Shown piece by piece: positions 1 through 34,655 of a DNA stretch of 34,655 nucleotides (position 1 is the first letter of the stretch; every line of letters starts with the position of its first letter). Under the pieces are notes generated by a model that did no database searches, was not told the DNA's origin, and was given only the letters and a program-made list of their open reading frames with translations. This DNA comes from Terriglobia bacterium (GTDB lineage Bacteria; Acidobacteriota; Terriglobia; Acidiferrales; UBA7541). Where the stretch lies: contig JAIQFB010000036.1 in NCBI GenBank assembly GCA_020073485.1, positions 1 to 34,655 on the forward strand, written 5' to 3'. A program made the translations under genes and the position numbers.

Positions 1-169
1 AGCACAGTTGGATGGATCGTGTCCAAAAAGTATGTGGCATTGGCGTTGCAGCCATCGCATCCCAAATTCGGATCTCCGCCCACGTCGGCAATCCCGTCAC
101 ACCAGCCTAGAGTCATGCACTGCCTGAGCATCGGGTTCAGCAGGTCTTTCCATGTCGTGCTTTCGCCCG
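1..169. repeat. Terminal direct repeat, left copy (circular-genome overlap)
   Basis: These bases are identical to 34487-34655 at the other end. An exact 169-bp overlap in the middle of a coding frame is what an assembler leaves when it reads around a circle. The same ORF continues through the join without a stop, which supports circularity or circular permutation rather than a functional terminal repeat. The unit length is 34,486 bp. Confidence 0.9.
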
Positions 170-1748
170 CGCGGTCAATCATTGTGTCGATGATGCACTT
201 GGTTCCATTCAGATGGGCGAGCGAGCAAATGAATCTCTGATCTCCGTTGGCTGCCTGCATGGCTGCGAATCCGCCCGGACTATTGTTCGTTCCCGCTTCC
301 ACGATGACAAATTCCCGACTGCCGTTCGTTCGGAGAAACGGCGGCACCGTGAATGGGTAAAGCGTCGCCATTTGACCGCTTCTCGTTCCGCCGATGGAAT
401 TATCCGAAAGCAGGAACGGCAGTATGTTCGGAGTTTGATTCACAAGTCCGTTCTGCGGAACAAGTTGGGGGACGTTTCCAAACAAAGCCGCAGCCGTAAT
501 CGAATCCCCGATCACCACGCCTGCATCCAAATGATCGTTCGCTCCCACGCTGAACGTGAACCCGCGCGCCTGGTAAACCTGCTGCGTCAACTGCGCGGCC
601 TGCGCCACATTCGCCGCACTCTCGACGCCGCTCCACATGACCACGCGGAGAATTGTCCCCGTGAAATACGTCTGGGTTGCATTCCCCGTGTTTGCCGCCG
701 CGCCGCAAATCTGGTACGGGTTCGTGTTCAGCCCTACCGACGCGCCGGTTTGAACGTAGACTGGCGTCTCCGTCCCTCCCAGATAAATCCGGTCCGTGGT
801 GTCCATCACCTCCGTGATAACCTGCGTTCCCGTCGCGCCTTCCTGTGTCGATGAATTGAACGTGTTATTCGTCGCGTATGTCCGAATCACCGGGCCCGCC
901 ACAGACTCGTTTCCCCAGGCATCCGTCACCGTGATCTGGTAAAAGATCAACCCCGCGGAGTTTGTTGCTCCCGCGCCGCTTCCCATAATTGGCGCATTGA
1001 AAACATTGGTGTTTGACGAGGGCTGATAGTTATAGGCGATAAGAATTGTTTTTGCACCGTTCACCGATGCCGGAAGCTTCACCGCTCCATTGCCGGTGCA
1101 GGACAACCCTCCAGTTACCGGAGTGATTGTCGGTGCCGTGCCTACCGTGCCTGTCGCGCTATTTCCTTTTCCAGAATAATCAGGGAGGCTCGCTACCGTG
1201 TCGGTCGAGTTCATCTGGTAGTCAGCTAGCAGATTTGCCGGGTCAGGCAGATTATTGATAAGTGCATTACCACCACCGCTGCCGCTTGTGAGTTTTGGTG
1301 CCCCAGCACTTAAATTTGCGCTGATGTTCTGGCTGGCGCCGCTGATCGAAATCGCCACCACGAACGATTGAGGTCCGGCACCGGACGGCGGAGCGATCCC
1401 CGTTTCGCTTACGGTGAATTGCCAGGTGGTGCCGCCCGGAGAGAGCACGGCATTGCTCGCAAGATTCATGCTGAACGTGCCCGTGGGGTCCGCCGTGGCC
1501 CGGGAGAATGCGGAGACGGCGCAGGGCGTGGAGCTTTGCCCGTTGCAGGGCGGCGGAATCGTGGGCGTCACGCCCGAGGGCAGGAGCTGCGCGGAAATCG
1601 CTGCGCCGGAGTAGGGTAGGCCATTCGGATCCACGATCGTGGCCGTGACGGTGGTGATGTTCTGCGCCCCGGCAGAGAAGGGAATCAGGCAAAGGGCGGC
1701 GAGAAGGAACAATCCGAAAACTATTTTTCTGGCAAGCGTGACAGACAT
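1..1748 (-). CDS. Secreted modular SGNH-hydrolase protein, 5' part (continues at 34486)
   Basis: The gene starts at ATG 1748 behind TTGGAG (an in-frame ATG at 1754 sits too close to it) and continues through the circular join to a TAA at 33448, giving about 928 residues. Order of parts: signal peptide (residues 1-25, cut after SAGA); a beta domain to about 135 that is shared with the next gene; a LamG/concanavalin-like lectin region (about 165-390); an SGNH/GDSL hydrolase core with the nucleophile motif GDS near residue 411, a GTNN block near 460 and the catalytic D-x-x-H (DTIH) near 576-580. SGNH enzymes de-esterify polysaccharides or lipids. I infer a surface or virion protein that binds and deacetylates host glycans. 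It is the largest gene of the element. Confidence 0.85.
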   Translation of the reverse strand, partial: MSVTLARKIVFGLFLLAALCLIPFSAGAQNITTVTATIVDPNGLPYSGAAISAQLLPSGVTPTIPPPCNGQSSTPCAVSAFSRATADPTGTFSMNLASNAVLSPGGTTWQFTVSETGIAPPSGAGPQSFVVAISISGASQNISANLSAGAPKLTSGSGGGNALINNLPDPANLLADYQMNSTDTVASLPDYSGKGNSATGTVGTAPTITPVTGGLSCTGNGAVKLPASVNGAKTILIAYNYQPSSNTNVFNAPIMGSGAGATNSAGLIFYQITVTDAWGNESVAGPVIRTYATNNTFNSSTQEGATGTQVITEVMDTTDRIYLGGTETPVYVQTGASVGLNTNPYQICGAAANTGNATQTYFTGTILRVVMWSGVESAANVAQAAQLTQQVYQARGFTFSVGANDHLDAGVVIGDSITAAALFGNVPQLVPQNGLVNQTPNILPFLLSDNSIGGTRSGQMATLYPFTVPPFLRTNGSREFVIVEAGTNNSPGGFAAMQAANGDQRFICSLAHLNGTKCIIDTMIDRAGESTTWKDLLNPMLRQCMTLGWCDGIADVGGDPNLGCDGCNANATYFLDTIHPTV

Positions 1749-1835
1749 TCGCATCTCCAAATCGAATGTGCCGACGATTGCCGGGGAAAGCGGCTCTCGA
1801 TCGTGCAAACAATTTTTCTAATTCCTAGCGCCCTC

Positions 1836-2678
1836 TCACTGTAACGTAAGTGTAGGGAACACCTGCACAGTCGGAGCCGGTGAGCAGCTCCCTCCAGGAG
1901 TAAAGGTCGTGGAGTATTGAACAGCGCTGCCCGGCTTCGCGATAAACGCGAATGGGTTGAAGCTGGTGATGGGAACCCGCCCAAGCGTGCCATTCGTGGT
2001 GACGGTGGCCGTGGCCACGGTTATCGTCTGGGGCGAGGCCGCATTAGGATCCTGGAAAATCAGGTTTAGCGCTACGGTACTATTTCCGGCGCAGCTCGCC
2101 CCCAGCACCGTTTGCGTGAAATATTCCTGAATGCTGTAGGAAGTCCCCGATGCAGGCTGCGCGGGGACGCTGGCTACCATCGTCGTGGCGGTGATCGAGG
2201 AGGTTCCCGCGGCCGGAGCTGTGTTGTAAACGCGCGAGGGATTCGAATTCTGCAGCAAGGCGGCGACGGCCGCATTCAGGTTTGTACTGATATTTTGCGA
2301 AGATCCGCTGATCGTGAGCGTCACGACGGCGGACTGCGGCCCTGTCCCGAAGGGCGCCGGAACTCCGTAGGTGTTCACGGTGAACTGCCATTGCGAGCTC
2401 GCGGGAGAGATCACCGCATTGCTCGCCAGGTTCATGCTGAACGTGCCGGTCACGTCGCAGCCCGAGGGGAGGAACGTGGAAAAAGGCAGGCCGTTGAGCG
2501 TGGGGCTCACCGAGCTGCTCGGGATCAGTTGCGCCGTTACCTGGCAATAGGACAACGGCAGGCCCTTCGGATCCACGATCGTGGCCGATACCGTAGTCGT
2601 GCTTTGAGCAAAGCTCGGCATGGAAAGCGCGAAACAAAAGATCAGGAGCGCCGCGGCAAGACATATTTTTTTTCGCAT
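1836..2678 (-). CDS. Secreted beta-rich protein sharing a module with the SGNH protein
   Basis: 280 residues from ATG 2678, preceded by AAAGGA. An upstream in-frame extension runs through the hairpin at 2695-2721 and is rejected. Residues 1-24 are a clear signal peptide (MRKK then a hydrophobic run, cut before QSTTT). Residues 25-140 are a paralogue of the N-terminal module of the SGNH protein: both carry TATIVDP/SATIVDP-x-GLP, GTFSMNLASNAV, W-QFTV and SISGASQNIS/TISGSSQNIS. The remainder is a beta-rich domain with a single Cys pair and no catalytic motif I recognise. The shared module suggests a common attachment point, such as a spike base, with different distal domains. Function unknown. 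Confidence 0.8.
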   Translation of the reverse strand: MRKKICLAAALLIFCFALSMPSFAQSTTTVSATIVDPKGLPLSYCQVTAQLIPSSSVSPTLNGLPFSTFLPSGCDVTGTFSMNLASNAVISPASSQWQFTVNTYGVPAPFGTGPQSAVVTLTISGSSQNISTNLNAAVAALLQNSNPSRVYNTAPAAGTSSITATTMVASVPAQPASGTSYSIQEYFTQTVLGASCAGNSTVALNLIFQDPNAASPQTITVATATVTTNGTLGRVPITSFNPFAFIAKPGSAVQYSTTFTPGGSCSPAPTVQVFPTLTLQ

Positions 2679-2694
2679 GAGACTTTTCCTTTCG

Positions 2695-2721
2695 CTGGGC
2701 TGCAAGTACAGCCCAGACCCG
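2695..2721 (-). repeat. Dispersed hairpin, copy 1
   Basis: Arms CTGGGCTG/CAGCCCAG, loop TACTTG, head CGGGT, read on the minus strand. It ends 16 nt before the start at 2678. The innermost pair is G-C where copy 2 has C-G (covariation). Confidence 0.9.
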
Positions 2722-3939
2722 CTACTGAACGTCGTAGCCTGTGAGCGTGACCGATTCAAATTCGTTTGTGAGCAATGCCGCGAATTCCAGCGTCATCGCC
2801 GTCGCGGGCGAGCCGATCAGATTCAACCCGCAGAAATTGTAGGCTCCGTGATTCGCGGCCGTAGCCGCGGCATTCACGTCCACCGACCAGAGCACCGTGC
2901 CGGCGCCGCTCGCGCCATCGCGGAGATTGATCACGAGCGAAGTGGCGGTGGGCGCTGTGGATGCGCCAGCGGTTACGCTGATGCAATCGGCCACATGCCG
3001 GACACCCGCTGCGCCGGCCGCTTTGCTCGCGGACGCTTGGGTGCTCACCGCCGGATTGCTGACAACAGACCATCGCGCGCCTTTCTCGGTGAGGGATGGT
3101 CCAAGATTTAGACCCGCCGTGAGCGTTGCCGCGGATGGCGAAGGAGAAAAACCAGGCTTATTGAACTCATAAAAAAGCGTGAACGAATTCGGAGATGCTC
3201 CACCAGAGGTGTAGGACCAGGTAAACGCTGTCGCGACCTGTGCCGGCATCGAAAAAAATTGCACGTTGGTTGTGGCGGCCAGGGGGAACGTAAAGCTCGA
3301 GGAGACACCGACGGAACTGACCTGGGGCGTGATCGTAATGCTGGAATTGGCTGGAATCGCGCCGCCCTGGGGGATCATCACCAACGTTCCGGCCAAACTC
3401 CCGTAGGGCGTGGGAATGTTGAACGAACCGCCGAAGTTTGATCCGAGCGTGGGGCCTGTAGCAAGATTACGCGAGAACCCGGTCTGATCCATCGGGCCAG
3501 GCAGCAGAGATCCGGATACCGATGTGCCGGAGTAAAAAACGGCCATCGTTCCGCCGCCCGTGCAGTTCGCCACTACCTGAACGATCGGATAGTATCCCGA
3601 GACCTGGAGAACTCCGCTCGATGTGGAAGTCCCCATATCGCTGATCGTTTGCGGAGTGCCGCCTGTCGAGAATGATCCTTGCAGGAAGATGCTCGCGCTG
3701 CTTATCGCACCGCCCGTGATATTCCACGAGAGGAAGTGTATGTTCTGGCCTGAATTGGGAATGACTCCAATCGCTGAAGTGACCGGAGTTCCATTGCAAG
3801 TGAGCGATGGAATTGGGGTGACCGCCACGGTCTGTGGAGAGGCGTAGCCCAGAAACTGGGCGCGAGCTGGGGTCGAGCAGTAGATCAGCGCTACCAGTAA
3901 TCCAATAAAAACGTTAAAACGTTTAAATGTTTTTTTCAT
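2722..3939 (-). CDS. Secreted protein of unknown function, 405 aa
   Basis: Starts at ATG 3939 behind a GGAG. The signal peptide is basic (KKTFKRF), then hydrophobic, and is cut around PARA-Q. The mature protein is rich in Ser, Thr, Gly and beta-branched residues with few charges, typical of extracellular beta-sandwich proteins. Several paired cysteines (SLTCNG, VANCTGG, VADCIS, FCGLN) could form disulfides after export. It sits between two hairpin repeats (2695-2721 and 3977-4003) and follows the capsid-candidate cluster. I infer a virion surface or host-envelope protein. No homologue recognised. Confidence 0.75.
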   Translation of the reverse strand: MKKTFKRFNVFIGLLVALIYCSTPARAQFLGYASPQTVAVTPIPSLTCNGTPVTSAIGVIPNSGQNIHFLSWNITGGAISSASIFLQGSFSTGGTPQTISDMGTSTSSGVLQVSGYYPIVQVVANCTGGGTMAVFYSGTSVSGSLLPGPMDQTGFSRNLATGPTLGSNFGGSFNIPTPYGSLAGTLVMIPQGGAIPANSSITITPQVSSVGVSSSFTFPLAATTNVQFFSMPAQVATAFTWSYTSGGASPNSFTLFYEFNKPGFSPSPSAATLTAGLNLGPSLTEKGARWSVVSNPAVSTQASASKAAGAAGVRHVADCISVTAGASTAPTATSLVINLRDGASGAGTVLWSVDVNAAATAANHGAYNFCGLNLIGSPATAMTLEFAALLTNEFESVTLTGYDVQ

Positions 3940-3976
3940 CGCTCCATGCCTTTGCGTCTCCGTGCTTTTTTTCTAG

Positions 3977-4003
3977 CTGGGCTCCAAGTAGAGCCCAGAC
4001 CCG
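3977..4003 (-). repeat. Dispersed hairpin, copy 2
   Basis: Consensus form: head CGGGT, arms CTGGGCTC/GAGCCCAG, loop TACTTG. Sense to the flanking genes; 37 nt before the start at 3939. Confidence 0.9.
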
Positions 4004-4489
4004 CTACATGGTTGTGAGATTCGGATCCTCGTACGCGAGCGGGTAATACCAGCCAAGCAAGCGCCCGCCGGAGAGTTGCCCAGCGAGGATCACGCTTACA
4101 TTCGTCACGGACAGCGTGACCACCTGATTCTCGAATACGCGGAAGCCGCTGGGATGGCGCGTGGGGCTCGCAGGAGATCCCAGGCTGCCGAGGATCGTGT
4201 CGTAGCCGTCGACGGGAGCGCCATCTCGCGCGATTTGCCACGTCACGGCACCTGCCCCTTCGATCCATCCGCCGCCCACGAAATTATTTCCGTACGTGGT
4301 GATGATCCCATTGTTCCCCGTGGGAATCTGGATCGAAATGATGGTCGCGCTCGCGCCGATCGCCGGGAGGGCGATGTAATTGAACAGATCGATGGGCTCG
4401 AATTCCGCGGGCGGATAAATCCATGCCGGCAGGCGGTACGACCCGTTTTCAATCGAGTCGGGACCGAGGGGATACGCCGGGGCGTTCAT
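4004..4489 (-). CDS. Beta-sandwich structural protein candidate, 161 aa
   Basis: Starts at ATG 4489 behind GGGAGGG and overlaps the preceding gene's stop by ATGA, so translation is probably coupled. The protein has no signal peptide. It is strongly beta-rich, with alternating strands such as SATIISIQIPTG, GIITTYGNNFVGGG, VTWQIARDG and VVTLSVTNVSV. That pattern fits a single jelly-roll, and the motif of an exposed IPTGNNG turn followed by a GGW region suggests a capsid-vertex, penton or spike protein of an icosahedral virus. The assignment rests on fold impression and on position in the structural cluster, not on a recognised family. Confidence 0.7.
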   Translation of the reverse strand: MNAPAYPLGPDSIENGSYRLPAWIYPPAEFEPIDLFNYIALPAIGASATIISIQIPTGNNGIITTYGNNFVGGGWIEGAGAVTWQIARDGAPVDGYDTILGSLGSPASPTRHPSGFRVFENQVVTLSVTNVSVILAGQLSGGRLLGWYYPLAYEDPNLTTM

Positions 4490-5046
4490 ATCGATTTCCC
4501 TCCCTGGATGCCGTACATCCCGAACTGGATCTGGTTCGGATTGGGTTCCAGATTCACGATCGTGATGAGCACCTGTGAATTCGATTTTTGGAAGGCGTAG
4601 GGAGCCGCCTGGCGCGAGCCGGTGAATCCACCTTGGTATAGCGGCGAGCTGCCGGTTCCGGCCAGAGTCTGCAAATTCACCGGCCGATCGGTGAGGCGCA
4701 GGCGTCGGTTCACGTCATAGACGTTCACGCGAAAGCCGCCCTTGGTGTTTACCGAAGCGCTGCCAAAGTAGCTGAGCAGCCGGAAGTCATCCGGCATGGG
4801 AATGCGCACGCGGCCGGTCTTCAAAGCGCCCAGGGTGTTGTACTCGCAGTACACCCAGATAGGAAATCCGCCCTTGATCGGGATAATGGTGCCGTCCCCG
4901 AAAATGTACGGATCTTTCTGATTGTTCGCGGGAAACCCTCGCAACGCGAACTGGTTGAGCAGCGTATTGACCAGGCGCGGCAGCGTAAGCGGCCGTAAAG
5001 GCGCCTGTGGCGGCGGAGCTGCGCCGAGATTTGAAAACCATCCCAT
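4486..5046 (-). CDS. Structural protein candidate, 186 aa
   Basis: ATG 5046 is chosen because AGAAAGG lies 7-13 nt upstream; the longer frame reads through the hairpin at 5065-5091. The N-terminus is short and Pro-rich (APPPQAPLRP), then a mixed alpha/beta region follows with GTIIPIKGGFPIWVYCEYN, VRIPMPDDF, GGFRVNVYDVNRRLRLTD and a terminal NSQVLITIVNLEPNPNQIQF strand pair. It looks cytoplasmic and beta-rich, like a minor capsid or spike-base protein. It is tightly coupled to the next gene (4-nt overlap). Function unknown. Confidence 0.7.
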   Translation of the reverse strand: MGWFSNLGAAPPPQAPLRPLTLPRLVNTLLNQFALRGFPANNQKDPYIFGDGTIIPIKGGFPIWVYCEYNTLGALKTGRVRIPMPDDFRLLSYFGSASVNTKGGFRVNVYDVNRRLRLTDRPVNLQTLAGTGSSPLYQGGFTGSRQAAPYAFQKSNSQVLITIVNLEPNPNQIQFGMYGIQGGKSI

Positions 5047-5064
5047 AGCGTGACCTTTCTGAAA

Positions 5065-5091
5065 CTGGGCTCCAACTAGAGCCCAGACCCG
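5065..5091 (-). repeat. Dispersed hairpin, copy 3
   Basis: Arms as consensus, loop TAGTTG. 18 nt before the start at 5046, immediately followed by the ribosome site. Confidence 0.9.
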
Positions 5092-5147
5092 TCTCTCCAA
5101 AAGAGAGATCCCTCACCCGCGATGCAGGTTCGGGATCGCGAGCTGTT

Positions 5148-5585
5148 TCAGCTCGCGACCTGCAGCAGCGCGAAGCCGTGATAGACGAGCTGCACGGTGT
5201 TTTGCGCGCCGCTCGAATCCGTGAATGCGTGCTGGTAGGAGCGCGACGCCGGCATGACGTAGGGCACGGCCACGGGAAACGCCCCGTTGCTGGCCACCAG
5301 GCCTGCCAGGTTATCGATGAACACGCCGTTGAACACAGACGAGGACGACTGCTGCGAGCCGGAATAAATCATGGCGCGCTGCGTGGCCGCCTCCGTGATC
5401 AGGACTTTCATCCTGGAATCCGTGCGAAACGCCGCGAGGAACCACCACTCGAAATCCGCGTCCTGCGGGATGGTGAGGATGCTGGGTAGCTGCGTATTCA
5501 GCGGCACCACGGCATCCACCACCAGCACCCGCGGGATTTTTACGATGCCGCTAGCCGTAGCTGTGGCATTTGGTGAAGAACTCAT
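5148..5585 (-). CDS. Structural protein candidate, 145 aa
   Basis: ATG 5585 is preferred over the in-frame GTG 5594 because AAAAAGG then sits 8 nt upstream. The protein has no signal peptide. A Ser/Thr/Ala N-terminus is followed by beta strands (GIVKIPRVLVVDAVV, WWFLAAFRTDSRMKVLITEA, VFIDNLAGLVAS, VQLVYHGFALLQVA). The ADFEWWFLA segment is a notable aromatic cluster. The small size, beta content and position between other capsid candidates suggest a minor capsid protein. No family recognised. Confidence 0.7.
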   Translation of the reverse strand: MSSSPNATATASGIVKIPRVLVVDAVVPLNTQLPSILTIPQDADFEWWFLAAFRTDSRMKVLITEAATQRAMIYSGSQQSSSSVFNGVFIDNLAGLVASNGAFPVAVPYVMPASRSYQHAFTDSSGAQNTVQLVYHGFALLQVAS

Positions 5586-5637
5586 TGCACTCACCTTTTT
5601 CTACCCCACCGAAGGGGCGGCTTTTTACTTTAAATAG

Positions 5638-5664
5638 CTGGGCTCCAAGTAGAGCCCAGACCCG
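5638..5664 (-). repeat. Dispersed hairpin, copy 4
   Basis: Consensus form, between the capsid candidate and the gene starting at 5585. Confidence 0.9.
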
Positions 5665-5707
5665 TGCTTGAGCCCACTCGCGGAGCGATTTCGCTCCGCG
5701 AGGCTGA

Positions 5708-6487
5708 TTACACAACCGCGACGAGCGTGATGCCCTCGAGGTAGATCCAGGCCTGGACGCCCACGGAAACGTACCCGGGGACCGTCGTGGTGCTGTTGGC
5801 CGTGGTGTAGACCGTCGCCTGGGTCTGCGTTGGATCGCAGATCACCTGGAACGGCTGTTGCTGCTCGAGCAGCACGCCGGTGATCGGCGTGATCGGGGGA
5901 TATCCCGGGATGTCCGGAACTCCGTCCGTGATCGGAGCAACGTTCTGGGCCGATGGCCACCCGTTCGCCGCGCCAACCTGCGCCTGGGGCGCGGTCAGAG
6001 TGGCGATACCGCTGGCAAAGGTTCCGGCGCCGGCGGGCAGCTTCTGCCCGTGGCCGATCCAGAACTGCTTGCCGAGCGTGGTGAACGTGACCAGGTACTG
6101 CCCGGCCAACGCGTTTACGTCGGCGATGGACATGTCGGGACGTCCCATCAGCGAAATATTCTTCACCAGGAGTTTCTTCGGAGCATCGAGAGCTCCGCTG
6201 GTGAGAAGGTTCGTGTGGAAGAACGTCTTGATGATCGCGCCGGCGGCGCCTGCCCCGGTGTATTGCTGGCCGAACGGAATCGTGAAGAGCGTTTCCGGCC
6301 GGACCGCCGTGTTGATCGCAACGCTGAAGAAGTCGTAGAGGGGCTGAACGCGGGCGTCCAGTTGTCCTTGCACGATGTTCTTCAGGCGCATGCGGCCATG
6401 GGGACGGCCGATCTCATGCTCCGACATGGTACGCAGCGTGACCTTGCGATAAGGCCGCTGCGCATTTCGTGAAATTTGTGCTTGCAT
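5708..6487 (-). CDS. Candidate major capsid protein, 259 aa
   Basis: Starts at ATG 6487 behind GGGAG. The N-terminus is basic (residues 5-40: SRNAQRPYRKVTLRTMSEHE, then RPHGRMRLK). The rest is beta-rich: TLFTIPFGQQYTG, KLLVKNISLMGRPDMS, QYLVTFTTLGKQFWIG and a C-terminal strand VGVQAWIYLEGITLVAVV. An IPFGQ turn and an internal roughly 60-residue Ala/Gly/Pro-rich insertion (GVPDIPGYPP) lie between two halves. Major capsid proteins of vertical single jelly-roll viruses are about 170-290 aa, which fits. It is the longest soluble protein of the cluster, has a strong ribosome site and five tandem heptamers just upstream. The capsid role is inference. Confidence 0.7.
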   Translation of the reverse strand: MQAQISRNAQRPYRKVTLRTMSEHEIGRPHGRMRLKNIVQGQLDARVQPLYDFFSVAINTAVRPETLFTIPFGQQYTGAGAAGAIIKTFFHTNLLTSGALDAPKKLLVKNISLMGRPDMSIADVNALAGQYLVTFTTLGKQFWIGHGQKLPAGAGTFASGIATLTAPQAQVGAANGWPSAQNVAPITDGVPDIPGYPPITPITGVLLEQQQPFQVICDPTQTQATVYTTANSTTTVPGYVSVGVQAWIYLEGITLVAVV

Positions 6488-6560
6488 TGAATCTCACTCC
6501 CTTCCGGATTGAATTTTTGTCCCGGCGATTTCCAAATCGCTCGGGGTGTGACATTTTTTT

Positions 6561-6595
6561 TCACCGGTCACCAGTCACGAGTCACCGGTTACTGG
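6561..6595. repeat. Five tandem 7-bp repeats (TYACNRG)
   Basis: The plus strand reads TCACCGG, TCACCAG, TCACGAG, TCACCGG, TTACTGG with no spacer. The array lies between the stop of the membrane protein (6601) and the start of the capsid candidate (6487), so it is in the 5' leader of the latter. It could bind a regulator or be a replication-slippage product. Confidence 0.8.
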
Positions 6596-6600
6596 TTTAT

Positions 6601-7155
6601 CTAGCCGAAACGTCCGGCAGCGAAGCGCGACGGAGCTCCCGCGCGCGGCCCGGGACCACTCATCCCCTTTGCGGGAGGAGCGGCGAGAACGGGCTGCGGA
6701 TAGGGCGAACCGGCTGTGCGGCCGTAGGGATCGGACACGGTGGGTACGGCGAAATAACTCTGCCAATACGCACCGAGCGTGAACGTGGGATCGCCGGAAA
6801 GCCCCTGGATTTTTGCCCCGAGGTTATCCGAAACGATGCGCGAAACCGTGGCGATGGCGCCGCCCACGAAGAGGTCATCTCCGGTTTGCCCGGGAATCAC
6901 CAGCTTCAAGGCGAGAGCTGTCGCGGCGTTCAACGCATAGCCCATGATCCCGGTGTTCTGGGACGGCAGGGCCATGGCCGGGACCGCTCGAGCGGCAACG
7001 TAGCCGGCAGAACCCCACAGAATGCGGGTCATGTCGCCAGATGCCAGTCCGAGCGGATTCCGCCGGCTGCGGCGGTGGTGCTTGTGTCTGTGTGCCAAAT
7101 GAATCACCCCCTCTCGATTGGATCGGTAAGGATTCCAAATTCGTATTTGCGCCAT
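6601..7155 (-). CDS. Membrane protein with basic N-terminus, candidate virion membrane protein, 184 aa
   Basis: Starts at ATG 7155 behind GAGGAAAAAG. A very basic segment (residues 20-33, HRHKHHRRSRRNP) is followed by hydrophobic, Gly/Ala-rich helices (about 45-110: ILWGSAGYVAARAVPAMAL, MGYALNAATALALKLVIPG, LFVGGAIATVSRIV) and a Pro/Gly/Arg-rich tail. Small proteins with an Arg/His cluster leading into Ala/Gly-rich helices are a common type beside capsid genes of membrane-containing phages; the basic part could touch DNA on the inner side of a lipid vesicle. That role is inference from architecture and position. Confidence 0.7.
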   Translation of the reverse strand: MAQIRIWNPYRSNREGVIHLAHRHKHHRRSRRNPLGLASGDMTRILWGSAGYVAARAVPAMALPSQNTGIMGYALNAATALALKLVIPGQTGDDLFVGGAIATVSRIVSDNLGAKIQGLSGDPTFTLGAYWQSYFAVPTVSDPYGRTAGSPYPQPVLAAPPAKGMSGPGPRAGAPSRFAAGRFG

Positions 7156-7183
7156 CTTTTTCCTCGGAGCCCCTTACCGGGGC

Positions 7184-8278
7184 TCAAACGAACCTCGCCA
7201 GGGCAAATCCGCCAAAGACCAGCGCGCCAATCATCAGCCAGTTTGTGGAACTCGCAGGAGCTGATGTGGCGGACGGCTGTTGCGGAATCACGAGCGTGCT
7301 GCCGCTCGAAACGATCGGCGCCGCCACGGGTCCGGCGCCGGCGGATCCGCTGCCAGGCTGCGCGGCGACCGAAGCCGTCGCGGGTGTCACCGCCGATGAC
7401 GCCGGAATCTGCGAACTCTGCTGGACAGGTGCGGGTTGCGCTTGCACGGGGCTGGGAGAAGCCAGAGCTGCAGCCTGCTGCGCGGCGAGCGCGCTGAATT
7501 GCGCCTGCCAGTAAAGAACCATCGCCTTCGCGATTACGGCCATTTCGCAATTCGCATTGCAATAGGGGCTGGTGCCGTAGGACGGCGAGATGTAAGACCG
7601 GTAACTCGAATAGAGCGAATCGAGGGACGCGGCCGCGGCCGCTGGCGTCGTCTGCCCGTTCTGCACGGCCTGCTGGATCACGCTCATCGCGTTATTGAAC
7701 GCGGCCAGGCTGGCGCAGCCGATCTGCTGTTCCTGTTTCACCGCGGCGGAGTGATGCGCGAAGATCATGCCTATCACGGCAACAATCAATCCCACGCCCA
7801 TCGTTGCTGCGCCCAGCGCCGTAGCCGTAGTGGCTGCGATCGCATTAGTTGCGAACGCGATGCTCGTTCCCGTCGCCGCGGCGCTGAGTGAAAGCCCGCT
7901 GACCGTGGAAAACAAATTCAGGTTCGACGCAGCCTGCTGTCCGCAGTTCGGATCGAACCCTGAGATATCGAATTGCCCGTTCTGGATCTGGTCATAGGCC
8001 TTGGCCATCCAGGTGGGATTTTGAAAATCGCGCGAATTGAGATTCGGCACGCCCTGCATGGCCTGCTGCATTGCGGCATCGGGAGTAATTGGCGTGGCAG
8101 CGCCTAGGCCCCGCAATGTGCTCCGCTTTGAGCAACAGGAGGGACATCCGGCGGGTGTGGGCTGTACTTGCAGCCCACCGAGAGAAAGCGTACGCACTCC
8201 AAGCGCGCGCGGAATGCCAAGCACTGCGTATCCGGAGAGGTTACGCTGCGCTCGATCGAGTTGGTATGCTCCCAGCAC
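7184..8278 (-). CDS. C-tail-anchored membrane protein with internal hydrophobic hairpin, 364 aa
   Basis: The best start is GTG 8278 with GGAAAG just upstream; a start nearer residue 69 (MQQAM) cannot be excluded. A strongly hydrophobic, Ala/Gly-rich stretch (about residues 125-175) is followed by a helical domain with four cysteines (GCASLAAFN, PYCNANCEMA), a Pro/Ala/Ser-rich linker of about 80 residues, and a C-terminal membrane helix (WLMIGALVFGGFALARFV). A copy of the dispersed hairpin lies inside the N-terminal coding part (8152-8178) in antisense orientation. The linker-plus-tail-anchor plan is shared with five other proteins here. I infer a virion or host-membrane structural protein. 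Confidence 0.65.
   Translation of the reverse strand: MLGAYQLDRAQRNLSGYAVLGIPRALGVRTLSLGGLQVQPTPAGCPSCCSKRSTLRGLGAATPITPDAAMQQAMQGVPNLNSRDFQNPTWMAKAYDQIQNGQFDISGFDPNCGQQAASNLNLFSTVSGLSLSAAATGTSIAFATNAIAATTATALGAATMGVGLIVAVIGMIFAHHSAAVKQEQQIGCASLAAFNNAMSVIQQAVQNGQTTPAAAAASLDSLYSSYRSYISPSYGTSPYCNANCEMAVIAKAMVLYWQAQFSALAAQQAAALASPSPVQAQPAPVQQSSQIPASSAVTPATASVAAQPGSGSAGAGPVAAPIVSSGSTLVIPQQPSATSAPASSTNWLMIGALVFGGFALARFV
8152..8178 (+). repeat. Dispersed hairpin, copy 5 (inside a gene, antisense)
   Basis: Arms GTGGGCTG/CAGCCCAC, loop TACTTG, head CGGGT on the plus strand, inside the minus-strand gene 7184-8278. Both covarying pairs differ from the consensus. Confidence 0.85.
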
Positions 8279-8405
8279 TTCTTTCCGCTGCCTCCACTCT
8301 TTCCACGTTTGCCAACAAGTCGCGGCGCCCTTGTTTCACGAGCTGCCGAAAAATCTTTCGTTCCCGTCGACGCCGCGCCGGCGTCATCCTCGTTCGTTTC
8401 GACAT
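8241..8405 (-). CDS. Small basic helical protein, 54 aa
   Basis: ATG 8405 lies 8 nt after the hairpin at 8414-8440, the same arrangement seen before other genes, and the frame ends inside the start of the next gene (38-nt overlap). The protein is rich in Arg and Lys (RTRMTPARRRRERKIFRQ) and predicted helical. No strong Shine-Dalgarno sequence is visible. It could be a small nucleic-acid-binding protein. It is kept because of the hairpin context and plausible composition, but it may be non-coding. Confidence 0.4.
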   Translation of the reverse strand: MSKRTRMTPARRRRERKIFRQLVKQGRRDLLANVERVEAAERSAGSIPTRSSAA

Positions 8406-8413
8406 TTTTATAG

Positions 8414-8440
8414 GTGGGCTCCAAGTAGAGCCCACACCCG
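8414..8440 (-). repeat. Dispersed hairpin, copy 6
   Basis: Arms GTGGGCTC/GAGCCCAC. The outer pair is G-C instead of C-G. 8 nt before the small ORF start at 8405. Confidence 0.9.
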
Positions 8441-8472
8441 GTCTTTTTCCGTGCGCCCAGTAATCTGGAGCG

Positions 8473-9087
8473 CTAATCGAACGTGAGCAATCCGCCGACG
8501 AGGTAGCCCATCTTCTTCGTAGGGCTGTAGAGAAATGCCGGCTTCGTACCGTTCGCGGGATTCGTGCGGCCGCGCAGGATCGGCATCGAGCTCATCACCA
8601 CGATCGCGATTTGCTCCACGGGCTGCAGGACCAGGTAGCGCGTGCCGTCACGCCCGAAAATCTGTCCGCTCGAGTAGTACTCCATGTCCTGGCGGATCAT
8701 CGGCACAGGAGGATCCGTGGGAGAAAGACGCCGGTAGCGCGGATCCGCCATCTTCGGCGCGTATTCCACGCCGCGGGGGAAAACAAACACTTCCGTTCGG
8801 CTGGTGCGCCCGTCGGCCATGTGCGCCAGATAGGGAAAGCAGTTCTGATTCCAATCGAGCGTAAGGCCCATCATCTTGGTGATGGGCGAAATGCGATCGC
8901 GAATCGCGTCCTGAAAATAAGCGCTGTCGTCCGAGATCCCGAGCTGGATCCGCATCACCTGGCCCACGGGCGTCCAGTGACGGTTCCGGATCGCGTCGAT
9001 TTGCTGGCCGATCTGATCGGCCAGATTTAAGGGCGCCACGCGCCGCACATTCGGGGCTGCCGGAATTGCTCTCGCACTTGCGCTCAA
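8473..9087 (-). CDS. Second capsid-protein candidate, 204 aa
   Basis: Starts at TTG 9087, which is preceded by TTGGAGG at 7-8 nt and overlaps the previous stop as TTGA; no ATG fits. The first 50 residues are polar (DQIGQQIDAIRNRHWTPVGQ), then beta strands follow: VMRIQLGISD, MMGLTLDWNQN, SRTEVFVFPRGVEY, TRYLVLQPVEQIAIVVMSSM and a terminal KMGYLVGGLLTF. It has no signal peptide or membrane helix. Its size and beta content resemble the smaller of the two single jelly-roll capsid proteins of sphaerolipovirus-like phages. That comparison is by length and fold impression only. Confidence 0.65.
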   Translation of the reverse strand: MSASARAIPAAPNVRRVAPLNLADQIGQQIDAIRNRHWTPVGQVMRIQLGISDDSAYFQDAIRDRISPITKMMGLTLDWNQNCFPYLAHMADGRTSRTEVFVFPRGVEYAPKMADPRYRRLSPTDPPVPMIRQDMEYYSSGQIFGRDGTRYLVLQPVEQIAIVVMSSMPILRGRTNPANGTKPAFLYSPTKKMGYLVGGLLTFD

Positions 9088-9281
9088 CGTAGTACCTCCA
9101 ATTTATTTGTGTCCGGCGGTGCGATCGAATGCGATACCTGGCGGCCCACGGCGGCCAGCCGGCATTGCTGCCCGATCTTGTTCAGCCCGCAGCCCGCGAA
9201 TCGGCACTGGACGCAAAGCTCGGCCGTGCTGAACGTGCCGCAGCAGTAGCACATGACTTTCTCTTTTTTCTTGCTAGTCAC
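9084..9281 (-). CDS. Small zinc-ribbon protein, 65 aa
   Basis: Frame begins at GTG 9281 (8-nt overlap with the gene before) or at ATG 9254; the stop overlaps the next start as TTGA. Four to six cysteines are arranged as CYCC-x9-CVQC-x4-C, with another Cys further on, a metal-binding knuckle. Lys-rich N-terminus if the upstream start is used (TSKKKEK). Translational coupling on both sides marks it as part of the structural operon. Role unknown. Confidence 0.55.
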   Translation of the reverse strand: MTSKKKEKVMCYCCGTFSTAELCVQCRFAGCGLNKIGQQCRLAAVGRQVSHSIAPPDTNKLEVLR

Positions 9282-10263
9282 GAATCCAAGACCCCTCGAT
9301 GCGATACGTCGCGCGTCCCAGAATCAGGCGGCGCAATTTCCGGTTGTAGAAAATCGTCGGCCGCGTGCCGCCCTCTTCTCCGAATTCGTGATCCCAGCGG
9401 ACGTCTTCGCCGCGCGCGCTGGCCGGCACTTCGTGGCCGAACTTTTTCATCGCGTAGCTGATCGCGCGGAACTGGCCCAGGTCGGCCAGCTCCGACGTGG
9501 AATCGGTGAACATGCGCAGATCCGCGTCGCTCAGCTCCTGGCCTTCGCCCACGATGTAGAGCTGGCGGCCGGCGGGATCGGAGACGAGCTCGAGGCGCTT
9601 GCCCGGGAAACTGATCTCTTGCACGCTGGACGCGGATCCCGTCGACGTGGGCTTGACGGCCACGGCAATGAATTCGCCGCAGTCGGTATAGTCCCCGGCG
9701 GGCATGTGCGGCTCATCCATCACGGTGTAGTGCTCGCTCGGCTCACCGGAAAATCCTTCGCGCAGATCTCTGGACTTTTCTGCCGCTGGGCTCAAAGTAG
9801 AGCCCAGACCCGTTGTGCTCTCTGCCGTGGCGGGATTTGGCAAACGGTTTTTCAGCCGCTTTGCTTCCTGGACCATGCGCCTGGCTTTCGCAAGGTCTGA
9901 GCCGGTTTGAATCTGTGCTTTCCCGAGGCCAAGACGGCCGAAGGCTAATTTTTCGTTCACACTCAGCGAGTCGTAGATGCCTGCTCGCGATTCGTGACGC
10001 GCGCGCGCGGACTGGATCGCCGTGGCGGAAGGATTCGCTCCCATCAAGAGCAGCTCGGCAGGATTCTTCATCGCCACGGAGCACGGATTTTCGTGCTTGG
10101 GATGGAGGATCCCCACGACGATTCCGGAGCCGGTCCGCCGCGGGCCCGGAGGAAACGCCACGCGCACCTGGCGCGTCCCCGCCTTCACCGTGCGGACTTT
10201 GTAGCCGGCAGGAATGCTGCGCAGTTCCTGATGGCGGAATCGGGATGTTTCTCCGGATGGCAT
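9274..10263 (-). CDS. Structural-operon protein of unknown function, 329 aa, with in-frame hairpin repeat
   Basis: ATG 10263 overlaps the preceding stop as TAATG, so coupling replaces a good ribosome site. The N-terminal half has a beta stretch (GYKVRTVKAGTRQVRVAFPP, GIVVGILHP) and a charged helical part (KARRMVQEAKRLKNRLP). At 9786-9812 the coding frame passes through a sense copy of the dispersed hairpin, read as GLGSTLSPA. After it comes a second domain of about 165 residues (YTDCGEFIAVAVKP, RQLYIVGEGQELSDADLRMF, TRPTIFYNRKLRRLILG). The hairpin looks like an insertion that joined or split two domains. The C-terminal part has the feel of a small virion-associated protein; no family recognised. 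Confidence 0.65.
   Translation of the reverse strand: MPSGETSRFRHQELRSIPAGYKVRTVKAGTRQVRVAFPPGPRRTGSGIVVGILHPKHENPCSVAMKNPAELLLMGANPSATAIQSARARHESRAGIYDSLSVNEKLAFGRLGLGKAQIQTGSDLAKARRMVQEAKRLKNRLPNPATAESTTGLGSTLSPAAEKSRDLREGFSGEPSEHYTVMDEPHMPAGDYTDCGEFIAVAVKPTSTGSASSVQEISFPGKRLELVSDPAGRQLYIVGEGQELSDADLRMFTDSTSELADLGQFRAISYAMKKFGHEVPASARGEDVRWDHEFGEEGGTRPTIFYNRKLRRLILGRATYRIEGSWIRD
9786..9812 (-). repeat. Dispersed hairpin, copy 7 (in frame inside a gene)
   Basis: Consensus arms, loop TACTTT. Read as GLGSTLSPA within gene 9274-10263. Confidence 0.9.
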
Positions 10264-10418
10264 TAGGATTTCGCGTTTTCTCCCAGCTCGCCGTGCTCGC
10301 CGGTTTCACCGACTTCGCCGCATTCCGGTTTATGGACTGACGCTGCCGGCGGCGCGGCCGGGGGTTCGGCTGGCGGAGCTGCCGGCGGTGCGGCGGGATT
10401 TTTCGTTTCGTCAGTCAT
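10263..10418 (-). CDS. Small Pro/Ala-rich protein, 51 aa
   Basis: Starts at ATG 10418 behind AGGAG (about 8 nt away) and ends in a TAATG overlap with the next gene. Residues 8-27 are a Pro/Ala run (PAAPPAAPPAEPP) and the C-terminal third is acidic (CGEVGETGEHGELGE). No fold is expected. The good ribosome site and coupling make it a real gene, the first of the minus-strand run that heads into the capsid cluster. Confidence 0.65.
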   Translation of the reverse strand: MTDETKNPAAPPAAPPAEPPAAPPAASVHKPECGEVGETGEHGELGENAKS

Positions 10419-10443
10419 AAGACACTCCTAAGCAACTGAGTAA

Positions 10444-10473
10444 TTGACAGGTAACTCACCGAAAAGGGATACT
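10444..10473 (+). promoter_or_regulatory. Putative sigma-70-type promoter
   Basis: TTGACA at 10444-10449 and GATACT at 10468-10473 with an 18-bp spacer, 39 nt before the ATG at 10512. It lies in the 93-bp gap between two divergent genes. Minus-strand promoter elements for 10418 are not evident to me. Confidence 0.45.
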
Positions 10474-10511
10474 TTGGCGCTCCCGAACTTTCCTTCTGGA
10501 GGATTACAAAA

Positions 10512-10973
10512 ATGAAATCGAATGCAGTGTCTTTTGGTGCCGGATTGATTCTCGGCGCTCTTTTCCTGGCCAACCTGCAAAACGTTCAGGGACAAAAATC
10601 GCCCTCCACAAATCAAGTCACCATCCTTGAAGATTTCACACCGCTCCCAGGTCAGATGTTTGGAAGCGTATCCATTCAACCGCAAAAGAACGGACAACTC
10701 GTTGGGAACGTCATTCCGCGATGGGTGATTCCTGGACGTGTCACCCCGAAAATTTACGGAGACATTTTGGGGGCAGCGTATTTCTATTTCAATCAGTCCA
10801 CGCAGCAGCGTGAGAGTGGAATTTTCACGCCATCGAATCCCCCGGGGCCGCAGATTCCTCCGGAAGTCTTGGCCCAAATGGAAAAACAAGTACCATTGTC
10901 GTGTACCGATGGCAGTAAGAAGTGGGCCCCACGCGCTAGCGGTAGGTGCTTTCCCGAAGATGCGCCAAAGTAG
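10512..10973 (+). CDS. Exported or membrane-anchored protein, 153 aa (plus-strand island)
   Basis: Starts at ATG 10512 behind GGAGGA. An N-terminal hydrophobic helix (FGAGLILGALFLANLQNV) is a signal peptide or anchor. The later part (residues 60-110) matches another protein of this genome at 19433-19897: both have P-x-W-x-IP, then a P, then GD..GA-x-Y-x-Y and a short tail, so they are probably paralogues. The only plus-strand gene inside the minus arm, it has its own promoter and converges on the next gene with a 2-nt gap. This position suggests late acquisition or separate regulation. Function unknown. Confidence 0.75.
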   Translation: MKSNAVSFGAGLILGALFLANLQNVQGQKSPSTNQVTILEDFTPLPGQMFGSVSIQPQKNGQLVGNVIPRWVIPGRVTPKIYGDILGAAYFYFNQSTQQRESGIFTPSNPPGPQIPPEVLAQMEKQVPLSCTDGSKKWAPRASGRCFPEDAPK

Positions 10974-10975
10974 AT

Positions 10976-11863
10976 TCAAAGCCTCTTCTCCGCAAAAATT
11001 CCGAGAAACAGAAAAGCAAAGCCTCCGGCCGCGACGATGCCCCAATTTTGCGACATCCATGTCGTGAACGATTGGCCTGAAGGATTAGGCGCGAGTTGGT
11101 TGATCGAGGTAAGGATCTGGCTCGCCAGTTGCGTATTTCCTGCAGCAACCGCAGCCTGATATTGAGCCAGCAGCGTTGCCTGATTCTGGGTTTGCTGCGC
11201 GGTCACTCCTACCGCGGCCTTCTTCGTGGCAATCCACTGATTCATGGTGTAAAGGAAATAAACCAACACTGCGACTCCGGCGATCACGGCGGCGCCCACA
11301 ATAATCGGCGCAACACCCAGACCGGAAAGAGTCACGATCGGCATCGGCGAAGGCGCGCTTCCAAAGGCCTGCTGGTAGTAGCCCGCCCACTGCGTGACCT
11401 TCGAGTTAAAATCCGAGACATGAGAGAGAACGTCCGGATCGTTCGGTAATTGCCGCGCGAGAGCGGTGAGTTGCTGCTGGGTATTGGTAAAAAGAGAATT
11501 AATCGCGTTCCATGAAGCTTGCTGCGTGAGATCGTACGCTCCATAGACAGTTGAAATCGTCGCATTCATCACGGGGTTTTGCGGCGAAGTAGGGCTGTAT
11601 GGGGCTTGCGTTCCAGTTAGCTGTCCCATCAACGTCGGAACATCCGTTGCTCCGTTCAGCAAATCCGTGAGTTGCTGATCAGTTGCGCCGAGAGCGAGCA
11701 GCGTATTTATCGTTCCGGAATCCCATCCCTGGGAAATCAATACGCTCGCAGTTCCGCCCGCATCTCCCAGCCCGCCGAGCATCAGCCCGGCGCCGCTGAG
11801 CGTACGCAGACGCCGGATCCCGAGGCGGTTTCCCTCAAACGTGGGCGCGATCGCGTAGCTCAC
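10976..11863 (-). CDS. Membrane protein with two C-terminal helices, 295 aa
   Basis: GTG 11863 is chosen because it overlaps the previous stop as GTGA; a longer frame would run deep into the upstream gene. The N-terminus carries an IRRLRTLSGAG motif like that of its neighbours. A helical Gln/Asn/Ala-rich domain (about 30-180) precedes a strong membrane helix (VGAAVIAGVAVLVYFLYTM), a helical loop, and a last membrane helix (WGIVAAGGFAFLFLGIFAEKRL). One of six tail-anchored proteins. Probably virion membrane or host inner membrane; function unknown. Confidence 0.7.
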   Translation of the reverse strand: MSYAIAPTFEGNRLGIRRLRTLSGAGLMLGGLGDAGGTASVLISQGWDSGTINTLLALGATDQQLTDLLNGATDVPTLMGQLTGTQAPYSPTSPQNPVMNATISTVYGAYDLTQQASWNAINSLFTNTQQQLTALARQLPNDPDVLSHVSDFNSKVTQWAGYYQQAFGSAPSPMPIVTLSGLGVAPIIVGAAVIAGVAVLVYFLYTMNQWIATKKAAVGVTAQQTQNQATLLAQYQAAVAAGNTQLASQILTSINQLAPNPSGQSFTTWMSQNWGIVAAGGFAFLFLGIFAEKRL

Positions 11864-12663
11864 TTCCGCCCCCGCGTTGCCACGCTCACCAGAATCAGGC
11901 CAAGAACGCCTCCGCCCGCCAGAAGTCCCCAGTTCGGAAGGCCAGGAATCACAGTACTCTGCGTGAACCACGAAGGTGCGGAGACGCCCGCCTGGGCGAG
12001 CAGGGCATTGGCCGATGCGGTGTACTGCGCGGCGAGCTGAGGATTTGTGGAGGCGAGCGCCGTGGCCTGCGCCTGCAGAGATTGCGCTTGGGCGACGAGC
12101 GACGATTGTGCGGCGGGCGCCGCCGGCGCCGCGGGTGGAACGCCCAGGTTGACCGGCTGTCCCGTAGCGGCTTTCGCGATGTTCACGCCGAGCGATGCGA
12201 TCGAGTTGATGATCGACGTCAGAGATCCCGCCGGCGAGCTGGTGGACGGCGCGCCAGGCGCAACCGGAGAAAGAATGCTGCCGCCCGAGCTCACGATCAC
12301 GGGAGAAGGCACGGCGCCGGGATCGTACGGAACAATCGCCGGCGCGATCGGAGGATTCAGATTGAACCAGCTATCGGGCAGGTTGATCGTGGTAAGCAAA
12401 GGATCCGTGGAAACAGGCGCCAGCGGCAGGGAAGTGAAATCGATTGGATCCGGAGCCATATCGCCGAGGTAAGAGCCCATCGTGCCGCTCTTCACGATCC
12501 ATGGAGAACCCTGCGCGGCCGCGCGCTTGGAATCGAAGTACGCTTTCCAATTGACGCTGCTATCCCACCCACGCATCACGCCGCCAGAAACCGCGCCGCT
12601 CAGCGGAATGCCTCGCGGCGGTCCGGGATTGAAGACTGGCGTTGGCCGGAAGAGGTAGCTCAC
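11860..12663 (-). CDS. C-tail-anchored protein, 267 aa
   Basis: Starts at GTG 12663 (GTGA overlap) behind GGAGGG. The first 90 residues look folded (MRGWDSSVNWKAYFDSKRAA), a Pro/Ser/Ala-rich linker follows, then a helical Ala/Gln region and a C-terminal membrane helix ending in a basic tail (GLLAGGGVLGLILVSVATRG, then RK). The same plan occurs in the genes before and after it. No enzymatic motif seen. It sits in a four-gene coupled unit (14137-10976). Confidence 0.7.
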   Translation of the reverse strand: MSYLFRPTPVFNPGPPRGIPLSGAVSGGVMRGWDSSVNWKAYFDSKRAAAQGSPWIVKSGTMGSYLGDMAPDPIDFTSLPLAPVSTDPLLTTINLPDSWFNLNPPIAPAIVPYDPGAVPSPVIVSSGGSILSPVAPGAPSTSSPAGSLTSIINSIASLGVNIAKAATGQPVNLGVPPAAPAAPAAQSSLVAQAQSLQAQATALASTNPQLAAQYTASANALLAQAGVSAPSWFTQSTVIPGLPNWGLLAGGGVLGLILVSVATRGRK

Positions 12664-13250
12664 CGCTTTTTCCCTCCGCCGCCCATCAGCAAAGCGAAAC
12701 CCAGCACAACGCCACCGGCGAGCAATGCATTCGGCACGTTCCATGTCCCGATCGGAGTGGTGCCGCCGAGCCAGGCGGCAACCTGGTCAGTCACACTCGC
12801 CGCGGCCGGTGCGACCGTGGACGTCGCGGGACTTTGCGTCACAGCCTGCGACGCCGGCGCCGGACTCACGGTGCCGCCGCCGCTGGAAATGTAAACGTAC
12901 GTTGGCGGAGGCGTCGCCGGCGCCGTCACTTGCGGTGTGGGCGTGGATTGCGAACTGACCGGCGGCGGGAGCGGCGTTGACTGCAAGCTGACGGAAGGCC
13001 CGATAGGTCCCACTGGAGGAGAAGGAGGGGGCGAGGAGAGAATGGAAATCGGCATAAAACGGAAAATGCCTGGAGCCATCCTGGCATCCGAAACCGCGAT
13101 CGCACCCAGATTCACCGGGTTCATCGCCGCTTTTGCGGCAGGTTCGGCCGGCGCGCGAAAGCCGGTGAAATCGTAGCCGCGCAGAGTCAGGCTCTGTGCC
13201 ATATTGCGCACGCCGAGATCGTTTCGCGTGGGGAAATAAGTTCGGCTCAT
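12660..13250 (-). CDS. C-tail-anchored Pro-rich protein, 196 aa
   Basis: ATG 13250 is in an ATGA overlap with the previous stop and preceded by GGGAGG. The N-terminal 70 residues include SLTLRGYDFTGF, similar to LNGYAVLG in two neighbours. The middle is a very Pro/Ser/Thr-rich linker (about 80-160). The C-terminus is a membrane helix with a basic end (NALLAGGVVLGFALLMGGGG, then KKR). Likely a membrane-tethered stalk or adaptor; function unknown. Confidence 0.7.
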   Translation of the reverse strand: MSRTYFPTRNDLGVRNMAQSLTLRGYDFTGFRAPAEPAAKAAMNPVNLGAIAVSDARMAPGIFRFMPISILSSPPPSPPVGPIGPSVSLQSTPLPPPVSSQSTPTPQVTAPATPPPTYVYISSGGGTVSPAPASQAVTQSPATSTVAPAAASVTDQVAAWLGGTTPIGTWNVPNALLAGGVVLGFALLMGGGGKKR

Positions 13251-14137
13251 CGGCGCCTCCCGCCAACGCCCCAGGCGACCAGGCCCAGGGCGATCAGGCC
13301 GAGGATCCACGGCGTTGCGCCGCCGCCGAGCGTGGCCACGAGCTCGCCGCCGGATGCGTAACCCGCATTGGGCGCTACTCCTCCAGGAGAATTCAGCGTG
13401 TAGTAACCGGAGTAAGGACTCGCGCCGGTCGGATAGTTGAAGGGAACCGTGGGCTGGCCCTGCGCGGCGCTGACAATTTGCGCGGCGCCGGATTCGAGCG
13501 AGGAAAGCGCCTGAACGTCTGAAGGAAAATCTCCAAGGACCGCGTATCCGTTCAGCGAGCTGCAGCGCATCCCATTCATGTCTTGATACCGGTGATCGGT
13601 GAGCGACCAGATGCGCTTGCGGAAATATCGCGCCGGCGCGGATCCGTAGGCGCTGCCCGGGCGCGCGATATCCATCGGCACCCAGTTTCCGGGAAACGTT
13701 TCGGCCTCGGGATAGATGTGGGAAAACTCCTCGGGAGCGGAAGGGTCGGCCGCGATCGTGACCAGGCGGGAAGGAATTCCGATCGTGCCGAGCAGGGAAG
13801 CGATCAGCACGCTGGCATCGTCGCAATCTCCGGCCCAGATTTGCAGGAGAGCGCGCGCGGGCCGCAGCGTTTCCTTTGGACCGAAGGGGCCGACCGGATC
13901 TTCCACATAAAACCAACGATTCGCCACGGCCGCATAAATCGCCGCGGCTTTAGCGTCGCGGCTGAATTGATCGGCGGCGCCGCGCACCATCTCGATCGCG
14001 GTCACGTTGATTTTCGGATCCTTCACCGCGTCGTCGACGAGCTTCCGGATCACGTCGATCGTCTGCGTGACGCCCTGATCGCCGCCGGCGAGCGGCGTGC
14101 CCATCGTTCCGTTGAATGTTCGAAAATCGGGAAGCAA
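13247..14137 (-). CDS. Transglutaminase-like cysteine-protease-fold protein with C-terminal membrane anchor, 296 aa
   Basis: The transglutaminase-like superfamily catalytic triad is visible: Cys in GDCDDASVLIASLLG (about residue 110), His in EFSHIYPE (about 145) and Asp in WVPMDIA (about 160). Family members are proteases, peptidases, amidases or crosslinkers. About 110 residues later comes a C-terminal helix, WILGLIALGLVAWGVGGRRR. The start is either TTG 14137 (GGAGG 4 nt upstream) or ATG 14104. The longer frame to 14476 crosses the control region and is rejected. First gene of the minus arm, coupled to the next. I infer a role in cleaving or crosslinking envelope or virion proteins at a membrane; substrate unknown. 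Confidence 0.8.
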   Translation of the reverse strand: MLPDFRTFNGTMGTPLAGGDQGVTQTIDVIRKLVDDAVKDPKINVTAIEMVRGAADQFSRDAKAAAIYAAVANRWFYVEDPVGPFGPKETLRPARALLQIWAGDCDDASVLIASLLGTIGIPSRLVTIAADPSAPEEFSHIYPEAETFPGNWVPMDIARPGSAYGSAPARYFRKRIWSLTDHRYQDMNGMRCSSLNGYAVLGDFPSDVQALSSLESGAAQIVSAAQGQPTVPFNYPTGASPYSGYYTLNSPGGVAPNAGYASGGELVATLGGGATPWILGLIALGLVAWGVGGRRR

Positions 14138-14319
14138 ACCGCCTCCAAACTTTTCAGCCGCGAAAGAAATTCTCTCGCTGCGGTTTTCCCCCGTAGGAAT
14201 GTTCCTTCGGACGCGCGCGCAGCGAGAATTTCGCGCACGCAAGCCACGGTGCGCTTTTCTAAATTTGTTGTATACGGGGCTTGTGCTGCACGGCGTGGGA
14301 CACGGGTACGCATACGTGA

Positions 14320-14333
14320 CACACGCGCGTGTG
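14320..14333. promoter_or_regulatory. Perfect 14-bp palindrome CACACGCGCGTGTG, possible operator
   Basis: Perfect dyad in the divergent control region, equidistant enough to affect both arms. Its GTGCGC-like halves resemble the TGTGCGC elements of the candidate origin at 17737-18152, so one protein might bind both places. Confidence 0.45.
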
Positions 14334-14370
14334 GGGTTGACCACAGACCTGTTATCACTTAGGCTACAGG

Positions 14371-14424
14371 CGGGTCTGGGCTCTACTTTTACGCTGAACG
14401 CTTCAAGTGAAGCGTGGAGCCCAG
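14371..14424 (+). repeat. Dispersed hairpin, copy 8 (expanded loop)
   Basis: Head and outer arms are consensus, but the loop carries an extra hairpin, ACGCTTC-aagt-GAAGCGT. Located in the divergent control region, sense to the plus arm. Confidence 0.8.
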
Positions 14425-14519
14425 CGAATAAAAGATTGCACGCGCGAGAGCCACTTTCCCTGGCGTTCGCCGGCAAATTTGATCCGCGCCCTGCGAGTCA
14501 CGGATTTCTGGGAGCGTCG

Positions 14520-15851
14520 ATGGCCGTCAAGCCCGCAACAGGGGAAACTTTAGTCGAGGAACGCCGCACACGAATTGAATCTCCCGCAGCTCCGAAGGAA
14601 AACACCACCGAACGTTTATTGCCGATCTGGGATTTCGTCGAATCGATGGATCCCGGCTATTTCAGCCGCTGCGAATTCACCATCTACCGCGGCCGCTCGG
14701 CGCAAAAGGCCGAGGAAAAGACGTGGATCGGAAAGTTCTACGAGAAGATCTCGCCGGACATCATCCAGAAGCGCTGGGGCGGCGGCGAATACAACGTGTG
14801 GATGAAAGTCCCGGTCGGCGACACGGATAAACTGCAGCTCAAGTACAACGTCGATTTGAAAATCGAGGGGCCGCAGAAGGCGTTCAGCGAACAGCCGGCA
14901 TCGAACACCGGTGCCAGCAACAGTGAGATCGGCCAGGTCCTGGCGATGATGCGCGAGGACCGGCAGATGTTCATGGCCGCGATCGAGCGGCTGAGCGGAT
15001 CAGGGTCCGCACAAAGCGCGGTGCAACAAGCGCTCGCGTTGAACGGCCAGGTCTTCAGTGCAGCGATGCCAGCAGTTGTGAAAACGCTCGAGGGAGTCGG
15101 CGGTGGAGGGCACGGATCCAACAATCCCATGGACGAACTTACGAGAACGTTCCTGCAAGCTGCGATCACGAAGATGCTGAACCCCGCGGATCCGATCGAG
15201 AATTTTGCGAAGATGGCCCAGGCAATGGGAGGGCTCGGATTCAAAATGGGCGGAGCGAATCCCACCGGAGGCCTGGCCGTGGAGCTCGCCCGCGGATTGA
15301 TGGGCGCGTTGCCGCAGCTTGCCGCGCACGTGGGCGGGATCATGGATCAATACCGCCGCGCCGAGGAAGCGAAGATGCAAACGGTGGCGATGATGCGCGG
15401 ATCCCCCGCGCCGATCACGGTGCATCCAAATTCTTCACCGGTCGCACCCACACCACAACCAGGAACTAGCAACGTAATCGAAATGCCCGCATCCGCCGAG
15501 CCCGCGGCCGGCGCAACCCCAATGTCACCGGAGCAACAGATGAATGCCGAACAGGTTTTTCAGTACGTGGAAACAAAAGTGGTGGAGCTGCTCTTGAATC
15601 TGGATCTCACTCCCGAGGAAGCCGCGAACGATGCGCTCACGTTCATCGACGTCACGGACAAACACCTGGTGGACGAGCTGCTGCGCCACGGAGAGGCAGG
15701 CCTGCGCTGGGCCTTTACGAATCGCGAGATCCTGAAACGCGTTCCGTCAGGTCCGCGCCTGGAGACGTTCATTTCCGAATTCGTGAAGAACGGCCGCAAG
15801 GTCGCGGTCCCTGTGCCTCTCGCGCCAGATCCAAATATTCCGCCGGCGTGA
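14520..15851 (+). CDS. Large helical protein of unknown function, 443 aa
   Basis: ATG 14520 is supported by GGGAG 6 nt upstream; a longer frame back to 14097 runs through the hairpin and the opposite gene and is rejected. Residues about 30-105 form a compact domain with IYRGRSAQKAEEKTWIGKFY and a KRWGGGEYNVWMKVP signature. Long helical regions follow (NSEIGQVLAMMREDRQMFMA, MDELTRTFLQAAITKML, GLMGALPQLAAHVGGIMDQY), then a Pro/Ser linker and a C-terminal helical domain (EQVFQYVETKVVELLLNLDL). I have the impression that N-terminal domains with a GGG-x-Y signature occur in phage proteins of unknown role. First gene of the plus arm; could be a scaffold, assembly or DNA-associated protein. Confidence 0.75.
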   Translation: MAVKPATGETLVEERRTRIESPAAPKENTTERLLPIWDFVESMDPGYFSRCEFTIYRGRSAQKAEEKTWIGKFYEKISPDIIQKRWGGGEYNVWMKVPVGDTDKLQLKYNVDLKIEGPQKAFSEQPASNTGASNSEIGQVLAMMREDRQMFMAAIERLSGSGSAQSAVQQALALNGQVFSAAMPAVVKTLEGVGGGGHGSNNPMDELTRTFLQAAITKMLNPADPIENFAKMAQAMGGLGFKMGGANPTGGLAVELARGLMGALPQLAAHVGGIMDQYRRAEEAKMQTVAMMRGSPAPITVHPNSSPVAPTPQPGTSNVIEMPASAEPAAGATPMSPEQQMNAEQVFQYVETKVVELLLNLDLTPEEAANDALTFIDVTDKHLVDELLRHGEAGLRWAFTNREILKRVPSGPRLETFISEFVKNGRKVAVPVPLAPDPNIPPA

Positions 15852-15925
15852 TGCTCACGTATTTTCGCCGTTACCTTTTCCATACATTTCCGCCAATCTT
15901 AAAAGAACTATAAGCACCGGTCCCC

Positions 15926-15954
15926 TTGACTCCGCAATTCACTGTGACTAGGAT
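15926..15954 (+). promoter_or_regulatory. Putative sigma-70-type promoter for the helicase
   Basis: TTGACT at 15926-15931 and TAGGAT at 15949-15954 with a 17-bp spacer. It would start transcription about 90 nt before the helicase ATG and include the structured leader at 15988-16049. Confidence 0.5.
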
Positions 15955-15987
15955 TCGCGCTTGATCGATGCGAATGGAATGCGCGAG

Positions 15988-16049
15988 GGGTTGAGTTAAG
16001 AGTCTCGCAGCTCGCGACTCAACCCTTTGCCTTTTTGGAAGCGAGCTGC
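15988..16049 (+). promoter_or_regulatory. Structured leader with two interlocking inverted repeats
   Basis: GGGTTGAGT (15988-15996) pairs perfectly with ACTCAACCC (16017-16025). GCAGCTCGC in its loop (16008-16016) pairs perfectly with GCGAGCTGC (16041-16049), which abuts the helicase start. The two stems interlock, so they form either a pseudoknot or alternative folds. Possible translational or replication-control element; no known family recognised. Confidence 0.45.
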
Positions 16050-16055
16050 GAGCTT

Positions 16056-17498
16056 ATGTCCACTGTTGCCTTTGGCCGAAAAACTCCACCACCGAATTTC
16101 GATAAGCCGCTACCACAAAATCTTGACGCCGAACGATCTGTCCTGGGAGCGATCCTCCTCGATCCGTCGGTTCCCAACGCCACATTGAAGGCCGTCGCCG
16201 AGCAGCTCCACGCCGGCGATTTTTTTCTTCCGGAGCATCAGTGCATTTTCCGCCACATGGTCCAACTCACCGAAAGTCAAAGCCCGATCGATACGCTGAT
16301 CCTGATGGACACGCTCACGGCCGCATCGGAACTCGATCGCGCCGGAGGTTCAGGCTATCTCGCGAAACTCACCGATGGCGTCCCCGCAATTTCGAATCAC
16401 GTGATGCACGCGAAGATCGTCCGCGAAAAATCTGTCTCGCGGCAATTTATTTATAAAATGAACGACCTGCAGCAGCGCACGATCGAGGGCGGCGCCAATA
16501 ACGAAGAATTGATGGACGAGTTCAACGCCTTCAGCCGGCACGTAGCCACCGGCCGAAAGACCGGAATCGTCGCCGCGACCGCGGCCGACTTCCTCATCAT
16601 GAAACTCGATCCCCTGGAATTTATAATCGAGCCGCTGCTACCGCTCCGCGGATCGGGCATGATCTACTCGCCGCCAGGCCTTGGTAAGACGCACCTCGCT
16701 CTCTATATGGCTTACTGCATCGCCATCGGCGCACCAACATGTTTTGTCTGGGATATTCCGAAGGCGCGGCGCGTGGTCTACGTCGATGGTGAAATGGACG
16801 CCGAAAGTTTACAGGAAATGCTTCGGCAGATCATGCTCGGCCTAGACGGGAAAGTGCCGGAGGATCCCGAGTACCTCCGTATCGTGAACCCGGATATTCA
16901 GAAGGGAAGCACCCCAAGAATCAACACCCTCGAAGGACGCGCCGCCATCGAATCCCTCGTGAAGCCCGGAGACATTCTCTTCCTGGACAACCTCAGCACA
17001 CTGTGCCCAGGAGCGGATGAAGACGAAACGGAAAACTGGTCAAAGGTTCAAGAATGGATCCTCGATCTCCGGCGTAAGGGAATTGCCACGTTTATCGTCC
17101 ACCATGCCAACAAATCCGGAGCCAGTCAGCTCGGCACGTCGAAAAAAGAGCACCAACTCAGCGTCAACATTCGCCTCCGCAGACCCTCAAATTATGAACA
17201 GGTGGAAGGCCTGCGCGTCGAAGTGGTCTTCGATAAATTGCGCAGCCGCGGGGCCGGGCCGTTCAAGGCGCAATGGGCGCAGCCTTTCGAAGTCGAGCTC
17301 CGCGTCGAAGATGGCAGGGCGATTTTCCTGCACAAACCGCTGACGAAAATCCTCAAGGAACGCGCCAAGCAATACCTGGTCGGTGGAATGAAAGAGCACG
17401 ACGTTGTTCTCGAGACCGGGCTTTCCAGGTGGACCGTCCGGCGGATCGCGCGGGACATAAAATTCGAGGGTGCCGGCGAGAACTCAAATGAAGACTGA
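16056..17498 (+). CDS. Replicative helicase: DnaB N-terminal domain fused to RepA/AAA_25-type RecA ATPase, 480 aa
   Basis: Residues about 20-120 match the DnaB N-terminal (primase-interacting) domain (LPQNLDAERSVLGAILLD, then HAGDFFLPEHQCIFRHM). The motor core differs from ordinary DnaB: Walker A is YSPPGLGKTHLAL (about 208-220), Walker B is DILFLDNLSTL (about 308-318) and a TFIVHHANKSG motif follows, as in RSF1010-RepA-like hexameric helicases. The C-terminus has a helix-turn-helix-like LSRWTVRRIARDIKF. ATG 16056 is preferred; TTG 16035 is in frame, and neither has a good ribosome site. It probably unwinds the viral origin and recruits host primase. No polymerase is encoded. The chimeric layout is known in phages. 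Confidence 0.9.
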   Translation: MSTVAFGRKTPPPNFDKPLPQNLDAERSVLGAILLDPSVPNATLKAVAEQLHAGDFFLPEHQCIFRHMVQLTESQSPIDTLILMDTLTAASELDRAGGSGYLAKLTDGVPAISNHVMHAKIVREKSVSRQFIYKMNDLQQRTIEGGANNEELMDEFNAFSRHVATGRKTGIVAATAADFLIMKLDPLEFIIEPLLPLRGSGMIYSPPGLGKTHLALYMAYCIAIGAPTCFVWDIPKARRVVYVDGEMDAESLQEMLRQIMLGLDGKVPEDPEYLRIVNPDIQKGSTPRINTLEGRAAIESLVKPGDILFLDNLSTLCPGADEDETENWSKVQEWILDLRRKGIATFIVHHANKSGASQLGTSKKEHQLSVNIRLRRPSNYEQVEGLRVEVVFDKLRSRGAGPFKAQWAQPFEVELRVEDGRAIFLHKPLTKILKERAKQYLVGGMKEHDVVLETGLSRWTVRRIARDIKFEGAGENSNED

Positions 17499-17700
17499 TC
17501 AAATACGCCATCCAAGTAATTACCTCCTGTCCACCCACGTAGCGCTGCAAACACGGATTGCTGAACTTAAACGAATGGATCCTGAAGCTATAGTGCAAGA
17601 TCTTGGATTCCTGGCCCGGGCCAGATGGATGATTTTGCGACTCTCATCTTTGCAAGGCCGAATCAGAGCAGAACTCCGCCGCCGCGCCCGCTACAACTAA
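17488..17700 (+). CDS. Small helical protein, 70 aa
   Basis: ATG 17488 overlaps the helicase end by 11 nt in another frame. The sequence is helical and basic (LQTRIAELKRMDPEAIVQDL, MILRLSSLQGRIRAELRRRA). No family recognised. Being coupled to the helicase and directly before the candidate origin, it might be a replication accessory or DNA-binding protein. Confidence 0.6.
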   Translation: MKTDQIRHPSNYLLSTHVALQTRIAELKRMDPEAIVQDLGFLARARWMILRLSSLQGRIRAELRRRARYN

Positions 17701-17736
17701 ACTCACAGCCTAAATAGCCATCTCAAGGAAGGATAT

Positions 17737-18152
17737 CCGCACAACTCCGCACAACCGATTTCTGTGCGGAAAGTGTGCGCAGGCACCTCGTAACCACCTT
17801 TACTTGCAACATATGTATAAAAAATTGTGCGCGGACTTTATGCATGCATAATCGTAGGATTCATTCTAAAGAGGTTACTGTGTTTTTGTGTGCGCGCACC
17901 ATGGGTGGGTATACCTTTCGCAACGAAAAAGCGAAAGGCGAAAGTCCGGAGCCAGAAGACCCTCCCGCACAAAAATACACTCAACTCTTTTCTTTTCTTA
18001 GAGAGGCGGAAAAACGCCGCACATCTTAATTTGTAACTCCTTTATTTACATCACATATATTTTTCGATCCGCACATCGACTCCGCACATACCGCACAAAG
18101 CCTGTACTTATATGGAGTTAGCAAGAAATTGGGCAGTATTGTGGCTGTGCGC
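17737..18152. other. Candidate replication origin with CCGCACA iterons
   Basis: Within 416 bp, CCGCACA occurs seven times on the plus strand (17737, 17747, 17965, 18017, 18069, 18082, 18091) and once inverted (TGTGCGG, 17763). The related TGTGCGC occurs four times (17774, 17826, 17889, 18146). The stretch is clearly more AT-rich than its neighbours, with runs such as TATATTTTT, and has an 8-bp hairpin CCTTTCGC/GCGAAAGG (17914-17938) and a palindrome GTGCGCGCAC (17890-17899). Iterons beside an AT-rich segment next to a helicase gene are typical of theta origins. No gene is convincing here; the whole gap is 17701-18354. Confidence 0.6.
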
Positions 18153-18166
18153 TCATAAATTAAGCC

Positions 18167-18193
18167 TTGACAAGGGTTACGCACTCTTATAAT
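18167..18193 (+). promoter_or_regulatory. Promoter with consensus hexamers and short 15-bp spacer
   Basis: TTGACA (18167-18172) and TATAAT (18188-18193) are both perfect but 15 bp apart, shorter than the usual 16-18. The best promoter in the window, it points into the small-gene run from 18355 with a leader of about 155 nt. Confidence 0.6.
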
Positions 18194-18237
18194 CTCACTG
18201 CGTGGCCGATAAGCTATATGCGAAGCACGGTAACATA

Positions 18238-18256
18238 ATCCAGAACGGTTCTGGAT
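18238..18256. promoter_or_regulatory. Palindrome ATCCAGAA-cgg-TTCTGGAT, possible operator
   Basis: Perfect 8-bp arms around 3 bases, about 45 bp downstream of the TATAAT box. It fits a dimeric repressor site or a leader hairpin. No regulator gene is clearly identified in this genome. Confidence 0.5.
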
Positions 18257-18354
18257 CCCGCCAGGTCTTCTCGCAATTTATAAAGTTACTCACAAATATA
18301 CATGCCTTCAGAGATAATGGGCGTCTAGGTCTGCCAACTCCTGGAGGAATGATA

Positions 18355-18708
18355 ATGAAGCCGCCGCTCGATTACTTACTGGGGTGTTCCGGAACTTCTC
18401 TGCGAGATTTCGAACTGAGCCGCCTGAACGAAGCCGCCAATCTGAGAAAAGAAATTCTCGCCATTGAAGACGATTTGCGCCAAGCGCAGGCGGAAGCTGT
18501 GCTCGCGCGCTGGTTGATGGAGCACCGCGAGGAACTGCTTTCCGCCGGCGTGCCTACCGTATTCCAGGGCTCGTTCGAATTTACCGCCGCGCCTCCGGAA
18601 CGTGAGTTGTATCCAGCGCTGCCGCCGCCGGCGCTGCCCAAAAAGAAGTTGCTTTCATCCGCGGAGGCGAAGCGGCGCGCATCGAGAAGACAGGAGAACG
18701 TAGCGTGA
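18355..18708 (+). CDS. Small helical protein, 117 aa
   Basis: ATG 18355 has GGAGG at 7 nt; the ATG two codons upstream is too close. Residues 20-65 are a charged helix likely to form a coiled coil (LSRLNEAANLRKEILAIEDD, LRQAQAEAVLARWLMEHREE). A Pro-rich segment and a basic tail follow (SSAEAKRRASRRQ). Ends in a GTGA overlap with the next gene. First gene behind the strong promoter at 18167. Function unknown. Confidence 0.7.
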   Translation: MKPPLDYLLGCSGTSLRDFELSRLNEAANLRKEILAIEDDLRQAQAEAVLARWLMEHREELLSAGVPTVFQGSFEFTAAPPERELYPALPPPALPKKKLLSSAEAKRRASRRQENVA

Positions 18709-18983
18709 ACGCACAGGCAAGAAAGTCCGTCAGTTCGAACCGGGCGAAACGAAAGGAAGTCACCCAGATTCCCGTCAGTTTCGGCGCCCTTCCGGAAGAG
18801 ATCGAGCGCTGGAAAGCCGCGGCAAAGGAAGCGGATCGTCCGCTGAGTTGGTGGATCCGCAACCGCCTGCTGGCGCTGGACGCTCAGGAACGCGCGCTTG
18901 TCAGCGGACGCAATCCGAACGAGATCAGCGGCCGCGGAGCCAATCTGGAAAAGTCACTTTCGGGATCGGAAGAAAGGGCCTGA
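18705..18983 (+). CDS. Small ribbon-helix-helix-like or helical DNA-binding candidate, 92 aa
   Basis: GTG 18705 overlaps the previous stop and has GGAG upstream. After a basic N-terminus (RKSVSSNRAKRKE) a beta-like stretch TQIPVSFGALP leads into EEIERWKAAAKEADRPLSWW and IRNRLLALD. A strand followed by two helices with that spacing resembles ribbon-helix-helix repressors, including the W-I-R-N-R-L second helix. Possible transcription regulator of the small-gene operon or of the palindrome at 18238; moderate support only. Confidence 0.65.
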   Translation: MNAQARKSVSSNRAKRKEVTQIPVSFGALPEEIERWKAAAKEADRPLSWWIRNRLLALDAQERALVSGRNPNEISGRGANLEKSLSGSEERA

Positions 18984-18985
18984 GC

Positions 18986-19273
18986 ATGCCGGTCGAAACC
19001 ATCCATCGATTGCCCCACGCCACGCTGAGCGAATGGATTCAGCACGGCTACCTCTGGAAAGAGGAGCGCTGCCAGGTGAAGGGCTGCGGCTTGCCGTACC
19101 TGAAAATCTACTGGCCCAACGATCCCGCGTACCAGGTGGATCCGCAAACGATGAAGCCTCACGCCGCGGTGTGCGGGGATCCCGCGCGCGTGGCCGCCAT
19201 GATCCGTGAGGAAGACTCCCGCAGCCAGCCGGCTCCGGACGGGAAGACCGCTGCAACGGGGGAACGCCGATGA
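18986..19273 (+). CDS. Small Cys-containing protein, 95 aa
   Basis: ATG 18986 lies 2 nt after the previous stop with AAAGGG upstream. CQVKGCGLPYLKIYWPNDPA and a later HAAVCGDP could form a metal site (C-x4-C ... H-x3-C). The Asp/Pro/Arg-rich C-terminus looks disordered. Overlaps the next start as ATGA. Function unknown. Confidence 0.65.
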   Translation: MPVETIHRLPHATLSEWIQHGYLWKEERCQVKGCGLPYLKIYWPNDPAYQVDPQTMKPHAAVCGDPARVAAMIREEDSRSQPAPDGKTAATGERR

Positions 19274-19482
19274 AGATCTCCGGCTGGCAAATGCTTTACC
19301 GGGTCGAGCTGCGGCTGGCCAGCGAATTTGCGGAGCAATATTTCGCCGAAGGAAGAACGCCCTGGACTCGTGGAGTGATTCATGCCTGGAGCGCCGTGCA
19401 CCTGCTACGCACGGGAGAAAGGTACGTCTACTATGACAAAGAAAACGGCAATCACGTGGTTCCTGATTCTCGGCGCCATTGA
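19270..19482 (+). CDS. Small protein, 70 aa
   Basis: Begins in an ATGA overlap with the gene before and ends 50 nt inside the next gene. Contains a helix (MLYRVELRLASEFAEQYFAE) and an aromatic-rich middle (WTRGVIHAWSAVHLLR). No recognised family. The coupling supports translation. Confidence 0.6.
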   Translation: MKISGWQMLYRVELRLASEFAEQYFAEGRTPWTRGVIHAWSAVHLLRTGERYVYYDKENGNHVVPDSRRH

Positions 19483-19897
19483 GCTGGCGCTGGGCTTCGC
19501 CGGCGGCGCCGAATACATCATGCGCAAAGTCGATGCCCTGGACGCCGATCGCGCGGCCGCGCAGGACAAGGTGGACGCAGCGAAGGACGCCATCGCCAAG
19601 CAATACATTTCGACGGATGTGGAGCTAAACCGCGAGCTCTACCTCTGCCAGGCGAATTTCCTGGAATCGACGGTGATCTACGAACGCCCGCCGCAGCTCA
19701 CGCTGGGATTCTCCGGCATCCGCGGCCTGCCCGTGATCCCGATCGGGGGCCAGGGCGACGAAGCTCCTCATTGGCTGATCCCGGCGAAGATCAAGCCGAT
19801 GGTCCTGGGCGATTCCCGCGGCGCCGTTTACTACTACATGAGCCGCGACAACCGTATGGACGGCCCATACCTGCCCGAAGTGGCGAGGCCGCAATGA
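19433..19897 (+). CDS. Membrane-anchored protein, 154 aa, paralogue of 10512-10973
   Basis: ATG 19433 is preceded by AGAAAGG. One N-terminal membrane helix (ITWFLILGAIELALGFAGGA), a coiled-coil-like stretch (DALDADRAAAQDKVDAAKDA), then a folded part with PHWLIPAKIKP and GDSRGAVYYYMSRD. That last part aligns with the plus-strand island protein at 10512. I infer both are anchored extracytoplasmic proteins of one family. Function unknown. Confidence 0.7.
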   Translation: MTKKTAITWFLILGAIELALGFAGGAEYIMRKVDALDADRAAAQDKVDAAKDAIAKQYISTDVELNRELYLCQANFLESTVIYERPPQLTLGFSGIRGLPVIPIGGQGDEAPHWLIPAKIKPMVLGDSRGAVYYYMSRDNRMDGPYLPEVARPQ

Positions 19898-20103
19898 TTG
19901 ACTACTACGGCGTTCCCTGCGATCAGTGCGCCGGCCGTGCAACCGGCTTTGAAGAAAAGGTCTGCCACAAATGCCACGGCTCGGGGACGGTGGCGGTACT
20001 GGCGGTACGCCCCGGGATATCGCGGCCGATGCTGCGCGTCCTGGCCGTCACGATGCTGGCGATCGCCGCGGCCGTCGTGACCGTCCTGGTGCATTTTCGA
20101 TAG
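19894..20103 (+). CDS. Small zinc-knuckle membrane protein, 69 aa
   Basis: Starts in an ATGA overlap. Two knuckles CDQC and CHKCHGSG around residues 9-31 resemble half of the DnaJ-type zinc finger (C-x2-C-x-G-x-G). A single membrane helix follows (VLAVTMLAIAAAVVTVLVHF) and the protein ends. A cytoplasmic zinc domain tethered to the inner membrane is likely. Role unknown. Confidence 0.7.
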   Translation: MIDYYGVPCDQCAGRATGFEEKVCHKCHGSGTVAVLAVRPGISRPMLRVLAVTMLAIAAAVVTVLVHFR

Positions 20104-20114
20104 AGGTGAACTCG

Positions 20115-20297
20115 ATGGAAAAGCCAATGCAGCTCACGGTGCAGATTTCGATCTACAACCAGGAGTTGGGTCAAAACCTGAATGTGAATGAGACTTTTAG
20201 TTTCGCTCATGCTGAATTCACGGAGATATGCAGCATTCTTGGGAAGTTTCACGATTTCGCCAAAAGAATCCGAGCTGAACGCGAGGGACGAGTGTGA
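20115..20297 (+). CDS. Small protein, 60 aa
   Basis: ATG 20115 is preceded by GAGGTG. Short strand segment (QLTVQISIYNQELGQ) followed by a charged helix (HDFAKRIRAEREGR). Ends in a GTGA overlap. Function unknown. Confidence 0.6.
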   Translation: MEKPMQLTVQISIYNQELGQNLNVNETFSFAHAEFTEICSILGKFHDFAKRIRAEREGRV

Positions 20298-20491
20298 AAG
20301 TCGTCTGCGCCTGGTGCAAAGGCAAGATCCGCGATACGCGCGCGAGCGCGGACCAAAATGAAGAGGTGTCCCATGGAATCTGCGAGCCATGCCGGAAAAA
20401 ACATTTTCCGTCGAGCTTTAAAACGCGCCGCCAAAGAGGGGAAGAGTTGGCTGCTGAAATTGCTGCGCGACATAATCTGGCGCGCCGATGA
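20294..20491 (+). CDS. Small zinc-ribbon protein, 65 aa
   Basis: GTG 20294 overlaps the previous stop. CAWCKGKIRDT with SHGICEPCRKKHF is the layout of small C-x2-C...H-G-I-C-x2-C zinc ribbons found in many bacterial and phage genomes. Length is normal for the type. Function unknown. Confidence 0.7.
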   Translation: MKVVCAWCKGKIRDTRASADQNEEVSHGICEPCRKKHFPSSFKTRRQRGEELAAEIAARHNLARR

Positions 20492-20720
20492 GTGGGTCCA
20501 GAGGCAGGAAGTCCGACTCCGCGACGAGGCTGCTGCGGTAGAAGTATCCGCCGCGGCTTTAGCGGAGGTGGACCCTGTGGCCAGCGCCGCGCGCGAACAT
20601 GCTCACAAGCGAGCTGCGCGCGCGGCGCGTCCCCGCTCAAACCGGACTGCAAGTTCAGCCCGGCCCCGCCTTCCGCGGTTGAAATACGAGCATGGTGAAT
20701 TCGTCAGGAGGAATGCATGA
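20358..20720 (+). CDS. Possible basic helical protein, 120 aa (overlaps the previous gene)
   Basis: The frame ends in an ATGA overlap with the Tad2-like gene, which suggests translation, but its start would lie 134 nt inside the preceding gene. ATG 20358 or 20376 are candidates. Basic and helical (RRALKRAAKEGKSWLLKLLR, VQRQEVRLRDEAAAVEVSAA). A diverged antisense copy of the dispersed hairpin lies inside it (20642-20668). The 3' two-thirds is probably coding; the 5' end is uncertain. Confidence 0.4.
   Translation: MKRCPMESASHAGKNIFRRALKRAAKEGKSWLLKLLRDIIWRADEWVQRQEVRLRDEAAAVEVSAAALAEVDPVASAAREHAHKRAARAARPRSNRTASSARPRLPRLKYEHGEFVRRNA
20642..20668 (-). repeat. Dispersed hairpin, diverged copy (antisense in plus arm)
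   Basis: On the minus strand: arms CCGGGCTG/CAGTCCGG with one G-T pair, loop AACTTG, head CGGGG. Confidence 0.6.
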
Positions 20721-20938
20721 ACGGAATCGGTTGGGCAATCGAGCAGATGCGCAGTGGTGGAAAGGTCTGCCGCAGGGGTTGGAACGGCAAGAATATGTGG
20801 CTGTCACTCCAGGTGCCAGACGTGAATTCGAAGATGTCGCTTCCGTACGTTTACATGAAGACTGCGGACGATCACCTGGTTCCCTGGCTATGCAGTCAAA
20901 CGGACTTGCTGGCTGAGGATTGGGAAGCGGTTAGCTGA
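20717..20938 (+). CDS. tad2: Tad2-like (DUF2829) anti-Thoeris protein, 73 aa
   Basis: ATG 20717 has a strong AGGAGG. Family hallmarks are all present: an N-terminal helix GWAIEQMRSGGKVCRRGWNG, then K-x-MWLSL, and the C-terminal block MKTADDHLVPWLCSQTDLLA followed by EDWEAV. Tad2 proteins of this family form a sponge that binds the cyclic ADP-ribose-type signal made by Thoeris ThsB TIR proteins and stops activation of ThsA. The length (73 aa) is near the family's usual 80-90. It sits in the small-gene accessory run of the plus arm, where early anti-host functions are expected. Confidence is high for the family and moderate for the activity in this host. Confidence 0.85.
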   Translation: MNGIGWAIEQMRSGGKVCRRGWNGKNMWLSLQVPDVNSKMSLPYVYMKTADDHLVPWLCSQTDLLAEDWEAVS

Positions 20939-20940
20939 GA

Positions 20941-21351
20941 ATGCTCGGCCGACTATGCCGCGATCACCAGGATCAAGGACAGCAGGTGCTCGCGACGCGG
21001 GTGCTGCCCGGCGGCACGCCGGTATGTGAGGAATGCGTTCGGAAGCGATTGGGGATGAGACCCACTCAGAAAGCGAGCCAGGAGCCAATGCCAAGAAAAT
21101 TAGAGATCGATTGGGACGAGGTACGACGCGGCTATCAAGCCGGGATATCAGCGCCAGACCTTGCAAAGAAGTACGGCGTGCATGTGTCATCGATCTATAA
21201 CCACACGAAAGATGGAGATCGGCATGCGGGGGGGGGTATCAACGCCCGATCAACCTCGCCCCGCGAAGCCCGGAGGTCGCTTCAAGAAACCTGTTGCGTT
21301 TCCTTCCGTGGACACCTCGATCATCCTGGCCGCGTTGCGCAGTCGGCGTGA
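20941..21351 (+). CDS. HTH protein, possibly frameshifted at a G9 tract, 136 aa
   Basis: ATG 20941 follows the Tad2-like stop directly; an internal ATG 21088 with AGGAG is an alternative. The first part carries C...H and VCEECVRKRLG (zinc-type). The second is a helix-turn-helix of the resolvase/sigma kind (DEVRRGYQAGISAPDLAKKY, then GVHVSSIYNHT). After nine consecutive G at 21228-21236 the reading turns to an Arg/Ser-rich tail that looks out of frame, while the +1 frame continues with plausible protein (next feature). Either a frameshift, slippage, or two overlapping genes. Confidence 0.55.
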   Translation: MLGRLCRDHQDQGQQVLATRVLPGGTPVCEECVRKRLGMRPTQKASQEPMPRKLEIDWDEVRRGYQAGISAPDLAKKYGVHVSSIYNHTKDGDRHAGGGINARSTSPREARRSLQETCCVSFRGHLDHPGRVAQSA

Positions 21352-21397
21352 CGCTCTGACGTCCGCGATCGAGGCGATTGAAAGGCTGGAGGAGTAG
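21224..21397 (+). CDS. Small protein or displaced C-terminus of the HTH gene, 57 aa
   Basis: ATG 21224 has GGAG 6 nt upstream, so it could be an independent gene, but its sequence (Pro/Lys-rich linker then a helix IILAALRSRRDALTSAIEAI) would also make a natural C-terminus for the HTH protein if one G were lost from the G9 tract. The ATG is 4 nt before the tract. Confidence 0.5.
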   Translation: MRGGVSTPDQPRPAKPGGRFKKPVAFPSVDTSIILAALRSRRDALTSAIEAIERLEE

Positions 21398-21403
21398 TTC
21401 AAG

Positions 21404-21814
21404 ATGAAGATGAAAGTACATTTCGTGACGTTCTACAGCCCGGGAACATTCGTCGCCGAAGAGAGCGTGAAGCCGATCCCGTCCTGGGACGTCGAGCTCG
21501 CGAAAACGATGGCACTCGGCATTAAAGAGCGCTACGGGGCGACGCCCTACGGATTTCGCTTTTCAACCCGCAGTCGTAGCGAAGAAGATCTGGATTCCCG
21601 AGTCACGGCGGAGAGTCCTAGGTATTTCCTCGGTGGCACAGTCGAAACTCTGGCCGAGGTGAAAGCGCGCGCCACCACAAGAGATTCCATTCTTATCGCA
21701 AACATGGAGAACAACGGCTGGGATCGCTGCATCACGAATAGGAATTCGTTTACCTCTACACACGTCCTCGAACCGGATGATGTTGTGCTCGATTGGCCAT
21801 CAATCACGGATTAA
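21404..21814 (+). CDS. Phage-type hypothetical protein, 136 aa
   Basis: Start ATG 21404 with GGAGGAG upstream. The opening HFVTFYSPGTFVAEESVKPI, SWDVELAKTMA and YGFRFSTRSRSEEDLD patterns are of a soluble family I have the impression of seeing in phage genomes, without known function. Mixed alpha/beta, no membrane segment. Two nucleotides separate its stop from the ATPase start. Confidence 0.75.
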   Translation: MKMKVHFVTFYSPGTFVAEESVKPIPSWDVELAKTMALGIKERYGATPYGFRFSTRSRSEEDLDSRVTAESPRYFLGGTVETLAEVKARATTRDSILIANMENNGWDRCITNRNSFTSTHVLEPDDVVLDWPSITD

Positions 21815-21816
21815 AA

Positions 21817-23838
21817 ATGAACATCCCTCTCGGCTACGAAATCGGCACCGGCAAGCGGGTAACGATCCCCGTGAATCATACGGTGGTCCTCGGCCAGACG
21901 CAGCTCTCCGGGAAAACGACCACGCTCGAGGCAATGGTCACGCGTTCCGGGCTGCGCGCCATCGGATTCATCACCAAGCCGGGCGAAAAATCGTTCCGCC
22001 AGCAGAACACGATCCCGCCGTTTTTCAGCGAGTCTACGATCGCGGATTACTGGAAATACGTGGTCTCGATCGTGGAAAACCTGATGTCCGTGAAGCTCGG
22101 ATGGCAGGAGCGCGGCTGGATCGTGAAGCTCTGCCAGGACTACGAGCGCGAAGGCAAAACGAAGAAAGACCACTACGAGTGGGAGCAGCCCAAATCTCTA
22201 AGGGAGCTGCTGGGCAACGTGGAAATGGCCCTCCCGCATTTGCGCGGCACGGCGGAAATGATCTGCATGCAGCTCCGCGAATATCTCAAGGCCGTCGTCC
22301 GCGAAATCGAAAAAACGGAATTCTCTGACAAGCTCGATCTGCGGCCCGGGATCAACGTGATGGATGTGACCGAGCTATCCGACGGATTGAAAGCCTTGGT
22401 GATCCGCTCGGTGATCGAGCATGTCCACAAGCACGGCCGCAAGACGGTGATCATCATCCCCGAAGCGTGGAAGTTCATTCCCGAGGGGCGCAGCACGCCC
22501 GTGAAGCTGGCCCTTGAGGGGCTGATCCGCGAGGGCGCCGGCGTGGGCAATTTCGTTTGGATGGATTCGCAGGACCTGCGCGGCGTGGACAAGCTCCTGC
22601 TGCGCAGCGTGATCGTGTGGCTGTTCGGCGTGCAGCGCCAGAAAAACGAAGTGGCCAGCACGCTCGCCAGCATTCCGGATCATCCCAAACCATCGGCTAC
22701 GGAGGTCATGCAGCTCGGCAAAGGCGAGTTCTTCGTGACATACGGAACCACCCTGGTGCGCACCTACGTCCAGCCCGCCGGCATGGAGGACGCGCACGCC
22801 CAGGCAATCGCCCGGGGAGACGAGTCGCCCGATTCCTGGCGGCAGATTGCGAAGGCACTCGATGAAGAAAGCGAAAGCAAAGAGCAAGTCCAAACCGAAG
22901 ACGATGCCGAGATATCGTCGCCGCAAGATCGATTGGCCGGCAATGTACCTTTTGGAAAAGAGCGACAACGAAATGCTGAGGCTGGAGATAGCCGATCTGC
23001 AGAACCGGATCAACTCTCTTCTCGCAGACAAGCGGAAAGTGGTGGTAGTGCACCAAGCGGGAAGGTTCGGGTAGATGAAAGTGACCCGGCGCAAAGTGAA
23101 ACTGAAATTCGAAACGCTGCAGGGGCGGATCGTGACGATCCCGGGAGTGAGGACGAGTCTATGTGGAAAGAAAAATACGAAGCGCTCGAGGTTGAACACA
23201 AAAAACTGATCGAGGCGCATGACGCCCTGGCGCTGCAGGTAAGAAACCTCCTCGGGCGGATCGATGAATCCGAGCGCGCGGGAGAAACAGTTCTTTTCAC
23301 GAAATCCTCATCCGGCGCGCCTGGCGTTGCGGCGGATCGGGGGGAGAACGGGGCGGTGAAATCCAATACTGCTGCCCCGGAAGGGAAGCCGGGAGTGGCG
23401 GATGCGAAATGCTCGCTGGGAACCGCCGCTCTCGTTCCCTTCGACGGCCGCCCAGCGCGCTATGACCTGAATTTCATCTATGAGGAAATCAAGCATCGTG
23501 CGCAAAAAGATCCTGGGATCCTCGAGCTGCTCACGCGGCATCCCGAACTGCGCGTCAAGGTCGAGCGGCAAATCATCACAGCGGACGCCGGCACGCTCCG
23601 CGGCGCCCTGGCGCTGCTGATCAAAAACAAGTTTTTCGATTCGCCGCAAAACGGCAACACCGCATTCAACGAACTAAAACGCCTGGGCCGCGCCGTGGCC
23701 AAGCCCAACGTCTATCGCGAACTGGACAAGCTGGCCGAACTCGGCTTCGTCACGAAGGAAGACACCGGTTATCAGGCCGTGCCGCGAATGGAAGTCTATA
23801 TCGAGCAAACAGTAGTGAAGGGAGCCGCAGCGCGATGA
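21817..23838 (+). CDS. HerA/FtsK-like ATPase (candidate packaging motor) with C-terminal winged-helix-like domain, 673 aa
   Basis: Residues 1-340 are a P-loop ATPase of the HerA/FtsK/VirB4 kind: Walker A GQTQLSGKTTT (about 27-37), a TKPGE segment, Walker B KTVIIIPEAW (about 208-217; Pro replaces the usual Asp, Glu is kept), then an IREGAGVGNFVWMDSQDLRG motif like HerA's arginine-glutamine region. Packaging ATPases of tailless membrane phages belong to this superfamily. Residues 345-450 are polar, low-complexity and overlap two other frames (22862-23209). A coiled coil (WKEKYEALEVEHKKLIEAHD) and a winged-helix-like domain (IKNKFFDSPQNGNTAFNELK, VYRELDKLAELGFVTKED) follow. ATG 21817 is preferred over TTG 21793. 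Possibly two or more genes fused. Confidence 0.85.
   Translation: MNIPLGYEIGTGKRVTIPVNHTVVLGQTQLSGKTTTLEAMVTRSGLRAIGFITKPGEKSFRQQNTIPPFFSESTIADYWKYVVSIVENLMSVKLGWQERGWIVKLCQDYEREGKTKKDHYEWEQPKSLRELLGNVEMALPHLRGTAEMICMQLREYLKAVVREIEKTEFSDKLDLRPGINVMDVTELSDGLKALVIRSVIEHVHKHGRKTVIIIPEAWKFIPEGRSTPVKLALEGLIREGAGVGNFVWMDSQDLRGVDKLLLRSVIVWLFGVQRQKNEVASTLASIPDHPKPSATEVMQLGKGEFFVTYGTTLVRTYVQPAGMEDAHAQAIARGDESPDSWRQIAKALDEESESKEQVQTEDDAEISSPQDRLAGNVPFGKERQRNAEAGDSRSAEPDQLSSRRQAESGGSAPSGKVRVDESDPAQSETEIRNAAGADRDDPGSEDESMWKEKYEALEVEHKKLIEAHDALALQVRNLLGRIDESERAGETVLFTKSSSGAPGVAADRGENGAVKSNTAAPEGKPGVADAKCSLGTAALVPFDGRPARYDLNFIYEEIKHRAQKDPGILELLTRHPELRVKVERQIITADAGTLRGALALLIKNKFFDSPQNGNTAFNELKRLGRAVAKPNVYRELDKLAELGFVTKEDTGYQAVPRMEVYIEQTVVKGAAAR
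22862..23074 (+). CDS. Nested basic protein in an alternative frame of the ATPase gene, 70 aa
   Basis: ATG 22862 opens a frame with GC-rich third positions, unlike the ATPase frame there. It encodes a Lys/Arg-rich N-terminus (KKAKAKSKSKPKTMPRYRRR) and a helix (NEMLRLEIADLQNRINSLLA) ending VVVVHQAGRFG. The codon pattern argues this frame is the one under coding selection in 22862-23074. Confidence 0.5.
   Translation: MKKAKAKSKSKPKTMPRYRRRKIDWPAMYLLEKSDNEMLRLEIADLQNRINSLLADKRKVVVVHQAGRFG
23075..23209 (+). CDS. Nested small basic protein in an alternative frame, 44 aa
   Basis: ATG 23075 follows the stop of the preceding nested frame immediately (TAGATG), with GGGAAGG upstream. Beta-like and basic (VTRRKVKLKFETLQGRIVTI, PGVRTSLCGKKNTKR). 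An ATG at 23161 in the ATPase frame, with GAGGAC before it, could then start the C-terminal domain as a third gene. Confidence 0.45.
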   Translation: MKVTRRKVKLKFETLQGRIVTIPGVRTSLCGKKNTKRSRLNTKN

Positions 23839-24236
23839 CACACGAAACAATTCCTACAAACGACGACAAGGCCAAGCACGGCCCGGAAGCCGCCCCGGCG
23901 GCCTCCGGGAAAACAAACGGAGAATCCTTCGACACCTGGGCGATCGTGGAACTGATGGGGCACCGCAAGCTGGCCGGCCGGGTGAGCGAACAGATTATCG
24001 CCGGCGTGCCGCTATTGCGCATTGACGTTCCACAATGCGTTGCCGCGCCCGGATTTACCACGTACTACGGGGCGTCGTCGATTTATAGCCTGACGCCCAC
24101 GACGGAAGCGATCTGCCGCGCGTACACAGCGGCGCACCGCGAACGGCCGGTACAGGCATACGAGCTTCCGGCGCTGAACGCCGCGCAGCATGACATCCAG
24201 GCCGAACAGGATGGCTTCGATCCAGAGAAAAACTAA
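23835..24236 (+). CDS. Phage-type hypothetical protein, 133 aa
   Basis: ATGA overlap with the ATPase stop. After a disordered N-terminus comes DTWAIVELMGHRKLAGRVSE, VPLLRIDVPQ and FTTYYGASSIYSLTPTTEAI, a conserved soluble type found in many phages and prophages. The pattern of short strands and few charges suggests a compact beta domain. Function unknown. Confidence 0.75.
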   Translation: MTHETIPTNDDKAKHGPEAAPAASGKTNGESFDTWAIVELMGHRKLAGRVSEQIIAGVPLLRIDVPQCVAAPGFTTYYGASSIYSLTPTTEAICRAYTAAHRERPVQAYELPALNAAQHDIQAEQDGFDPEKN

Positions 24237-24511
24237 TGAACGACCAGAACCCAACTCAAAAGGGCAACGCCTCGGAAATCCCGACGCTCGTGCCGAAGTG
24301 CCCGCACTGCAGCATGGCCGTGCCCGGGCTGAACGTCTCCACGATCATTCTGCCAACGCCGCAGAATCCGCAGGGAGACCTGACGTTTCTCGTCCCGTGC
24401 TGCCCGCTGTGCAACAAGATCATCACGGCGCAATTCGTGGGCCACACGCCGCGCACCGCCGGCGTCTCCACCCCGCCAAGCAATCTCTGGGCTCCGGGGA
24501 GAGGGAATTGA
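24236..24511 (+). CDS. Zinc-ribbon protein, 91 aa
   Basis: Starts in a TAATG overlap. Two CxxC knuckles, KCPHCSMA and CCPLCNKI, 34 residues apart, flank a hydrophobic hairpin (VSTIILPTPQNPQGDLTFLV). Cytoplasmic zinc-binding protein of unknown role, one of a series of small zinc proteins here. Confidence 0.7.
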   Translation: MNDQNPTQKGNASEIPTLVPKCPHCSMAVPGLNVSTIILPTPQNPQGDLTFLVPCCPLCNKIITAQFVGHTPRTAGVSTPPSNLWAPGRGN

Positions 24512-24619
24512 AGTTCAACAGTGCCAGAAGCGCTAGGTAGGCAAGAACCGGACGCGCCGCCTACTCGCGGGAGCTCCTGCGAGGCACTGAGCGCGTTCAG
24601 TCATTTCGAGGCTTCACGC

Positions 24620-24811
24620 ATGATTTCTGAAACCGAATGCGGACAGATCCAGTGCGTCGGCTGCGGATGCACGGACGTGAACGCCTGCATAGACCTGGGA
24701 GGCAATCGCTGCCGCTGGGCCGCTGTGGAAGAGGAAGAAGGGATCGGCCTGTGCACGAATTGCGCGGTTAAGCCGCTCGATCAGCTCATCGCGCACGGAC
24801 TTTTTCCGTGA
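24620..24811 (+). CDS. Cys-rich small protein, 63 aa
   Basis: ATG 24620 is preceded by GAGG. Eight cysteines: QCVGCGCTDVNACID, NRCRWA and LCTNCA. This layout (C-x2-C-x-C...C...C-x-W...C-x2-C) is typical of small phage zinc-binding proteins of unknown function. The 108 bp upstream of it hold nothing I can call. Confidence 0.65.
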   Translation: MISETECGQIQCVGCGCTDVNACIDLGGNRCRWAAVEEEEGIGLCTNCAVKPLDQLIAHGLFP

Positions 24812-25017
24812 TGCGCTGTCCGCGATGCAGCGCCGATCTTGAGGAAATTCACCCTTCCAAAGATTGGCTGCGGCACTGGCGTTGCGACGATTGTTTGCTG
24901 GCATGGCGATTGCGGGGGGGGGTATTAGAAATGGGACGTTCACGAAATGAAGGATTCGCAACGGGTCTGGGCTCTACTTGGAGCCCAGCGGAAAGAAGAC
25001 GAAATGACGCGACGTGA
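24808..25017 (+). CDS. Zinc-ribbon protein ending in a hairpin repeat, 69 aa
   Basis: GTG 24808 (or ATG 24811) overlaps the previous stop. MRCPRCSADL and WRCDDCLLAW form a classic zinc ribbon. A G9 tract (24914-24922) flanked by GC and TAT, as at 21228, falls at residues 36-38. The last 18 residues are encoded by the dispersed hairpin (GLGSTWSPA) and probably are not a functional domain. A change in the G tract would remove this tail. Confidence 0.6.
   Translation: MMRCPRCSADLEEIHPSKDWLRHWRCDDCLLAWRLRGGVLEMGRSRNEGFATGLGSTWSPAERRRNDAT
24962..24988 (+). repeat. Dispersed hairpin, copy 9
   Basis: Consensus form, plus orientation, 15 nt before the start at 25004 and inside the 3' end of the preceding gene. 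Confidence 0.9.
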
Positions 25018-25318
25018 ATGGCTGAAACAAAATCCGCCGCCGGAGGTTGCCGGGCCGCTGCTCGATCGCGCGGCGGCGCTCCAGGCGCAGGGAGACGGCG
25101 CCGGCGCGGCCATGCTGCGCAACCAGGCGGTGGCCGCGCGCGGCAAATGTCCGCTCCATCCGAGCTCACCGCTGCACCGTCATCAGAACCGCCAGGAAGA
25201 TCTGTTTGTCTGCTCGCAGGGCCCGCACTTCCTGCTGTGGACGCTCCTGGGCGGCCGCGCGCAGCTCGTCGCGCTCACAAATCTCGATCTGCCGGACATC
25301 GATGGAGAAATGAAGTGA
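25004..25318 (+). CDS. Small soluble protein, 104 aa
   Basis: ATG 25004 lies 15 nt after the hairpin (24962-24988) with GGAAAGAAG between; the longer frame into the hairpin is rejected. Two or three possible metal ligands (GKCPLHPSSPLHRHQ, LFVCSQGPH) and a hydrophobic LLWTLLGG turn. Function unknown. Confidence 0.65.
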   Translation: MTRREWLKQNPPPEVAGPLLDRAAALQAQGDGAGAAMLRNQAVAARGKCPLHPSSPLHRHQNRQEDLFVCSQGPHFLLWTLLGGRAQLVALTNLDLPDIDGEMK

Positions 25319-25358
25319 TCGCTGGTAGCCGACTCGTGAAGGAAATCTAGGAGGATAC

Positions 25359-25739
25359 ATGGCTTATCGTGATGAGTTTCGAGAAGTTCAAAAAGAAACG
25401 TGGTGGACTCTGCCGAGAGTATTTCTAATTTTACTTATGATCGTCATCGCTGGCTATGGTTTAGGTTTCCTGGCCACGGGCGGCGATCTGGCAATTTACC
25501 GCTTTTGGGCTCCCAAGCAGGCCAATGCCGAACGGGAAGTGTTCGAGCAAACGCAGAGCTACGTGCAGGGCAAAGTCGAATACCTGAACCAGCTTCGCCT
25601 TGATTACGAATTCGCGGATGGCCCGCAAAAAGAAGCCCTGCGGCGAACCATCCTCACGGAGGCCTCCACCGTGGACAATTCTAAATTGCCGCTCGACCTG
25701 CGGTCATTCGTGAGCGGTCTCAAGGGAGGTCTCCGTTGA
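25359..25739 (+). CDS. Membrane-anchored protein, 126 aa
   Basis: Strong AGGAGG before ATG 25359. One membrane helix (VFLILLMIVIAGYGLGFLAT), then a periplasmic part with a long helix (QTQSYVQGKVEYLNQLRLDY) ending in a DGPQKEALRRTIL helix. It overlaps the next gene, a lipoprotein, as TTGA, so the two may act together in the envelope. Function unknown. Confidence 0.75.
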   Translation: MAYRDEFREVQKETWWTLPRVFLILLMIVIAGYGLGFLATGGDLAIYRFWAPKQANAEREVFEQTQSYVQGKVEYLNQLRLDYEFADGPQKEALRRTILTEASTVDNSKLPLDLRSFVSGLKGGLR

Positions 25740-26242
25740 AATCTCTCCTGACGGCGTTATTTCTAACCCTGACGCTGATCGCCTGTGATGATGTGCCAAA
25801 CACGGCAGATCAACAGATGGCGAAACAGCAGGAGCAAGTCGCCGAGCAAGCGAATGCTCAAGTGGGAATGCCCGGCGTCACGAACTTCACCGAAAAGAAA
25901 ATCGTCCGCGAACTCTACGAACTTCGCGACAAAAATATTTCCACGTTCTCCTATATTCCCGATTTGCAGGGCCGGCTGTGGCACCTATGCGATTCCATCG
26001 GCTACGGTTTGCCTTATGGCGTCCAGTTCACAAATCCAGAAGTTCATCACGAGGGCAGCACTGCAGGGTATTCGTACAACATCCCGCAACCGGAACCGAA
26101 CGGGCTTTTTATGCCGCCCACGGCCGATGGTACCTGGGTGATCTGCGCGGGTCCAAAAGGCGAGCCGCGCCCGGTCTACGTTGAACCGCGGGTGATTGTC
26201 AGCCCGTTCAAATTGAACGCCGCCGGCGAATACATGCCGTGA
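25736..26242 (+). CDS. Lipoprotein, 168 aa
   Basis: Start TTG 25736 with GGGAGG at 6 nt. Lipoprotein signal SLLTALFLTLTLIAC; Cys 17 followed by Asp-Asp would favour inner-membrane retention in enterobacteria. The mature domain shows KIVRELYELRDKNISTF, CDSIGYGLPYGVQFTNP and NGLFMPPTADGTWVICAGP, a family I have the impression of seeing in Gram-negative bacteria and their phages, function unknown. Supports a Gram-negative host. Confidence 0.75.
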   Translation: MKSLLTALFLTLTLIACDDVPNTADQQMAKQQEQVAEQANAQVGMPGVTNFTEKKIVRELYELRDKNISTFSYIPDLQGRLWHLCDSIGYGLPYGVQFTNPEVHHEGSTAGYSYNIPQPEPNGLFMPPTADGTWVICAGPKGEPRPVYVEPRVIVSPFKLNAAGEYMP

Positions 26243-26442
26243 GTAACCGAAGCAAAACGACGTGCTGTCCATTTTTCCACAAGTGGCCGAAGTGGACGAC
26301 GATCGAGGAACGCCAGGGAGGTTTCTTTGGCGACGATCCGATATCTAGCAGGGAGCGGATTATCGGTGGCCGCATCTGCTATCAGCGCAAGGAATGTGAA
26401 CGGTGCGGCATGGTGAAACTGCGGAGGGAAGTTGCGACGTGA
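26239..26442 (+). CDS. Small Cys/His protein, 67 aa
   Basis: GTG 26239 overlaps the lipoprotein stop. CCPFFHKW and ERCGMVKL with CYQRKEC provide four to five potential zinc ligands. Ends in a GTGA overlap with the DUF5131 gene. Function unknown. Confidence 0.6.
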   Translation: MSNRSKTTCCPFFHKWPKWTTIEERQGGFFGDDPISSRERIIGGRICYQRKECERCGMVKLRREVAT

Positions 26443-27446
26443 GCGACAAATCAAAAATCGAATGGACGGACGCGACATGGAACCCGATCCGCGGCTGCTC
26501 GCGCGTGTCCGAGGGCTGCCGCAACTGCTACGCCGAGCGGTTTGCCACGAGGTTTCGCGGTCCTGGTGAAATATATGACGGTCTGACGATCGTAAACGGA
26601 AGCGGAGATCCGCAGTGGACCGGCGAAGTGAAATTCATTCCCGAGCTGTTGGACCAGCCGCTGCACTGGAAGCGCCCGCGCAAAATCTTCGTCAATTCGA
26701 TGTCGGATTTGTTTCATGAAAAAGTGAAGGACGAAACGATCTGCAGAATCTTCGCCGTGATGGCGCTATCCCCGGAGCACACGTTTCAGGTGCTCACGAA
26801 GAGGCCATCTAGGATGCTTGGTTTTATGATCGCAGGCTTGGCGGCTGCAGATAATCGGAGATGGATACAGGACATTCTCGAGGAAGAATTCCACGATCGA
26901 GACGCCGCCTACAAACTGATGGATCGCTGGCCGCTGTCAAACGTCTGGCTAGGCGTGAGTGTTGAGGATCAGAAAACGGCGGACGAACGGATCCCGCTGC
27001 TGCTACAGACGCCGGCGGCGGTGCGCTGGGTGAGCTACGAGCCTGCTCTCGGCCCCATAAATTTCCGGTGCATAAAAGAAGCGTGTGAGGATCACGATAA
27101 CTATTTCGATGCGATCGGTGGAATTCGCTCGATCCGGCCATGCCTCGATTGGATCGTGGCTGGTGGGGAATCCGGGCCAGGCGCGCGGCCGATGCATCCG
27201 GATTGGGCGCGCGCGGTGCGAGATCAGTGCCAGGACGCGCGCGTGCCCTTCTTTTTCAAGCAGTGGGGTGAATGGATTTCCTTGGCGAACTGGCCAGATG
27301 CGGAAGGCTACGATCCGAAGTGCACGTTTATCGGCAAGAATTGTGATGGTGGCCTAATGCTTCGTGTAGGCAAAAAACGCGCTGGTCACAAGTTGGACGG
27401 CGAAGTGTTGCAACAGTTTCCGTCCGCGAAGGCGGTCTCGGCATGA
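26439..27446 (+). CDS. DUF5131 (phage Gp37/Gp68 family) protein, 335 aa
   Basis: The opening SKIEWTDATWNPIRGCSRVS followed by EGCRNCYAERFA is the family signature; the C-x5-C-x2-C cysteines probably bind an iron-sulfur cluster or zinc. Further blocks also fit: IFVNSMSDLFHE, HTFQVLTKRP, LSNVWLGVSVEDQ, WVSYEPALGP, DWIVAGGESG and PFFFKQWGEW. Length is normal or a little long for the family, with an extra stretch around residues 210-235. Function is not established; the fold is radical-SAM-like. GTG 26439 is chosen because of the GTGA overlap. Confidence 0.9.
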   Translation: MSDKSKIEWTDATWNPIRGCSRVSEGCRNCYAERFATRFRGPGEIYDGLTIVNGSGDPQWTGEVKFIPELLDQPLHWKRPRKIFVNSMSDLFHEKVKDETICRIFAVMALSPEHTFQVLTKRPSRMLGFMIAGLAAADNRRWIQDILEEEFHDRDAAYKLMDRWPLSNVWLGVSVEDQKTADERIPLLLQTPAAVRWVSYEPALGPINFRCIKEACEDHDNYFDAIGGIRSIRPCLDWIVAGGESGPGARPMHPDWARAVRDQCQDARVPFFFKQWGEWISLANWPDAEGYDPKCTFIGKNCDGGLMLRVGKKRAGHKLDGEVLQQFPSAKAVSA

Positions 27447-27847
27447 ATCTCGTTCCCTGGTCTTCCGAAGAAGAGCGATTCAAGCGATGGGATATCACGG
27501 TAGATCGGCTTTGTATCTTGGTGTCCGTTTGCTGCATCCTGGGGGGGGCCGCATTTCGCTCACCGCAATTTAGCTTCGTATCCACTTTTCTTCTGGCTTT
27601 CTGGGTGTGGATGCTGTTTCGCGATCGCGACAAGCTGTGCACCATGCTGCAGAACAAGCCGCGCAACATGGCGAACCTCACGACGTGGGTGCGTCTGCGG
27701 CCGTGGCAGGAAGAGTTGATGTGCGGCTGCGGCGCCAGCGTCCACATGAACAAAGCAAAGTGGTGCCCCAATCCCGTCGACGCCGGCGGCGGCCGCTTCT
27801 CGATCGTGTGTCCCTGCGGCGTGGGGTATTACAAGCTGAAATCGTGA
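27443..27847 (+). CDS. Membrane protein with C-terminal Cys cluster, 134 aa
   Basis: ATGA overlap with the DUF5131 gene. Two membrane helices (RLCILVSVCCILGGAAF and FVSTFLLAFWVWMLF) are followed by a basic stretch and a cysteine domain (LMCGCGASVHMNKAKWCPN and IVCPCGVGYYKL) that looks like a zinc ribbon. A G8 run (27540-27547) is inside the first helix. The hairpin at 27848 starts right after the stop codon. Confidence 0.7.
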   Translation: MNLVPWSSEEERFKRWDITVDRLCILVSVCCILGGAAFRSPQFSFVSTFLLAFWVWMLFRDRDKLCTMLQNKPRNMANLTTWVRLRPWQEELMCGCGASVHMNKAKWCPNPVDAGGGRFSIVCPCGVGYYKLKS

Positions 27848-27874
27848 CGGGTCTGGGCTCTACTTGGAGCCCAG
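27848..27874 (+). repeat. Dispersed hairpin, copy 10
   Basis: Consensus form, starts at the nucleotide after a stop codon and ends 24 nt before the lipoprotein start. Confidence 0.9.
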
Positions 27875-27898
27875 CTGGAAAAAGTGAGTGGTGAAGCC

Positions 27899-28045
27899 AT
27901 GAAAATCCTGCTCCTCTGCCTGCTCTTACTCACTGGATGTACGTCGATTGCAGGCATCAAGAATAGTCCAGGAAGCAACCGTTCGCGTATCCCGCACGTA
28001 CCGCCTGTCCATCGCCCATGTGTGACGAAGAAAGGCCCGTGCTGA
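27899..28045 (+). CDS. Small lipoprotein, 48 aa, possible outer-membrane spanin
   Basis: ATG 27899 lies 24 nt after the hairpin at 27848-27874. Perfect lipobox: KILLLCLLLLTGC with Cys 13, then about 35 residues with several prolines and a C-terminal cysteine (HVPPVHRPCVTKKGPC). Length and layout resemble Rz1-type outer-membrane spanins. No partner inner-membrane spanin is evident next to it, so the lysis role is tentative. Confidence 0.6.
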   Translation: MKILLLCLLLLTGCTSIAGIKNSPGSNRSRIPHVPPVHRPCVTKKGPC

Positions 28046-28049
28046 ACCG

Positions 28050-28445
28050 ATGGCTGCCATCCTCAAGACGCTGCCGACGCAGTTCGCACGCGGGAAGATC
28101 AGCGAGTTTCTGTCTACCCCGTTTTCGAATTTCTTTTTCACGCTCGGCCGCGGCCGGCCGCAGAGGCCCGAGCCGGTGACCGAAATCTATTTCACTCACA
28201 ACGGAGTGGTCCTGGGACATTTTGATATCACCGAAATCGTGCAGAACAAGGGGCAGCTCCCGCTACTCACCACGCTCGATGGGCGTCCATCGGAATGGCA
28301 GATCAAGCCGGACCGATGGGTTGCCGTTTGCCGGCCGCCGTTCCATCCCCTCGAGGAAAAGCTCTTCCATTCCGGTTTCCGGGGCTGGCGGTATTTCGAC
28401 CTGGAAGCGTATCGAGGCTCGCTCGATTCCAAGGTGCGACTATGA
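28050..28445 (+). CDS. Soluble hypothetical protein, 131 aa
   Basis: ATG 28050 directly follows the lipoprotein gene. Mixed alpha/beta with EPVTEIYFTHNGVVLGHFDI, WQIKPDRWVAVCRPPFHP and RGWRYFDLEAYRG. Ends in an ATGA overlap. No family recognised. Confidence 0.65.
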   Translation: MAAILKTLPTQFARGKISEFLSTPFSNFFFTLGRGRPQRPEPVTEIYFTHNGVVLGHFDITEIVQNKGQLPLLTTLDGRPSEWQIKPDRWVAVCRPPFHPLEEKLFHSGFRGWRYFDLEAYRGSLDSKVRL

Positions 28446-28786
28446 AAAAGAAATCCTCCGCGAAGGCAAAACGTTTTCGCGGCATGAAGGAACCAGACGC
28501 CGCCGTCACGATGATCCAGGAACTGACGCTCGCGCGGCAGGGGCTGCGCGGTCAGATCGAAAGGCTTCGCGACGAACATCACGAGCTGCATTGCCACGCC
28601 CTGCGAATGCAGATCTCTTCCGGACTGATAGCGATCGCGAACAAATTGCTGGTGGAAGCGCTGCGGGATTTGTTCGCGTACTACGATCGGCGCGAGCAAT
28701 CCGGCTGGACGGCCGCCGATATGAAACGCATTGACGAGATCCGCCGGTTGCCGGGCTATCTGGAATTTCTTTTTCCTAAGATATAA
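28442..28786 (+). CDS. Helical hypothetical protein, 114 aa
   Basis: ATGA overlap with the preceding gene. Basic start (KKKSSAKAKRFRGMKEPD) followed by an extended helix suited to a coiled coil (ARQGLRGQIERLRDEHHELH) and a C-terminal helical part ending PGYLEFLFPKI. Last gene of the plus arm. Function unknown. Confidence 0.65.
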   Translation: MKKKSSAKAKRFRGMKEPDAAVTMIQELTLARQGLRGQIERLRDEHHELHCHALRMQISSGLIAIANKLLVEALRDLFAYYDRREQSGWTAADMKRIDEIRRLPGYLEFLFPKI

Positions 28787-29002
28787 ATCTTATAAGACGC
28801 TGTGCATGTTTTACGCGCGAATCTTCCGTGCATGCCCTCATTGTGCATGAAAACCTCAGCGCGCGCGGGCGTGGTGAGGATTTCTCCGCATGGCATGAGC
28901 GGCAAGCCTATCCGTCGGGCTGATCCCGCCAAATCGGCTGCAATTCGTTTTTAGGGTGTTATTTTGAAAGGAAACCCTGGCAAGGTGATGTTTTGAGAGG
29001 AA

Positions 29003-29037
29003 GCGCCGGCAAGGCGCAGGGGACGTCTTGCCGGCGC
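29003..29037. terminator. Strong inverted repeat, possible bidirectional terminator
   Basis: GCGCCGGCAAG (29003-29013) pairs perfectly with CTTGCCGGCGC (29027-29037) around a 13-nt loop. It sits between the convergent ends of both arms, though no clear T-run follows. Termination is inferred from position and stem strength. Confidence 0.5.
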
Positions 29038-29039
29038 GA

Positions 29040-29066
29040 GGGGTATGGGCTCCGCTTGGAGCCCAT
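29040..29066 (+). repeat. Dispersed hairpin, variant copy
   Basis: Arms ATGGGCTC/GAGCCCAT, loop CGCTTG; the outer pair is A-T, a third solution at the same covarying position. Degraded copies follow at about 29079-29100 and 29111-29131. Confidence 0.75.
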
Positions 29067-29144
29067 GTCAAGGAAGATCGGGGTTCTACGTGGAGCCCAG
29101 AGTGAAGAAAGTCTGGGCACCTTAGATCCCACCTGAAGGAAGAT

Positions 29145-29435
29145 CTACTGCGGCACGCGCCCGGCGCGCGGGCCCGCTCGGAAGAGAAACTCCGCGAGCC
29201 ACTGGCGATCCTCGGGCTTGCATAGAGCCATGGTCGAGAGCGCGATCGCCAGGTAGCGGGCGTCTTCCACTGCCTCGTTCTGCCGGCCGCGCGCGCCCAC
29301 GCCGTTCACTTCCTTGCGCAGGTCCGCGACGTCTTTTTTATTTTGGCGGATGATGGCGACGTACAGGCCCAGGTAGAAAACAACCTGCAGGGCTCCGATC
29401 CCCACGGTGATCGCCCAGGATGGGACCTGGCTCAC
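29145..29435 (-). CDS. Small membrane protein, 96 aa
   Basis: GTG 29435 is chosen because of the GTGA overlap and GAGGAAG upstream; the longer frame is a shadow of the previous gene. One membrane helix (SWAITVGIGALQVVFYLGLY) near the N-terminus, then a cytoplasmic helical domain (NKKDVADLRKEVNGVGARGR, YLAIALSTMALCKPED). Last gene of the minus arm. Function unknown. Confidence 0.65.
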   Translation of the reverse strand: MSQVPSWAITVGIGALQVVFYLGLYVAIIRQNKKDVADLRKEVNGVGARGRQNEAVEDARYLAIALSTMALCKPEDRQWLAEFLFRAGPRAGRVPQ

Positions 29436-29683
29436 GTCTTCCTCGTTGCGATCACTTTTTTTAGATCTTCGATTTTCGTCAGGATCTCCATCGATTCCCG
29501 AAAGGTTCCGTATTTTTGGACGGCCTTCAGCACCGCGGATTGAATTTCCAGTTGAACGTAGGGCGCGATCTCGTCCCGCAATTCCAGAACGTGCGTGGTC
29601 GATCCACGCCCCTTGTTTTTGAACATCAGGTCCCAGGCCGGGGCCGCGATGCGTCCCTCCGGAGTCTTCTCGCATTCGTTCAT
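29432..29683 (-). CDS. Small helical protein, 83 aa
   Basis: ATG 29683 with GGGG upstream. Helical and charged (VLELRDEIAPYVQLEIQSAV, then LKAVQKYGTFRES and EILTKIEDLKKVI). Ends in the GTGA overlap with the membrane protein. Might be its soluble partner. Function unknown. Confidence 0.6.
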   Translation of the reverse strand: MNECEKTPEGRIAAPAWDLMFKNKGRGSTTHVLELRDEIAPYVQLEIQSAVLKAVQKYGTFRESMEILTKIEDLKKVIATRKT

Positions 29684-29707
29684 GTGGCCCCATTTCCCTA
29701 AAAATAG

Positions 29708-30118
29708 TTACGCCGGAGCGCCGCTCAACATCGCGTCCATTTCACCTACAATCATGTTCACGGCCGCAGTGATTTCGTTCACCTTCGCCGAGTTTTTGAC
29801 TTCGGCCAGCGCCAACAAACCACCCACATTCATCTTGATGGCGTTCAGTGAAGTGACCACCGTAGCCGCTGCCGGAGTTCCCGGAGTCACCTGCCCTGCC
29901 TGAGTCAGAGCCGACACCGTGCTCAGATCGCTCTGGACCGTTTTCATCACTGCATTGGCTTCGGGAGCGACAGCCGGGTCGACCATGCCGATGATTCCCA
30001 CCACGACGGGTCCGACGTAGGCGATGACAGACTGAACCTTCTGTTCGTAGGAAGGCGCAGCCCTGAACAGCTTCACAAATTCCTGCTCCACCTTATGAAA
30101 AAAACTGCCGATGCTCAT
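29708..30118 (-). CDS. Helical protein with central hydrophobic helix, 136 aa
   Basis: ATG 30118 has AAGGAG 7-8 nt upstream. After a basic helix (FFHKVEQEFVKLFRAAPS), a hydrophobic segment (SVIAYVGPVVVGIIGMVDPA) is followed by an amphipathic Ala/Val-rich region (VVTSLNAIKMNVGGLLALAE). The fold could be a small pore-like or tape-like helical bundle. The position near lysis and membrane genes allows a holin-accessory role, but nothing proves it. Confidence 0.65.
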   Translation of the reverse strand: MSIGSFFHKVEQEFVKLFRAAPSYEQKVQSVIAYVGPVVVGIIGMVDPAVAPEANAVMKTVQSDLSTVSALTQAGQVTPGTPAAATVVTSLNAIKMNVGGLLALAEVKNSAKVNEITAAVNMIVGEMDAMLSGAPA

Positions 30119-30131
30119 ATGGTTCTCCTTT

Positions 30132-30824
30132 TCAAAGTAGTCCGTGCAAAACATTTCCAATCGCGCTTGCGCCGATCAGAATTCCTGTTCTCACCTTACT
30201 GACTGGTTTCATCAGTAACGAGACTTCGTAATCGACTCCCTTGTGAACCGAGACCATCGTGGCCGCGGTTTCAGAAGCGGCCGTTTTCAAGCTGCTCGAG
30301 CTCGCCGCGAAATCGTCCACGATCGGAGGAAGTTTCGCCGAGGCATCGGTCCAGTTCGCAATCGGATCGGCCAGCAGATCGATGGTGTGATTCACGCGTG
30401 CCGTGCTGCTATCCAGATCTTGCGCCGCGACGCGCTGCAGGTCGGTAGTGGCGTCCAGCGACTTCGCCAGGCGCGGGCTGATTTCATCGTTCAGGCTGTG
30501 ATCGGTGCGCACGATCGTGAGCCGTAGGCTGGCCATGGTCTTGTAGGTTTCCAGTGAGGTCTTCGCCCAATACGCGCGCTGCTCGGCCGCGGCCCCAGCG
30601 GCAGCGGTAGCGGCAATATTGGCTTGGGAGCTGGCCTGGCGCGCCTGGCCGGCCGCGGCGTTGATCGTGCCGATCGTGGTGCGCAGCTCGGCGGATGCCT
30701 GGTTCACATCCGATCGGACGTCGCGCGCCAGCAGGCGCAGCTCGTTCAGCAGCAGCACCAGGAACGCGGCGATCGCCGCCAGGGCGATGATCTCGAAATA
30801 GGTCTGGAATCTTTTTGCGTTCAT
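30132..30824 (-). CDS. Membrane-anchored coiled-coil protein, 230 aa
   Basis: ATG 30824 directly follows the hairpin at 30834-30860 with GGAAAA between; the open frame continues upstream through two hairpins to GTG 30947 and may include an extra segment. One membrane helix (YFEIIALAAIAAFLVLLLNE), then long alanine-rich helices with heptad character (RSDVNQASAELRTTIGTINA, SASLKTAAS-like repeats) as in DUF948 or chemoreceptor signalling stalks. Ends with a weak hydrophobic stretch. Possibly a stalk spanning the periplasm. Function unknown. Confidence 0.7.
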   Translation of the reverse strand: MNAKRFQTYFEIIALAAIAAFLVLLLNELRLLARDVRSDVNQASAELRTTIGTINAAAGQARQASSQANIAATAAAGAAAEQRAYWAKTSLETYKTMASLRLTIVRTDHSLNDEISPRLAKSLDATTDLQRVAAQDLDSSTARVNHTIDLLADPIANWTDASAKLPPIVDDFAASSSSLKTAASETAATMVSVHKGVDYEVSLLMKPVSKVRTGILIGASAIGNVLHGLL

Positions 30825-30833
30825 ATTTTCCGA

Positions 30834-30860
30834 GTGGGCTCCAAGTAGAGCCCAGACTTC
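30834..30860 (-). repeat. Dispersed hairpin, copy 11
   Basis: Arms GTGGGCTC/GAGCCCAG with a mismatched outer pair and a changed head. 9 nt before the start at 30824; tandem with copy 12. Confidence 0.85.
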
Positions 30861-30866
30861 TTGTGC

Positions 30867-30893
30867 GTGGGCTCCAAGTAGAGCCCACACCCG
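30867..30893 (-). repeat. Dispersed hairpin, copy 12
   Basis: Arms GTGGGCTC/GAGCCCAC, head CGGGT. Tandem with copy 11, six bases apart. Confidence 0.9.
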
Positions 30894-31016
30894 ATAGTTT
30901 TGGCGATGGCGCAAAAGCTGACTGAGTTCCTCCTCCACTCGATTCACCGCAATCCGCAGCGCCAGAAACGTTTTTGTAGCGGGATGCAGCTCCTGCCTTC
31001 CCCCTTCTTGTTCGAG

Positions 31017-31043
31017 CTGGGCTGCAAGTACAGCCCAGACCCG
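31017..31043 (-). repeat. Dispersed hairpin, copy 13
   Basis: Arms CTGGGCTG/CAGCCCAG, loop TACTTG. It follows the 40-residue gene 31059-31181; the open frame after it (to 30894) has no clear start codon. Confidence 0.9.
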
Positions 31044-31058
31044 TGACCATCGCCAAAT

Positions 31059-31181
31059 TTATTTTCTCCGCAGCAGTTGCGCCAGGCGCTCTTTCATTCC
31101 CGCCTTGAATTGTTTTGGCGTACGCGGATTCTTCAGCGCTTTCCGGAGGCCTTTAATCTGCTGCTTGCGCGTGAGATTCAC
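31059..31181 (-). CDS. Very small basic protein, 40 aa
   Basis: GTG 31181 overlaps the upstream stop as GTGA and has GGGAGG 9 nt upstream. Lys/Arg-rich helices (LTRKQQIKGLRKALKNPRTP and FKAGMKERLAQLLRRK). A hairpin (31017-31043) follows it. Probably nucleic-acid binding or a basic lysis/packaging peptide; unknown. Confidence 0.6.
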   Translation of the reverse strand: MNLTRKQQIKGLRKALKNPRTPKQFKAGMKERLAQLLRRK

Positions 31182-31591
31182 TTCGCGGATCCTCCCGGCG
31201 CCGGCGCATTGCCGTCATCGATCTTCGGGATCTCGGACTTGATCCAGCCCGGCGCCTTTCCCCAGGTGGAAAACCAATCGAGCAGGGAATCGGCGAAAAA
31301 CCCGAATAGAAAACTGGTGAGCGGATTCACCGGGATCGTAAACGGCACCGTGTAGCCGGTGAGGCTCGATATCCAGGGCGTCACGTCGTAATGCCGCCAG
31401 CCATAAAAAAGCGGCAGCTCGAGCGCCGCGCGCGTGAGCAGCACAACCCAGTTCTTTTCCAGGAAGGCGCGTTTGGTGGCGCCCGCGCGATATCGCGCGT
31501 AGATGTCCGCGCGCTTCAGATCGTGCAGAAGCTGCCCGGCGAAAAACGCCAGCCAATAGAGGAAATCGCCCACGTGGTGATGAGTCATCAT
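31178..31591 (-). CDS. Membrane protein in the lysis cluster, 137 aa
   Basis: ATG 31591 has GGAGAAAG upstream. Hydrophobic stretches (VGDFLYWLAFFAGQLLHDL; KNWVVLLTRAALELPLFYGW; TIPVNPLTSFLFGFFADSLL) give about two or three membrane segments, and the C-terminus is polar (APGWIKSEIPKIDDGNAPAP). It lies after two muralytic enzymes, so a holin or holin-like role is plausible. Unrecognised family. Confidence 0.65.
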   Translation of the reverse strand: MMTHHHVGDFLYWLAFFAGQLLHDLKRADIYARYRAGATKRAFLEKNWVVLLTRAALELPLFYGWRHYDVTPWISSLTGYTVPFTIPVNPLTSFLFGFFADSLLDWFSTWGKAPGWIKSEIPKIDDGNAPAPGGSAK

Positions 31592-31674
31592 GTCTTCTTT
31601 CTCCGGGTCCGGCTCCGGTCACCCCGTCACATGCATTGCCAGCAGATCGATCGCTCCCCAAAGCGTGAGAACGA

Positions 31675-31797
31675 TCACCGTGCCTGCCGCAGCCGCCGCC
31701 AACCCCAGAAGCGCCGCAGCAAGCAAAACAGCGGATAGCCGAACAGCACGACAGCCGCGAGCACAACGCACAAAACCGCGAAGATGATCCATCCCAT
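31675..31797 (-). CDS. Small single-span membrane protein, holin candidate, 40 aa
   Basis: ATG 31797 lies 18 nt after the hairpin at 31816-31842 with AAAGGA between. One membrane helix (IIFAVLCVVLAAVVLFGYPL) and a basic tail (RRFWGWRRLRQAR). Another frame over the same DNA (31619-31792) also encodes a hydrophobic segment; a 19-residue GTGA-coupled peptide in that frame could follow. The ribosome site favours the 40-residue protein. Position just after the transglycosylases suggests lysis. Confidence 0.5.
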   Translation of the reverse strand: MGWIIFAVLCVVLAAVVLFGYPLFCLLRRFWGWRRLRQAR

Positions 31798-31815
31798 TAC
31801 TGATCCTTTTCTCCG

Positions 31816-31842
31816 CTGGGCTCCAAGTAGAGCCCAGACCCG
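31816..31842 (-). repeat. Dispersed hairpin, copy 14
   Basis: Consensus form between the muralytic enzyme and the holin candidate; 18 nt before the start at 31797. Confidence 0.9.
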
Positions 31843-31845
31843 GCA

Positions 31846-32481
31846 TCACGCGCTCATCGCTTTCGGGGGCTCGTCATCATCAGAAAACCCCTGATAGATA
31901 TTCATCCGCGCCAGGCCGTTCGGAATGTATTGCGGATCGGCGGTGGGGGCGCCGTGCGGCCGGCCCGTATTCCAGCAGTTCAGCAGCTCGGCGAAATCCT
32001 TCGCCAGGTCAAGTTGATATCGTTCGGAAAATTGCGCGAGCATCCGCAGCGTGATGCGCAGCGAGCCTTCGGAATCGGTCCAGAACGTGCGGCTGGCAAA
32101 GGGAATGGCTTCGTAGCCCATTATCTGGGTAAGACCCCAAGAAGTCGCAAGGCTGTCAAGCTGCTGCAGCGACCGGGTGAGGCGGGCCAGCAATCCCGCG
32201 GGAGAAATTTCCGTAAGACCCGGATCGGGAGCGGAGATGTAAGCAAGGACGTCGTCACGTCGGATGCTTCCGTAAGACGCCGCACGTCCCTGCAAAAGCT
32301 CCCAGAGAGCCGCAAGCACGTTTCGTTCATGTCGTTTTGCATCCGGGTTCCCTCCGGACTCATTGGCGATCAGCGCAGCCAGAAATGCCGGCGGCACGGT
32401 GGACGTCTTGCACGCGGACACGATCGCCGGATCCCACTTCGCGTGGATCGATTTCATCAGGAGTGTGTTCGCGTCCGTCAT
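31846..32481 (-). CDS. Lysozyme/transglycosylase-fold muralytic enzyme, 211 aa
   Basis: ATG 32481 is 14 nt after the hairpin at 32496-32522; the longer frame reads through it. The lysozyme-like core shows FLAALIANESGGNPDA (catalytic Glu near residue 40), TSWGLTQIMGYEAIPF (the GLTQIMG block) and a later LAKDFAELLNCWNTGR. There is a non-canonical insertion of about 70 residues between the first two blocks. It would cleave peptidoglycan glycan strands for lysis or entry. No signal peptide, so release depends on a holin or virion delivery. Confidence 0.8.
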   Translation of the reverse strand: MTDANTLLMKSIHAKWDPAIVSACKTSTVPPAFLAALIANESGGNPDAKRHERNVLAALWELLQGRAASYGSIRRDDVLAYISAPDPGLTEISPAGLLARLTRSLQQLDSLATSWGLTQIMGYEAIPFASRTFWTDSEGSLRITLRMLAQFSERYQLDLAKDFAELLNCWNTGRPHGAPTADPQYIPNGLARMNIYQGFSDDDEPPKAMSA

Positions 32482-32495
32482 GTGTCTTTTTCTAC

Positions 32496-32522
32496 GTGGG
32501 CTCCAAGTACAGCCCACACCCG
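32496..32522 (-). repeat. Dispersed hairpin, copy 15
   Basis: On the minus strand: arms GTGGGCTG/GAGCCCAC with one G-G mismatch at the innermost pair, an intermediate between the two covarying forms. 14 nt before the start at 32481. Confidence 0.85.
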
Positions 32523-33179
32523 TCAAAACTCCTGCAGGACCAACCCGATGCCCAGGATCACTCCCATCACCAGCGCCGCGGTGCCCCAGGAGAAGCCGCT
32601 CGGTGGCGGGGGCGGAGCTCCGGGAACCAGGCCGCTGGGGACGGGTCCGGGCTGTGCTTGCAGCCCGGAGGGAATTATTAAAGTCGAAGTGCTTCCGCCA
32701 GGTGAGACGCCCGCGCCGGCCGCGGCCGCTGCAGCCACCACGCTGTACTGCGTATTCACGTTGTTCAGGATTTTATTGACGTAGTTCTGCGTCTCCGCAG
32801 GGGCCAGCGCCAGCCATCCCGGCATCGATGCCGCGCTAGGCGCCGCGGTGATGGTGAAGTTCCCCGCCTGCGCGATCGCGTTCGAAACATTTCCCGGACC
32901 CCAGTTATAGGCCGCGAGCGCCGCGGCGGGATCTCCGAACTGCGCCAGGAGCTGCCGCAGATAAGAGACTCCGCCCTGAATGTTTTGCTGCAGGTCATTC
33001 GGATCCACGCCCAGGCCCGCGGCTGTATCAGGCATGAGCTGAAAAACGCCAATCGCGCCCCTCGCGGAAACGGCGTTCTGATTCATCCCGGATTCCACCT
33101 GGGCAACCTCGAGCGCGAGCGCGGGATCCACGCCCTGGCGCTGTGCCTCCGCGATGATCAGTTGTGGGATGGTAGACAT
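32523..33179 (-). CDS. Lytic transglycosylase (SLT family) with C-terminal membrane helix, 218 aa
   Basis: The SLT domain (residues 5-115) shows all blocks: ALALEVAQVESGMNQNAVS with catalytic Glu, GAIGVFQLMPDTA, GGVSYLRQLLAQFGDPAAAL and AAYNWGPGNVSNAI. Then a Pro/Gly-rich linker, part of which is an antisense copy of the hairpin (32642-32668), and a membrane helix (GTAALVMGVILGIGLVLQEF). ATG 33179; ribosome site weak. Membrane-bound transglycosylases in membrane-containing phages act during entry by opening the cell wall; that use is likely here. Confidence 0.9.
   Translation of the reverse strand: MSTIPQLIIAEAQRQGVDPALALEVAQVESGMNQNAVSARGAIGVFQLMPDTAAGLGVDPNDLQQNIQGGVSYLRQLLAQFGDPAAALAAYNWGPGNVSNAIAQAGNFTITAAPSAASMPGWLALAPAETQNYVNKILNNVNTQYSVVAAAAAAGAGVSPGGSTSTLIIPSGLQAQPGPVPSGLVPGAPPPPPSGFSWGTAALVMGVILGIGLVLQEF
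32642..32668 (+). repeat. Dispersed hairpin, copy 16 (inside a gene, antisense)
   Basis: Arms CCGGGCTG/CAGCCCGG, loop TGCTTG, head CGGGT on the plus strand, within the minus-strand transglycosylase linker. The second pair is C-G in place of T-A. Confidence 0.85.
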
Positions 33180-33200
33180 TTCAAAAACGCACCCGGGCCT

Positions 33201-33440
33201 TCATCCATCATCGTCCTCGTCGTCTTCGTCGTTCGGCGTGGGCAGCTCCGCTTCGGTGAGCTCCTCCCACTCTTCCTCGATGCGGTCCTCGCATTCCGCG
33301 GCGTTCAGCCCGGTGCACGCGGCCAGATGCTCGTGGTATTCCGCCAGGCATTCCGCTTTCGTGAAGCCGTAAAAGACATGCTCCACGCGGATGATTTCGC
33401 TTCCGGGATCGATGCGATAGATGTGGTAGGCCCAGGCCAT
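33201..33440 (-). CDS. Small acidic protein, 79 aa
   Basis: ATG 33440 has AAGGAT upstream and follows the SGNH gene stop by 7 nt. Folded N-terminal half (YHIYRIDPGSEIIRVEHVFY, GFTKAECLAEYHEHL) and a highly acidic tail (NDEDDEDDDG). Function unknown; the acidic tail could mimic DNA or bind a basic partner. Confidence 0.65.
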   Translation of the reverse strand: MAWAYHIYRIDPGSEIIRVEHVFYGFTKAECLAEYHEHLAACTGLNAAECEDRIEEEWEELTEAELPTPNDEDDEDDDG

Positions 33441-33447
33441 GAGATCC

Positions 33448-34655
33448 TTATTGCTGAATGATTTTCCAGTGACAGGCCGGGGATGACTGGCTCGTCAGCA
33501 CGTCTTCCAAAATCACTACGTGCCCGTTGGTTGTCGCCAGCGTGGTTGCCGCCGCGTCTCCGATTACGTCCGTCCCAGCGAATCCTTGCAATGTCCACGC
33601 GAACCCAGCCGTATTGACATTGTTGAACGTGACTCGGGTTCCGGTTGCCGACACGCAGGCTGGAAGAATCGCGGTTTCAGCCGCGCCAATCACTCCGCCA
33701 TTGACGTAAATATCTTCATCCTTCAACGGAACTGACGCCGCCGCCCGATAGAACCCGATCGCGCCAATCTCCCACACCTCGCTGGTCCCGAGAGTGAAGG
33801 ACGGAGTATAGGTGCCGGCAGCTTTGTTGAGCTGGTCTCCCTGGAGTGCCTGGGCGATGTTGGCGGCATTCTGCTGCCGGATCGTGAAGCTGCCGCCCAT
33901 CGTGACGCTTGCGGGTTGGCCGTCCATCCCGGCGAATCCAATCACAAGCTCGTTAGGTTTCGTCGTAGTGATGCCCGTTGAGAGTGGCGCCGTACTCGAA
34001 CCGGTTGCCGCTCCTGATTGCAGGTCGAGTGTATCCACGCCTCCGGGATATTCGGTGCATGATATTGCAACCTGAAAAGCCGCTCCGGAGAATCCAAATG
34101 TGATGATGTCTCCGCCGCCTACCAAACTGAAAACCCAAAACGGTTTGGTGTGGCTGTTGCCATTATCGATCTGCGTGCCGGCAACGAATGTGTTGCCGAG
34201 GATGTCGGTTGGCGTTGTCGCGGTCACAGCCGCACCATTCCAGTGAACGACGCAAAACAGGAAATTCCCCGCGGTTAGCTGTCCAGCCCGCTGTCCTCCT
34301 GCGCTGAAGGGCGACGTAAACCCCGTGTTATTGAACGTCGTCACGCTTCCCGCATTCTGGTCGACGATGTGGGTTGGAGGGATGTTCGGGAAAAATACCG
34401 TGTAGGTCGTTGCCTGGGTCGCGTTCGTGTTTCCGAAAACGCGATTGATCGCCCTTTGGGTTTCCGTTCCGTAGATAAAACTCCCCAGCACAGTTGGATG
34501 GATCGTGTCCAAAAAGTATGTGGCATTGGCGTTGCAGCCATCGCATCCCAAATTCGGATCTCCGCCCACGTCGGCAATCCCGTCACACCAGCCTAGAGTC
34601 ATGCACTGCCTGAGCATCGGGTTCAGCAGGTCTTTCCATGTCGTGCTTTCGCCCG
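33448..34655 (-). CDS. SGNH-hydrolase protein, 3' part (joined to 1-1748)
   Basis: C-terminal part of the junction-spanning gene; the last 169 bases repeat the window start. It contains the D-x-x-H end of the SGNH core. A beta-rich domain of roughly 200 residues follows, with a Cys-Thr-Glu-Tyr strand and a TKPNELVIGFAG strand of a type common in secreted environmental proteins. Last comes a roughly 100-residue C-terminal domain ending CHWKIIQQ. The stop TAA lies 7 nt before the ATG of the next minus-strand gene (33440), so the two are probably cotranscribed. The function of the C-terminal domains is not recognised; receptor or glycan binding is a guess. Confidence 0.85.
   Translation of the reverse strand, partial: GESTTWKDLLNPMLRQCMTLGWCDGIADVGGDPNLGCDGCNANATYFLDTIHPTVLGSFIYGTETQRAINRVFGNTNATQATTYTVFFPNIPPTHIVDQNAGSVTTFNNTGFTSPFSAGGQRAGQLTAGNFLFCVVHWNGAAVTATTPTDILGNTFVAGTQIDNGNSHTKPFWVFSLVGGGDIITFGFSGAAFQVAISCTEYPGGVDTLDLQSGAATGSSTAPLSTGITTTKPNELVIGFAGMDGQPASVTMGGSFTIRQQNAANIAQALQGDQLNKAAGTYTPSFTLGTSEVWEIGAIGFYRAAASVPLKDEDIYVNGGVIGAAETAILPACVSATGTRVTFNNVNTAGFAWTLQGFAGTDVIGDAAATTLATTNGHVVILEDVLTSQSSPACHWKIIQQ
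34487..34655. repeat. Terminal direct repeat, right copy
   Basis: Exact duplicate of positions 1-169. Remove one copy to obtain the circular unit. A true terminally redundant linear molecule would look the same in an assembly, so read mapping is needed to tell them apart. Confidence 0.9.

Follow-up and report, generated by a model that had tools for sequence, protein, structure and literature searches.

The REPs and their TnpA_REP/RAYT transposases are the closest described system. In the parts of the published accounts drawn on here (PMC3733652, PMC8266576), REPs are palindromes of 20–40 nt preceded on the 5' side by a short conserved foot; they occur in many intergenic copies and in clustered units, have GT pairs in the stem and are uneven in number among related strains. 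The foot is given as GTAG, GT[AG]G or CGTC, close pairs are inverted (BIME, REPIN), and the REP Y1 transposase is flanked by the repeat and binds or cleaves it as ssDNA. REP families mostly occupy the 3' side of genes, in gaps that are unidirectional or convergent, and GTAG REPs travel with a known transposase (PMC3733652). The Class 3 structures associated with TnpA_Y1, as far as that report describes them, occur principally in Planctomycetes, Acidobacteria and Proteobacteria, carry the foot CnGA and reach about 600 copies in Solibacter usitatus (PMC6006769). In Cluster K mycobacteriophages, the 13-bp SAS is described as lying ahead of a subset of gene starts, nearly always in one orientation; about half of the SAS carry an imperfect 17-bp inverted repeat (ESAS), at sites well conserved across Cluster K (PMC3203893).

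The hairpins described here were found in a stretch of phage DNA of 34,655 nt (the window), contig JAIQFB010000036.1 of the Terriglobia bacterium assembly GCA_020073485.1. They resemble REPs in all the general features listed first above, Class 3 structures in phylum, in the combination of hairpin and 5' foot and in high copy number, and SAS/ESAS as a repeated element just 5' of phage gene starts, mostly in one orientation. They differ from REPs, as described in those sources, in the foot (CGGGT), in an A-rich tail without REP counterpart, in head-to-tail instead of inverted pairs, in lying ahead of gene starts and rarely in convergent gaps, and in having no flanked transposase among 19 loci. 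From the Class 3 structures they are separated by the same 19 loci and by a foot that does not fit CnGA. SAS and ESAS are phage features, whereas the present family belongs mainly to host genomes and occupies sites that vary among relatives, and it is set apart from them by description (PMC3203893). No description of this hairpin repeat was found in the literature searched. With a probability of roughly 0.6, we consider the hairpins to be a REP-like, non-autonomous dispersed palindrome common to host and phages, differing from the REPs of those sources in its new foot, its tail and its head-to-tail arrays.

Hairpin copies in the phage window

The hairpin unit is 27 nt long, with a CGGGT head, a covarying 8-bp stem and a TACTTG loop. 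The window contains 11 exact instances of its core pattern, where shuffles predict 0.04, and a looser pattern scan gave 17 recognisable copies. A covariance model trained on 16 of these 17 returned 18 window matches, including one long-loop form and one degenerate match. An Rfam search of the window gave 0 families at the gathering score. Genes were called with a simple purpose-made caller, which starts the gene of ORF 7184–8278 later, at 8071.

2695–2721, minus: hairpin unit, innermost pair G-C; adjoins TAG stop, 16 nt ahead of ATG
3977–4003, minus: hairpin unit; adjoins TAG stop, ahead of gene 2722–3939
5065–5091, minus: hairpin unit; ahead of gene 4486–5046, kept in related phage (L060:984–1010)
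5638–5664, minus: hairpin unit; ahead of ORF 5148–5594, 52 nt to ATG, missing in related phage
8152–8178, plus: hairpin unit; antisense within ORF 7184–8278, kept in related phage
8414–8440, minus: hairpin unit; upstream of ORF 7184–8278, missing in related phage
9786–9812, minus: hairpin unit; sense, within gene 9274–10263, missing in related phage
14371–14424, plus: long-loop form, outer stem as in other copies; covariance-model match
20642–20668, minus: degenerate match, 25.6 bits
24962–24988, plus: hairpin unit; 15 nt ahead of ATG
24989–24998, plus: example of the A-rich tail (cggaaagaag), after the preceding copy
27848–27874, plus: hairpin unit; adjoins TGA stop, 24 nt ahead of ATG
29040–29066, plus: hairpin unit with GGGGT head; between convergent gene ends
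29074–29100, plus: decayed copy neighbouring the preceding one; between convergent gene ends
30834–30860, minus: second unit of tandem pair, GAAGT head, one mismatch; 33-nt spacing
30867–30893, minus: first unit of tandem pair; 33-nt spacing to 30834–30860
31017–31043, minus: hairpin unit, innermost pair G-C; pattern scan and covariance model
31816–31842, minus: hairpin unit; 18 nt ahead of ATG
32496–32522, minus: hairpin unit, one mismatch; adjoins TGA stop, 14 nt ahead of ATG
32642–32668, plus: hairpin unit; antisense within SLT gene 32523–33179

Sequence, fold and covariation

In a set of 97 distinct copies from host and window, 96.6% of stem cells were paired, both sides of a pair had changed in 70 cells (19.0 in shuffles), and the covariation score was 0.321; shuffled controls scored 0.137 and slid controls no more than 0.045. 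The covariation of the stem is genuine, and the both-side changes fall on the outer, second and innermost pairs, the three that the initial annotation had named when it proposed a covarying family with a conserved loop. In the short copies that were folded as RNA, a U-G pair closes the loop over ACUU, giving 9 bp.

Non-Watson-Crick stem pairs in 318 copies comprised 75 G-U and 39 A-C. The split was 54 to 29 for copies in sense leaders, 7 to 7 for those in antisense gaps and 7 to 2 for antisense copies within genes; all tallies count orthologous and tandem copies as independent. The excess of G-U fits a structure on the sense strand. Compensatory and G-U changes account for part of the stem's preservation, so some single-strand property, of RNA or ssDNA, appears to be conserved.

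Foot frequencies over 245 arrays were C 0.95, G 0.98, G 0.99, G 1.00 and T 0.94, in a scan that itself favoured the CGGGT head. An A-rich tail, usually ending in G, follows the hairpin and brings the whole unit to about 37 nt. Antisense and in-gene copies have tails no less A-rich (0.56–0.61) than those of leader copies (0.53–0.58); the tail is therefore part of the unit, and its interpretation as ribosome-site context was rejected. An ordinary terminator was likewise ruled out, as no T-run follows the hairpins, in agreement with the earlier observation, and the sense strand of the tail is rich in A. About a dozen further matches to the long-loop form were found in the host.

No conserved sequence was found outside foot, hairpin and tail. 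Flanks of 400 nt on each side were compared within four genomes, and the matches listed were all short; most fell where additional hairpin units lie, and a few were local repeats, so that the hairpin was rejected as part of a longer element. The same flank matches speak against an origin from a larger, now lost insertion sequence or MITE of which the hairpins would be relics or decaying ends; the tandem and long-loop forms and the uneven copy number could point to such an origin, but we regard it as improbable.

Distribution in host, genus and phages

The host genome (5.05 Mb) gave at least 136 covariance-model matches at E≤1, at least 118 of them outside the window, and at least 114 at E≤0.001, at least 96 of them outside it. 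Scoring covered the best 150 of 2321 candidates in the host and the best 150 candidates in each other genome, so the high counts are lower bounds. At E≤0.001, the sister species G004 and G005 had at least 119 and at least 111 matches, and three congeners had 9 (G001), 5 (G002) and 7 (G003). Six genomes of six other genera of the same family gave 0 matches with the model at this threshold, and the exact pattern was absent from 19 genomes belonging to other genera of that family. The main home of the repeat is a single Acidobacteriota genus, that of Candidatus Acidiferrum typicum, and its density is higher in the phages of that group; window density exceeded that of the host 22-fold, an upper estimate given that the host count is a lower bound, or 45-fold by the exact pattern (11 against 35).

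The initial annotation had suggested a role such as packaging. An RNA or DNA signal belonging to the phage alone, for packaging or for control of its own translation, would suit the dense copies and their position at gene starts in the window, but the host matches outside the window and the copies in sister species rule out a phage-only signal and already largely refute this reading, which is highly improbable. Conservation in a related phage is also only partial. No relative emerged from the viral contigs when two phage proteins served as queries, but the hairpin-pattern scan did bring in a syntenic phage contig (L060), which keeps two of five comparable window copies, lacks three and carries one of its own; the expectation that related genomes keep hairpins at the same sites thus held for the two and failed for the three. 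In the kept copy at 8152–8178, L060 has C-G in place of T-A as the second pair and no longer forms the outer pair.

Orientation and gene context

The copies had been described as sense and placed just ahead of gene starts. In ten window copies (both tandem units counted), the distance from the end of the unit to a start codon is indeed 9 to 52 nt, but 9786–9812 lies in a gene and 29040–29100 between convergent gene ends; sense placement was found in most genomes examined, but not at 8152–8178 and 32642–32668. In the host, where context was assigned to 106 of the 118 non-window matches (12 partial or weak ones excluded), arrays were sense or antisense to the next gene in a ratio of 60:13; the ratios were 29:4 and 31:6 in two relatives, 15:3 in viral contigs and 12:10, without bias, in Ca. 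Acidiferrum typicum. Host gaps were co-directional sense (37), co-directional antisense (11), divergent (23) or convergent (2), and 9 of 83 arrays lay within genes. The same gap types in G005, on contigs picked among those known to hold a copy, numbered 16, 4, 8 and 1 against 7.7, 7.7, 9.0 and 4.7 expected. Replication strand was ruled out as the cause of the sense bias, the GC-skew strand agreeing in 19 of 37. Neighbouring pairs less than 300 nt apart (124 copies) were on the same strand in 17 of 19 cases, 14 of these 17 with linkers of 6–7 nt, and on opposite strands in 2.

Copies precede tRNA-Val, tRNA-Arg and a 16S rRNA gene, so translation cannot be their sole role. Ten hand-picked genes of the 55 downstream genes include those for S7, L16, L15, S13, S11, MetK, serine hydroxymethyltransferase and MreB. 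A link to codon bias in G005 was not significant (p 0.07, 17 downstream genes; p 0.44, 14 genes without the ribosomal-protein contig). A copy of Acido-Lenti-1 RNA (RF01687), a structured RNA family separate from the hairpins, lies close to the hairpin of the 16S gene in L233.

In their sense bias and 5' placement the hairpins are unlike REPs as described (PMC3733652), and a regulatory RNA accounts for both no less well. The hairpin could be a true cis-regulatory leader element of the host genus, whose ACUU-type loop on a GC stem would be bound by a host protein and which would tune translation, stability or processing downstream, with phages having recruited it ahead of their own genes. This is a real but minority possibility. 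It draws on the bias in host, two relatives and viral contigs, the gap types in G005, the RNA and housekeeping genes preceded, the G-U preference of sense leaders over antisense gaps, both-side stem changes at orthologous sites and the density in this phage. It is at odds with the even orientation in Ca. Acidiferrum typicum, the few copies in three congeners, the difference of about half of the compared sites between sister species, the codon-bias result, the tail that in-gene and antisense copies share with the others and the lean of antisense in-gene copies towards G-U.

Orthologous sites

Among 44 host sites with an orthologous site in G005, 24 were scored as present, two of them (idx 29, 54) by virtue of a different copy within the interval, and 20 as absent (lost or never gained), one of which (idx 61) retains the head with an altered loop; none were antisense. 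A looser scan gave 25 present and 19 absent. Stem pairs were compared at 19 of the 24 present sites (idx 57 was skipped as too different, and four were long-loop or tandem). Of 17 changed pairs, 12 still pair, 5 of them by both-side changes; with three comparisons that rest on arrays or another copy omitted, 13 changed, 9 still pair and 2 were both-side. At kept sites, hairpins diverged by 9.0% and flanks by 12.7%. With about half of the sites kept and hairpins less diverged than their flanks, this is not obviously pure drift of a repeat.

The word CGGG was near the junction in 8 of 26 empty sites, one of which still contains a shortened copy, against 1 to 6 of 26 for seven words of the same composition. 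A precise CGGG target is suggestive only; as the empty sites are not uniform, precise insertion is not established, and many absences may be deletions.

Y1 transposase loci

A cognate Y1 transposase in cis was not found: none of 19 Y1 transposase (PF01797) loci in six genus genomes, some cut by contig ends, was flanked by the hairpin. Hairpins lay at about 0.5 kb in L009 (a 16S leader) and L236 and at about 1.5 kb at rpsG (L013), but in no case on both sides of a transposase gene. A scan for stems of at least 9 bp, blind to the 8-bp hairpin of this family, covered 13 of the 19 genes (six gave no ORF) and found palindromes flanking one, L249; flanked Y1 genes therefore occur in the genus.

Discussion

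The reading as a REP-like dispersed palindrome is supported by the copies that differ between sister species and by the uneven numbers in the genus. Against it stand the 19 unflanked Y1 loci and a foot that is not GTAG, CGTC or CnGA. The simplest route of spread would be a Y1/HUH-type transposase acting in trans, which would read foot and hairpin as a single strand, and slippage may have made the head-to-tail tandem arrays with 33–34 nt spacing. Copies survive chiefly between genes and mostly point in the direction of the gene that follows. In that position transcription should yield a leader hairpin, which might space, stabilise or process the leader RNA. Such a role in leader RNA is plausible.

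It is also conceivable, although unlikely, that the repeat has been domesticated as a genus-wide RNA leader module, in which a host factor reads the loop and mRNA, tRNA and rRNA transcripts alike use the hairpin as a portable 5' leader, on which phages stock up. If so, phages would plug their own genes into a leader system of the host by means of the hairpin. The traits that set the family apart from REPs as described are its own foot, the A-rich tail, the head-to-tail arrays, the 5' sense placement and its sharing between bacterium and phage at many times the host density. Comparison of the sister species could test where the line runs between a spreading DNA repeat and a leader RNA, and the hairpin might serve as a tag with which to assign phages to uncultured Acidobacteriota.

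Copy number and the window element

The window contained 11 occurrences of the core pattern CGGGT-stem-TACTTG, where 0.04 were expected, and a looser pattern scan gave 17 recognisable copies, the number reported in the initial annotation. A covariance model trained on 16 of these 17 copies matched 18 places in the window and, across the 5.05 Mb host genome including the window, at least 136 places at E<=1 and at least 114 at E<=0.001, counts that are lower bounds because scoring covered only the top 150 of 2321 candidates. By the model, hairpin density in the window was 22 times that of the rest of the host genome (an upper estimate). In the host assembly the exact pattern occurred 11 times inside the window and 35 times outside it, with 0 matches for the reversed-pattern control.

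The window spans one contig of the host assembly in full and carries a perfect 169-bp direct terminal repeat (1-169 and 34487-34655), which suggests a complete phage-like element, circular or terminally redundant, that was binned together with the host. Of 20 window proteins scanned, only 2 matched PHROGs, so this phage lineage seems to be little described. Its genes included:

16035-17498 (+), DnaB-like helicase, in the same arm as the following gene
21817-23838 (+), large protein with a GQTQLSGKT stretch, which by its sequence resembles an ATP-binding loop; no match in Pfam or PHROG
26403-27446 (+), DUF5131 protein (phrog_2045, E 2e-111)
13247-14476 (-), phage gene with a transglutaminase-like domain

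Anatomy and stem structure

Across 245 arrays, the unit consisted of a CGGGT foot, a 22-nt hairpin and an A-rich tail of about 10 nt, whose last base was G in 57%; beyond it little was conserved, except that the two bases preceding the foot were mildly biased to A. Tails were equally A-rich in leader, antisense and in-gene copies, and therefore belong to the unit rather than being selected ribosome-site context. Among 19 neighbouring pairs less than 300 nt apart, 17 were same-strand pairs, and 14 of these had linkers of 6-7 nt. A long-loop form, with the outer stem of the short form, was seen in about a dozen places in the host, and at one orthologous site (idx 7) its counterpart in the sister species was of the short type. 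The single window example was:

14371-14424, 54-nt long-loop form

In 97 distinct rows, 96.6% of stem cells were paired, 70 were changed on both sides (shuffles: 19.0) and covariation scored 0.321 (0.137 shuffled; slid controls <=0.045), which bears out the covarying stem proposed earlier. In 318 copies collected without use of pairing, which are mutually non-independent, G-U and A-C cells numbered 75 vs 39 (sense gaps 54:29, antisense gaps 7:7, inside genes 6:0 in sense and 7:2 in antisense). This excess is consistent with folding of the single-stranded sense strand, be it RNA or ssDNA.

In 19 orthologous comparisons between the host and Terriglobia SRVP_21, a sister species, mean divergence was 9.0% in hairpins and 12.7% in flanks. 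Seventeen stem pairs had changed, with pairing kept by one-sided change in 7, by two-sided change in 5 and broken in 5 (7, 2 and 4 when idx 28, 29 and 54, involving arrays or another copy, were set aside).

Placement relative to genes

Relative to the next gene, sense arrays outnumbered antisense ones in the host chromosome (60:13), SRVP_21 (29:4), palsa_189 (31:6), the window (12:3), viral contigs (15:3) and a mixed rest (5:1); those of Ca. Acidiferrum typicum were without bias (12:10). Against expectations derived from gap length, 1.17 Mb of SRVP_21 held 16 co-directional sense arrays (7.7 expected), 4 co-directional antisense (7.7), 8 in divergent gaps (9.0) and 1 in convergent gaps (4.7), with 7 more within genes. 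Array orientation did not follow GC skew (19 of 37 agreed).

In the host, 55 genes lay within 300 nt downstream in sense. Of ten hand-picked, eight matched families (S7, L16, L15, S13, S11, MetK, serine hydroxymethyltransferase and MreB) and two had no family match. Hairpins also ended 12 nt upstream of tRNA-Val, 14 nt upstream of tRNA-Arg and 62 nt upstream of 16S rRNA. A link to codon bias in SRVP_21 was non-significant (p 0.07, 17 genes; p 0.44, 14 genes outside the ribosomal-protein contig). One host locus (G000:C12:93300-112656) carried seven hairpin matches in 19 kb with ribosomal-protein genes; the sister species had several hairpins there too, in partly different gaps.

Distribution and site turnover

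At E<=0.001 the model matched at least 119 places in Ca. Acidiferrum typicum RYN_24, at least 111 in SRVP_21, and 9, 5 and 7 in the congeners G001, G002 and G003; six genomes representing six other genera of the family gave 0, and another family of the order gave 1 in one genome. Named carriers among the GTDB r220 matches listed included RYN_24, SRVP_21 and palsa_189; a few further MAGs, among them one labelled Limisphaerales, had single copies. The isolated copies that fell outside the genus, in the Limisphaerales MAG palsa_1396 and in G025:C91, possibly represent misbinned contigs or phage.

Of 44 host arrays with flanks placeable in SRVP_21, 24 scored as present (two, idx 29 and 54, resting on another copy; none antisense) and 20 as absent (including idx 61, with head kept and loop altered); a looser scan gave 25 and 19. 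Seven viral contigs carried the pattern. One, IMGVR_UViG_3300050821_014220, shared synteny with the window phage (matches to 17 window proteins, 38 to 95% identity). The expectation of hairpins at the same sites in related genomes held there for window copies 5065 and 8152, the latter with C-G replacing T-A as second pair and with loss of the outer pair, and failed for 5638, 8414 and 9786; one copy (2280-2306 on that contig) was peculiar to the related phage.

Relation to REPs and possible readout

Copy number is uneven, sites differ, units occur in tandem and some copies lie inside genes, all of which speaks for a REP-type DNA unit that is mobile or duplicates. According to PMC6006769 and PMC8266576, a tetranucleotide 5' of the hairpin guides cleavage at REP and IS200/IS605 ends, and the foot-plus-hairpin layout is common to these and the present unit. 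With 0 of 19 Y1 transposase loci (six genomes) flanked by this hairpin, and CGGG near the junction in 8 of 26 comparatively clean empty sites vs 1 to 6 for seven composition-matched words, we can at most infer that a Y1 enzyme would move the unit.

Two side observations concern Y1 genes. In G002 a Y1 transposase gene was flanked at both ends by a different palindrome, GCACAGGCA-ctct-TGCCTGTGC (L249, at 1042, 1231 and 1838), probably a separate REP-like system of the same genus. At L233, 2939-2983 (-), an Acido-Lenti-1 RNA (RF01687) lay between a Y1 transposase gene and a 16S rRNA gene.

The window had no match to Rfam families. Placement was similar to that of SAS/ESAS of Cluster K mycobacteriophages, as described in PMC3203893. 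The unit differed from described REP superfamilies in four of the features tested (foot, flanked transposase, 3' placement and inverted pairs), and was therefore filed as a REP-like variant, working like a REP, rather than as a member. Its bias to sense, its position in leaders and the retention of structure speak for one of two things: copies are important as RNA, or they are tolerated only where they can be read as leader.
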